Positions 1-64,000 of a stretch of 64,000 bases of DNA are shown one piece after another. A program made the translations under genes and the position numbers. The number at the start of each line of letters is the position of its first letter. Within the stretch, counting starts at the first letter, position 1. The notes under the pieces were generated by a model, which did no database searches, was not told where the DNA came from, and was given only the letters and a program-made list of their open reading frames with translations. Origin of the DNA: Dasypus novemcinctus (lineage: Eukaryota; Chordata; Mammalia; Cingulata; Dasypodidae); assembly GCF_030445035.2 (NCBI RefSeq), contig NC_080678.1, positions 118,301,947 to 118,365,946 of the forward strand, written 5' to 3'.

Positions 1-408
1 ATTTTTAGGCCCTCTGCCTGCACAGTGTGGTGGTATTTGTGTCCTGGCTGGAAAGGGCCATGTCCCTTCACCTCAGGACTAAGAGAGTGCAGGTGGGGTT
101 GACACAGGTGGTGTCTATAAGGAAGAAGACATTAATCCTATTCATCAGCCAGAGGGCACGGAGAGGAAGGGGGAGTCCTTTGAAATCTCTATATTCCTTG
201 CCCCAGAGAAAAGGGCTTTGAAAAATGATCAGATTCTCATCTATAAATGAAATGTCTCCCAAAAATGTACTCCACATTTTTCACTTCTGGAAGAACTTCC
301 CTGCTGAGAACAATGATGTAGCTGTTATAATACAAATGATTTGTACATTACAATCTGTAAATAACAAAACACCTATATTTACACCTTCCGAAAGCTGCTG
401 AGGTGAAA

Positions 409-812
409 GCAGATGTAGCTCAACAGATAAAATGTCCACCTACCATACAGGAGGCCCAAAGTTTCAATATTCAGGACCTCCTGGCCTGTGTGGTGAGCTG
501 GTCCATGTGCAATGCTGCTGCGTGCAAAGAGTGCCGCCCCATGTAGGGATGCCCCCGTGTAAGGGTGCCCCCCATGCAAGGAGTGGCCCCTATGCAAGGA
601 GAGCCACCCTGCATGAAACCACAGCCCACCCAGAGTGATGTCACACACATGGAAAGCTGATGCAGCAAGATGACACAACAAAAAGAAACAGATCCCTAGT
701 GCCGCCTGGTGAAAATACAAGAGGACACAGACGAACACATAGCAAATGGACACAGAGCAGACAATGGGGGTGGGTGGGTGGAGAAGAAAATAAATAAATC
801 TTTAAAAGAAAA
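409..812 (+). repeat. DAS SINE (armadillo tRNA-derived)
   Basis: A forward, old copy of the armadillo SINE. It has a tRNA-like head, the characteristic body of repeated 'caaggagtg' blocks, and an A-rich 'aaataaataaatcttt' tail. Related 10-bp segments (agctgctgag, near 393 and near 818) look like the target-site duplication. Confidence 0.85.
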
Positions 813-979
813 AGACAGCTGCTGAGATAACAAGAACTGAATGGGGCTAGGCTCTGGAATGGGAGTTTTTGGGTTACTGTACTCACTTCTGCAGATTCTT
901 AGTCCCTGGAGGAATTTCCTGAATCAAAACTTTGTACTAGAAGAAGTCTCTCTTAGGGTCAGAGGAAATAGCAGTGGTA

Positions 980-1220
980 TGATATATTAGACTGATTGGG
1001 GCTCTAGGAACTCCCAGGATGGGGGATTGAACCTGGAACCTCATATGTAGGAGGCTGAAGCCAGCAATCAGTTACTAAGCCACACTGGCTCCCCTGAGTT
1101 GGTTTTTCCATTTATTTTGCTTGTCGTTTGTTTGTTTTTAGGAGGCACTGGAATTGAACCTGGGATCTCCCTGTGGGAAGTGGGTGCTCAACTGCTTGAG
1201 CTGCATCCACTCCCACAGAT
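980..1220 (-). repeat. Two tRNA-like SINE head fragments
   Basis: Two minus-strand tRNA-like segments (about 1015-1095 and 1140-1215). Each has the antisense B-box-like 'ggattgaacctgg' or 'ggaattgaacctggg' and ends in 'gccacactggctcccc' or 'gctgcatccactccc'. They resemble the head of the DAS SINE without its body. Confidence 0.6.
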
Positions 1221-1929
1221 TTTTGATAAATTCTGAAGCTGAATAGACTTAGGAAGCTCACAACCCAAGGGGAAATTCTGAAAATCAGAGCATAACTTTA
1301 GCTTAGAGTAAGAGATAGCAAGTGCCCTCTCACCACAAACATCTAGAAACCAGACAAAATGCACCACACAACACTTCTACAACAGTGGAAATCCAGTGGC
1401 GCCAGCCTGTGATCCCCAAGGTAAGGCGGGAGATGGGGAGAGCACTGAGATTACCCTGCACAGGCTATACCTCAGGGGATACGACCAGCAGAGTGGTGGC
1501 TCTGAGCCTGGGAGTCAGGGGTCTGGGGTCAGGGCAGTTGCAGCTTCGGCAATACATGGGGCAGAGTAACAGACACGAAAATACCCTTGAACCTCTGGTT
1601 AAATCTTAAGATGGATATGTAATGGGCCAGACTTCATAATGCCAGTCAGAATCTGTTGGCAAAGAAAGAACAGCTGAGGGAGAGGAAGTGAAAAGTGCTC
1701 ACAGTTTACCCATGGATGGGAGATGTTTCTGCTTTACCCACCAGAGTGGAAAGCCCCTGCTGAACACAGGTGTAACCTAGCAGTAAGCATGGGGGAGAGG
1801 TCCCTGTACAGCAGCTGTGACAAAGCTTAAAGTGAGGACAATAGAATCTTTATACTTAGTTCCCAGCAATTTGTGTATGATATGCTAGGTGGAGCTTTGT
1901 TTATGTTTAACCCACTGGGTGCTCGTTGA
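1221..1929. other. No gene recognised
   Basis: Mostly unremarkable intergenic sequence. The open frame at 1322-1609 has no recognisable domain and no splice context, and I do not regard it as a gene. Confidence 0.5.
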
Positions 1930-2410
1930 TCTGCTTGCAACTCCAGGTTTATAATTTATCAAATTTTGGGGAAAGAATTGGTCCATTATTTCTTCAAATA
2001 TTTTTGTCTCTGCCACTCTCTCCTCAGCTTTGTGGACTCCAGTTACATCAAAGGATCGTTCAATATCTTCCCCTCAAGTTACTGAGTCCCTCTTCTTCTC
2101 TCTATGTTTCATGTTAGGCAATTTCAACTGAAGTTTTCCTAAGTTTATGGGTCATTCCTTCAGAAGTTTCTAATCCTCTCTTATGGCCATCTGGAACATT
2201 TTTTGCTTCAGATATAGTGTTTTTTCTGCTCTAGAACTCCTGCTTGTTTCTGCTTTATATCTTCTATTATTCTCCATCATGTTTCTATTTTCCTTTATAT
2301 CCTTGAGCATATTTATAATAGCTGTAATAAAGCTCTTATCTTCTGGTTTCATCATCTCTCTTATTTATGGGTGTGTTTATATGGACTGATTTTTCTCCTG
2401 ATGGTCTTAG
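1930..2410 (-). repeat. L1-type LINE fragment, antisense
   Basis: T-rich plus strand whose complement reads like degenerate L1 coding sequence (Lys/Glu-rich, as in the minus frame 2170-2355). It has no intact ORF. The family assignment is by general resemblance only. Confidence 0.5.
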
Positions 2411-3159
2411 GAGTAGGCTCACTGGGGCAGGGGGGGCAGGGCATGAAATAGAGGAAACAAAGAACAGAATGACCACCAACCCTGAGTGAGACCCAGAGCA
2501 ATCACATACATGTTACACCACAGCTTTAATTTTTGATTGAGCTAACGAACGACATTTTAGTTTTAACTATGTAATCTCACTCCTGTAATCCCTAGCATGT
2601 AGCTGTGCATCACTATTTATTAACGAAAGTCTTTAGTCACAAAGTAAGTTCTTGTTTTTCATTCCCTAGCAAATTCCTGTTTTTCTCTCCCCAGCAAGCT
2701 CCTGTGATTCTCTTCCCCCTTACCTAAGACCAAGAACACAATTAAAGTGGGCAAAACCAGTGGCCATGAGCTCGCCCCTTCCCCTTCCTCGAATGCCCAC
2801 CTTGCAGACCCAAGTTTGCAGGTGGGCTCAGCTGGTGGCATTTCTGTCCCCACCTCTCCAATCCTATAATAATAAATCACTTGCCTCCTGGGTTTGGGGG
2901 GGCAGATTTGAGACTTTGTCTTTGACCTTGGCCGGCTTAGTAAACTTTTCCCCTTGTGTGATGGGTCTGAGCCTGCCCTTCAGTTCTCAGCACTGTGTAA
3001 GAACACAGAGAACCCGCAAGGTCCCCTCCAACTCTCATCAGGACCTGCGTAAGCCAGAAGACAAAGGGTTAATAGCTCCCAAGCACTGAAAGAGAAAACA
3101 ACAACCCAACCACGTGCTACTCTATGAACAGCAAAAAACTTCTTTTACAATCAAATGTG
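2411..3159. other. No gene recognised
   Basis: No exon, RNA or clear repeat was identified. Open frames on both strands around 2660-3089 lack any family resemblance. Confidence 0.4.
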
Positions 3160-4490
3160 CGATAAAGAAAATTTCAGGCAAACAAAATCTGAGATAATTT
3201 ACTGACCACAACTTTTCAGTCAAGAACTGTTAACGTTTTTCATTATTGAGGAAAATGATCCCAGATGGAAACTCAAATTCTCACCAAGGAATGAAGAATG
3301 CTAGAAATGCTGAATGTATAAATGAAAGCAAAAAACATTGATTTCTCATTTTAAAAAGGTTTTAAAAGAAAAAACAATAGCTCTGTACTAATATATGCAG
3401 TAGTAAAATGTATGGCAACACAAGAACAGTATGGGTGGAGGAAGGGAAATACACCGTTTTAAGGTCTTTTATATGTGAAGTGGTCAAAGTGAGCCTCTGG
3501 TATTTACAGATGCTTATTGTAATCCCTAGAATTACTTCAAAATTTTAAAAAAGCATTTTACCTAAAGAACCAATAGAGGAGATATAATGAAATACTAATT
3601 AGCAACAACAAAAATTAGAAAATTAATAGCCTGGTCTCTAATAAAAGGGAAAACAGTGGACATAGGTCACAGGGGATAAAACTGCATGACAGCTGGTGAA
3701 AATCTGTTTTCTGTTGTTGGTTTCTTTTTTTGTTTTTTGTTTTTAGGAGGAACCAGGGATTGATCCTGGGAACTCATACATGGGAGGCAGGCACTCAACC
3801 ACTGAGCTACATCTGCCCCCATGGTGGTAGATTTCTAAGAATACTGAAATCACATTATGTAAAGGAAATGGACACTCAAAAATAAAATGAAGTTACTGAG
3901 TGAAATACCATGTGATGAAGCTATGCACTGTGTACAAGAGATGACATAAATACAACTACTGATAGGGTGAGAGTCAAAAGTTAGAAAAAGATGTACCAAA
4001 CATAATTCAATCATACAGAAGGTGGAATGACTCTATTTACATGAAACAATCAACACAAATACATGATAAAGAGATGCATTTAATAATGATAAAAAAGATA
4101 ATTCATTGGTAGAACAGAAAAATAAATATTAATCCACCTAATTAAAGAGCTTTAAGATGTATGTGCAAAATCTGATAGAACTAAAGGGAGAAATGGTCAC
4201 AGACATGATTCTATGTCTCAAGTTCAAGCTTAGTTTAACATTCTAAAATCAATCAATGTAATTCACCATATCAACAGAACAAAGAAGGAAAAAAAACATG
4301 TGATCATCTCAATGAATTGGGACAAATCATTCAGTGAAATTCAAGATACATCCAAGGTAACAAACCTTAGCTCAAATGAAAGTCCAGAAATTAAGCCATA
4401 CTTTTATGCCCAATTGGTTTCTGATGAAGGTCCAAAAGCAATTCAGCAGAGGAAAGTGAATTGTTGTTAACAAATTTTACTGGAAAAACT
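3160..4490 (+). repeat. Old L1 fragment (ORF2-derived), with a SINE fragment inside
   Basis: A-rich sequence matching the usual appearance of degenerate L1 ORF2, including a block near 4250-4330 that runs 'caatgtaattcaccatatca' and then 'gatcatctcaatgaattggg', typical of mammalian L1 reverse-transcriptase coding DNA. It is full of stops. A minus-strand tRNA-like SINE head sits at about 3735-3820. Confidence 0.6.
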
Positions 4491-4513
4491 GTAATTCTCC
4501 CCAAATGACTCTT

Positions 4514-4891
4514 TTTTTTTTTTTTTTAAAGATTTATTTTTCATTTATTTAATTCCCCTCCCCTCCCCCGGTTGTCTGTTTTCTGTGTCATTTTGCTGCG
4601 TCTTGTTTCTTTTGTCCGCTTCTGTTGTCGTCAGCGGCACGGGAAGTGTGGGCGGCGCCATTCCTCAGCAGGCTGCTCCCTCCTTCGCGCTGGGCGGCTC
4701 TCCTTATGGGTGCACTCCTTGCGCGTGGGGCTCCCCTACGCGGGGACACCCCTGTGTAGCAGGGCACTCCTTGCGCGCATCAGCACTGCGCATGGGCCAG
4801 CTCCACACGGGTCAAGGAGGCCCGGGGCTTGAACCACGGACCTCCCATGTGGTAGACCGACGCCCTAACCACTGGGCCAAAGTCGGTTTCC
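4514..4891 (-). repeat. DAS SINE with 17-bp target-site duplication
   Basis: A well-preserved antisense DAS SINE: T-rich tail at the low end and tRNA-like head at the high end, with the B-box complement 'ggcttgaaccacgg'. It is flanked by a perfect 17-bp direct repeat, ctccccaaatgactctt, at 4497-4513 and 4892-4908, which marks an L1-driven insertion and is among the best evidence for the host lineage. Confidence 0.95.
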
Positions 4892-5214
4892 CTCCCCAAA
4901 TGACTCTTGACCCCTCTCTCACAACAATAAAAGAAGTTAATTGAATTGAAGAAGAGATCTTAAACTTAAACTGTGTTTCAGAAGTAACATCAAAGAATAA
5001 CATTCTGACCTGCAAACTGGCAATGATTTCTTAAACAGGACCCAGAAAGCATGAAGCATAAAAATGATTATAGATGCAAGAAACAGAACTTACCCTCATT
5101 AAGAGACACCATAAGGAAAATGAGATTACAGGACACAGAGTAGGAGAAAATTCACTTTCTTCACTTGGTTTCTAGGAAACTGGGCACTTCTTATTTGACC
5201 TCTTCATGTTGGAA

Positions 5215-6000
5215 TTCTTGAGAGCTCTTTTTTTTTTTAAGTCTCTCCTTGCTATCCTTCCCATGGGAATCTCCCCCAGTCTCCTGCATTCTAGTAGCTC
5301 ACATACGCAAAGCTTCTCTCATGTAATTCTGCAGCACGGCTCTCTCATTGGAACCCCAACTCAGAGATCTAAGTCATAGGTTGCCTTCTCCACATCTCTT
5401 CTTGGATGTTTATTAATGAATTTAAATTTAGCATGTCCAAAACTGAATTCTTGATCTTTCCTCAAACCTGCCCACCTGTAGGCTCCTCTGTCACAGGTGA
5501 GGGCAAGTCTTCCAGGTGCACAGGCCAAAGTTCCAGGAATCCTCCTTGAAGCCTGTCTTCCCCTCTCTCTGTGCCACTAAAACACATCCAGAATCCAATG
5601 GCTTCTCACCACTGCCAAACCTACCCACCCCCCTCCAAGCCATCTTTGTTCTCTACCTGGATCACTGGGAAAACCTAATTGTCCCCCCGTTTCCACTTCT
5701 TTCCCCTTCCATTATATTCTCTACCCACAGCCAGGTGGTTAAACTTCTGCTTAAAACATCCCTGTCCTGACAATGGCCTGCAGGACCTGCCTCCCCAGCT
5801 CCATCCTTCCAATCAAGGCACAACCCAGTGCACCAGAACGTTCTCCTCTGGCCGCTCTTCTTCATGTCCCCACTACACCATGTTTACATGACCCCAGTGG
5901 AAACAGACTCTTAAACCACAACCCACACTGGCCTCAGCCACTCCACAGCGGGCACCTGAGACTGGTTTCTCTGCCTGAGTCCAGGAAGTAACCAGACCTT
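5215..6000. repeat. Probable ancient mammalian interspersed repeat
   Basis: Pyrimidine-rich sequence with phrases familiar from old dispersed mammalian repeats (for example 'catgtccaaaactgaattc', and a run of 'ctctacccacagccag' followed by 'cctgcaggacctgcctcccc'). Overlapping open frames at 5516-5991 are by-products of this composition. The family is not assigned. Confidence 0.4.
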
Positions 6001-6182
6001 CACAGGTACCTTGCCCAAATCACATAAGAGCTCAGGGATTTCTCAGGAAAATCTAAGAGAGGACTCTGCAACTTGGAGAAACTCAATTACTGGCTAATCA
6101 AATAAATCACAAATAACAGGGCAGTAGAGATAATTATATTTTGGTACCTCGTTGGGTTGATTCTAAAATAGTACATTTATTA

Positions 6183-6595
6183 TTTTTTTAAAAGATTTAT
6201 TTATTTATTTCTCTCCCCTCCCCCCTGTCCCCCCACCCCAGTTGTCTGTTCTCTGTGTCTATTTGCTGCGTCTTCCTCTTTGTCCACTTCTCTTGTTGGC
6301 AGCAGCATGCGATCTGTGTTTCTTTTTGTTGCATCATCTTGTGGTGTCAGCTCTCCGTGTGGGAGGTGCCATTCTTAGGCAGGCTGCACTTTTTTTTTTC
6401 TGTGCTGGGAGGCTCTCCTTATGGGGCAACACTCCTTGTGCGTGGGGCTCCCCTATGTGGCACAGCACTCCTTGCGAGCATCAGCACTGCGCATGGGCCA
6501 GCTCCACATGGGTCAAGGAGGCTCGGGGTTTGAACTGTGGACCTCCCATGTGGTAGACGGATGCCCTAACTACTGGGCCAAGTCCACTTTCCTCC
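6183..6595 (-). repeat. DAS SINE, antisense
   Basis: Antisense DAS SINE directly abutting the L1 remnant that follows. The tail is 'tttttttaaaagatttattt' and the head ends 'gggccaagtccactttcct'. I found no clean target-site duplication, so the junction with the L1 may have been rearranged. Confidence 0.85.
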
Positions 6596-8586
6596 AAGTT
6601 TTCTTCATATTCTTCATATTCTTAATCTCTTCCTTCACTTCATCAAATTGGTCGCTAATATATGTTTTGAGAGTTTTAATTACTTGTTCGATGTTCTACG
6701 CCTCTTCGTGGTTTTTAGTTTGTTCATTGGATTCGGCCATGTTTTCCTGATTATTGGTTTTGTTTGTAGTTTTTTGTTGCTGTCTGGTCATCATTTTATC
6801 TTGGCGGGTTTAATCAGTTCTGTAGCTTCTTTGTCTAGTCTTGGGGTTTAATTAGTTGTTGCTTTTGCATACACATTATGTCTTCTCTTTGTCACTTTGT
6901 GCTTCTTATTCTATTTTCTTGTTGCTGGCTAAGTTCACTTGAAGGAAAATATTAGGGCCAGAGAAAGCAAAATGAGTAAGAAAAGAAAATGTATAATAGT
7001 AGTATTGATAGTAAATGTTAACAGAAGAACCATGCAAGATCCAGGAGAATGGATATTAGACTCATGTAAGCTGTGTAGAGTTATAACAGTAAGTGAAGTA
7101 GAGCACCTATAATGAGTCAGTCAACTGAATATGAGGGGGAACATAGTATGAATTAAAAGGCCAGTGTTTTCAGGAGAAAGGAAAGAGAAAAGAAAGACAA
7201 TAATATAAAGACTGAATAAAAGACAGAAAATGGAACAAAGTTATTAGAAATAAAAAGTCAGAAAATTTGGGGGCCAAACAAAGAGAGTTGGAATGTAAGA
7301 GAGCAATAAATGATGGAGGATAGAAAGATGTAGAGGAAAGGGGATAGTGTTGGTGCCCAAAATCAATACACACAGAAAAGAGGAAATGGAGGATGAGGAA
7401 GCACCACAATATAATATAACACAGCAGCTAATATAAAAAAATAAAAATAAAAAAGAAGAGAATGGAAGAAAAGAAGAAAATGGGGGTGACAAAAAAAGGG
7501 GGGGAAGCAAGTAAGAAAAAGAAAAAGAGAAAAAAGAAAAGAGAAAAAGGACCTTGGGGGATAAAGAGGAAGGAAAAACAAGAAAACAAACCAACAAAAA
7601 AAACCCAAAGTTTCAAGCAAGGAATCCTCTTTGCAGTTAAATAAAATGCTTAGGAATCTGACATTCCCCCTTTCTCCCTTCCTTACCTCCCTCTCTCCCA
7701 GGGCAGCAGGAAAGCTGCATGAGGGGTCCCGTAGGAGACTCAAGTGGGTCCTTGGTGAACCAACTCAACACAGAAGACAATGACTGCTTATTTCCAGCGA
7801 GAGAGCACCCACACCTCACCAGGAACCCCAAATATGCTGTTGGAAGCTTGGAAGCACGTCCTACAGCCCCTCTCCTTTAGGTGTGTTACAGGAGGGCTAA
7901 TTGATTTTCTGACTCCACTTCTCCAGACCAAGCTTCCTATTCCAGGGCATTTAGGTAAATTGGGCTTTCTCAGCTGATTTCTCTCTCCTTTCTTCCCAGG
8001 CTCTCCCCAAGCCAGCTGGTATGCTCCTCCAAGCTCAAAAAAGAAAAAAGAAAAAAGAAGGGGGGGGGGGACCAGAAGATTGAGCCTGCACTCGCCTGGC
8101 CCCTGTGCATCTCCCACCAAATCTCTTGCACTCACAGAGTCAGTCCAAAACCAGAGGGCTGGGGCAATCACAGACCTCAGGAAGTGCTGGATTCAGGAAT
8201 GGGAAGTCCGGGATATTGCGGACTCAGTGTGGGTCTGTGGAGTGTGGGCTATGGGGGCTCAGGGGACACGGACCTGAGAACCACACATCCAGGAAACACA
8301 GGGCTTGGGAACACTGCCACACAATCGACAGTTTTCAGGGAACACTGTGGCCACCAGCCCTAGGGGAAAGGTCCCACCTCCCCACAACTTCTGACCTCCA
8401 TGTCCGAAACCCAAAATTCTACCTCTAGGAAGCACCACTTCTGTCACCGTCTCTCCAAATCGACGTCCAGACACCTGCCCTGCAAGCCCCTGACACAGCC
8501 TGCTCCAGCAGGACTCCAACCCTGCTCAGCCGCTTCTTTGCAGGAGAGATTATGAGGTGCACTCACTCAGATGCCATCTTGCCCCA
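6596..8586 (-). mobile_element. L1 LINE, minus strand: full 5' end, 3' part missing
   Basis: Reading the minus strand from about 8586, the element begins 'ggggcaagatggcatctgag', the typical start of a mammalian L1 5' UTR. It runs through a GC-rich then purine/pyrimidine-skewed 5' UTR and reaches an ORF1-like start near 6750 (M-A-E-S-N-E, followed by a Glu/Lys-rich coiled-coil-like stretch). It then stops abruptly at the SINE at 6595. ORF2 and the 3' UTR are absent here. This is the opposite of ordinary 5'-truncation and implies a later deletion or rearrangement. Confidence 0.75.
7160..7610. repeat. Polypurine-rich tract inside the L1 5' UTR
   Basis: The plus strand is nearly all A and G for long stretches (most extreme 7440-7600). 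The long open frames on both strands here are low-complexity (Lys-rich or Phe/Leu-rich) and are not genes. Confidence 0.8.
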
Positions 8587-8599
8587 CCTCCACTAGTGG

Positions 8600-8905
8600 G
8601 CTCTTTGTCAGTTATCTTTATTTTTCCATCACTGGAATATGAGCTCTTCAAGAGGAAGCTCTTTGTCTTATGCCCTGCTGGTGCCTGGCACAAAATAGGC
8701 ATAAAGCAATTTGTGTGTGTGTGTGGTACCAGGAATTGAACCAGGAACCTCATATGTGGGAAGCTGGTACTCAACCCCTGAGCCACATTGGCTTCCCTGA
8801 ATTGGTTTTCCATTTGTTTTGCTTGTTTCTTGGTTTTATTCTCAAACCGAATCCGAACCTCCCATGAGGGAGGCAGGAACTCAACTGCTTGAGCCACATC
8901 TGCTC
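8600..8905. repeat. L2-like 3' end and two tRNA-like SINE heads
   Basis: 8600-8715 reads 'ggaatatgagctcttcaaga' and then 'gtgcctggcacaaaataggc', the familiar 3' end of old mammalian L2-type repeats. After a short GT run, 8725-8805 and 8850-8905 are minus-strand tRNA-like SINE heads like those at 980-1220. Confidence 0.6.
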
Positions 8906-10297
8906 CTGTAAATTTTGAATGAACATGTAGTAACACTTCTATTTATTACCGTCTCCAAAAACATGCAGACCCCACTGCCGGCTCAACTGCAGGCTTGAAT
9001 CCAGCTGCCACTAGCAGAAGCCCAAGCGGGTGACCCTGGGCAACCAAGAGGGGTGGAAGAAGCATCCCTGACTCCAGGTGAGTGGAGGGACAGAGAAGGG
9101 GGTGGTGGTGGGGTGCTTAATGCTCTACCACAGTGATAAATAAATTCCACGTGGAGCACCCCCATAGCCCCATGAGGGTTGGCAGGTGGGAAGTGTGAGC
9201 AGCTTGCGGCTGATCGCCTCCTTCCCTGCAGTGAATTTTCTGAATCAAAGGTGCTTGACTCACCTTTTATATCAAGGCTGATGGGAAAGGAGCAGAGATC
9301 CTCATTCATTAGCCAATTCTATGCCATGGCTTTTCCAAGTTAGACAACTCATTTATATGCTGTTCCTCTAATGGGGTCTTCCAGGAACTTTGTTTGCTTG
9401 AGTGCTTATGTCACTGCACTGGGAGCTTGAGCAGCTCCTCGTCCATCATGACTTTCACCCCCATGGCCTCGTCCTCACAGAGACAGGTTGTCATCATCAC
9501 ACAGGGGAGCACACTGGCTCGGATCTTGTCACTTACCAGGGATTCAGTTAATGCAATTTGAACCTCGGCTGTGATGGTTACAGTACAATATATTCTACTG
9601 GGTCAAAGTTTTCAACTTAAAAAAAAAGTTTTTTGTTTTTTGTTTTTGTAATAGAGACACAAAATCCAGAGTCCACATAATGAAGACTGATCAACTTGAT
9701 TACATAAAAGGCGAATGCCTATTTTTATCGTCTGCACTGCATCTCTGAGATGATGTGATTCCATAGTATGTATGAAGCACATGGTGTGTGGCAGGCGCTA
9801 CTAAATGATGCCTGCTGTTATCTTTCCTGAAATTTTTCATATGATGACTTTGCTTGCTGGATGTGTCTGGAAACTGGTCAAGAGAGAGTTTGTAACACCG
9901 TTTCTAACTTTTATGTGTAAAATGTAAAGTAGCTTTTTATATTAGAAATTGAGACTTTAACGCTTTATCCGATTATCATAAATTAGGACTAATGCTTCCA
10001 GACAGACCATTTTTTGTGACCCAAGGCCTGAACCATCTTAGTTATTCTCAGTACAGGGGCTCCAGGTAATGTGGACCCTCTAACAATTTATTGCAACTCA
10101 GCAAGTCACTGCCTCTGTCATCATTCGTAATTGAGATTGTGGTATATATATTTAAACCCATATAAATATTAGGTTATAATCAATAACATGAAATCCTTTA
10201 CTAGTTGCTGTTCTTAAAAGCAATAGATCTGTTTTATGTCAAAAGCCGGTTCTCGTGGAAGTTTTGGGTTGTTCGTTCATGCACCACTTCCTGATGC
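8906..10297. other. No gene recognised upstream of the first PIWI exon
   Basis: Unique-looking sequence. The N-terminal PIWI exons (the Gly/Arg-rich start) would be expected here or further left, but I could not find them. A 50-codon minus-strand frame at about 9407-9560 is unassigned. Confidence 0.4.
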
Positions 10298-10311
10298 CCA
10301 CTAGGTGGCAG
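10298..10311 (+). promoter_or_regulatory. CTCF-type motif
   Basis: The plus strand reads CCACTAGGTGGCAG, which fits the CTCF core consensus. It is about 0.33 kb before the first PIWI exon I can recognise. The sequence shows only the motif; occupancy is unknown. Confidence 0.65.
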
Positions 10312-10567
10312 TGTGGCACCCGGTAGTGGGACTATAGAGATGGAAACGCGGGACAAGGTTTTGACTTAGAGTCTTGTTCTGTGAACCTGATAAAACAGGA
10401 TAAATGCCAAAGCAGGGATAAAGAGGTGCTGAGAGCCACGGGTGTGGCCTGGGGCATCCGCGGAGAAGGCTTCTGGGTAACAGTCCCCTTTTCTTGATAT
10501 CCGTAGCTGGAGTACTATTGTCTGGATCTTTGGGCGTTGAGCAGTTTATTGAAAAGTTAAAGATTAA

Positions 10568-10589
10568 TGACGTCACGTTCTATTTGCAT
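10568..10589 (+). promoter_or_regulatory. CRE palindrome plus octamer motif
   Basis: A full CRE, TGACGTCA (10568-10575), lies 6 bp before an octamer, ATTTGCAT (10582-10589), just ahead of the first recognised PIWI exon. CREs drive many testis-specific promoters through CREM, so a germline-promoter remnant is possible. This could equally be intronic sequence, because upstream exons were not located. Confidence 0.4.
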
Positions 10590-10638
10590 TGCCCTTTTTA
10601 CTGCATAAATTCACGGCATTTATAACTTTTGTATACAG

Positions 10639-10825
10639 AGGAGTCAGCGTCCCTGGAGAAGGAGGGTTGTCGCAGGGTTTTTCAGGACCTCGTGGTGACG
10701 CGAGGCAGGACTTGAAGCTCGTCAGTGAGTCAAAACGGGCACGTCACCTGCTCATGGTTCAATTTGGTGGAGCTGTTCGTTTGAAGAACTTGATACGATG
10801 CATGTTTGTGTCCAAGAGACTGCAG
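10639..10825 (+). pseudogene. PIWI pseudogene exon (N-terminal region)
   Basis: The acceptor is 'gtatacag'. Reading gives ...CRRVFQDLVVTR, then a frame change at about 10702-10706 (+2 or -1), then QDLKLVSESK. This matches the PIWI block that ends in a Val-x-Glu-Ser-Lys motif. The exon then reads GAVRL...SKRLQ, where the family has its short strand before a conserved Trp. The expected donor after CAG at 10825 is AGCTTC, not GT, so the splice site is lost. Confidence 0.7.
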
Positions 10826-11275
10826 AGCTTCACGCCATCAGTGTAACCGGACTCCACCCTCACACTGCCCAGTTTTTGTGATAAAGTTCACTCTTCGCAG
10901 AAATGGACTCCCCGTTTTTCACTCTTTTCCTCTTATTCCCGATAAAATAGTTACCAAGTTCTTTGGTTGCACTGGTCTCTATAGCTGTCGACATGTCTAT
11001 ATTTAATGTACAACACTGTTAAATACCTGGACCCTTCCCTGCCCCTTGCCATAGCCCAGGGCTGCAGAGTTTTGTTTTGATCTACTTCTGTTGTTTTATC
11101 TCCTTGGTTCACCTAACTTTGGCTCTTAATAGTAATAGTGCAGTGTTTGAAGTGTCTTGGGTCCAATTATTTGCTTGGTTGTTTGATGACTGAAACATGG
11201 CTCAGTTTCTCAGGTTCCAAAGGAAGCGTAGTAAAGCTGTTTGCAAACCATTTCTGACTGACGTCTTACCCCCAG

Positions 11276-11425
11276 TGGGTTGTTTATAAGTACAGCATTA
11301 AATTCAATCCAGACCCTGTTGCTGGAAATCTCTGAGACACTTTACTTCTTCAACATGAAGCAGATATGGGAAGGTGCCATATTTTTGATGGAGAAACTTT
11401 GTTATTACCTCAAGTACTACAAAAG
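11276..11425 (+). pseudogene. PIWI pseudogene exon with premature TGA
   Basis: The acceptor is 'cttacccccag'. It translates as WVVYKYSIKFNPDP... and then TLLLQHEADMGRCHIFDG, matching the family block of W-x-L-Y-Q-Y followed by ALLFQH and FDG. An in-frame TGA at 11333-11335 replaces an expected Arg, consistent with CGA to TGA decay. The exon end is uncertain: the expected junction after AAG at 11425 has no GT. Confidence 0.8.
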
Positions 11426-11502
11426 AGGCTTAAGTAATATTATTTGACATGTTCTTCATGTTCTCTTTCCAATTTTTTTTTCACTTTTTTTTTTTTTACG
11501 TT

Positions 11503-12180
11503 TTGAAAGATACTTTGATTACATAAATGTTATAGAGAACATATAAGGGATTCCCATATGCTCTGCTCCCCACACCTCCCACATTTTCCCACATTAGCAA
11601 CATCTTTCATCAGTGTGGTACATTCATTGTAGTTGACAAACACATTTTGGAGCATTACCACTAGGCATGGATTATAGTTTACATTGTGTTTACACTCTCT
11701 CCCATTGGACTCTGTAGGATATGGCTGGATATATAATGGTTTATCTGTCATTGAAATGTCATTCGGGATGACTCCCAAGTCCTGAAAATGCCCCCCTGTT
11801 ATATCTGCTTTTCCCTCTCCCTATCCCCAGAACATCCATGGGTCACTGCCTCCACAACGGTATTTCTTCCATTGATAAACTCACAATAAATCTATAGTAG
11901 AAAACTAGTAAGTTTATTTTAATCCCTAGTTCATTTCCCAGTTCTAGGACTCTGGGATGGTGATGCCCACTCCACCATTAATTGAGGGGGCTTCAATCCC
12001 ACACATCCGATGGAAGGGACTCTCTTGCTCGCGGTTGTATCTCTTTCCAGTTTGTTTTCTTTTTGTTATGCAGAACTTCCACTGCTTCTATGTAACAGTT
12101 TGTGGAGATGTCCCAAGGACGCCACTGCTCATACGACTTGTCATAAAACTCGTTATCATGTTTGATGGTGGCTGATATTC
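11503..12180 (-). repeat. L1 3'-end fragment, antisense
   Basis: Begins on the plus strand with a T-rich tract and 'catatgctctgctccccaca', then follows the same order of landmarks as the antisense L1 3' segment at 25290-26115 (a 'catt...ttggtgaat/gttgacaaa' block, a 'ctgggatggtgatgcccact' block, a 'gagggggctt' block). There is no ORF. Confidence 0.6.
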
Positions 12181-12551
12181 TCTAGTGCCTCTAATTTTAG
12201 TGCTTCTAATTTTAATGCTTAAACTGAATTCTAATATAAGGAGAAAAATTTACATTGTAAGTGGCACAATATGTTTCTAAAATACTAATGCAGGTCTGAA
12301 TAAATTATTTTGTAATTTTATTTCTGGCTCACTCTAAATTTTCAGCAAAAAACATCATTTGGAGAAGGAATGGTAATTTTCTCCGATCAATTTCCATGTT
12401 AATTAACCAAAGGAATGTTTCACAGGATCTTGTTGAAGCCAAAAATATATCCATTTGAATGTTTAATTCTGACGCCTCTGTTTTGTGTTGTGAACCACAT
12501 TTTCCACTAGTATCTTTGTGAGAAAGATGACTCCAGCTTCGGTGGTGATTT

Positions 12552-13018
12552 TGTTGTGGAATTTAAGAGAAGTTCAATTAATTGAGTATAGAGAGGCCAG
12601 GACTCAGGAATGATTTTGAGAAGGAAAAAAATGGTTTATTGACGGCCGGCCGGACTCGGGAGTTTTCTGTTTGAATCCCGAGCCCGGAACAAGATTTTCA
12701 AACGTCTTTTATACAGAGAGGAAAGGCCAAATCGTCCCTTTGTTTCAGTTCTCAATAGGCTTCAATTAGCATATATCTCTTCCACATCTTAGGTAAGCTT
12801 TTAGCAAGGACTCCAGACATTTTAGATAAGCCTTGGTTTTTGCATTTCCCCTAAATACTTAAAGTTTATAGCCCTTGCTTTGTTAAACATTTCCTGGGAC
12901 TGGAGCCTGCTGGTCCCTAAGAGCAGGACTGCAGCCTCTTACCGTTTCACACCCACAAGTCAAACAACTTAAGTTATCTCTGAAGAGACAAAGAGCCTTC
13001 CACCCATAGCCCACATCA
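12552..13018 (-). repeat. 3' LTR of the young element
   Basis: On the minus strand it begins TGATGTGGGC and ends TCCACAACA. It carries TATAAAAG (complement at 12706-12713) and AATAAA (complement at 12635-12640), so U3, R and U5 can be placed. Confidence 0.93.
12635..12640 (-). terminator. LTR polyadenylation signal (AATAAA)
   Basis: AATAAA on the minus strand lies about 70 bases after the TATA box of the same LTR. This is the expected end signal for element transcripts, and it would be antisense to the PIWI gene. Confidence 0.7.
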
Positions 13019-13030
13019 TTCCCCCCCTTT
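13019..13030 (-). other. Polypurine tract of the young element
   Basis: The minus strand reads AAAGGGGGGGAA directly before the 3' LTR, the position of the plus-strand primer in retroviral reverse transcription. Confidence 0.85.
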
Positions 13031-15316
13031 GTCAAAGTTTACTTGCTAAGCTTTGGCATAATTATTGTTGTAGCTATGAGGTGGATGACTGTTTGTTGTC
13101 TTGACTGATTATTTATCAGTCTTTAGTACAGCATCAAGGACCGTTTTTAGAAGTTTAGAACTTTTCATTCTGGACAGCAGAATCTTGGGCAGGGGCCTCC
13201 CGCAGTTATTCTGCTGCCACTGGCACTCACGTGGATTTCCAGTCAGGTTCCAGATCCATCTATTACTTTTATTTTACTCTTAAAGAGTTTACACCTTTAA
13301 TTTAAAAGGGGTGCTGAAGGGAGACGATCTCTTTTCTGTAACTGCTTCCTGCTGGCCATGGGCTGTAGTCATTGCCTAATAAGGTGTAAAAACTCTTTAA
13401 TTTATTCTAACTGGAGGAAGATGGATCTGGCATTCTGTACGAAGTTGGATGAAGTTTTCATATGGTTAATAAGATGTTCACTCTGAAAGAAACAAACTTA
13501 ATTAAAAATTTGGAATACCCGTTTTTAAAAGAGGACACATTGGATTACAGAGATAGACAAGATTAGATGCCTATAAAGATGGCATTCCTTAAAAGCTGGT
13601 GGGAACAGCATATATATTCTTTTTTAAGTTATCCATCTTTAGAGAGAAATTGCAACAGACACTTAGCTTTGTCTGAAGACACATTCCAAGCTGTTCAATG
13701 ATTGACACTCATTCGCTCTGTCAGATGCTCCTGGTGAACTGGCACTCCTTGGGCAACTGGCTTCACTCAGGATTAGAACACTAATTTGGAAATACTCTTA
13801 GTTTTCACCTGTGGGAGTGATCAGAACTACAGAATAAAGATTTTTACACCTTGGTTTTCATTGTACAATTTCTAGCAATTTTGACTTGTTCAATAGGTGA
13901 CTCACCATCAGCAAGCAAGCCTCACTTTTGCTAACTGAGACTGGCTGAGACTGCCACCTTATTCTATAGACATGTTATTAACTGTTTAGAAAATGATTTT
14001 ACCAGGAATTTAACATGTCTAATATACTTCTGCACTTGATCCAAAATAGAAAAGATAACATTTCAATTATTAGGCATATATTTAGTACAGGATAAAAGTA
14101 CAGCACTTAATATTAACTAATGTATTACTTAATGCATAAGGATTCAGAGTTGCCATTATTAGTTTTGAGTTTCAGGTTTGTAATACTTTACATGTTATCT
14201 CTCCATGAGAGCAGGCCATAATGCCAATTGTGCTCAAGTTTTACTTACAGTCTCCTGGTATCATGGCTCCACTCAGCATGTTCTTCAACGCAGTGAGCAA
14301 GTTGCAGCATCCTTCCAGTATTCCAGAGATTTTCCAGTATTCTACTAGCCTGGTGCATAGTGCTCTCTGGCACCATGGAACAGTGCCAGTCTGGAGGCGA
14401 TATCCATTGTACACTTGGCTGTACCGAGTCATTATTGGCTGCAGGAGCTTGAAACTGCAATATAGTTTCCATCGACTTCAGGAGCAGAACCAGAGACTGA
14501 TATAGCACATATTTTTAATTGAGGGGTCAGTGACCAGCCTAGCCAATAACTCACATGGAGAGGCCACCTGTAATGTATACAAGGCCTGGTTCGAATGCAC
14601 AAGAGTTTGACAATGTTAAAGTTTATTCCTTGTTTTATATATATTTTAAACAACTTAACGCAATACATATATCAAATGACTATTTACTTACACAATTTTA
14701 CTATGAAGATAACAGTAGGTACTTTACTTTAGTAATAGAGGAAAAATACTTTTCATTGTTAGAATGAAAACAGAATATTTCCAATAGAATCAAGACAACT
14801 TTTTATTACCATTTACTTAAATGTGTATTTTGCAGTGGCCTTCAGACAGGTTTATTATCATGAAGTTATTTCTGCTACCAATACCAATCTAAGTTTCTTT
14901 AGTTAACAATGACTTCTACAACTAGAATTATTTAAACATTTTCAGTTTGGAAGATGTTTTACAAACTCTTTATAATTGACTATAACCGCATTGACTAGAC
15001 ACCTCATGTTTAAATAAACTTACTAAATTACAATTACCAATGAAAGAAATTTACTCTCTATTTAAGAGAGCCTATCTACAATCTTTTCCCTTTAGCCTAA
15101 TTTCACCAATGTGAACTTACAATTTTCACTTACAATTTTCATTACTGTAAAGATTTTGTACATATGTTAATTTAGTTTATAAATTAACTATGGGAGATTA
15201 CACTCAAGTTAAATAAAATTGAAACCATTATAGTTTATGCAAGGAATGTTCTCTTTTTCCCTTACAGGAAGCTAAAAACTTCTTTTCTTTAAGTTATCAA
15301 AATTATTAAATTAAAA

Positions 15317-15376
15317 GCATACTGACTACCAGGTTTTAAAACACATGCATACTGACTACCAGGTTTTAAAACACAT
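15317..15376. repeat. Perfect 30-bp tandem duplication
   Basis: A 30-bp unit starting 'gcatactgactaccagg' occurs twice in direct succession with no difference. The matching region of the older provirus (about 24120-24160) has one diverged copy, so the duplication arose within the younger lineage. Confidence 0.9.
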
Positions 15377-15490
15377 TACACAATTACTTAATTTTTTAAA
15401 ATCATAACCCAGGAAAGATCTCTCCATAGTTTTTATGGACTTTCCTTTACTTACTGAAATTTGTTAATAGAGCCACTAATTACCTTATTT

Positions 15491-15960
15491 TGTTGGAAAG
15501 AAATCTTCTGGAAGAAAATAAGGCTCACCAGATTGTGGAGAAGAAAATACTTTATTCTCAATCTTGCAAGAAGGGGCGCAGAGCCAGATATGGCTGGTGC
15601 CCCGAACAAAGAAAAATGACACAATTTATACCCCTAAGCCTAGCATGCAAGCTCTTCCTGTTTTTCCATAGATTGGATACTTCAGAAGTTACAGCTTATC
15701 TGAGATTTAACTTTCCCACGCAAAAGTTTGATTTAACTGCTTCTTCTATCACATTCCAACCATTTTAGTTTTTACCTGCTCCCCCCCTTTGTCAAATAAG
15801 GAATAGAATTTAGTGCTGAAATGGCACCGACTTAGTTAGCTCCTTCTTGGGCATCCTTCCACTGCCCATAGGACTGGCCTAAACTGGTCTCCTCCACTGC
15901 TGTCCAACCCGGGAGTGGGAGACTGAGGCAGCAGGCCGCCAGGTTACATCAACATTTTTC
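15491..15960 (-). mobile_element. Nested LTR and flanking piece from a second ERV family
   Basis: 15491-15753 is bounded by TG...CA, starting 'tgttggaaag' and ending 'ctatcaca'. On the minus strand it carries a TATAAATTG-like box and GAATAAAG, so it looks like a short LTR. A polypurine complement (cccccccttt) lies close by at 15782, followed by further unrelated sequence to about 15960. The segment has no counterpart in the older provirus and differs from the host element's own LTR, so it is a nested or captured fragment. Confidence 0.55.
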
Positions 15961-18900
15961 TTCTGTGAAAATTAACCTAATCTTTGTTTTGTTTTTGTTT
16001 TTTTTTTTTCCAATTTATGGCTGACAAAGGTTTAAACTGGGAAATTACCAGGCAAACTGATTCTTAATTCCCTAGCCTAGTAGATAGGTTTAATCTGCCA
16101 CACCTAGTCTTGCCTTAAAAGCTCTTGCAAAGAGGAGGCCCTTTCCCAATTGTTTCCATAATCAGATTTCTATGACTTTTTCATCCTGCTTAGTTCAATT
16201 TGGGCTTTAAGAATATTTATAAATATAACTGCATATTTAACCTCAACAATTTGAGCAAATAGGCAGACATGAATAGTTTGGCACAACAACATGACTTTAG
16301 TTACTTTAAACTTTTCAAAGACTTTTGAAACTCTTCTTAATTTGCACTATGACCATGCAGTTTACCACAAGAATTTTCTTTCTTACTTAATGGATTGTAA
16401 TAACCAAAATGTTCTCAATGCCTTAGCACCATTTTGTTTTAGAACTTTATATTTTACCTTGAAATTAGCAGAATTTTGGATAAGCAACAAGATTAGTTTT
16501 ATATATATTTACTGAGGCTATTTGAAGCCTCAGGGAGACAGACTGCTTTCTCTCATGAATTGCCACTCTTAGGAACACTGACCGTCAAGGCAGGAGACTT
16601 CTCCCCCTCCACCCCCCTTTTTGATTTTGGAGATAATAAAACTCCAGTGGCCATTTAACCTTATTCTATCAGGCAGCAATTTATTTAGTTTACACTTGAA
16701 TTCATGAGAGAAAGGGTTACTAATACCAGAAGAGGAGACAGTGATGTCCCAGCTCTTCTCAATTATGAAATAACCACAGGCAAAGGCAAAGGGCGAGGTT
16801 AGGCCTGAAGCAACCATAAACAAAGGAAAGGTTAGTGTAGAATTTACACTTAAATAATAGTTTCAGGCTAAATTCACCCAGCTATAATCTCAGTTATTGT
16901 CTTTCCACTGTTTTACAATATAAATGCATTTATAAATGATTTTAACTCTTAGTTACAGTTTTTATTAATTTTTTTTAAAACCTATTAATTTTATAACACC
17001 TTTAAATACCTTTCATTCAACTTATAACATATTAAATGAACTTAACCATTACTTTAATTTTTCCTTTAAAGTGAAAGAATAAATCTCTTGCAGTTAGTTT
17101 GAAATAAAAGGCTACTTTTCAGGATTTGATTTCTAGAACATAAAATGTTCTTTTAAAAGAGGTAAGACTCTTCTTCAAACATTGAGGATATGATGAGGTT
17201 AAAGCACAAGAAGCTATTGATAAATGATTTTCTTTATATATTGATCTTACTCAATTTAATCATAAAAATTTCCCTTCCACAAACCTTCTACACTTTCAGT
17301 ATTCATTCAGGTTCTGTCCCACACTCTACTCTTTCCAATAATCAATCATTTTATCTTAGGACAAAATCATCTTCTGTTTCCTTAACAATAAAAACACATT
17401 CCATATATCCCACATACTGAGTTACCAGGCAAACTTCTTACAACATATAATTGCCATTAATACTAAACAAGTTTGTTAAAATAATGAACTTTTCTTCACT
17501 TTAAATACTTAGTAGCATGTAATACCAGAAACAGTTTTTTTGGAAGTAAGTTGGCAGGGGAGATTGGCTGCCGAATAAGTTTGTTATAAAATTGCCTTTT
17601 ATTATTATTATTATCAATTCAGTTTTGTTAAATAATGACTTTCTGCAATTAGCCACTTAAATACCTTAAACAATGCTTTGTAAAACTTTTATATTTATAC
17701 CCTTAACACAAATTTTACCTTCACAGAATATTCTCTTACTTAAGGTTACTACAATACCTTCTAAGAACCTGAGCAGAATGCAAACGTATTTTGGCTTTGA
17801 CACCCTAAGGAGGGAACTTTACTGCATTTATTCTGATTCTGCTTTTCACCTCCTTCACTCCCCCCCTTCCAGGCAGTCGGGTGCACAACAAACAGGAATG
17901 CGGCTTATGAATAGAAGGGTGGACTCACTGGAAAGGGGCAAGCCGCTCCCCCCTTTCCAGCTTTCAGCCAAAATGGGCAGACAGAACCTACTCAAATTTG
18001 GCAACTCTCCCAGGGACCCAGCCACCCTGACTGGGACATCCCCAACAAACTTGGGTGCGTGGCGCGGACACAGATGGCCTCCAAGCCCCGGCAAAGGGCC
18101 AGACCAGAGACAAGACAGCAGAGCATGTACAAACATCTAGAGTCCGCAAACATCCAGACTCCTCAGCTTTTGCCCCAGAATCATTTCACCCCCTTGCCAA
18201 TGGCAAGGGAGGGCTCCAGCTCAGCTGTAATTCCACTCTACATAAGGACACAACTCCAACACTAGCCTTGAGCTGACACAGACAGAAGCACAAAGGTCAC
18301 TAATCTGACTCACAAGTTTATATATTTATTTTCACCACGGCTGCCCCCACAGCCATCACAAACCTCAGAACACTTAACATTTGGTATAAAGCAAATTCAT
18401 TCACAAATTAGCACCATAACAAAAGATTTCAGCTAGACTTTTCCACTGTTTAAACTTTACACCCAGACCAAGCTCCACCAGAAAAGCCGATCCATTTTCC
18501 TGTAACCAAGTTTTGTTTTCCTTAATCTAGACCAATTTCCAGGATATTAGGACTCGAACCTATAAATACCCTTCCTATTAAAATCGAGACTCCACTCCTT
18601 TAGTGGATATAAGACCAGTACCAGATTCTAACATGCAGTTAGACAAACCCAAAACACCAGGGCTTTTCCCCGGTTTTCCTCCTTTTCCCAAGCCTAGAGA
18701 GAACGGCTTCCCCCCAGCCTTCTGGGGCTACTAGGGTTCTCTCGGGAGGTGATCAGCCTCCCCTTCCTAGCAATTAAAGCTAGGGCCTTCCAGACTCTGC
18801 TCACCCGGGGAGTCTTACCTTCTTCCCTGTTCGGAGCTCTTTTTCGTTCCCAGAATCTTTCTCTTCAGACCTTCCATTGCCCTCGATTTTTGTCGGGAAG

Positions 18901-19039
18901 ATTCTGGTGGAGCCCACATCTTTTCTGGATTAAATTTAATCCAGGGGCGCCCAGATTTGGGGTTCACCCGAGTCCTCCCGGCTTCCTCGGGGATTTGGAA
19001 GGGGCAGCAAAATGCTACCGTCTCTGGCCTTCATTTATT

Positions 19040-19057
19040 ATCCCTTCGTGGTTGCCA
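19040..19057 (-). other. Primer-binding site, tRNA-Arg(CCG)-like
   Basis: The minus strand reads TGGCAACCACGAAGGGAT, four bases from the 5' LTR. It complements the 3' end of mammalian tRNA-Arg(CCG) with about one mismatch in the first 17 bases. The tRNA sequence is from general knowledge. Confidence 0.75.
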
Positions 19058-19061
19058 TTAA

Positions 19062-19528
19062 TGTTGTGGAATTTAAGAGAAGTTCAATTAATTGAGTATA
19101 GAGAGGCCAGGACTCAGGAATGATTTTGAGAAGGAAAAAAATGGTTTATTGACGGCCGGCCGGACTCGGGAGTTTTCTGTTTGAATCCCGAGCCCGGAAC
19201 AAGATTTTCAAACGTCTTTTATACAGAGAGGAAAGGCCAAATCGTCCCTTTGTTTCAGTTCTCAATAGGCTTCAATTAGCATATATCTCTTCCACATCTT
19301 AGGTAAGCTTTTAGCAAGGACTCCAGACATTTTAGATAAGCCTTGGTTTTTGCATTTCCCCTAAATACTTAAAGTTTATAGCCCTTGCTTTGTTAAACAT
19401 TTCCTGGGACTGGAGCCTGCTGGTCCCTAAGAGCAGGACTGCAGCCTCTTACCGTTTCACACCCACAAGTCAAACAACTTAAGTTATCTCTGAAGAGACA
19501 AAGAGCCTTCCACCCATAGCCCACATCA
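19062..19528 (-). repeat. 5' LTR of the young element
   Basis: Identical by eye to 12552-13018 at a constant offset of 6510 bases. Confidence 0.93.
19216..19223 (-). promoter_or_regulatory. LTR TATA box
   Basis: TATAAAAG on the minus strand in the 5' LTR would direct transcription leftward through the element, antisense to the PIWI pseudogene. Confidence 0.65.
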
Positions 19529-19628
19529 ATTTGGATAGCCCACTGACATAATGATTTATTTCTTATGCAAGGAAGCTTAGTTTTCTTAGATGAGTCACTG
19601 GACGTTATTTTTTAAATTTTAATCTCAG

Positions 19629-19750
19629 GAATTGGAAGTGGTCAGCCAGACCAGACACCATCAGAATGTGAAGATTACCATCAAATTCTCCAAAGAGCTC
19701 TCGCCTACCTCACCAGATTGCCTCTGCTATTACAATGTTCACTTCAGAAG
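19629..19750 (+). pseudogene. PIWI pseudogene exon (start of PAZ region)
   Basis: The acceptor is 'tttaatctcag' and the donor AG|GTGAGC, both sound. The frame is open: VVSQTRHHQNVKITIKF, then KELSPTSPDCLCYYNVHFRR. This matches the PIWIL1/3 block (R-I-T-I ... EL-P-TSP-CLQ-YN-I-FRR). It is the best-preserved upstream exon and lies just 100 bases beyond the young LTR element. Confidence 0.92.
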
Positions 19751-20429
19751 GTGAGCTAGTGACAGTTAGTGCCTGAGAGTTTTGTTTTACTGTGTAGCAG
19801 AGATGTTGATTGCTGTCACTTGCTTTTAGCATTTCACATCTTTTTATTTATTTATGTTTCATTTTATTTTTTAAAATTTTTCATTTCACATCTTGATGGT
19901 CTCCAGCTATGCATAGAGTGAAGGGTCTTTGAAATGAAATGACTGTTGAGCCTCGCCTAGAGACATGCAAGTTCAGGCCTCCCCCACACTGTTGTTTTCC
20001 CACTTTCCCTTCCCATGCCAGACTTCCCTCTAGAAAGAATAATAAACCCTGACCCTTCATATTTGTGCATCCTTCTCCCTGCAGTGAGTACATCTGTTTT
20101 CTCTTCTACATTTCACTCTGCTGATCAAATTAAAACTGGGGCACTGAGTCCAAAAAGACGTTTTGGTTTTCTTTGGGCATGGAGGACATCATGATGGTAT
20201 TTCCACCTTATTTGGTTTTATTATCTGAAAAGGGACCAGAAAATTTGGTCAGAAGTGAACATACCATTCAGGTCACAATACAGTTCCCTTGTACATGACT
20301 ATCAGGCACGTCATGTTCATGCAGAGTTGAAACACAGTCGGATTTCTCCAAGTGTATTCTCTTATATGCTGCTGGATGCTTAATAATAGTCACTATTTTT
20401 TCAATGAAATCAATTCTTTTAATTTCTAG

Positions 20430-20989
20430 AACTTTGAGGATAATGAATTTACAACAAGTTGTCCACAACTCTTGTTATAGAATTTGAGAGAGGTTCAATT
20501 ATTTGTGTATAGAGAGGTCAGGACTCAGGAATGATTTTGAGAAGGAAAAATGGTTTATTGATGGCCGGCTGGACTCAGGAGCTTTCTGTTTGAATCCCAA
20601 GCCCAGAACAAGATTTTTGAATCCCTTTTATATGAGAGGAAAGGTCAAATGGTCCCTTTGTTTCAGTTCTCAATAGGTTTCAATGAGCATATGTATCTTC
20701 CACATCTTAGGTAAGCTTTTAGCATGGACTTCAGACATTCTAAGTAAGCTTTTAGCATATTTAGTTTGCATTTCCCCTAAATACTTAAAGTTTATAGACC
20801 TTGCATTGTTAAACTGTTTCCTGGGACTGGAGTCCTTGCCATTGTTACCAAGGGCAGGACTGCAGCCTCTTACCTTCACACCCAAAAGTCAGAGAGCTTA
20901 GGTTATCTCTGAAGAGACAAAGAGCTTCCCACCCATAGCCCACATCACTCTTAAAACACAAATGACCCGACTAAGATTCCTGATCATCG
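20430..20989 (+). pseudogene. PIWI pseudogene PAZ exon split by an LTR
   Basis: The first half, 20430-20472, reads LRIMNLQQVVHNS. The second half, 20952-20989, reads NTNDPTKIPDHR. Joined across the LTR they align residue for residue with the family's MNLQQ ... NPNDP ... IP-HR block, with a TAA (20952-20954) where Tyr is expected. The acceptor 'aatttctag' and the donor CG|GTTTGT remain. Both splice phases fit the neighbouring exons, so the reading is secure. Confidence 0.92.
20473..20947 (-). mobile_element. Solo LTR inserted inside a PIWI exon
   Basis: A 475-bp LTR of the same family as the young element, with scattered differences, running TGTTATAGAA ... CCCACATCA on the plus strand. It is flanked by a perfect 4-bp duplication, CTCT (20469-20472 and 20948-20951). 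The flanks are two halves of one PIWI exon. A solo LTR forms when the two LTRs of a provirus recombine. Confidence 0.95.
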
Positions 20990-21221
20990 GTTTGTATATG
21001 GTGGAATGTTTCACCTCCTGTAGACTTAAGAAGGTTACTCCAATTTTAAGGTTTATGATTCGCAAGTGCTGGCTTTTTAAATGGTATCCACCAACCAAGA
21101 AAAATTAAGCTTTCAGTTTGATGTAAATTTAAAATAAAGTGTGAGATTCACCTTTAAATATCCCAGCACGATCACCATAAACTGAACTCTGATACCCTCA
21201 TGAACCAATTCTCTCTGGCAG

Positions 21222-21363
21222 GTTGGAGCTCTGGCTTGCTTATACAACTTCTATTCTTCAATATGAAAACAGCATTCCTCCTGTGCTGATGTGAATTATA
21301 AACTCCTCCAGCAAGAAACTGTCCTTGACTTGAGAGTCAGACTGTATCAACAAACCAGAAGGG
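21222..21363 (+). pseudogene. PIWI pseudogene PAZ exon, frameshifted and cut by a provirus
   Basis: The acceptor is 'ctctctggcag'. It reads LELWLAYTTSILQYENSI, matching the family's WPGF-TTSI-QYE-S block, then needs a one-base shift (21274-21283) to continue as ADVNYKLLQQETVLDL and YQQT. The phase joins correctly with the preceding exon (CG|G). The recognisable exon ends at the first base of the old provirus, so its donor or remaining codons are lost or displaced. Confidence 0.88.
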
Positions 21364-21785
21364 TGCTGTGGAAGTTGAGAGGTTCAATAATTGCACATGG
21401 AAGGCCAGGGCTCAGTAATAATTTTGGGAAGGCAAAAATTTATTTATGACTGGCTTGGGAGCTTCTCTGTCCAAAAACCTAAGCCCCAAATAGGATTTTT
21501 GGGTTCTTTTCCTACAAAGGAAGAGCCAAATGGTCCTTTGTTTGAGTTCTCAATAACTTGAGTTAACACTTATTTCCCACATTCCAGGTAGGCTTGAATT
21601 AACATATTTAGTTTGCATCATCCGTGAAAATTCAAAGTCTCTAGAGCTTACATTGTTAGTCAGTTTCCTGGGACTGGAGTGGTTGGCATCATTAGGAAAG
21701 GTGAAGCTCAGCCTTTCCTTGTCTGACACACACAGCCCCAGTTATTTACAAAGAGATGTGCAGCCCCCACCCAGGGCTCCTGTCA
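21364..21785 (-). repeat. Diverged 3' LTR of the old provirus
   Basis: Shares with the young LTR the blocks 'ggccagg.ctca', 'tgggactggag' and 'aatactt/aaattcaaagt', but has many substitutions and indels. It ends 'gctcctgtca' before the polypurine complement. Confidence 0.85.
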
Positions 21786-23099
21786 TTTCCCCCCTTTATG
21801 CTAGCTTACTTGCTAAGCTTTGCCATGATTATTGTTGGAGTTATGAGGTGGGTGGCTGTTTGTTGTTTTGATTGATTACTCCATTTATCAATTTCCCAGT
21901 GAGGGCTGAAGGACAAAGCCCCTGGGCACCAGCCGGGGCCTCTTCCTGTTCCCAGGAGAAGTTCTTGTTCTGGACAGCAGAGTCCTGGGGGTTACTGGTG
22001 CTTACATGAATTAATTTTTATTTTTTTTAGAGAGTTTACACCTTTCATCTTAAAGGGGTGCTGAAGGGAGATGATCTTTTTTCCGTAGCTACTTCATGCT
22101 GGTCATGGGCTGTAGTTTCTACCTGACAAGGTGTAAAAACTTTGTTATTTTATTTTGCCTGGAGGAAGATGGATCTGGCATTTTGTATGAAACTGGATGA
22201 AGTGTTCACATGGCTAATAAGATGCTCATTCTGAAAGAAACAAATTTAATTAGAATACTTTTTTTTTTTAAGAGTACACTGGATTACAGAGGTAGAAAAG
22301 GTTAGGTGCCCGTAAAGATGGCACCTCTTTTAAAAGTTGGTGGCAAACACTATATACGTATTTTAAGTTCTTGGTTAACCCTCAGAGAGAAATTGTAATA
22401 GATAACAATTTAGGTACTTAGCTGTGAGAGGCTGCCCCCAAGTTAGTTTGGTGGCTTTTAGATTAAAAGGGTTGTTGACTCCACTGTTTTCAGCCAAGAT
22501 GGTGGTTATTTAATGCATAAGGGTTTTGAGCTTCAATTAATAGTTTTAAGTTTCAGGTTTGCAATACTTCACATGTTTTCTCTCCCTGGGAGCAGGCCAT
22601 AAAATCAATTGTGTTTCAAGTTCTACTTACAGTATTCTGGTATTTATTGTTCCACTTCATATGTTCTGCACAGAATCAGTACTGTTGACTCTAGAGAGAA
22701 ACTAGGGAGTACATTTTACTGGCCTGGTGCCTAGTGCTCTCTGGCACTCTGAAACAGTGCCAGTCTGAAGATGATGTCCATTGCACATTTGGCTATACTG
22801 AGCCACTGCTGGCTGCTGCAGGAGGTTGAAACTGCAAAGCAGTTTCCATCCACTTCAGAAGCACAGCCAGAGAAGTCATAGATATTTTTATTGTTTTAGG
22901 GGTCAGTGACCAAACTAGCCAATAACTCATATGGAGAGGCAACCTACAATGTATTCAAGGCCTGCTTTGAATGTAAAAGAGAGTTTGACAATGCTCAAGT
23001 TTATTTCTTGATTTTTATGTACCTTTTAAACATTTTCAATGCAGTGTGTTACATATTAAATGAGCTTAACTTTTTAGTACTTTGCTTTTTACTTTTTAA

Positions 23100-23495
23100 A
23101 AACAAAATCTATTTTCATTTATTTCTCTCCCCTTTCCCCTGGTTGTCTGCTCTCTGTGTCCATTTGCTTCTGCATCTGCTTGCATTATCTGGCAGCACTG
23201 GGAAACTGCATCTCTTTTTTGTTGTGTCATCTTGCTGTGTCACCTCTGTGTGTGTGTGGTGCCACTTCTGGGTGGGCTGTCCTTTTGTCACACTGGGCGG
23301 CTCTCCTTACAGGGTACACTCCTTGGGCATGGGGCACCCCTACATGGGGACATCCCTGTGTGGCATGGCACTCCTTGCACGTAGCAGCACTGCACATGGG
23401 CCAGCTCCACACGGGTCAGAAGGCCCTGGGGATCGAACCCTGGACCTTCTGTATGGTAGATGGATGCTCTATCAGTTGAGCTATGCTCGCTTCCC
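23100..23495 (-). repeat. DAS SINE inside the old provirus
   Basis: Antisense DAS SINE with flanking similar segments 'tttgctttttac' and 'tttgctttttgc' as the likely duplication. The 245-codon frame running through it (22906-23643) is spurious. Confidence 0.88.
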
Positions 23496-25289
23496 CTTTG
23501 CTTTTTGCTTTTACACTTTTATCTTAAAGACATTAATTAGCAGGCATTTTAATTTAGCAGTGGAAGTAAAACTATTTTTATTGGTAAAATTAAAACAGAA
23601 GATTCCCAATGGAATAGAGGAAACTTTTATTATTGCTACTTGAATATGCACATTGAGGTGACTTTCAGACAGGTTTCATTGCTATGAAGTTACTTATTGC
23701 TGTTCATATTAATCCAGGCTTCTAGTTAATAATGGCTTTTAGAACTAGAGCCATTTAAATGCTTCAGTTGGGAAGATGTTTTTATAAACTCTTTACAATT
23801 GACAACAATTACAGACTGGCAAATTTACCTTAGATTACAATTAGTAAGCAATGGGATTTACTTTGTGCATTTAAGAGAAAGCAGGCCTATATTTAATATA
23901 ATTTTATTAAACATGAGCTTACAGCTTTTATTATTTTAAAGATTCAATATATATAATGTAAACTTATTAACCTGGTATCCCATAAACCAAAGAGATAATA
24001 CTTAAGCTAAACAAATTGAAATTGTTATTTTTTAAACAAAGAATGTTGTTTTCTTTTTCTGTACAGGGGCTTAAAATCTTCTGTTTTTGATCATTTTAAA
24101 ACTGTGAATAATTTTTAAAGCATACTGATTTTTAGGCTTTGGAATATAAAGCAATTACGTAATTTGTTCCAATTGTAGCTTAATAAGGATTTTTATAACT
24201 TTTCCAATAGTTTTTGTATTCAGATTTCCATATGATTTTTTAATACCACCTAGTTCAATTTGGGTTTTAGGAATATATATATATTACTTATATAACTGCA
24301 TATTTAACTTCAACAATTTGAGCAAATAGGCAGACATGCATAGTTTGATACAGAAACACCACTTAGTTGTTTAAAACTTTTTTTCTTTGCTGGCTAATCC
24401 AGAGTATAATCTTCTCACTGGTTTTCCTGGTTACATTGTTTGGAGGAACCTGGCAAGCATTTGGGGCTTCTGCTTAGACTGAAAAGAAATCTGGTAGCTC
24501 TGACTCACTTCCTTCTGAGACAGCCTGAACAATGGGGGTTGCTTCGTAAGGCCTTTTGGGCAAAGGAAAGGCCTCGTACACTGGGAAGAGCACTGCTTAC
24601 TTTTGGAAAACCTGGCAACAGTTATTTCTGATTCCTCGTGGAAATGGCCAATCAGAATTAATTTATAGTATTGGGAAAGGTCAAGGAAAAAGACAACTTT
24701 CCCTTTAAAAGGGTAAAGAAATGCGAAGAACAAAATTATTTAGAATGAAAAGTGATACACATAAAACTTTTCTAAATCCAACTACAAGTTTCCCATAGTC
24801 TAATTATCAAGTTGAATTGTCAAGGGGTGGGCCAGACCTGCAGGAACCGTAAGCAAAGGCAAATGCAGTTTATAATTACTATCACAATAGTTGAAGTTTA
24901 AGGGTTAAATTAGTTATAAAATAACTATAAGTTTGAGTTATGATTACTATTATTATAATAAGCACTAGATAACCTTGAAGTAGCCATAAACAGAGGTAAA
25001 TTGATTTAATATTACTATTAAAATAGCTGAAATTTAGGTTATATTTACTCCACTATAGCAGTTTAGTTATAAATTTATATATATATAGGTACTTATAAAA
25101 TGATTTTAATTTTTAGTTACAGTTTTTAGTAAGTTTTTACCTTAAGGTGAATTTATTAATTAAGTCACAAGAATTTTATTAGTAACAACCTTGTGAAGTT
25201 TTTTGCTTTTCTAGTAACTGAATAAATTTCATTCATGAGTTATGCATTAAATTTACAAGCAAGACAGTATTGGTATTTAAAAATTCATT

Positions 25290-26115
25290 TCTTGGATACT
25301 TTTTTTTTTTGCCTTTATTTATTTTTTTTAATGTTACATTAAAAAAATATGAGGTCCCCATATACCCCCGACCCTCCTCACCCCACTCCTCCCCCCATAA
25401 CAACAACCTCCTCCATCATCATGAGACATTCATTGCACTTGGTGAATACATCTCTGAGCACCGCTGCACTTCATGGTCAATGGTCCACACCATAGCCCAC
25501 ACTCTCCCACAGTCCAACCAGTGGGCCATGGGAGGACATACAATGTCCAATAACTCCCCACAGCACCACCCAGAACAACTCCAAGCCCCAAAAATGGCCT
25601 CACATCACATCTCTTCCTCCCACTCCCTACCCCCAGCAGCCACCATGGCCACTTTCTCCACACCAATACCATATTTTCTTTGATTACTAATCACAATATT
25701 TCATGAATAGAATATCAGTAAGTCTACTCTAATCCATACACTGTTCCTCCATCCTGTGGACCCTGGAATGGTTGTGTCCACTCCAAATATATATCATGAG
25801 GGGGCTTAGATTCCACATGGATGCTGGATGCAATTCTCCTGCTTTCAGTGGTAGGCACTCTTGGCTCCCTGGTGTGGTGATTGACCTTCTTCACCTTCAT
25901 GTTAGCTGAGTGGGGTAAGTCCAATAAACCAGAGTATAGGAGTTGCAAGACTGTCGAGGCTCAGGGCCTGGCTATCACATGGTCAGTTGAGAGATTCAGG
26001 TCCCCTGGGTATACATTAAACCCAGCACCAACTGCAGATCCGGTAAAAGTAATAGGAGAGGCTTGTGGACAAAGATCACATCTGAGTCCAGCTACTTTTT
26101 TACTGTTATTCAACA
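25290..26115 (-). repeat. L1 3'-end fragment inside the old provirus
   Basis: On the plus strand it begins with a T-rich tract and 'tgttacattaaaaaaatatg', then 'ccccatatacccccgaccct'. On the minus strand this is the 3' end and A-rich tail of an L1. It continues to about 26110 without an ORF. Confidence 0.65.
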
Positions 26116-26140
26116 AGTGAACTTTAAATTTAATTTTCTT

Positions 26141-26514
26141 TTTTTTTTTAAAGATTTTTTTTTAATTTATTTAATTCCCCTCCCCTCCCCCGGTTGTCTG
26201 TTTTCTGTGTCTTTTTGCTGCGTCTTGTTTCTTTGTCCGCTTCTGTTGTCATCAGCGGCACAGAAAGTGTGGGCGGTGCCATTCCTCGGCAGACTGCACT
26301 TTCTTTCGCGCTGGGCGGCTCTCCTTATGGGGTGCACTCCTTGCACGTGGGGCTCCCCTACGCGGGGGACACCCCTGGGTGGGGCGGCACTCCTTGCGCG
26401 CATCAGCACTGCGCATGGGCCAGCTCCACACGGGTCAAGGAGGCCGAGGGTTTGAACCGCGGACCTCCCATGTGGTAGATGGATGCCCTAACCACTGGGC
26501 CAAAGTCCGTTTCC
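26141..26514 (-). repeat. DAS SINE with 15-bp duplication
   Basis: Well-preserved antisense DAS SINE, flanked by taaatttaattttct (about 26126-26140) and taaattttattttct (about 26515-26529), which differ at one base. Confidence 0.92.
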
Positions 26515-27612
26515 CTAAATTTTATTTTCTAGGAACAGGCAAACTGACAAGGTTAAGCATAGATTTTAAAGTTGAACATAAAGTTAAATACAGATTAAAA
26601 TGGAAGAATTATTATTATTTTTTTACCTTTAGCATTTCTGGGGTATTGGGAGATAGGCTGATTAAATTTAGCATGATGTTGCCAAGCCAAATTGTTCTTT
26701 TCCTTTGCAGTTTTTTATGACTTTATTGTCAGACAGTTTCCCAGCTAAACCATTAAAAGGGCTATTAAGTAATTAGAGGTTTCTTGTTCTAGGCAATAGT
26801 TTTTTTCTCTGGACAAAGGTACTTTACCAGTTTTACAGTTTTCAAAACATTTCAAAGCATTTTTACACAGACATGCGAAGAGAAATTCAGAGAGGCAGAA
26901 TCTGGGCAGAAGTTAGCTTTGCAAATGTGTTTTGGCTGTGAAACCCTGGGGGAGTAATTATTATTGCATTCATCTGGGTTCTGTTCAGCACCCCTCCACC
27001 TCCCCCCTCCTAGGTAGCTGGGCATGATCACATGGGAATGTGGCTTACGAGTTGAAGGTGTGGACTAACCGGGAGAGGCCAGCCCCTGGCTTTCCACTGC
27101 TGTCATGCTTCTCCCTAAGGGAGGAGGAGAGAGAAGGTAATGGCAGCAAGTTCCAGCCTGCTAAAATGGTTTGAGAAAACTTTCCAGGCTTGGTGCCTTC
27201 CTGGGGACCCCTGTCCTGGCAGGGTCATGATTCAAGCCATTGTTCCACCAGCCATCCTGACTGGGGCCAGCTCCATTAAAATTGGGTGCATGGTGCAGAC
27301 ACAGATGACCCCCGAGCCCCAGCAAATCAGACGGACCCAGAGGCAAGAGAGCAGAGCATGTGCACATTCAGACTCCATGGTTTTGCTTTATAAATTACAA
27401 TCATTTCACTCCTTTGCCAGTGGTAAGGGAGGGCTCCAGGTTAACCAAAGTTCACTACTTCACACAATTACACAATTCAGCATCATTGCCCAGAGGCATG
27501 AAAACATTCTGAACAACAGAGACAGAGGCACAAAGCTCATCAATCTGACCCACAACTTTATTCCTCCAGCTCGGCTGCCCCTGAGCAACCACTGTAATCC
27601 TAGGAATAAGGA

Positions 27613-27995
27613 ACTTTTTTTAAGATTTTTAATTTATTTCTCTCCCAGTTGTCTGCTCTCTGTGTCCATTCACTGTGTGTTCTTCTGTGACTGCTTCTAT
27701 CCTTATCAGTGGGACCGGGAATCTGTGTTTCTTTTCATTGTGTCATCTTGTTTTGTCAGCTCTCCCTGTGTGTGTCCCCATTCTAAGGCAGGCTGCACTT
27801 TCTTTTGCACTGGGCAGCTCTCCTTATGGGGCACACTCCTTGCACGTGGGGCTCCCCTGTGTGGCATGGCACTCCTTGCATGCATCAGCACTGCACATGG
27901 GCCAGCTCCACATGGGTCAAGGAGGCCTGAGGTTTGAACCACGGACCTCCCATGTGGTAGGCAGACACCCTATCCTTGGGCCAAATCCGCTTCCT
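27613..27995 (-). repeat. DAS SINE inside the old provirus
   Basis: Antisense DAS SINE with short T-rich tail and tRNA-like head; flanked by the similar 'aaggaacttt' and 'agggaacttt'. Confidence 0.88.
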
Positions 27996-28650
27996 GGAAG
28001 AGGGAACTTTCAAACCAAACCTTTAATAGGACTTTCTCTTTACCCTTGCTGTTTACAAAGCAAGCTTATTTGCAACTCAGCACCAAAACAAAGATTTATT
28101 TCTGGCTAAATTTTTCACTGTGTAAACTTATACTCAGATCAAGCTGTGTTACAAAAACCAAACAATTTTCCTGTAACCAAGATTTTCCAAATCCAGACCA
28201 ATTTTCAGGATGCATTAAGACTTAAACCCATCAACGTTTTTCCCACTGTAATTAAACCTCCACTATCTTAGTGAAGGTGGAAGCAGATGCTAACTGCAGT
28301 TAGCTGAACCTAAACATCAGGTTTCTTTTTTTTTTTTTTCCTCTTTCCTTTCAGACCTGGAGAAGATGACTTTCCCCTGAATTTCTGGAGGTACTGGGAT
28401 CCTCTTGGGAGGTGATCAGGCTCCCCTTCTAACATTTAAGTTGGGTTTTCCTGACAGTATTCCCCCCTGGGAGGGTCTTCCCTGGGGTGTAGAGGTTTTT
28501 CATTCCCAGAATCATTTTAGACCATCTGCTGCATCCGATTCTTGCTGAGAGGATTCTGGCAAAGCCCACATCCTCTTTCTGGACTGAAGAGTCCAGGGCT
28601 GCCCAGATTTGGAGTCCCTCTGATCCCAGAGGCTTTACCTAGGGGTCTCA

Positions 28651-29399
28651 CCTGGCAGTGCTGCCTTCCCCACACCAGACTTGTGCACAGCCAGCCCGTG
28701 GCTTCTCCGGTGGGAGCTGCAGTCAAGGACTCAGCACCCCCCCCCACCTCCCCATCCAGCCCAGTCCTATTGACGAGGGAAAGGGAACAGGTAAGCCAGA
28801 ACCTTTCCCCTGGCGAGCCTCTTGCTCACACCATCACAGTAAGGGATTCAGCACTTCATTGCTACTTTAACTGTGGCTTGATGGCCTTAGTTGACTATTT
28901 TCCACACCTGGCAGCTCAGCTTCCTCAGCTCAGAAGCTGCCGTATCCAGATTGTACCCTGCTAGCATGGCTCAGGAGACGTAAGGAAGAAGTCTGAGAAC
29001 TTCTACAAGGTGGGGGCCACCTTGTAGGAAGTTTTGGGGACTGGGACAAATGAATTTGATTTCATATTCATTGAACCTTTTTCCTGTAGATGAATGAAAG
29101 GATAGATTGATTGATTTGTAGACTGTCTGCTAATGGATTTCAGAGGTGTGGAAAAGAATGGAGGCAAGGAGACCAGCGAGGAGGTTGTCAAACCTTTTAG
29201 CAAGGGAGGAGATGGCCAGGAGAAGTAGGTGGGAATGGGCAGGACTTGATGGCTTGGGATTAGTGGGTGTAGAAAAGAGGAGAGTGTGATGTAACCCTTG
29301 GATATTTTATGAAGAAGTGGTTTGATTTTGGTGCCATTTGATAAGATGGGGAAGACTGTAAGAAGGGCAGAAGATGGGATCTGAAAGGATCACAAAATG
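28651..29399. other. No gene recognised
   Basis: The left part could include remains of the old provirus's 5' LTR but I cannot align it. The right part has the look of a diffuse old dispersed repeat. Confidence 0.4.
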
Positions 29400-29415
29400 C
29401 TGTATCAGTGATTTA

Positions 29416-29842
29416 TTATTTTATTACTATTATTATTTTTAGAGATTTTAAAAAATTTATTTCTCTCTCCTTCCCCCCAGTTGTCTCCTCTGTGTCCATT
29501 CTCTGTGTGTTCTTCTGTGTCTGCTTCTATTTTTGTCAGTAGCACCTGGAATCTGTGCCTCTTCTTTTGTTGTGTCATCTTCTTGTGTCAGCTCTCCATG
29601 TGTGGCACCATTCCTGGCCAGGTTGAACTTTCTTTTGCACTGGGTGGCTCACCTTATGGGGCTCTCTCCTTGTGCATGGGGCTCCCCTATGTGAGGGGCA
29701 GCCCTGTGTGGCACAGCACTCCTTGCACGCATCAGCACTGCACATGGGCCAGCTCACCAAGGATCAAGGAGGCCCTGGGTATGCACCATGAACCTCCCAT
29801 GTGGTAGATGGATGCTCTATCTGTTGAGCCAAGTCCACTTCC
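29416..29842 (-). repeat. DAS SINE with 16-bp target-site duplication
   Basis: Antisense DAS SINE flanked by a perfect 16-bp repeat, ctgtatcagtgattta, at 29400-29415 and 29843-29858. Confidence 0.95.
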
Positions 29843-29858
29843 CTGTATCAGTGATTTA

Positions 29859-32800
29859 ATTTGTCTTGAACCAAGTCTACCATGAGTGGACTCTTCAGGG
29901 AAACTCTGCTCCAAGGCATGACTCAAAGATCCAGGGTGTTACCATTTGTGGCTCTTCCCTCTTGACAAGTAGTCCCATGGTGGCATGATAGAGGAAGACC
30001 AGTAGAAGTGGTGCAGTGATGCTTATATGCCTTTGGCTGGAAGTGGCAGTGATGCCCTCTTCTACTTGTCTTCCTATCAGCCCAAATTCAGTCCTATGGA
30101 CTGAATGCAGCTGACCACAGGCTGGGAATGCCATCCTCTTGTGCCTAGAGGTGGAATGATTTCAAGGAGGCATGGTGTACGTACTGCTACAAGGGGTAAA
30201 TGAAGCCTGCTTTTAGGGTGTGTTGGTAAGTCAGAGTTCCAGAGAGAGGACAGGCTGGAGATGCTGTTTCCAGCTGCCTCTGGATATTATGTCATTACCT
30301 GGGCTATAAAGAATAACCTAGAATATATAGCCATGAGAATAATACATTTCAAGGAGGAATGTTACCAAGAAATTAAATAAGGCAAAAACCAGAAGAGACC
30401 TTTGCAAGGAGAAAACAGTTGAATAGTGAGGATGGAAGTCCAGTTATGAAGTTATTGAAGAAAAACGGTGGCCAGCTTTGCCAAAATGATGAGAAGGGGC
30501 ATAGTTTCATAGCTGGAGGAGAATATATTTAAGTTAGGGAAAGCTAGAGTATGTTTTTATTCTGATGGGAATGTTCAAATAACACAGAATGAAGTTATAA
30601 TTTAGGATGCAAGCGGAATAAGTGATAATGGATGCACCCTTGGAGGTGACATTGTCTAGAGTCCAGAGCTCAAGCAGAGTGACAGAGCTTTCTGGAGAGC
30701 AGGACACACCGTCCATTGTACTCTACCTCCTGGTAGAAGGGAAGGTGGCAAAGGTGGACAGAAGGGGTGGGAGTTTCTTTCTGAATTCTTGTATCTCTCA
30801 GTGGAAAATAAACCAGGTCATTGGCTGAGTGGGTTGGAGGGGGGAGACTAGGGGACATGTAGGAGTTTTGAGAAGAGGTGGACTTTGCTGGGGAGCACCC
30901 CTCAAAGAGTGTGCCAAGGCTGCAGGTGTGAATTACCAGCAGGGTTTTGCTGCTGGGTGCTCCCACCGAACCCCATTCTGGTGACCAGAGTTAGAGGCGA
31001 GCCCGCACGACTCGGTGAAGGGTTAAGGAAACAAAGGAATCACTGGCATTTTTGATGAAGGGATTCGAATGACAGGGCATGGATATCAGCTGGAGAGCTA
31101 AGAGGGTGACGATGTGGGGGAGATGGAAACTTCCACACTTTTACCATGGTCAAAGGTTATGTGTCCTCTACTTGGGTCTGGTCAGTCTAACTCTTTCACC
31201 TCAAGGTTCATTGACTCAGAAGAGTCATTTGGACACCCCAACAACCGCCTCCATGCATGTAGCTGCCTGCATCCTTGGGCCTGGGGGAGGCCTCCAGGGA
31301 GGTAATAGTACTTCACTGCAGGTATCTCAGCTGGTACCTGCACATGGGGGTGATTATTTTATTAACTGCTTCCCTTTTAGATTATGACTTTCTGGGGGCA
31401 GAAACTGTCCATTTTGCTTTTAGTAATATCTTCAGTATCACATGCCTGGCACTTATCAGATACCCCAGAATTAGCTGGGAATATTTACTAGTTCATGTGT
31501 GTCCATGTCACAGAGCAGTGGGTTAAGGCACAATTTTCAATAGGGCAACTTGCTTTCCTGCATGTATCGGTAGTGTCAACTGAGACATGGCAAACTAAGC
31601 TGCAAGACAACAGACCCATTTATCTGGAGTCTTAGAATTTCAATTTGGGAAGCACAGATTCAGGGAGCACCTCAAATCATGTCCCATTTGGCATTTCCAG
31701 GCCAGGGTTTATAAAGGAAAGAAGTTTGACAAGTTGTTTGTGGTTGGTGGGTATTTGGGGTGCTCTTGTCCTTCAGGTTAGATGGTTAACTGAGTTCTTT
31801 ACCTTATGGTTTATGTTGTGGTTCAGAGGTTCTTGGGGTTTTGAGAAGCATTGTTGCTCGAGGCTTTGCCGACTTAGAAGTTTATGGTATTGTTTGTGAC
31901 ATCTCATTCAGGCCTCTGTAAGAGTGACCTCTAGAGTGACCTGCTGGCTCCATTTTAAATGTCTTAGAGCCACAGTAACTCTACTTTGTTTTATTTCTTT
32001 AAACAGTAGGTAGAAGACTTGGTTGTGGATGAAAAATAAAGAGGTGGCTCCAGCAGTAAAATACTTGAGTAAATGTGGGGCAACATTTGAAATTGTTAGG
32101 GTCGTGTCTACAGACCCTGTTTGAAAGGCAGAACAAAAGGAAGCAACTGCTTAATTTTAACAGTGTAATGAAAACCTGAAATCCTCTAAATTTATACATG
32201 AGTCCCAGGAAGAGAAATTCAGCCCTGGCTTTCAATAGAAGTTTATTAATAATGTGAATAGGAATAACAAGATTTGTTAGATACAGAAGTCAATGTTGCA
32301 ATGGATGATGAGAGGGTATTTATGAAAAGGGTAAGAATTAGCGTGCGAGATGCAAATGTTCCCACAAGAAGGACAGCACACCCCGAGCTCTGTTCAGCTA
32401 GGTGGTGGAGTGGGGACCAGTGAAAGGTGGTGACGCTTCTACTACCAGCATGTGTAAACCCCGTGCTCCTGCATTGGAGAGCTCCAGACAGCAGAACAGG
32501 CTCACTCCTAGGTTTCTTTCAAAAAGAAAACTACCACCAACAAAAGCCCAGCCACCTCTGGCCTTTTGCACCTATTTCTGTCTCTTCTGAAAATGGCCCT
32601 GTGCTCCTTGGCATGCATTGTGCAGCAACACATATGTCTGCTCATGAGAAAGGCAAGGGATGGTTCCTTGGAGGTGTAGAGTAAGAGGATTCTAAACAGA
32701 ACTTAGAGCCTGATCTCTAACTTGGAGAAAACAGCCACCAGTGCACCTCCTTGCCTCCATGCATGCTCGGAAAGAAGCAGAACAGGGCGAACCCTTGTGC

Positions 32801-32870
32801 ACCTGCTCGTGGCTCTCACTGAGGTCCCTCACGAGAATGGCAGCCATGCCCCCTTGCTTTTCCTGTGCAG
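29859..32870. other. PIWI pseudogene intron; expected exon(s) not found
   Basis: The family has coding sequence between the QQT block and the QEI-D block (including a KYNNKTY motif and VDDIDW). I found no convincing remnant here. Open frames at 30534-31526 show no domain. Confidence 0.4.
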
Positions 32871-32997
32871 CACTACCATCAAGAGATCATGGATCCCAGG
32901 CAGCCACCCTTCATCAGCCAGGTCAAGTGGAAGAAGAGCCAGAGGAACTACCCGAGAGAATCTGTGCTGCTGATTCCTGAGCTCTTCCCTTCGACAG
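32871..32997 (+). pseudogene. PIWI pseudogene exon (end of PAZ/linker)
   Basis: The acceptor is 'ttcctgtgcag' and the donor ACAG|GTACTG. The frame is open: HYHQEIMDPRQPPFISQ, then ESVLLIPELFPSTG. This matches the family's QYNQEITDL-QP-LVSQ ... LIPEL--LTG. The Cys-Tyr-Leu of the usual LIPELCYLTG is replaced by Phe-Pro-Ser. Confidence 0.9.
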
Positions 32998-33216
32998 GTA
33001 CTGCTGGGCCATGTGGTCTTTCCACAGTGAGCCCCTCTGAGCCCCACAGGCCTGTGGCTGGAGACATGTGCTTCTGGCAGCACCTCACCATACCCCTGGA
33101 ACTAGATGCCCAGTCTTGCTGGGTTCCTCCTCTCCCAGATGCCACTGTTTAGTCTTCTCTGACATAAACGTAGCCTTGCTTGTTCAGATAGACATTTTGA
33201 TTTTCTTTTCTAAAAG

Positions 33217-33334
33217 TTTAACAGACAAGAGGTGTAAGGATTATAGGATGATGAAAGATTTGGTGGTCCATATGAGGTTGGATCCAGAAAAGAGGCAACC
33301 TGAGTTTTAAAAAATTCATCATTACTACACAAAA
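33217..33334 (+). pseudogene. PIWI pseudogene exon with premature TAA
   Basis: Reads LTDKRCKDYRMMKDLVVHMR, then LDPEKRQPEF, then TAA (33308-33310), then KIHHYYTK before the donor GTAAGT. It matches the family's LTDK ... MKDLAVHTRL-PE-RQ block. Compared with the previous exon's phase, one base is missing at the acceptor (aaaag|TTTAACAG). Confidence 0.9.
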
Positions 33335-33693
33335 GTAAGTATTCCTTCTCTGGCTGTACGTACCAAACTCAAGGCCTGTCTAGATCCTCGGCATTTCAGC
33401 TTCTTCTACTAGAAAATGACAATTGGGAAGAAAATGACATTTTTTGTCCAACTCTAGTTATTGCATCATTAGAATATTGAAAGAGGTTAAGAGGGGCAAG
33501 AAAGAAATGCTCGCAAGTGCTTACAGGAACAGTGGTGCAAAACCGAGACTGCGCTGGAGTTGGACGGTATTTGTCTGCAGCATTTCCACAGCAGCAGCAG
33601 GCATGAGCGCCAGCTCAAAGGAAAGTCGACCTGCTTTTTGCAAATGATCGGAATGCTTCTTGCTTATTTTAATGAGATGTTTTCCATTTTCAG

Positions 33694-33808
33694 AGATGAG
33701 TGTGTGCAAAGGGAGCTTCAATGCTGTGATCTGAAATTTGATAGCAAATTTCTGTCCTTCTCAGGGAGAGTTTTGAAATCAGTAAAAATCATCCAAGGAG
33801 AAAGAATG
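33694..33808 (+). pseudogene. PIWI pseudogene exon (linker 2)
   Basis: Reads DECVQRELQCCDLKFDSKF, then LSFSGRVLKSVKIIQGERM, with donor GTAAGA. It closely matches the family's VQREL--WGL-FDSNLLSFSGR-L---KI-QG block. Its phase at the acceptor does not continue that of the preceding exon. Confidence 0.92.
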
Positions 33809-34253
33809 GTAAGAGCATTTCAAGATTGTTGTGTCAATTTGGGGGCAAATGAATTATGACGCCAGAGGAATGGACTCGGTCCTGCTATAATTGTGACCAC
33901 TGTGTCTTCTCAAATTAGCCATCCCTTCCCCATGAGGGAACAAACAGGCTTGCAATAAGGATGTTTAGAAAATGCCTGGCACATGGTAAGCTTTGTATTA
34001 TGGCTTTATCACTTAATAATGTGGGCATTCTTTCAAGGCATAATAATCCAAATTTATCCATGAAGACACAAATTCATAGAATCAATCTAAAAGACTGTAA
34101 GCCGTGGGAGATTTCCAATTTTACTAACTCATATTTTTAAGGAAAGTGAGTAATTCAGTCAGCATTTGAGCTTGTCATTTGTAGTATTTCAGTAGGAAGT
34201 CGCAGTGAGTAAAACATTTAAGGTTTATAATGTGGTTTGGAATTCTTTTCCAG

Positions 34254-34438
34254 CTTGACTCCCATTCACAACTTGCAGACTGGTCAAAAGAAATAGAAGT
34301 GGCTCTTACTCAGGACAAAGTCCCTCCATGACTGGCCTTTGCTGTGCACCAGGAAAAATCAGAAAGCTGCCATGTCTTGAGCACGGAGTCTGCAGAAAGT
34401 GACAAAAAACATGGGCATAGCTATGAAAAGTCCAAAAT
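34254..34438 (+). pseudogene. PIWI pseudogene exon with premature TGA
   Basis: The acceptor is 'cttttccag'. Starts LDSHSQLADWSKEIE, the conserved ADWSKE block. An in-frame TGA (34329-34331) lies where the family has Trp in its L-x-NWLL segment. The remainder is weakly similar and ends before the donor GTAAGT in the correct phase for the next exon. Confidence 0.87.
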
Positions 34439-34899
34439 GTAAGTATGTAGAGCAGAAATCCATTCCAGCTTAAAAATTGGTTCCTGGCAATCCAGCAGCA
34501 GAGGAACTGAAATATTAATTTGTAGGAATGAGTCTCCTTCTTTGACAAAACCCTTTAAAATTTTGCAAACAAAAAGTCTTTTGTTTTGTCTCCCTTAGAC
34601 ATATGTTGAACCTTGATTTTGTGAACTATGGTTTGTGGCTAGTGGAATCCATGTTGAAGGAGGCTTCAGAAATAGCAACTTGATCTGGAATTGGCATGGG
34701 TAGTAATAAGAACTAGCTCCCAATCATGTTTTCAGAAAATTGAACTTGTTTTTTCAAAAACAAAATTTTCCCTAGGATGCTTGTCTCAGCATTGTATCTT
34801 ATGCCATTTTCTAATTCATTTCATGGGCTATGTAAAATTCTTGTTATATGTTTTGTTCTACGTTATCTTATGTATATAGGTGATATACGTATTTTATAG

Positions 34900-34972
34900 G
34901 GTTGAGGTGGGTGATACAACTGAATCCTATTTAACGGTCTTAGATGAACATGCTTCATCAAAAATACAGATG
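34900..34972 (+). pseudogene. PIWI pseudogene exon (MID region)
   Basis: The acceptor is 'attttatag' and the donor ATG|GTACAT. Reads VEVGDTTESYLTVLDEHASS, then KIQM, matching the family's VDDRT-AYLRVLQQ-V--DTQI. Both junction phases fit the neighbouring exons. Confidence 0.85.
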
Positions 34973-36475
34973 GTACATATTGTCTTGATATATATCCATC
35001 TTCAGCAGTTGCGTAGTTCTAAAGCTGCATACTCATGCATTTTAGAAGCTAGAGTGTTGCCAAGTGGTACTTAAACCACCCCAGGAAAGTGAATTTACCT
35101 CTCTCATGTAGCTGAACTCAGGCAGCTGCAGTTTAGCTATTTTTTAATATCATGTCATGCTATTCTCTGAGGTTTATAGACTTAGAATTGTCACAGAAGT
35201 CTGTAAATTTCTATGGTGTTTTTAGATTTCTAAGTGCTGTGGGTGATGGTAATCTCCAAATGTGATTGTTAGTGTTCTCTCCCTACTTATAACTCACTAC
35301 GTCTATGACCCATCTCCTCCAGCATATCTCTTCCAAAGCAGTATTTCTCTTGGAATCTTCCCTTTCCTTTCCCTTAGCCAGTGCCTTAGACCTAGTTGTC
35401 ATTCTGGGATGGGAATTCCTTCACCAACTGTTCCTTCAGTTCTTTCTCCCAACACATCTCTTTCTTCTGCTTCCTCCAGCATGCAGTTTAGGAGCTTGTT
35501 CTTTCTCGATCACGCAACCAAGGTGTTTGTCCTATTGTCTTGTACCTAAAACCTAGACTTCTCTCTCCTTCACAATTTCCACTAAGGATGACTTTTCAGG
35601 CTATGCTGAAGAATTCCTTGTACTTATCATTCTTACATGAACTGCCTCGCTTTCATAATCCTGTTCTCTTCAAATGCTGTGGCTCGCTTCCTATTTCTTG
35701 ATCACATGCCATCTTATATTGTCATCTGGTGTTGTGGCCTTAGATCCTCAGAGCAGAGAAATCTTTTGTTGGGAGCTCTCACAGCATGGCATTTTACATG
35801 TGAGAATCTGTGAATGGGATGGAGTTTGGTCAGTGTTTGGATTTCAACTCATTATCATAACGGGAATTTCTTTGCTTGTTTAGCATCTGCCTAAAAAATT
35901 AAGGTCTGCCTTTTAATTTGGGGATTTCAGAAAACAAACCAACCCACCTACCCACCCTTTGTTTCACCTCTTGAAGGGGAACTTGACTAGTTTACCTCCT
36001 GGTACAATAGACTCTTCTCTTCATCAAGTCATCTCCTTTTACATATTCTAAGGGTGTAGGGTAGATGGGGAGAGGACTAGCCCCAGAATCTTTCTTCTTA
36101 TGTTCTCCAGAGATTGAGGGATGACCAGGAGGACAGGGACTGAACCCTCACTCCCAAAATCAGAGAATTTCCTAGTCTAATAAAAGATGCCTCCCCAAAG
36201 GGTCCTGTGAGCATCATGAGGTGATAAGAAACATTTTGAAGAATTTCCTTTTGAATCAGGAACAAGCCCTTTCTCCTCTACTGCCCAGGCCTTGAGACCA
36301 GTGAAGGTTTGATACCCTCCTTTGTTGCTTATAAACAGGCAGTTTCCAGAACTCTCCAGCTTGTTCTGTGGTTAGTACCTAACTCAGTAGGTTGTAGAAG
36401 TAATGAACTGAGTCCAATGAAATGCTTGGTAAGTACTTGACTGATCATGGTTGTTCAGTAAATGGTGAATATTCT
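34973..36475. other. PIWI pseudogene intron, nothing recognised
   Basis: Ordinary intronic sequence. I see no exon, RNA gene or clear repeat. Confidence 0.5.
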
Positions 36476-36895
36476 TATTTTTTTTAAAGATTTATTTATT
36501 TATTTATTTCTCTCCCCTTTCCCCCAGCCCCAGTTGTCTGTTCTCTGTGTCTATTTGCTGTGTCTTCTTCTTTGTCCACTTCTGTTGTTGTCACCATCAT
36601 GGGAATCTGTGTTTCTTTTTATTGCATCATCTTGTGTCAGCTTTCTGTGTGTGTGGCACCATTCCTGGGCCATACACACTTTCTTTCACACTGGGTGGCT
36701 CTCCTTATGGGGCACACTCCTTGCATGTGGCTCTCCCCTATGCAGGGACAACCCTGCATGGCAGGGCACTCCTTGCACACATCAACGCTGTGCATGGGCG
36801 AGCTCCACACAGATCAAGGAGGCCCGGGGTTTGATTCATGGAGCTCCCATGTGGAAGACGGATGCCCTAACCACTGGGCCAAATCTGCCACCTTA
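36476..36895 (-). repeat. DAS SINE, antisense
   Basis: Complete antisense DAS SINE; the flanks 'tgaatattctta' (about 36464) and 'tgaatatgctta' (about 36896) look like its target duplication. Confidence 0.9.
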
Positions 36896-37242
36896 TGAAT
36901 ATGCTTATGATGGAATCCTGCAGTGAGTGTTTTTTTAACCCTGCTTGTTGGCTTCATGATAAATTGCAGGGAATTGAAACACTAGATCCAAAGGACCTGT
37001 GCAAGTTTAAGCTCTTGATGCAACTGCCAAATCGCCTACATTGCAGCCTGTCTCTCCACACACTCTCCCTCACAGCTCTCATGTAAGCTCTAGAAATGTC
37101 ACCCTCTTGGACCCAAATATTTGCTTAATCAGTCTACTCTAGCTAGTCATTGCTCCACCTCAACTGCTTCCTTGATGGTTTTCATTTCTCCTGTCACTGC
37201 CTGGCTGTTTCTCTGGGAGTCTCACGTGTGTTTGCTTTCAAG

Positions 37243-37417
37243 GTCATCTGCATGCTGTCCAACAACAGGGAAGACAAGTATGATAGCATAAAAAAATACT
37301 TGAGTACCGACTGCCGCATTCTGAGCCAATGCTTGCTGGTGCGGACCACAGAGAGATCACAGATGCCAATGAGCATTGCTATCAAGATGGGAGGAGAGCT
37401 CTGGAAGGTGGACACAG
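37243..37417 (+). pseudogene. PIWI pseudogene exon (MID, guide 5'-end pocket)
   Basis: The acceptor is 'ttgctttcaag'. Reads [20 protein letters not shown], then [15 protein letters not shown], then [15 protein letters not shown]. The Y-x-x-IKK-YL ... Q pocket residues that hold the guide 5' end are still visible. Between MSIA and KMGGEL the family has about nine more residues (TKIALQMNC-like), so about 27 bases were deleted in frame. Confidence 0.93.
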
Positions 37418-37444
37418 GTGTATGTTGGATTTCGTTGCCTACTC

Positions 37445-37812
37445 TTTTTTTAAAAAAGATTTATTTATCCCCCCCACCCTGCTGTCTGCTCTCTCTGTCC
37501 ATTTGTGGTGTGTTCTTCTGTGTCTGTTTGTCTTCTCTTTAGGTGACACAGGGAACCCATCCTGGGACATTCCAGAGTGGGAGAGAGGTGATCACTCTCT
37601 TGCGCCACCTTAGCTCCCTGGTCTGCCACGTCTCTCATTGTCTCTCCTCTGTGTCTTTTTGTTGCATCATCTTGTTGCACCTGCACTCCTGCACAGGCCA
37701 GCACTCCATGTGAACCAGCTTGGCTTCACCAGGAAGCCCCAGGAATCAAACCCCAAACCTCCCATGTGGTAGACAGGAGCCCAATCACGTGAGCCACATC
37801 CACTTCCCTCAT
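37445..37812 (-). repeat. DAS SINE variant, antisense
   Basis: T-rich tail and tRNA-like head with a body differing from the other copies ('gggaacccatcctgggacat' near 37550). It is a distinct subfamily or a rearranged copy. Confidence 0.75.
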
Positions 37813-37940
37813 TGGCTTGTCCTTATTTGTTTGTGTTTAGTGGGATTTAATAAGAGCCTAAAGAACTCTTTTTTAATTCAGTGGTTAAAGTTTGCTTGGA
37901 TTCTGTTATAACTAAATCTACCTTTATTTTAAAATTTAAG

Positions 37941-38043
37941 CTAAAGCAAGCAATGTTTATTGGTATCGATTGTTTCCATGATATTGAAAATTGACAGAAG
38001 TCAATTGCAGGGTTGTGTCAAGCTTGAATGAAGATTTAACACA
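37941..38043 (+). pseudogene. PIWI pseudogene exon with first catalytic Asp, then stop
   Basis: The acceptor is 'aaaatttaag'. Reads LKQAMFIGIDCFHDIEN, then TGA (37992-37994), then QKSIAGL and, after a further frame change, LNEDLTQ. The family has VGIDCYHD-T-GR-SIAGFVAS-N-G-TRW. The first Asp of the catalytic Asp-Glu-Asp-His set (37968-37970) is intact, but the slicer domain cannot be made. Confidence 0.93.
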
Positions 38044-39164
38044 GTGAGTAAGCTTTTGCAGATGTTGTTTAGTTGGTGTTAAGCCTAGAGAATGAGAGCG
38101 GTCTTTGGGTGAAACTGGAGAGGTGAGCCAAACAAGAAGTTGCCAGCTTCTCAAGAGGCCAGGAGCTGGAAAGAAAAGTTGTTCTTTGCCCTTCTGTATA
38201 TTTCCAAAATATAGTGGAAGGCTTCAAAAAGTTTTATATTGCTACGTAGCCAATCATCACAAAGTTAGCAGCTCCAGGTAACATCTGTTTGTGACTGGAC
38301 AGTTCTGTGGGTCAGAAACCTGGCACGGTATGGGCGCAGGCCTCACAAGTTTAAAGTCCAAGTGTGTTAGCTGAGCTGCATCATCACCTGGAAGCCTGGG
38401 GTCCTCTTCCAAGCTCACATGGATGTGGCAGAATCCATCCCTTGTGGTTGTTGTGGGACTGAGGTCCTGTTGGGGTTTGGCTGTCAGGTCATATAAGCTT
38501 CTAGAGCATGTCCACATTTCTTAAGTGTCCCCTCCATCTCCAACCAACCTGGGCACACTGAGTTTTCCTTCTGATTTGAATCCCTCTGTCTTTTCTGCCA
38601 CCAGCCAGAAGTAACACTCTGCTTTAGAGGGTCTCCTGTAATTATATTATTCCTCCTTGGAAAACATTATTTTAAGGGGAACTCTGCCCCATAGCATATA
38701 TCATCACAGGGGTGGTAACTCGGCATATACATAGGATCTGGATTTGGAGTAGGGCATTTGGGGAACCATTGTTGGAATGCAGCCTGCCTCTCTAGGTGGA
38801 TCATCAGTACAAGAAGGAAGACAAACATGGAAACCCAAGTGGGATGCAGAGGCAGCCAGGAAGGAGGATCTGGGGCTTCTCATCTATTTGTGCATAAACT
38901 ACCCAGAAGAGGAAGGCTGCTTCTAGCTACCAGACCTCTCCTTTTCTCCAGGGGCCCTTTTCTTTTCTGCTCTTGGGTACAAATCACACTGTTCCCTGAA
39001 ATGAATTTGTGCACACTTCAGTACATAATTCCTTCTGCATTACATGATACATGACTGTCGTAAATCACCATTTGTTTCATCATAATGTTTGTGGTCAGTG
39101 AAGCATAACTGCCAAGAGTATTCTTTAAGGAGCAACCTTTTTATTTTTAAATTTTTTCCTTACA

Positions 39165-39240
39165 AAGTCCTGGGGATCAAACCCAAGACCTTTTACATGG
39201 GAGGCAGGTGCTTAACCACTTGAGTGACATCTGCTCCCCA
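39165..39240 (-). repeat. tRNA-like SINE head fragment
   Basis: Minus strand; 'ggggatcaaacccaagacct' followed by 'cttaaccacttgagtgacat'. Same type as 980-1220. Confidence 0.6.
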
Positions 39241-40103
39241 AGAAGAACCGTTTTTATTTTGACAGATGATTAACTTGACCAGCCACCATATTCTCTGTCA
39301 AAATGAAAACCTTCTTTTGCTATGTTTTTCTGGGGGGGAATTAGAGAATGATATTGCAGTGATAAGGACAAATTAAGCTTTCATTCATTCAACAGATATT
39401 GTTGAGTACCATTTTCTAAATACTCAGATTGCAGTCGTTAATCTGTAGACCAAAAAAGCCTGCCCTTTCCTATGGAGCTTAAATTCTGGTGGAGAGGCAG
39501 GCAGACAAATGCACACAAGTGGTCAAGATGCACTGAAGTAAACTAAAACACAACAAGACAGTTGAAACTTGAGGGAAGTGTAGACTTTTTCTTGACATAT
39601 TGTGAGGCTGTTACAATAGCTGTCACCATTCCCAAGAGAGCTGCTTTCTCAAAGCAGATGGTTGTAGATGAACCAGAGTGTGAGAACTCCATCTCCAGGA
39701 GGAGGCCCCCAGGAGTTCTGGCTCTTTGTTTGTTGTTGTTGTTGCGTTCTCCCATAGGGGAAACTGCACAGCCATGCATAGTGACAGTGGTGTAATCTGT
39801 AGTATTGCTGTTAAATGCCCCCTTATCCTTTTGCACACATCAATGTTTTGTAAAAATGTTTGATGTCATAGGGGACCAAGACTTTGGCGAGCTCTGTAGG
39901 GGGTTATAGAATTGATCTTTAATAAGATCCTCAATTCCGATTGTGATGTTGATGTTATAGATTCATTCAGAAGGGAAGTAAGATTCCAAAGCTCTTGTTT
40001 TCCAAACCAATCACTTATAATCTCAGCGCACATGGTACCCTCGATGTGTTTTCCAAAAATCAGGGCAAAAACTCGTGGATGGGCTGAAGACCTGCTTGTG
40101 TGG

Positions 40104-40363
40104 TCAACACTAATAGTTTTCAACTGGGGCAACTTCTGCCTTCCCGACCCCCATCCCCAGAGGACACTGGTCCTTGTCTAGAGACTTTCCAAATGTCATG
40201 GTTCACAGTTTGGGGTGGGGGTGTGCCTGGTGACTGGCCTCTAGTGCGCAGAGGTCAGGGACGCTGCTAACCCTACAATGCATAGCGCAACCTCCTGCAG
40301 CAAAGAATTATCTGGCCCCCAAATGTTGACAGTCCTGTGGTGAGAAGTCCTGGACTAGACTGA
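40104..40363 (-). repeat. MER5A-like hAT DNA transposon fossil
   Basis: The sequence from 'gttttcaactggggcaactt' through 'gctgctaaccctacaatgca' to 'gaattatctggcccccaaat' and 'gagaagtcctgga' is recognisable as reverse-oriented MER5A, an ancient non-autonomous hAT-Charlie element. Confidence 0.75.
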
Positions 40364-41289
40364 AGGTTTAGGCTGTGAAAGACCCTAAGTGCTGTAGTGT
40401 CAACAATGAGCCTCAAATTTGTTGAAACTACCAGTGGTTACTGTCTATTAACACAGGGGTCTGGTTTCTTTTCAGCTGCCATGAAGGCCTGGGCTAAGAG
40501 CCCTGCCATCTGTTATTATCATGTAATGGGATAGGGTGGGAGATGGGCAGCTTCAAGCATTGCTAGATTATGAAATACCGCAGCTCGACCTCCTTAAAAC
40601 TCGTTGCTAAGTCCTTTGAGTAAGTATCTACATTGCAAAGGGCCACCTTTATGTGTATGTGTGCATGTGTGTATGTGAGATCTGCACTTGAGTCTTTAAC
40701 ATTTCCAAAGCAAAACTAAAAACCAAAATATATATATATATTTCCAAAGGAATTCCAAGTGTTAACTATGAGGACCAGGAACTTGACACCAATGGTGGGC
40801 TTCAGGCAAGGGGAGGAGAGGAGACCCTACTGCTTTGACTTTGAGCCCCACACCAGAGTCAGAGGGAAAAAAGGCAGAATTGGAATATTGGAGGAGCAGA
40901 TATTTCTTTCCTTCCAGGGTAAACATTTTGCCATTTTCAATCTCCATTCCAGCCCTGAAGTAGGAAGGCTTGGTGGCCTCAGATTTCCACAAGATCCATG
41001 ATGTTAGCCTGGCCAGTGGCTTGCACTCCTCTCCCCTTCACCCAGAGTTTTGCAGTTACCAGGAGGGGGAGCCCTCCCAGCTGGCTTCTCTAGCCCCATC
41101 TGTGTGTCTTTTGGCCCTGCAGTCCTGCCTGAATAGCAGGAATAGCTCCTAAGGCTGGAGGAAAGGACCTTTCCCCTGGGGAGTGGGTGGCTGGCTCTGA
41201 GTAAATACCTCTTTATTTACATCTTGAAATAGACACATGAACCTAAAACAGTGATATTGGGTACCTAGAGTGCTGCTGTCCCCATATGA

Positions 41290-41375
41290 TTATTGTCTTT
41301 AGGAGGTACTGGGGATTGAATGGAGGACCTTCTACGTGGGAAGCAGGCTCTCACCTATGAGCTACACCCACTCCC
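41290..41375 (-). repeat. tRNA-like SINE head fragment
   Basis: Minus strand; 'ggggattgaatggaggacct' followed by 'gagctacacccactccc'. Confidence 0.6.
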
Positions 41376-42699
41376 TGCAAACTCTTTTAGGAGATATGTA
41401 TATGATCTTTCACATATTGAATGCTTTCAAGATAAGACTGAGTAGACACAGTAGCACTTATCATAATTTTTTAAAGTACCAAACTAACTGTAATTGTGAT
41501 GAAGAAATGTATCAACATCAGATTTTTTATTGAGTCTCAAAGAAGAATTCAAATTCCACTTCCAGGCATGATTGCCCAGAGGGAATGATAAGCCCTTTTG
41601 TAGTTTTATTTTCATTTTTTAAAGATCTGATTGTATAATTTTCTTAACTTACTTCAGTTTAGCAAAGTCACTTAATTCAAATAACTTCTCCTTAAAAAGT
41701 ATTTTTGTTCTTTACACCAATTTGAGCTTATATTATTACTTTTACACTGTGGGTCTTTATTTGGACATAGGAATTGTGCTTGGTGGTCTGGCCAGATAGG
41801 TTTCTTAAACTCACTTTCATAGGAGTCTGTGACCCAAAAACATTGTTTTCTAGTGGGGCCCTAAATTGTATGTTACGATTATAGGAGAGAGTAAATTGTG
41901 TTTTGTATTGACACTCCTCAATCATCAAAGTCAAGTCTTAGTAAATATAACCTAAAAATCAAAGTATTTAATTAACACACTAAGGAGGTTTATTCTTTTT
42001 AAATGTTTTCTTGCATTTCTAGGGGACAATATCTAAACTAAACCAAAGCCCACTTTCTCTTATGTGCAAATTTTCTGCATGTAATACCTATCTCCTCTGA
42101 ACCGGGATGATTCAATACCAAAGTAATATTCACAGTTATTTGGCAACAAAATACAGAGTTTAATTTTTAAAAATCAGGACTGGATAATATGGACATCATG
42201 AAATAATTGAAAATGATATTCATAAATTGCTTTGTCTTTTTTTTGAGGAAACAACTCTTAGAGGGAAGCTGCAGGCAATACAATATAGGGCTAAACACAC
42301 AAGTTTCAGGTAAAGTGTTAGAAATAGTTTATATACGTTTGCAAGTGAAACAAGTTACAAGAGAGAAAACACACTTACCCTAATAAAAAGAACTAAACAT
42401 GAAAAAAAATAGTTTATATAAATGAATTTTTAAATGATTATATATGTATAATGGAACAGAACATAAGAGAACTGATAAATGTTGAATAGAAAGATAACTT
42501 TGTAATTGAATATCTAGCAATGATAAAGATGGTAGAAGTGAGAAAATTAGATAGAAGGGTTAAAGGGCAGATTAGACACAAAAGAACAGAAATAATTAAC
42601 TGCAAAATCCATTCAAAGAAATTCACAGAACTCAGTGCAGAGTCATGGAGAGATGGAAGGTATGAATACACATTATCGAAATGTAAAACTAAGTGAGCA

Positions 42700-44000
42700 G
42701 ATTTGCTATAGGTTGAGTAGAAGTTCAAAAAGGTGGAGCTAGCAGGAAGGGGGTCAATATTAAAGAGAGAATTGCTGAAAACCTGACTCCTTAGATTCAG
42801 GAATAATAGAACCTAAGCAAGAACAATTAAAATAAATCCATACCTAGACACATAGTGAAACATCAAAATATCCGAGACAGGAGATTTTAAAATCAGAAGA
42901 GGAAAATATATTATTGATAAACAATAAAAATTCCATTCAGCCATAGAAAGCAGAAGACATTGAAATAATATCCTCAATATGCTAACAAGTAACTCTCACC
43001 CTAAAGTTTGGTACCCAGTTAAACTATCATTCAAAGGTGAGAGTGAAATAAAACAAGATTTAGATAGTTACACATATTGTATATGTCCATCAGACCCTCC
43101 CTGAAATATAGCAACCATAAAGTATATATTTAGGGGAAAGGAAAGTGAACAAATAAAGAAGGAATGAGATTCAAGAAGCAATGCTATCAAAAATATTTGG
43201 GAGTTTAAAACACTGACCTTATAAATGTCAAATTTGGGGAGTATGTAAGAACTAGGTAGATATAAAATATTGGACATAAACACCATTTGCATGGGAAAAT
43301 AGGGATCAGGGCTAAAGAATCCAGAGATCCTCAGTTGCTAGGTAGAATGGTTAAATTTAAGTTTAAATGATTCACTTCAGACTTGTTGACTATGTAAATT
43401 AAAATATATGGGAAACCATGAAGTGAAATAAAACTTGACTTCCATCTCAATAGAGTGGGGGGAGGGATAAATGAAAATGAAAGAAAGGCAGAAATATTGA
43501 TCAATCTAGTAAAAGACAGGAAAGGATTAAGCAAAACACAGATAAAACATAAATTTAAAGAACAAAATAATAGGGTCCACATAAAATAAACCCGATAATT
43601 TAAACAGATTAACCTTGCCTCTTAAATCAGAACACAGGTTGGAGAAAAATCAGTAAGTTAGTTGTTCTTTAGAAGAAACACTCCTAATAAATCTTAAAAG
43701 TATGATAAAATTGGGGGAAAAAAGGGATGGAAAAATACACCAGAATATTAACCCAAAATTCTGGCCTTGGATATATTGATATAAAGAAATAAGTGAAACT
43801 AACAGTTCACCAGAAAGAGAGCAATTCTGAATTTGTAGGTGCACAACCTAAGCTCCAATCTGGCTATATACTTTAGAGAAAGACTTGCGTTTTGTGCCCA
43901 AGAAAGCACCCATTAAAATCTTCCTCATGTCTTTAATCTGGAAAAAAAATTAGGAGGAAATTATCAACAAGAGAATGGATAATGAATGTTGAAGCCTGTA
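42700..44000 (+). repeat. Old L1 / half-L1 (ORF1-type) remnant
   Basis: A-rich sequence with recognisable ORF1-region wording, for example 'gagagaattgctgaaaacct' near 42765, and a block near 42950-43050 about mis-spelled 'accctaaagtttggtaccca', 'aaactatcattcaaaggtga'. There are many stops. Confidence 0.6.
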
Positions 44001-44141
44001 TATGATGGGGAATTACTCAACAGGCAATGGAATGGACTAGGAACACTTTATTATGTAATTCTGGATAATAATATCTATCCAACAATATGGGTAAATCTTT
44101 AAACTAGAGTAAATAAAAGTTCTTTTGACATATACAACATA

Positions 44142-44168
44142 CAACATATATATATACACACACACAAT
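44142..44168. repeat. TA/CA microsatellite
   Basis: Short 'atatatatatacacacacacac'-type run; the Tyr/Val-rich minus-strand frames across it are spurious. Confidence 0.85.
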
Positions 44169-44488
44169 ATAAATATAAATTTTTGAAATGTATGTTGTTG
44201 AGAGATAATATGTAGGTAATAGCAAATGTGCTAATTTTATTTTTCTGTCTAGACATCTGTGTATACCTTATTAGTCTAAAGCACCTGACAGTACCATCCC
44301 AATGGTTTAAATATCCTTTATGGAGTTGTGTCATTGTTTACCTGTTCAACAGACTGTCATTTAAGGAAACACTTTCTGCTTGGGGAATGCGTTTCTGTTG
44401 AGTAACAGACTAAATGTTTTCAGAGCCTCCACTCACTACGTGCTTTTCTTCTACAATGAGCTGATTCTCATATGTTGTATAATTCCAG

Positions 44489-44635
44489 GTATGGTTTCTT
44501 CATTGTGAGTCAGCCTGTGAAACATGGGACTGTTACTCCCACACATTATAATGTCATCTATGACACTGTTTGCTTGACCCCAGACACAGTGAGCATTTGA
44601 CTTACAAGCTTTGCCACATGTATTATAACTTGCCA
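44489..44635 (+). pseudogene. PIWI pseudogene exon with one-base deletion
   Basis: Reads [20 protein letters not shown], then [12 protein letters not shown]. At 44583-44587 a base is missing, and the frame continues as [17 protein letters not shown] up to the donor GTAAGG. The match to the family's YDFFIVSQ ... [10 protein letters not shown] ... LTYKLCH-YYNWPG is unmistakable. Confidence 0.95.
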
Positions 44636-44810
44636 GTAAGGATCTTCTGATCCCGGTTTTCCTCCAGATCTGTAAAATGAATGGGTCAAACTTGCATGCC
44701 TATGTTTTAATCTGTGATGTGACAAATGTGAAAATGTAAATCTAGAGAAAATAGATGTAAATTAAATTTTTAAAAAAAGAAACTTCCTCTTACTTTTCTT
44801 CCTCCTACAG

Positions 44811-44927
44811 AGTGTGATTTGTGTTCCTGCACCTCGCCACTTTGCTCACAAACTGTCTTACCTCGTGGGTCACAGGATTCAGGCACAGCCACACAATTTA
44901 CTGTCAGAATGTCTCTATTACCTTTGA
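44811..44927 (+). pseudogene. PIWI pseudogene terminal exon
   Basis: The acceptor is 'cttcctcctacag'. Reads SVICVPAPRHFAHKLSYLVG, then HRIQAQPHNLLSECLYYL, then TGA (44925-44927). It retains the VPAP block, the catalytic His of AHK and the terminal Tyr-Tyr-Leu. No stop or frameshift occurs in this exon. Confidence 0.95.
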
Positions 44928-46739
44928 TCTGCTGACGATTGGGCTTTGTACATTTCAATTTGTAAATTGAAGCTGGGCGTTTGCATTATTCTTCTAGATT
45001 CATGTTTCAGATTTGACTCATTCTTGATTGGTCATGGGAGAGGCTCAGAGGGATGTATTCTATTTTCAGTAGTATAACTCACTGAAACAAGACTTTATGC
45101 CCCATTTTCCAGGAAGGAAAACCAACAGTGAGAGTTTTGTCTTACAGCTTAGCTTTCCAATATCTTACAAAGTGCATATAATTTAAACAGAGATGAATGC
45201 TGCCCTTCAAGCAAAGGGACTCAAATAGAAAATGGTTGACCATTATTCACATGCAAATGGCAATAATGCACATCTATAAACAAATATATTGGAACACTAG
45301 CATATACATAGTTTCCCAAGTACAATGTATATGTGCATTGCATGAAACACTCATTGCTTTGTGAAATATTTATTTTGCTTTGGAAGGACAGGAAATATGA
45401 GATGGTGATGGATTTCTGTTAATATTTTCTATTTTTAAATAAGTGACCTATTACTGATATATTATACATAAAATGTTTATGGTATTCTCTGCACTGGGGT
45501 GGGAGTTGAATATATATGTTTGGTATAAAAAGATACCAGTGATTTGAAAGTTGGCAGCTTAGAAACATAAATGCATTTCATCATGTTTTTTTGCAGAGAA
45601 GGAAAACTAAGACCTTGATTGGCATCTCTAACTTCATTCTATTGCACATGTGCCAAGTGTGATGATGTTTATTTTGATAGCTGCACCATCATCAGGAGGA
45701 AATTTTGGATAATTTGTTTGAATGAAGCCATTTTTCCTCCTGAAAGCAGACACATTTTTTTCCTCTCAATATAAACCAATCTTAAGTAGACTCAGAATTT
45801 AATGTGCCTGGTATTTGAGAGTGCCCTATTTTCTGATATTCATAGAGTGGTATATTTTGGGGAGTACTTTGTTTCAAACATGCCAGAAAGTGTTATGTCT
45901 GAAATTGATAGAACTGCTTCAATCATAAGTTAAGTAAATTTGATTTGATATTTAAGCGAGTCTTAGAAGAAATACAATTAAGCAAGAGTTACTTAAACTT
46001 TGCCATCCAGTTAAAATTCTAGTGATCAGTACTGCCAATGGTGATCAATCTATTATAGGAGATTGGCTCATAATGAAAGACAAGCAAAGGCAAAATGCTC
46101 TTTTCCGAAGCCATGAATTAGACTTAAGGTGACACATTTCTAGGTATCTACAGAAAAAGAAACAAACTTAAGTTAGTATTGAAACTTTCTGTATGTTCCT
46201 ATTATGCAATATGTGCAAATATAATTTATCCTTAACAATATTCAAATTTGTAAATTTAAGAGATATGTTTCAATAAAAGTATATAAACTAAAATAATTAA
46301 ATCAGATTTCCTTATTTTAAAAATTCATGTTGGCCTTCATATTCTTAATGTACTGTTTGGAGAAAAAAAATTGTTGCTTTTTCAAACCAAACGGATATAT
46401 TTTCTGGACTAGTGGGGCATCTAAACCTTTAGCCTATAGGCTTTAAAAAAAATTAAGTGAAGGGAGACAGGTATTCGATATTTCTAAGAGAAAACCTATG
46501 ATCCCAAAGGTCTAGGTAAAGCTTCTGTAATTTACCACCATATATAAGTATCCAATTGCTGGGAGGTATCTAATTAAAGGACTATCAGGAATGCATTTGG
46601 CCTAAGTGGAAACATTATATATAATCGAATAAATTTCCTGATTCTGCCAAGATTGTATAAATTATCCATCAAAGTGATAGCAAGGCAAAGGAGAAAACAG
46701 CTTCACTATCTGGCAGGTAGCCCTGATATTTGAGACAAA
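44928..46739. other. AT-rich intergenic DNA, no gene recognised
   Basis: It would hold the PIWI pseudogene 3' UTR at its left edge. No further exon, RNA or clear repeat was identified. Confidence 0.5.
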
Positions 46740-47700
46740 TTTTATGTTTCCTTTGAGATGTCTTCTTTGACACATGGGTTTTTTAGAAATGTGTTGTTTA
46801 ATCCTCAAATATTTTGGGATTTTTTAGTGGTCTTTCTGTTACTGATTTTTACTTTAATTACATTGTGATCTGAGAGCATACTTTGTCTTACTTCTATTCT
46901 TTTAAATTTGTTCATGTGTTTTATGGATCAGGGTTTGGGCTATCTTTGTGAGTGTTCACTGGATGCTTGAGAAGAATGTGTATCCTGTTGTTTTTGGAGG
47001 AAGAATTCCATCAGTGTCAACTAAATCTAGTTGATTGTTGCTGTTCATGTCAAATGTATTCTTCTGGATTTTCTGCCTACTGGAACTGTTTGTAACTGAT
47101 ACAGGGGCACTGAAGTCTCCAGAGAGATTTGTCTTTTCTCCTTGCAGTTCTACCCTTTTTGCTTCACGTATTTGTTGCTTTATTGTTAGGCACAAATACA
47201 TTCAGGATTGTTGTGTCTTGAAAAATCTGCCCACTTTTTCATTATGTAATGCCACTCTTTATCCCTGATATTTTCCTTACTGTGAAATCTGCTTTGTCTG
47301 AAGTTAACAGAATTATTAAAGCTTTCTATTTGATTAGTGTTTGTGTGGTGCATCTTTTGCCATCCTTTTTACTTTTAATTCATGTTTGTCTTTATATTTA
47401 AAATGGGTTTCTTCAGACAACAAAGAGTTGGGTCATCTTTTTATTTTTTTAATCCACGCTGATAGTCTGTTTTTAAATTGCTGTATTTACACCATTCACA
47501 TTTAAAGCAATTGACATGCTTGGATTAATATATATCATTTTGTAACTATTTTCTATCTGTTGTCCTTGTTCTTTCTTTTTCCTATTTTTTTCATTTCTTT
47601 TTAAAGAAGCTTTAGACTACATTGAAAATATAGATTCCCATATACCCTACCTCCTCCCCCACCGCTTTTCTCTATTAACATCTTTTTCTTTCTTTTTATG
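46740..47700 (-). repeat. L1 fragments, antisense
   Basis: 46740-47590 reads as the complement of an old L1 ORF2 ('aatcctcaaatattttggga', 'ttacattgtgatctgagagc', 'ttagttgattgttgctgttc'-like phrases). At 47600-47700 a separate L1 3' end follows ('agaagctttagactacattg', then 'cccatataccctacctcctc'). Confidence 0.7.
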
Positions 47701-49890
47701 CCTTCTGTGGTTTTGAGTAAGCATTTTATGATTCCATTTTCTCTCCTCTCCTAGCATAAGAAATATATTTCTTTTAAAATTATTTTACTAGTTTCTTTAA
47801 AGCTTGAAATAGGAATTTTCAAATCCACCTTCAAATAACACTATGTCCTCACAGGTAGTTAAGGTACCTTATAATGTAGTATTAGCAATCCCTCCCACGT
47901 GTCACTTAAAATATTGGCTGGAATATGTGTTCTCCCCCACGTGGAAGCATGGGAGGAGCCCAGCCCTGGAGAGGCTCCTGCCAGGCCCTGCTGGAACCGC
48001 CAGCTCCCTAATGTGCCCCCAAGACTGTGATGCGGCAAGTTCTCAGCTCAGGGATCCCTGCTCTGTTCTCTGTCCCCTCTTGGAGAGCATGGCCTTCCTG
48101 ACCACACAGGGCTCCTGCCCGAGGCCAGGGCTGTTATGACTGCTCCTCCCACAGGGAGCTGGGACTCAAACCTCCCCCTGGCCCTGCCTGGCTCTCGTCT
48201 GCCCGAGAAGGGCATTAGCCCAGGGACCACGGCTCAGAGCCCAGCCTTGTAGTGGGTGAGTGACCTCGCCCATCCTGGTTTGATGCTCCCAGGACTGGCT
48301 GGGTCACGTCCCTCCAATCATTAAGCCGAGGCTTTGGTGCAGGGCCGGCTCCTTTCCACGCCCGCAGAGCCCATGCTCAGGCACCGAGTCCCCTGCGAGA
48401 AGCGGGAGAGGAAGGCTGATGCCAGCCCTGTCCAGGCCAGGGAACAGGAACTCGCGGGGACCACACGAGGGCGGGGCAAGACCTCGGCCTGCAGGCTGTG
48501 CATCCTTTAGGCACCTCGGGGATGGACCCCAGGGCCTCTAGATCCCAGCAGAGCGACCCGTGCGGAAACAGGGCACGGGGATACACGGACTTGGTGGCAC
48601 GCATTCAACCACACACATAAAATGTGTATAAAATGAACCCAGTTTCCACACAGAACCTGCAACAGAGCCTGGCAAAGACGCACACAGAATTAAGAGAGCG
48701 CATAAACCCTACGAGAAGACCTCGATAACACCCAATTTGGAAATCACACCTGCACACAGCGACTTCAGAATTGTCCCTGCACGCCCAAGACTGCTGTGAG
48801 GATCCAGTGGGAGGCGCCCCGTCAAGGCCCCTTCGGCCCCCCCGCTGGCTCTGTAAGAAGGGGCGCACGCCGCCAGCCTCCCCGCGCCTGTCGCCTTCCC
48901 TTCCCGGTGGGCCTCTGGGAAGCCCTCGGTCTGCTCCCCTGACTCCCCTGTCACCGGGGCTCACCCGGTGAGGGACAGGCTCCTCTCTCCTTGTTTCTGG
49001 GGTCCAAAAGTCTCCACATCCAGAAGGTTCTGAAGGCATTTCCCACACAAGAGGGCCTTTCTCAGGCGCTTCTCCCGCCCAGAACCCTCCCCGCTTGCTC
49101 ACAGCCCCCTCAGCCATCCTCCCCGAAGCCTGGGCATGCCATTGGGCAAGGAGATGAATGTAAGCTATGAGCGCCATTTGGGAGCCGTCTGCACCTCACA
49201 CGGGCCTCCCGACCCCCAGCCCCGCCTGGGCGCCTGGTGCTGAGGCAGGAAGGCCCTGCACCCCTGGCTCAGCCGCATCTGAGACAGCCTCCGGCCCGGC
49301 CCACCCGGGGCAGGGCCCTGCACCCCAACCTCTCCAGCCTCGTCCCTTCTCGGTTTCCTGATGCCAAGGCCTCCCATGAGGACAGAGACAGAGGCTCCCC
49401 AACATGTGGAGACAACTCTGGGGGCGCTGACAGCCCCGGGGCCCTCTCCTAACTGCCCCACCCCCTGTCTGGGCCCTGACAGCAGCTCTGTTGGAGCCAC
49501 GTGACCAGTGGGTCACCAGGAGGGACCCTGACGAGTAGGGGCTCCGGGCAGCTGCCTGGGAGCCCCTCTGTCCTCCGTGCAGGGGCTGTGGGGGGTGCGG
49601 GCAGCACCCAGAGGGCAGGAGCCTGCAGGAGGAAACGCTGCTGGTTCCCAAGGCTTTCCAGCTTCTGGAGCCCTGGGCCTGGATGCCGGCCGCAGCTCCC
49701 CCCGCGGCTCCGCCCCCAGCGGCGCGCGACCCCCAGGCCCCGCCCCAGAGTTCAACCCCAGGCCCCACCCCCTCGGCTCAAACCCAGTCCCCGCCCCCTC
49801 AGCCCTGTCCTCTGCTCTGGGGTCCCTGCCTCTGCACAGCCTGGGTCGGGTCAGGCCTGTGCTCTTGGCAGCTCCGCTTTGATGTTTCCA
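47701..49890. other. GC-rich block, no gene recognised
   Basis: From about 47930 the sequence becomes GC-rich on both strands, with long unrelated open frames in several frames at once (for example 48605-49177 minus and 49513-50055 minus). These are expected from composition. At 49690-49800 there is a short run of degenerate 'ccccgccccc' units with G/C-box character. It may be a CpG-rich island or a GC-rich minisatellite; I see no splice-bounded exon. Confidence 0.45.
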
Positions 49891-49894
49891 TGGA

Positions 49895-50310
49895 AACGCC
49901 CCTTGGACAGAAGCACTGAGGGGCCTCCGTAGGCTGGGGGCATTTGGAAGTGGCCTGTGGAGAGTTGTGCAGGTTTCGTGGGTCCCTGGAAGCTTCCATG
50001 TTAGGCAATAGTGATGCGGGCCATTTTCGGGACTTGGAGTTGTCCTGAACAACATTGCAGGGGTGGATGCCAGACATTATATATCCTGCCGTAACCCGCT
50101 GAATGGGTGGGGGAGAGTGTGACTACAACGTAAACCATTACCCATGCGGGGCAGCAGTGCTCCAAAATGTATTCACCAAGTGCGATGATTGTGCCACGAT
50201 GATTAAAGAGGTTGTTGATGTGGGAGGAGTGGGGTGGGGGAGAATATGGGAAACTCTTACATTTTTTAATGTAACATTTAAAAATAATAATAAAAAACTA
50301 TATTAATTTT
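49895..50310 (+). repeat. Xenarthran L1-type 3'-end copy
   Basis: Shares ordered landmarks with 60330-60705: 'ggagttgtcc', 'cattatatatcctgccgtaa'/'cattatggattttgccataa', 'gtgccac', 'gaggttgttgatgtggg', and an A-rich tail. It is therefore another copy of the same repeat end, on the plus strand. Confidence 0.7.
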
Positions 50311-51328
50311 GAAGAAAAAAAAGATTGCAGCCTTCTGAGCTCCTGAAGCCCCCCTCTCACCATGGGGGCTCCCCCTCCCCAGGCTGGTGTCAAAGTCCAG
50401 AGGGTCCTGACACCCCCTCCCCTGCAGTGGTCAGGGCTGCCTGGATCACCTGGCATGTGGCCTGCTGGGACCTCCAGCCAGCAGGTCACCACACTCAGGG
50501 GTGTAGCTCCCTCCTACCCATATGACGTCAGGACCCTGTGGCCCCTCCTGCCCCTGGGGTGGAGGACGTGCTAGCCAGGTCCTCGGAATGAGTGTCTCCA
50601 ACAGCCAGCAGTGCAATGTCCTGTTCCTCCTCGTTAGCATTCTCTTATTTACAGAACCAGGAGCTCTTAGTCTTTGTGAAACAAATAAAAAGAAAACAGA
50701 GAGAAGAGTTGACTGAGTCAGGCTTCACATCCTGCAGAGAAAGCCAGGAAGCGCGGTGTGGGGAAGCCGCTTGTACAGTTGATCTGGGATCGAGTCTCCA
50801 AATGGGGCCTAAACTGACTGCCGAGCCCCTCCCCAGGGCTTTAAGCCCCTCTCCCTTGCTCCTGGCTCTGAGTTGGCCCATTGCTCGGCCTTGCCTTATG
50901 CGGCATTTTGTCACAGGAACAACCTTCTTACCACCAGCTTGGGACACAGACAGCCTGGGAGGCGAGTGGGAAATGCTCTCCCCAAGCCCATCCTGGGAGC
51001 TGGCTGGACAGATGGGGGACTCGGCTGCACAGGAGGGCGAGGGGCAGGGAGGGGGAGAGGGGGCTCCCTCAAGAAGCAGCAACGCCAGGCAGGAAGGCTT
51101 TGAAGGTCAATGGTTATTTGTCCCAGGGTAAGCCTGCACACACAACCTGCATACGCAGAAACGGGCCCCTCTAGAAAAAAAATTTTTTTAAACATGGGAG
51201 AAATTATGGTTATTTCTTTCAATCAGTATTGATTAAACACCAAAACCTGTTCTTGCCTTACTCAATTGAAAGTTTCAAGAAGACAGGACTGAGGTGGAGA
51301 GTTTAGTTTCCTAACTAGTAAGATCAAT
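50311..51328. other. No gene recognised
   Basis: GC-rich with overlapping frames on both strands (for example 50592-51131 plus). No family resemblance and no convincing exon boundaries. Confidence 0.4.
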
Positions 51329-51338
51329 AAAGACTGGC

Positions 51339-51750
51339 TGGGAAGTAGACTTGGCCCAGTGGTTTGGGCATCCGTCTACCACATGGGAGGTCTGCGGTTC
51401 AAACCCCGGGCCTCCTTGACCCATGTGGAGCTGGCCCATGCACAGTGCTGATGCATGCAAGGAGTGCAGTTCCACGCAGGGGTGTCCCCCACGTAGGGGA
51501 GCCCCACGCACAAGGAGTGCACCCCATAAGGAGAGCCGCCCAGGGTGAAAGAAAGGGCAGCCTGCCCAGGAATGGTGCCACAAACACAGAGAGCTGACAC
51601 AGCAAGATGAAGCAACAAAAAGAAACAGATTCCTGTGCTGCTGACAACAGAAGCGGACAAAGAAAATGCAGCAAATAGACACAGAGAACAGACAACCAGG
51701 GTGGGGGGGAAGGGGAGACAAATAAATAAATAAATGAATCTTTAAAAAAA
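51339..51750 (+). repeat. DAS SINE, forward
   Basis: The only well-preserved forward copy: tRNA-like head (A box near 'ttggcccagtggttt', B box 'ggttcaaacccc'), the 'gcaaggagtgca' body and an AAATAAATAAAT tail. The flanks 'aagactggct' and 'aagaatggct' are the likely duplication. Confidence 0.93.
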
Positions 51751-52318
51751 TAAATAAATGAAGAATGGCTAACTAGAATATGTCACCAGAGAAGAGAGTG
51801 TAGTTAGGGAATGGAAAGCTGGGTTTAATCTGAGCAGAATCAGTAAAAAGTAGTTTGGAAATGTTTGGAAATGAGTAGAAATGGTGAGAGCACATAAGAG
51901 AATTTGTAATCAGAATTGCTAATATATAGGTATGACAGTGGTTTGCTTTTTTTTTAAATAATGAAAATGCTCTAAAGTTGATAGAAATGATGAATACCCA
52001 ATTATTGATTATACCAATGGATTTTACACTTTAGATAAATTGTAAGGTTTATGAATAAAAAACATAATAAGGTGGGTTGGGGAAAAATACACCAAATGTA
52101 AGATATGGACTGTAGTTAGGAGTAATTCTTTGATGATGCTCTGTTATAGTTTGCTATGTTTCACAACAATGCAAGGTATTAGTGCTGGGGTGACATATGG
52201 GAGCCCAGTATGATGTGTTGTAAGTGTACAACTTTTACTATATACTTATTATTTATGTATGTTCATGTATGAATGATATATTTCAATAAATTTTTTAAAT
52301 GAAAAAATAATGTAATAG
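51751..52318 (+). repeat. L1 3' UTR-type repeat
   Basis: Ends with 'gtatgaatgatatatttcaa' and 'taaattttttaaatgaaaaa'; wording such as 'ggactgtagttaggagtaat' is that of L1 3' regions. No ORF. Confidence 0.55.
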
Positions 52319-53610
52319 AGGATGCCTGGGCGCCCTCAGTCACAGCTGCCCTTGCAGACCCTCCTGAGGGGCCCAGGGACCCACGCCAGGTTCCGGGGGC
52401 CCGTGGGCCTGATGATTTCACAGACACAGAGAGACAGTGGGCTGCGCCTGGTGGGAGGACGCTGCTCACTAAAACTCATCCTTCTTGGGCGTGGATTCTC
52501 CAGCAGGGGCAGATGGAACCAGATGGGGAGTTGTTTTTCTTCTCTAGTGGAGAGGACACGGTTCAGTGGAATCCTTCTGGGCTTGGGCACAGTCCAGGGC
52601 ACCTGGACGGAGAAGTCGTGCTTCCAGCTAGTGACCCTGGGGGCTCCTCACCACCTTCTATGACACGTTCAGAATGTGGGACTCCAAAGTGGGAGACCAG
52701 GGACATGGAGAAAGGAGAGGAGAAATTCAAAGGCTTCTCTTTGCATGAAGTTAGGACGGGATTCACATGAAAAAGGGTCTTTGGGCTTTTTCATGGAGTG
52801 GAATTTGGCAGATGGATGAAGACGAGGTGCTGTGAGAGGCACAATCCATGTCCATCCCCACGGGGTCCCGGGATGCATTATTCTAGCAGGTGGAGCGTAC
52901 ATGCATCTCAGAGAGGACAGAAACTCACCATGTAATAAACTCTTTTAATCATCAGCAACAAATGCCAACATCTTTTTGACTGTAAAACCAAAACATGTGT
53001 CCACCTCAGCAAGTCAACAATCCTGGCCCTTTGGTGCTTTCGCCTTAGGGCTTTGCAGGCAGGGCTCGTGGAGGGCAGGCGGCCTGTGCCCGGGAGCAGG
53101 GCGAGACCAGCGGCAGCATCCGGGAGGACTGGGAATATGCACCGGGGGAATGGCAGCACCCCGGGCACACGGGGAAGGGGACACTCTCACAGTTGGGAGA
53201 AAGGCGCAGTCTTGGGTCAGAGATCACCGGCACCCTCCAGGCCCTCATTGGGGTGAAGGCGCAGCACCTCCCCTGTAGGGCAGAGAAGAGACAGGAGGTC
53301 ATGGAGAAGTCATTTGATTTGGGTCCAGAGGCTGCAGTTTCTTGGCCCCGTGGGCTGGGCTCAGGCCCCACCTGGACCTGTAGGGTCCTATATGCTTTTT
53401 CTCTCCCTGGAGTGCTGGCATCCAGCCTCTACTCCCACTTGGAGGGTTTGGCTGTCACCCCCTCTATAGAGGCTCCCCTGCCCTCCGCAGGGAGTCTTAG
53501 GTGCTCTGGCCTCTGACCTTGGCTGCTGCTCCTCCATGGACTGGGCGCCTTGGGAGTGAGGGTGAGGCCTGACTTCCTTCCAGGGCCCCAGAATGCCTGG
53601 GGACTAAATT
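52319..53610. other. No gene recognised
   Basis: Moderately GC-rich, unique-looking DNA. It could hold further cytoplasmic-tail exons of the ANTXR-like gene on the minus strand, but I could not identify any. Confidence 0.4.
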
Positions 53611-56600
53611 CCAGAGGTAACACCTTAAACTATTAAAACATCCAGTGTGCAAGTAAAGACTGCAAGGCATATAAAGAGGCAGGAATTGATGGCCCAGTCA
53701 TAGGAACAAGATAAAACATCAGAAACCATCAACAAATAAAACCAGACTTTGAACATAAAAAGACTTTTAGAAAATGATCTTGAATATGCTCAAGGAGAGA
53801 ATGGAAAACATATATAAGGAACTAAAGGACATCAGGAAAATTATATGTGAAAAAAATGAGAATTTCAATAAAGAGAAATTATAAAAGGGAACCCAACAGA
53901 AATAGTGCAATGAAAGACCACAATAATGGAATTTAAAATTCCTTGTATGGGTTCAATAGCAGATTGGAGCTGGAAGAAGAAAATATCTGTGAACCTGAAG
54001 AGAAGATGATTGAAATTATTTAGGCTGAGGGGCAGAAAGGAAAAAGAATGAAGAAAAGCAAACAGAGAGACCAGGAGACTTGTGGGACATCAAGTTTACC
54101 AAAATATGCATTATAGGATTCCTAGAAGAAGACAGAGTGAAAGAGACTAAAAGACTATTTGAAGAAATAAAGCATGCAAACTACCAAAATTTCAGTAAAG
54201 AAATGAATATACATATCCAAGAATTATAATGAACTATGAATAAGATAAACTCAAAGAGATCCGCAACCACCACATTATAATCAAACTATCTAATGCCAAA
54301 GACAAACAGAGAATCCTGAAAATTACAGGAGACAACAACACATCATCTTCAAGGGAGCTTCAATAAGAAGAAGTTCCAATTTCTCATCAGAAACCACTGA
54401 GGCAAGAAGGCAGGGGGATGGTGTAGCAGTTTGATATTATTGACAAATTCCAAAAAGAAATTGGATTATATTTGTAAACTTATCTTTTCCTCTGGGCATA
54501 TTAGATTATATTGGATTCAGAGGCTTACTTAATTAAGTAATTAGTTAATCTTCTTGTGCCAGTAGGGCGTTGAGCCCCCACCCTTGGTGGGTGGGGACTC
54601 ACAGATAAAAGGCATTGCAAAGGACAGAGTTGGAGGTCTTCTGATTTTGGAGTTTTGATGCTGGAGTTTGATGCTGAAGGCTTAAGCTGGAGTCCCAGGA
54701 AGTAAGCTCACAGAGGAAAGAGAAGTCAGTCCCAGGAAGAAAGGAACCTTGAATGCAGAGAAAAGCAAGCCCCAGGAACGTAGAAACCCAGAAAGCCTAA
54801 ACCCTCACAGACGTTGGCAGCCATCTTGCTCCAAATAGACTTTGGTGAGGGAAGTAACTTATGCTTTATGGCCTGGTATCTGTAAGCCCCTACCCCAAAT
54901 AAATACTCTTTAAAAAACCAACCAATTTCTGGTATTTTGCATCAGCACCCCTTTGGCTGACTAATACAGATGACATATTGAATATGCTGACAGAAAATAA
55001 GTGCCAACCAAGAACTTTTATCTTGAGTAACTGCATTTCAAAAATGAGGGAGAGATTAAGAAATTCCAAGATAAATAAAGGCATAAGCATAGGGAGGTCA
55101 TCATCATTAAACTTGGACTATAAGCAATGCTAAAGGGAGTTCTTCAGATTAAAAGCAAAAGGTCAGTAGATGGTAGAACAAAGCTGCATAAAAGAATAAG
55201 GATCTCTGATAAAGGTAACAGCATGGTTAATTATAAACACCAGTACTTTCAATTTGTAACTCGGTTTTCACTTCTTATGGGATCTAAAATGCAAATTCAT
55301 AAAAGTAATGATACACCCATGGGTTGGGACACCCAACCTTTAAAATGTATAAAGATTTAATTTGTGACAGGAACACATAAAGAATGGGGAGCAGAAGGCT
55401 ATGGAACATAGTTTGTAAATGTTGTTGAAATTAAGCTGGTAATAAATCAAACAAGATTGTTAAAGATTGAAGATGTTAAATTTGTACCCCATGGTAACCA
55501 CTTTTGTTAAGAGGCTAAATGCATACCCTATGGTACACATTTGTTAAGGTATTAAAATGCGTACTCCATGGTAACCACAATGTATATCAGAAGAAGGCAT
55601 GCAGAAAAAAATGAGAAAGTGTTCAAAGTGGTTCACTATGAAAGGAAAAAATAATACAAAAGAAGGCAATGATGGGAGAATTGAGGAACAAAAAAGGAAT
55701 AAGAATTGCAAAATCCAAATAAACTGGCAGAAGGGCCTGTGTTACCAGTAGTCACTTTAAATGTGAATGGGTTAAACTCTCCAGTCAAAAGGCAGAGATT
55801 GGCAGAATGGATAAAATAGCATGGTCCAATTTTATGTTGTTAAGAAGAGACTCTCCTTAAATTCAGACACAAGTAGGATTATCAAAAGGGATCCAGTATG
55901 GGTATACTTATATACAATATTAATACACGTATATTATACTAAGATGCTAATACCTAATAAAACAGACAAAGTAAAAAAACTATTATAAGGGACAAAGAAG
56001 TACACTACATATTGACAAAAGGGTCAATTTATTGAGAATGCATATATGCACCTAATAGCAGCACTGCAGAATATATGAAGTAAATATTGAGAGATTGAAT
56101 AGAAAAGTAGATAGTTCTACATTAATAGTAGGAGACGTCAATGCACCACTTTCCATAATGAATAGAACTTCTAGACCGAAGATCAATAAGGAAAGAAAGA
56201 CTTAAACAATACTATAAACCAACCAAACCTGATGTATATACAAATACTTCATCCAACAACAGCATAATACACATTCTTCTCAAGTGCATATGGCTCATAC
56301 TGTAGGATAGACAATAAGTTAAACAATGGATTCTTAGACATTATACCACCACCATGAGCAACAAAAGAAAAAACAGTTAAATTGGATTTCATCAAAATTA
56401 TAAACATTTGTTCATCAAAGGGTATTATCAAGAAAGTGAAAAGACCATCTACATAACTGGAGAAAACATTTGGAAACCATGTATCTGGTAAGGGTTTGAT
56501 ATCAAGAATAAATAAATGAATCCTACAACTTATCAACAAAAAGTTAAACCACCCAACTGAAAAATGGGCAAATAACTTGAATGGACATTTCTCCAAAGAA

Positions 56601-56715
56601 GACACACAGTTGGCAAATAAGCACTTGAAAAGATGTCAACATCACCAGCCATTAGGGAAGTGCAAATCCAAACCAGAATGAGATGTCACCACACATCCTG
56701 AGAATGGCTTTAATT
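53611..56715 (+). repeat. Old L1/HAL1-type LINE, plus strand, split by an LTR
   Basis: Left part (53611-54421) reads like degenerate ORF1 DNA ('gaaattataaaagggaaccc', 'attcctagaagaagacagag', 'aacaacacatcatcttcaag'-type wording). It resumes after the LTR ('gatgacatattgaatatgct') and runs into ORF2-3' wording, ending 'ccattagggaagtgcaaatc' and 'gagatgtcaccacacatcct'. There are many stops. Confidence 0.75.
54422..54968 (+). mobile_element. MaLR-like solo LTR inserted in the L1
   Basis: A 547-bp unit from TGTAGCAGTTTG to GACTAATACA, an end sequence typical of mammalian MaLR LTRs. It has an internal AATAAA near 54898 and is flanked by gatgg (54417-54421) and gatga (54969-54973), a 5-bp duplication with one later change. 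Removing it restores the L1 reading 'gggggatgacatatt'. Confidence 0.82.
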
Positions 56716-56902
56716 AAAGAAAAAATAGAACTAGAGACCACAAGGCAAAGAGCATGTTGGTGGCCACGTTCAGTCCCCTGGGGCCTACGTGCTCCTGACC
56801 ACCACTTCCCAGGGCTGGGGACTCCATCTGTGGGCAACTGTCACAAGGGAAAAGCACTGTGGGTGACCACCCGCCATGGGGGCAGCACCCCTGCCTGCTC
56901 AC

Positions 56903-56983
56903 CATGCTCCCCAACGAGGGCCGCATCAGTTGCACAGAGCTGCAGTTCTCCCTAGCAAGAGCACACAGGAAGTCCAGTTTGCC
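56903..56983 (-). CDS. ANTXR-like exon: tail GKLD...MRP motif
   Basis: Acceptor 'tcccctttgcag', donor ATG|GTGAGC. 27 codons reading GKLDFLCALARENCSSVQLM, then RPSLGSM. It matches the conserved cytoplasmic GKLDALW ... VSVMRP segment of anthrax-toxin receptors. Confidence 0.8.
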
Positions 56984-59900
56984 CTGCAAAGGGGACATGG
57001 CATGAGGACATGGCATGGTGGGGTGACACTGCCAGAGAGGGTCAGGCACCACAGCTGAACCCCAAGAACACGCAGAGCTTGGGAGCAGGAGCCTGGCAGC
57101 CTGCGTGCCTGCTGGGGTGGTGGTCACTGTGGTCACAGCGTCAGAATCTGGAACAAGACACTCTTTTGGTGTGGGGGTGTCAGTGGTTCATTTAGGGGAC
57201 AAGTTCACAGGCTGGAGGAGCTACACCAGGAGCCAGGAAAGGTCCCTGAGGGGAGCATTATGGGGGCACAGGGCACTGGGCAGCAGCCCAAGGAGGGGCA
57301 GGGAGGCCTGCACTCCCAAGGTAGAGGGAGGGGAGGGGCAGGGGGGCAGCCTTGCAGCCCCTGGGGGCATGGGGCCCTCTGCTTTGTGCCCACCCTGGCC
57401 CCTGGCACCTAGGGAGAAAGCCAGACGCCCAGGACCCTCGCCACCCCACAAGTGGAGACTTCTGGTTGGACCTCTGCACCTCAAGCTCAGCATGATGGGG
57501 GCCCTCCTCACCTCCATTTGGCTCAGACGCCCAGTGCCCAGGCAGTCACAGCGGGCGGACATCACCATGGGCCGCGGCGGGCTGCAGCACAGTGTCTGTA
57601 GGAAGAGAAAGCGTCTGCTCCAGGGCAGCACAACCAGGGGGGCTAGTGCTGCCACTCAGCCACTGTTTGTGGGGTGAATAAGGAACAATCAAGTGAGGGA
57701 CCCCGGATTCCATCAGCAGCACCCGCACTCCCAGGGAGCATCCTCTGGGGCAAACAAGACGGCATCTGGCTCGTCCCCAAAGTGCTGCAAAGCTCCCCTG
57801 TCCCCTCACTCCTCTGACGCCCTCATTGGCAGAGCCTCCTTGAGGCTGTGCCCCGTGTGGGGCCTGGACCGAGGGCCCCAGAAGAGAGGGGTTCATGCCT
57901 GCAGCTGTGCTCTGTGGGGGGCGCCATCTGTAACAGGACGTGCCCAGGACATCACTACTGGACGGGTGGCCACAGAGAAGCGGGAGTTCTGTCCACTCCA
58001 GGAGCCTCATGAAGGAGGAAACATGACTCAGGAGGAGCCTGAAGGCAGAGGACAGAGGGGACCAAGGACAGCACCATGTGGCCGAGGAACAAGGCCAGCC
58101 AAGGACCCCGAGGGCCACAGTGACTGGCACCAGAAACCTGCGGACCCGGGAGAAAGCTGGACTTCTGGCCTCCAGACCAGAGACAGTGACCTCCGGGTTC
58201 AAGCCACCCGGTGCATGGCATTTGTCAGAGCAGCCCTGGCAAATGAAGACACCACATGCTGGGCCAGCCAGGGGTCAACGCATGGGCATGGGACACCCTT
58301 CAGCCACCGGGCTCCAGCTTTGAAAGCGCAACTGCCCCAGGCCCACCTGGTCCCACAGCTGCTGCCCTGAACCCAGCCCTGGGCTCCCCCGGGTGGGCGT
58401 CCCTCACAGCTCTGTGCCAGATAAGCTCCCTCACCCACCCTAAGCCCTGCAGGCCCCAAGGGCTGACCTGGTCAGGCCCCTCTGCCCACCAGGAGACCAT
58501 GATTAAGACAAGGGCACGGCAGATCCCAGAGCTGGGTCCTTGCAACATGAGGCTCCTTTTCCAGAAGCTTCCCTGAGTCCTGGGTAAGTGCCATCCTGCC
58601 AGCCAGCAGGGGCCAAGTGTCCCACTTGTCTCAGGAGGGTCCATGGCAGACCCCCCACAGGCTGCCCACACTGCCCCTTTGGTGAGCCCGGGAAGGGGGA
58701 TTCCTGGCTTCCCTAGCAGTCCCCATCCCCCTACCCCTGCATCTCCCTCCTCCTGCTCTGCAGGCTCTTGGCACAGGCGGTGGAGCTCCTGGGGTGGGAG
58801 TAGACCCCTCCATGGGCTGCAGGAGGCTCGGTGCATGGCAGATGAGCTCACAGGAAGTCAGGACGCACTTAGGACTTACCCTACATGGGTCCGGCGGCTT
58901 CTTTTTACACTAGAATGTTAAAAAGACATAGCCAAATAAGATTAATAAGAAAAAGAAAATACTAGCATTTAAAATAACAAGTAACATACAAAAAAAAACT
59001 TTAAAAATAAAAATAGTATAAAAATTTTTTAGACATTGTGTCTTTCATCACTGTAAGGTCTGTTGTCTTATATGTACAGTAATAATTTCTCCTGTATATT
59101 CCCCCAGGGTCTTATTTTTTCCACTTTATTTTCAAAGAAGCTTTAGGTTACAGAAATGTGGGAAGAGGTCCACCTGGGGCATGCCTCGAAGGCATATGAA
59201 TATGTTCAAGCGTTCACTGTCTGGATGGTTGAAGACCCACACAATAACCAAAGAATATTGAATTCCCATCCTGGGGAGTGCTGCTGCATTCTCTAACAGC
59301 ATGGCAAGAATCTCCCAAGTACAAGGGCAGTGCCTAGTGAAGGAGGAGAGACCATGATGCCAGGCCCTCGATATTGATGACCGTACTTACAGACCTGTCC
59401 TTGTGAATTTGAAACTTAGCCTTGTGTTATACATTGCCTAAGAGTTACCTCCTGAATACCTCCTTGTTGCTGAAATGTGGCCTCTCTGAAAGCCAAACTC
59501 AGCATATAAACACACTATCCTTTTCCTAACATGGGACATGATGCCTGTGGATGAGCCCCCCTGGCACCAAGGGGTTATTACCAAGACCAACCAACAACCA
59601 ACAATGCATGCAGAAAAAGACCTCAACGAAAAGGGGGAAATATTCAATACAAATGAGTTTTTATGGCTAAGAGATTTCAAAGTGAATCAGAAGGTCATTC
59701 CAGAGGTTACACTCTGCGCATCTCAGCAGGCTCAGCAGGATCCCATTGACTGCCATGGTAAACAATGCCTCAAACAGCAGGGCTCCTAAGAGCTAGAGAC
59801 ACCCAAACACCAAAAGCAGCACAGAGCAGCTCAGGAGTTAGGCACCCTATCAGCTGGCCTTACTCTGGAATCTATGCTCCTCAGTGTAACAGACTTAGAC

Positions 59901-62900
59901 TCTTGTATAGTTTCCCTAAACAAGGCTCTTCTGCCCCTTTTATTTGAAATATCATTAGCACTCTACTTATTAAATGTATGTTCCAGAGACTTAAAATCTT
60001 TGGTCCATCCATGTGCCAGTTGGGTCCTGAATCTCAGCAGAGTTGCAGCACCTACTCTCCAGCTCATTGGACTCATCCAGCACAACTAACAAGGAGATGA
60101 TGATGGACAACGTCCATCCCAAGGAACAGAGAGTGTCTGCAACTGCAAGCAAGAGAGTTACATCCACCTACTGCCTGGGAAACAGGGCCCCGCTCAATCA
60201 GAAACTGCATCACCATCGTCAAATCCTCAAGACTGCGGAATGAACACTGGACTAAAGTAGACTTATTACTATTCTATTATAGACATTATTCTAGCAATGG
60301 AAGAACTTCTATCATTGATATAAAGGCAGTGGCCACCAGAGGTTCTGGGGGAGGGGGGAGGGAAGAAGAGGTGTCACATGAGGGGAATTTCAGGACATTG
60401 GAGTTGTCCTCCAGGACAGGGCAATGGTGGGTACAGGGCATTATGGATTTTGCCATAACCTATGAAACTGTGCAGGCCAGAGTGTCAACTGTAATGTAAA
60501 CTAGAGTCCATGGTTAGTAGCAAAGCCTCAATATGTGTTCATCAATTTTAGCAAATGTGCCACACTAAGGAAGGTTGTTATTGATGTGGGTAAGTGTGGG
60601 AGGGGGAGACGGTGAGGTTGATGGGAATCCCTTATGTATATATTTTTTATGTAGCATTTATGTAATATAAAGCTTCTTTAAAAATAAATATTTAAAAAAA
60701 AGACATAACCTGTGCTGGAAGGTGCAGTTTGGGCTCAGCCTCAGCCCCTGGGAGAGGTGGGGACCCTGCTCGGAGCCGCGGGGCACAGACTGATGCCTGC
60801 AGGGCTGTGGCCAGCACAGCTGCCTCTGAGCCTCAGTTTCCTCCTTTGTCACAGGGACACCACCCCTCCCTGGAGGGCTGGGGCAGGCCAGGCAGGCTGA
60901 GGCCACCCCAAGCCGAGAGCCCTTTGCGGGATGGTCCCCACTGGCTTTCCCTCAAGCGCTCCCTGGGCAGGGACCCGCCTGCTCCTTCTCTGCCCCCCAT
61001 GCCACCCCCACTTTCTCCTCCTCCTCCCTGCAGCACTCAGGACGGTCATCCAGCCCCTTGAAGTTCCCTCCTTCCTGACCCAGGAGCACCCCTCTCTGTC
61101 CTCCTGCTGCCCTGCTGCACGCTGGCCTCTGGTCACCTCAAGAAGGGCTGTGGGCACCAGAGCAGCCTGGCCCAGCATGTGCAGCCTCCCTGTGAGCACC
61201 CCGTGGCAGGCGGGGCAGGAGGCCAGGGCGCCGCTAGGCTCTGGGGGGGTGGAGCCTGAGCCATGGTCAGTCTTGGGAGCTGCTGGGACATGCCCCCAGG
61301 AGGGTGCCGACGGGTGGGCCAAGGGGGCGGGTGCTCACGGGCCAGCAGATGTAGCAGAGGCAGCACAGCAGCAGTGGGCCTGTCAGCGACAACACGCCGA
61401 CCACCACGGGCAGCAGGGGGAATTTTCGGGGCTTGGCGGGGATGCTGGTGGTCGTCTCCGTGGTCGTCTCCGTGGTCGTCGTCGTGGTCGTGGTGGTGGT
61501 GGTGGTGGTCTTTTTGGGGTGTGGTTTAGTTTGGGCCTGGCGTGGAGTGTTGCGAACGGGGGTGGTAGGGTGCTCTCCCTGTGGAAGGACCACAGCCTTG
61601 CATGGCCCCCTCCCGGCTCCTGCCCCTGGACCCTCGTGTCCACTGCCCTTTCCCCTCAGGCCCCCATCTCGAGGGACCCCAGGGGGGTCAGGAGTCCAGG
61701 GCCAAATCCCTGGAGGGCCCTGGCAGGGACCAGGACCGTGGTCACTGCCTGCGACCGTGCCCCGAGCCCCTGCCTCCGAGGCCTGCCAAGATAGCCCGGA
61801 AGCTTCCAGGCTGAAGGACCCAACCCCAAGAGGAGGCCTCGGCTGACAAGGATGGGGCTGTGGGGACACAGAGGACACCGCACCCAGATGGCCGGGGGCC
61901 AGCCGCCCAGAGGCCAGGCCCCCCATCTCCTGAACCTCTCCCAGCTCTCCACACCCTGGTGGAGGGAAGGGCCCATCCTGCCTGGCGGGCGCCTGGGAGG
62001 TGCAGGGAGACTTCCCAGAAAGCCCACACTGGGCCGGGGTCTGAGGGCGTCGGGCAAGGGGAGGCGTGAGCATTGTCAGCAGCTGGCCGTGTCCTCGGGG
62101 CTGCTCCCTGACACACGCCTGCGGCCAGCGCCATCCCCGGGCCCTCTGCCCCAGCCTCTCGCTCTCCACTGCCCGAGGCCTGCTGCCCGGGGACGGGACG
62201 TCCACCTGCCTGGAGCTGTGGGTGGCTGCCCTGGCGGGGGCTCCTTCAGGCCCACGAGCCTCCCGAGGGCCGACCCCCATCCACCCCTCCGTCCCGCCAA
62301 GCTGTCCCGTCCACAACAGGGGACGAGCTTCCTGTAGGGCTCAGGGGCAGCGGGCAGAGGGGCAGCCGAGGATGCGACGGCAGCGGGCGGTGCCACAAGG
62401 CCTGGGAGGGGGCCAGGCCCCCACAGCTCCCCTGCTGGGAGGGGCCTCAGCAGAGGGTCCCCCACTCCATTGCCTGGACCCTGACCAGGAGGGGTGGGCC
62501 CTGGGGCCCACATGGCCAGAGGTGCCGCAGGCCTGGACTCTGGTCCTGGTGGACCCCTGCCCCACCCACTCACCCTGGCTGCCAGCTGCCCCCCAGTGTG
62601 TCCGCATCAGGGCTGGGCTGACAGGCCCCATGACGGGGGCGCCCCCTCCCAGTACTCACGCACAGGACACTGGTGAAGCTAAGGTTGTTGGCAAAGAAGT
62701 TATTCCCTTTGTTGAGGCTGATTTCAACGAAGACCTTCCTAAAGCACAGAGGGGGTGGGCCGGTGACAAGCAGGTCTCCCCATGGCCCCCAGCTCTCCTG
62801 GGTGCAGTGACTTTGCCAGCAAGGCAATGGGGTGGTGGGCAAGCTCTCCTTCCCCAGAGCACGAGGTCGGCCTGGCTTGGAGGCCCCGAGGGACACGGCC

Positions 62901-63695
62901 AGCCCCAGGAGCCCGGCATCATCTGCCCACCATGCGGACACGTGCCACGTGAGCCGCGGCCACATGGGGGCTCCCTGGGCTCCTCCGTGTGGGCAGGGCA
63001 CGTGGGCTCAGCTCCGGCGAGTGGCAGGAGCCCTGTGGAACCAGATGGGCTGAAGCGTGTGCCCCAGAAAAAACCATGTTCATGACCTGCACCCAGTCCT
63101 GGGGTGTAACCCAGCGTCAGTGGAACTTCTGAGGACATCTTTACGCTGCGGTCAGGGGAATGAGACTGCCCTTAGTGCTGTGACTGGGGGCTTTCAAGGG
63201 AAAGCCACTTGGAGGAGAAGACATTGGAAGTCCTTGGGAACCCGGCAGAGAGAGGAGAGCACGTGGCCGTGTGGTGGGGGAGACACGGGACCCCAGGATT
63301 GCCAGCTGCCAGCACCAGAGTGCTGCCCACCCTGGAGGGAGCCAGCTTCCAGCCCCAACACTGGCAGCCAAGAAACCCCTCTTGTCAAGACAACCCATGG
63401 CTTGGGAGCTGTCACAGCGTGGGGAAACTGAGGCAGGCACCCTCCACCTCCTGCCATCCTCAGCGGAGCCGGGCCATGTGGATCCCTGCCCACCCCCAGG
63501 ACCACCCATCAGGGTAGGTACAGAGGGCTCCCCGGGTGCCCCAGCTGAGGGTGTCCTCACCCAGGACCCCTAAACCACTGCCCATCTGGTCTCCTGCCAC
63601 GATGGTCCCCAGACCGGGCACTTACTCTCCAGGTTCCTCCAGTTCTACTCCTGGGCAAGTTATGAATTTCTCTTCCACAGTGATTGCTGTTTCAT
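56903..63695 (-). CDS. ANTXRL: Anthrax-toxin-receptor-family gene, probably ANTXRL (partial)
   Basis: Five minus-strand exons with open frames and matching phases. In order they encode: the second half of the extracellular ANTXR domain (63626-63695, 62660-62738); a Thr-rich stalk plus one transmembrane segment ending C-W-P (61339-61578); a juxtamembrane piece starting TLCC (57512-57595), which restores the family's W-P-L-C-C signature; and the tail motif GKLDFLCAL...VQLMRP (56903-56983). Family members are type I membrane proteins with a von Willebrand A domain, which would lie beyond 64000. ANTXR1 and ANTXR2 tails are very conserved and this one is not, so ANTXRL is favoured. Exons between 56983 and 57512, and below 56903, were not found. 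It faces the PIWI pseudogene tail to tail. Confidence 0.75.
57512..57595 (-). CDS. ANTXR-like exon: juxtamembrane tail
   Basis: Acceptor 'ctcttcctacag', donor GAG|GTGAGG. 28 codons reading TLCCSPPRPMVMSARC, then DCLGTGRLSQME. The first Cys pair follows the W-P of the previous exon, as in the family's W-P-L-C-C. The end, R-x-x-Q-M-E, resembles the family's K-R-M-E-V before its own exon border. Confidence 0.65.
57600..58980. other. GC-rich ANTXR-like intron, no exon recognised
   Basis: Long overlapping frames on both strands (for example 57546-58202 minus and 57693-58370 plus) reflect base composition. None matches the receptor family. Confidence 0.5.
59190..60707 (+). repeat. Xenarthran L1-type 3' region with A-rich tail
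   Basis: A contiguous non-coding repeat ending 'gcttctttaaaaataaatat' plus a poly(A)-like tail. Its last 380 bases share ordered landmarks with 49895-50310. It lies within the large intron of the ANTXR-like gene, antisense to it. Confidence 0.6.
60708..61338. other. ANTXR-like intron, no exon recognised
   Basis: GC-rich, with no splice-bounded family match. Confidence 0.4.
61339..61578 (-). CDS. ANTXR-like exon: Thr-rich stalk and transmembrane segment
   Basis: Acceptor 'gtccttccacag', donor CCC|GTGAGC. 80 codons: GEHPTTPVRNTPRQ, a Lys/Pro-rich stretch, a run of 13 Thr followed by two E-TTT units, then a hydrophobic segment of about 26 residues (LLPVVVGVLSLTGPLLLCC and on to CYICWP). The Thr run is probably O-glycosylated and is encoded by a length-variable type of repeat. 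Confidence 0.82.
61449..61510. repeat. Coding trinucleotide repeat (Thr codons)
   Basis: Plus-strand 'gtggtcgtc'/'ggtggtggt' triplets, read on the minus strand as ACC/ACG Thr codons interrupted by GAG. The plus-strand Val-rich frame here is a shadow. Confidence 0.9.
61579..62659. other. ANTXR-like intron, no exon recognised
   Basis: Very GC-rich; the 339-codon plus frame (62066-63085) and the 349-codon minus frame (61267-62316) are open because of composition. Only the 61339-61578 part of the latter is a real exon. Confidence 0.55.
62660..62738 (-). CDS. ANTXR-like exon: extracellular domain part 2
   Basis: Acceptor 'cctctgtgctttag', donor GTGAGT. Joined to the previous exon it reads EKVFVEISLNKGNNFFANN, then LSFTSVLC. 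It has the V-S-L-N-x-G ... F pattern and closing Cys of the ANTXR domain. 79 bp, ending on a codon boundary. Confidence 0.85.
63626..63695 (-). CDS. ANTXR-like exon: extracellular domain part 1
   Basis: Minus-strand acceptor 'tttgccttttag', donor GA|GTAAGT. Reads ETAITVEEKFITCPG, then VELEEPGE. It has the family's S/T-V-E-x-x-x-x-x-CP spacing with the conserved Cys-Pro. 70 bp, ending two bases into a codon. Confidence 0.82.
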
Positions 63696-64000
63696 CTAAA
63701 AGGCAAATCCCATGAGCAGGTGAGTGCACTAGCCAGCTCATCCAGCCACCACCTCCTGCGGCCCTCAGCAAGCTGAACTCACGTTGACAATGGGCCTCTC
63801 TCTCAGCCTTCATTTCCTTAGAGACACTTGGGGATCCCTGGCCTTGCCCAAGATGCTGGGCAGCTGTGGTATTTGTGAGTTTTCGTTTGGTGAAACCCCT
63901 TAAAATATTATGCCTTGAAATAATCCATTCCTGTGGGTGTGAGACCCTTTCAAGTGCATCACGTGAGTGAGGCCTGACTCAGGTTGGGCCTCCGCCCTCT

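Follow-up and report, generated by a model that had tools for sequence, protein, structure and literature searches.

A relic of PIWIL3, apparently multiplied by segmental duplication, in the genome of the nine-banded armadillo

Introduction

PIWIL3 is the oocyte PIWI gene and helps to protect eggs from jumping DNA; in placental mammals it is a single gene. Ampliconic palindromes and segmental duplications, with inverted arms, recurrent duplication and blocks about 90-100% alike, are known on mammalian chromosomes. PMC8574217 describes the loss of PIWIL3 in mouse-like rodents, lists the armadillo as lacking the gene and infers a loss in the ancestor of Atlantogenata.

Here we describe the window, a stretch of 64,000 nucleotides from the nine-banded armadillo, Dasypus novemcinctus, which is, like the lineages named in that study, a mammal without a working PIWIL3. 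Where PMC8574217 did not identify PIWIL3 in the armadillo, we find a relic that is present and multiplied. It resembles placental PIWIL3 in exon order, introns, residues and basal tree position, but instead of a single gene the armadillo has 35 or more copies that are broken or partial, and the window holds no intact frame. The arrangement shares inverted arms, recurrent duplication and the range of identity with mammalian ampliconic palindromes, but the armadillo copies are apparently autosomal, spread over 40 Mb and carry a dead PIWI gene. What is new is the amplification of the PIWIL3 3' end to at least 35 copies, the presence of five large head-to-head pairs and an older relic on contig C13. 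The original prediction, that a PIWIL3 gene has died in this genome, is borne out by the tree and the lesions. The prediction also raised the question of earlier reports: the absence is already in print (PMC8574217); for the relic itself, or its amplification, we found no report in the open-licence literature. A "not found" is replaced by positive evidence that the lineage leading to armadillos once had PIWIL3 and that the gene died there, and the nine-banded armadillo becomes a natural knockout with a datable relic.

Results and Discussion

Structure of the window copy

Searches with tblastn identified 18 collinear PIWI exon remnants of an intron-bearing gene on the forward strand, between positions 8,969 and 44,927 of the window (Table 1). 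The remnants are ordered on a single strand with large introns between them, the best single-exon match has an E value of 3e-22, and the match to a PIWI gene is well above chance level. The end coordinate coincides exactly with the normal stop codon. Fourteen ordered, intron-bearing remnants had been predicted; order and introns stand, while the count rises to 18, with e3 lying upstream of the expected start. The matches of e3, e4 and e7 are individually weak (E 0.95-3.7), and these exons were assigned by order and position. The exon order is that of PIWIL1, many AG/GT sites are intact by eye, as had been claimed, and the retained introns rule out a processed pseudogene.

Table 1. Features of the window. 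The labels e3-e21 are the numbering of this analysis, set against PIWIL1; splice sites were scored by eye.
Feature	Coordinates	Strand	State	Evidence
5' flank	1..8968		inner arm of head-to-head pair	window 1000-1700 matches
e3 remnant	8969..9082	+	TGA stop 8996-8998	weak tblastn, horse PIWIL3 residues 47-84, E 0.95; AG acceptor, GTGAG donor
e4 remnant	10643..10735	+	possible frameshift; donor GT altered	weak tblastn, two frames; splice sites
e5 remnant	11204..11431	+	TGA stops 11255 and 11333	tblastn E 3e-22
Young LTR element, 7 kb	12552..19528		in e5-e6 intron	LTR identity, target repeat
e6 remnant	19626..19751	+	open, splice sites intact	tblastn E 2e-10
e7 remnant	20425..20478	+		weak, E 2.1, correct order; acceptor AG
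e8 remnant	21199..21392	+	internal frameshift, also in 107.5-Mb copy	E 5e-9
e10 remnant	32868..32999	+	open, splice sites intact	tblastn E 3e-8
e11 remnant	33218..33334	+	TAA stop 33308, absent from 107.5-Mb copy	E 3e-8
e12 remnant	33674..33817	+	donor not seen	tblastn E 2e-9
e13 remnant	34257..34437	+	frameshift; TGA stop 34378 common to 107.5-Mb copy	E 9e-8
e14 remnant	34899..34973	+		tblastn E 4e-5; splice sites
e15 remnant	37243..37422	+	24-bp in-frame deletion	tblastn E 4e-16
e16 remnant	37941..38012	+	IDCFHD motif present; TGA stop 37992	E 9e-7
e17 remnant	40033..40098	+		tblastn E 5e-6
e18 remnant	40482..40610	+	WDRVGDG; TAA stop 40524 (in 107.5-Mb copy, not in 97.0-Mb copy)	E 2e-6
e19 remnant	41481..41585	+		tblastn E 3e-7
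e20 remnant	44490..44635	+	1-base frameshift absent from 22 other rows compared	E 1e-19 with e21
e21 remnant	44811..44927	+	normal terminal stop codon	E 1e-6 alone
3' flank	44928..64000		same duplicated block, no gene recognised	window 62700-63400 copies

The window copy carries seven premature in-frame stops, one of them within the weak e3, where five had been counted before. Frameshifts affect e8, e13 and e20, and perhaps also e4; the donor of e4 is changed, and none was seen for e12. Neither the first coding exon(s) nor e9, the exon of YNNKTYRVDDIDW, was found in the window. The catalytic exons, in contrast, are not missing as had been thought: the exon remnants that carry IDCFHD, WDRVGDG and the C-terminal histidine region are present but broken. 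No open reading frame of the window copy contains PAZ, MID and PIWI domains. With these stops and frameshifts, altered donor sites and two coding regions lost, a normal protein is ruled out, as predicted. At the protein level, 153 columns are constant across 27 PIWIL3/PIWIL1 proteins; the remnant departs from them at 29, whereas the corresponding share among 17 living PIWIL3 controls is 0-5.5%.

The remnant is PIWIL3

The original assignment to PIWIL1/3 can be resolved to PIWIL3. In the tree the remnant takes a basal position among the PIWIL3 proteins, of which 17 were sampled, with a support of 100. Its grouping with mammalian PIWIL1 is rejected by the AU test (p-AU 4e-5), and on that test a PIWIL1 duplicate was rejected. 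The top database matches are two rhinoceros PIWIL3 proteins (782 and 781 bits), above bear PIWIL1 (693 bits). Summed tblastn scores could be read in favor of a dead extra PIWIL1 copy, since the best PIWIL1 (bear, 758 bits) is exceeded by only two of ten PIWIL3 references (horse, 844; dog, 769), the other eight scoring 520-688. However, PIWIL3 is fast-evolving and raw scores are misleading for that reason; given the tree, the AU test and the database matches, we regard a PIWIL1 origin as extremely improbable.

The protein annotated as 'PIWIL3' in the elephant shrew Rhynchocyon (P0094) lies within PIWIL1 in the tree and so cannot be taken as a sign that Afrotheria have PIWIL3. Among the 51 matches listed in a protein search with the remnant there was no PIWIL3 from a sloth or an anteater, although the database contains both species; this is weak evidence. 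On the basis of the relic, sloths, anteaters and Afrotheria can be used to test when PIWIL3 was lost. As for neighboring genes, a GGT1 probe gave no match, and none of the 29 matches in a RUN-domain search for SGSM1 lay near the copies on contig C6 or near C13:86.28 Mb; PIWIL3 flanks vary among placentals, according to PMC8574217.

Other PIWI genes in the assembly

The assembly gave 69 Piwi-domain matches, of which the best candidates were scored; no intact PIWIL3 was found among them. Those on C30, C42 and C44 are PIWIL1, PIWIL4 and PIWIL2, respectively, and the remainder lie on C25, C11, C4, C6 and C111. The C44 gene was considered as an intact PIWIL3 and rejected, being PIWIL2 (179 bits versus 68 for PIWIL1). 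The pieces on C25 and C11, with matches to PIWI references of 24-48% or none whatever, presumably belong to AGO genes; the C4 match contains stops. The relic on C13, which is additional to the 35 or more copies, is broken and older than those on C6, and a search of C13:86,288,200-86,292,199 for further exons revealed none that was convincing. With no intact ortholog among the best candidates scored, the armadillo relic would qualify as a unitary pseudogene. The alternative that it is a recent segmental duplicate of an intact PIWIL3 holds for the recent duplication but not for the intact parent, as the other copies are broken too.

The exon stretches of PIWIL1 on C30 are free of stops, and the intact PIWIL1 that the prediction proposed to look for thus appears to exist. 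In the hamster, PIWIL3 loss is partly compensated by 29-nt piRNAs of PIWIL1 (PMC10465502). By analogy, PIWIL1 presumably stands in for PIWIL3 in the armadillo.

Copy number and layout

For the 3' end (e20-e21) we count at least 35 copies, of which 34 are spread across 40 Mb of C6 and one is on C111; this rules out a loss at a single locus. Ten copies form five head-to-head pairs in which the two e20 exons lie 99,675 to 109,481 bp apart. Every pair consists of one A form and one B form (three of the A forms were assigned from the tree, the other two from their identity to the window). The flanks were multiplied as well. Long matches to window positions 1000-1700 number 16 on C6, and seven inverted pairs 12.1-12.7 kb apart account for 14 of these. 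Positions 62700-63400 have at least 40 copies (91 candidates, 40 of them scored), with 39 lying on C6 and one on C111. About 10-13 ORFs of the 3' flank gave no Pfam family above the cut-off, a sub-threshold MUCL1 match being taken as chance. Of 45 MAGE matches, 42 lie on C47, the other three on C3 and C4 and not one on C6; an X location of the copies was rejected on this basis, and C6, with C47 taken as the X, is apparently an autosome. The relics draw attention to a region of 40 Mb, apparently autosomal, in which duplication has been recurrent and partly palindromic.

False duplication or haplotype mixing in the assembly could be invoked for the copies at 110.884, 118.240 and 131.614 Mb, which are identical over about 800 bp. 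That the copies are largely such an artefact is nevertheless very unlikely: pairwise identity among 23 copies has a median of 96.4% and a minimum of 91.7%, and both orientations are found on one 138-Mb contig. What is more, the LTR element, with two 467-bp LTRs (12552-13018 and 19062-19528) that are 100% identical and a 4-bp target repeat, is inserted in the window copy alone (1/8), the site being empty in all seven other e5-bearing copies. Its seven ORFs matched no Pfam family at E 0.01.

Open exons could hint at constraint: all 21 copies read at e15 keep it open, as do 19 of 23 rows for e20. Taken with the inverted pairs and the 35 copies, and with the pseudogene-derived siRNAs of mouse oocytes (PMC13399003), they would fit a new role in armadillo germ cells, where transcripts of inverted copies would yield piRNAs or siRNAs, or truncated PIWI fragments would be made. 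We consider this unlikely, as the flanks were multiplied along with the gene, making selection on the PIWI part unnecessary, and e5 was detected at the expected distance from only six of the 35 e20 places; the open exons are explained by the youth of the copies. It is quite unlikely, in turn, that the dead gene became a palindromic multi-copy locus whose small RNAs (or PIWI fragments) act on the germline silencing it once served.

Order and age of events

We favor, with a probability of roughly 0.85, a dead PIWIL3 carried passively by recurrent segmental duplication on C6. PIWIL3 function would have been lost in the armadillo lineage, most likely ahead of the C6 duplications. The C6 stretch with the dead gene would then have given rise to two forms, A and B, inverted and arranged head to head, and repeated duplication of whole pairs and fragments would have produced the 34 or more C6 copies of the 3' end over 40 Mb and the one on C111. 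We infer that the copies, which would make no normal PIWI protein, are passengers of these duplications.

The window copy was read end to end, e15 was read in 21 of the 35 copies and e20 in 24. The 24-bp deletion in e15 is present in 21 of 21 copies read there (20/20 rows and the 131.3-Mb copy), and the e16 stop in all 14 copies seen with e16, an exon missing from six of 20 rows. These two lesions suggest that the gene was most likely dead before it spread on C6, and we infer the same order for the remaining copies. Assembly errors are also unlikely, given that copies several per cent apart have lesions in common. The e15 deletion, being in frame, may be older than the death of the gene, and gene conversion could have spread a lesion among copies. 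With the window counted, the first e5 stop occurs in seven of eight e5-bearing copies and the second in five of eight. The 131.3-Mb copy, the most divergent on C6 and read without reaching e16, has e5 and e6 open, so that some lesions arose during the spread; it was rejected as a living gene because its e20 and e21 are broken.

Rough ages follow from a substitution rate of 2.2e-9 per site and year. If full constraint before death is assumed, the decay of invariant residues corresponds to some 43-45 My, and the 92-96% identity of the copies to about 10-20 My.

Identity of the PIWIL3 remnant

When we probed the window with PIWIL1 and PIWIL3, we found ordered exon remnants on its + strand, and refinement with 14 reference proteins gave 18 of them (exon labels e3-e21 are set against PIWIL1). 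The best E-values ran from 4e-5 down to 3e-22 for 15 remnants; e3, e4, and e7 are weak singly (E 0.95-3.7), yet they lie in order and at the expected places. The introns are retained and, as judged by eye, many AG/GT sites are preserved. With each remnant read in its own frame there are seven premature stops in all, together with three frameshifts, and the normal terminal stop codon is kept. No match in the window was obtained with the PIWIL1/PIWIL3 references for the first coding exon(s) of PIWIL3 or for e9, the exon of YNNKTYRVDDIDW. The exons of the motifs that we take to be catalytic were considered missing in the original prediction; they are present, though broken.

Coordinates of the features (window positions unless a contig of the armadillo assembly, G000, is named)
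Feature	Position	Details
Exon remnants	8,969-44,927	+ strand
Terminal stop codon	44,925-44,927	
LTR element	12,552-19,528	two identical 467-bp LTRs, 4-bp target repeat
Related LTR	20472-20950	
~415-bp repeat	6174-6611, 29428-29844, 36468-36888, 51320-51761, others	dispersed
tRNA scan matches	3745-3816; 51344-51417	second inside one ~415-bp repeat copy
3' flank	62700-63400	18 kb beyond the gene
Head-to-head pairs		e20-e20 distances 106,655 (window), 99,675, 99,705, 104,726, 109,481 bp
Duplicated blocks	G000:C6 96.7-137.9 Mb	
C13 relic	C13:86282803-86283279	
MAGE-family frames	G000:C47 18.278-18.632 Mb	

For placement we used a tree with 34 rows: 17 PIWIL3, 13 PIWIL1 including the armadillo's own, 2 PIWIL4, an elephant-shrew "PIWIL3", and the remnant. 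Supports are SH-aLRT values from a quick search. The mandrill protein P0001, named "Piwi-like protein 1" at source, shares 93% identity with the PIWIL3 probe and was counted as PIWIL3. All sampled PIWIL3 proteins are boreoeutherian, and the remnant branches as their sister, with support of 100 for PIWIL3 plus the remnant and 97 for living PIWIL3 without it, which narrows the original PIWIL1/3 match to PIWIL3. With another set, of 28 rows, grouping with four mammalian PIWIL1 was rejected (p-AU 4e-5). A position inside laurasiatherian PIWIL3 passed in that set (p-AU 0.29), so the remnant may also lie within living PIWIL3. The remnant has a long terminal branch (0.58). Summed bit scores would not settle the identity by themselves, as only 2 of 10 PIWIL3 references exceeded the best PIWIL1. 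The elephant-shrew protein (P0094, Rhynchocyon petersi), annotated as piwi-like protein 3, nests in PIWIL1 and is probably a misannotation or a second PIWIL1.

A genome search returned 69 Piwi-family matches, on contigs C30, C42, C44, C25, C11, C4, C6, and C111. PIWIL1, for which a search elsewhere in the genome had been proposed, is on C30 with zero stops in the exon stretches found; one match reads through an intron, and residues 469-531 are absent from the C30 matches. The C42 pieces match "piwi-like protein 4 isoform X2 [Dasypus novemcinctus]" at 86% identity, a value that probably reflects a query joined from rough exon pieces. The C44 gene is PIWIL2. The fetched C25 and C11 pieces gave 24-48% or no match to PIWI references, and these genes are therefore taken as AGO.

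Copies across the genome

The e20-e21 stretch gave 38 genome rows, of which 34 fall on C6, two in PIWIL1, and a single one each on C111 and on C13 (the latter at 73%). The C6 places (19 on the + strand, 15 on the -) lie at 96.995-118.346 Mb (27) and 131.325-137.308 Mb (7). Of eight e5 places, six have an e20 place at the expected spacing; the other two (97.07 and 115.99 Mb) do not. Most e20 copies are therefore 5'-truncated or diverged past detection. The surrounding region of C6 carries recurrent, partly palindromic duplicated blocks over ~40 Mb.

Among 40 rows scored for the window's 5' flank, 16 are long matches on C6 (94-100%) and the other 24 are short repeat matches; 14 of the long matches form seven inverted pairs spaced 12.1-12.7 kb apart. 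The 5'-flank and e20 places together define five large head-to-head pairs. The 3' flank has at least 40 copies, scored of 91 candidates (39 on C6, one on C111), and may carry the true driver of amplification. Since the flanks multiplied too, the simplest account is that a dead PIWIL3 was carried passively by segmental duplication.

On C13, a 1.3-kb stretch aligns with the window at 74% identity across 897 columns, reaching beyond the gene end. In this relic e20 is damaged and e21 carries three stops, lesions seen in none of the C6 copies read. The relic may represent the original locus or else an old duplicate. Among 29 RUN-domain (SGSM1) matches, none is near the C6 copies or the C13 relic.

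C6 has no MAGE match while C47 has 42 of 45, and C6 is therefore taken as an autosome; MAGE genes are X-linked, and C47 is presumed to be the X. On C47, 13 MAGE-family frames of 553-646 aa with near-equal scores lie within 354 kb, a probable tandem array.

Order of loss and spread

The same 24-bp in-frame e15 deletion occurs in all 20 rows that have e15 (the window and 19 other places). Exon e16 is retained in 14 of these, all with an identical TGA, and is absent from the stretch read in the other six. The 131.3-Mb copy has the e15 deletion and broken e20 and e21 (its stretch read ends before the e16 stop). Being in frame, the deletion could predate death, and stronger evidence for death before spread comes from the e16 stop. 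Together the two common lesions indicate that PIWIL3 was most likely dead before its copies spread; gene conversion between copies could be an alternative route for spreading a lesion. Decay continued during the spread, since the first e5 stop is in seven of eight copies and the second in five, with neither in the 131.3-Mb copy. The e13 stop and e8 frameshift are common to the window and the 107.5-Mb copy. Of 153 columns that do not vary among 17 PIWIL3 and 10 PIWIL1 proteins, 29 are changed in the remnant; in living PIWIL3 controls (n = 17), 0-10 of 174-187 invariant columns are changed.

The relic shows that PIWIL3 existed in the armadillo line after its split from Boreoeutheria. A rough date of 43-45 My for its death would suggest loss after the split from Afrotheria, in which case a single ancestral loss in Atlantogenata would be wrong. 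Such a loss was inferred in PMC8574217, where PIWIL3 was not found in armadillo or elephant; the armadillo absence is thus already known, and the literature searched yielded no earlier description of the relic or of its multiplication. According to PMC10964541, nearly all mammals sequenced so far encode PIWIL3, mouse and rat excepted. Animals are viable without it, as judged from mouse and from the PIWIL3-null hamster, whose females have reduced fertility, with partial compensation by PIWIL1 piRNAs (PMC10465502).

LTR element and repeats

The e5-e6 intron of the window copy holds an LTR element of 6,977 bp, the size by which the window pair exceeds the 110.9-Mb and 131.5-Mb pairs (6.95-6.98 kb). 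Its insertion site is empty in all seven other e5 copies, two of which match the window at 99.7% across 2.9 kb; because the site is empty in such near-identical copies, the element most likely inserted after those sister blocks separated. It is very young. None of seven frames tested contained a Pfam family, and the element is therefore probably non-autonomous. A related LTR lies nearby. The window also holds copies of a dispersed repeat with a tRNA-like part, which we take to be typical of armadillo.
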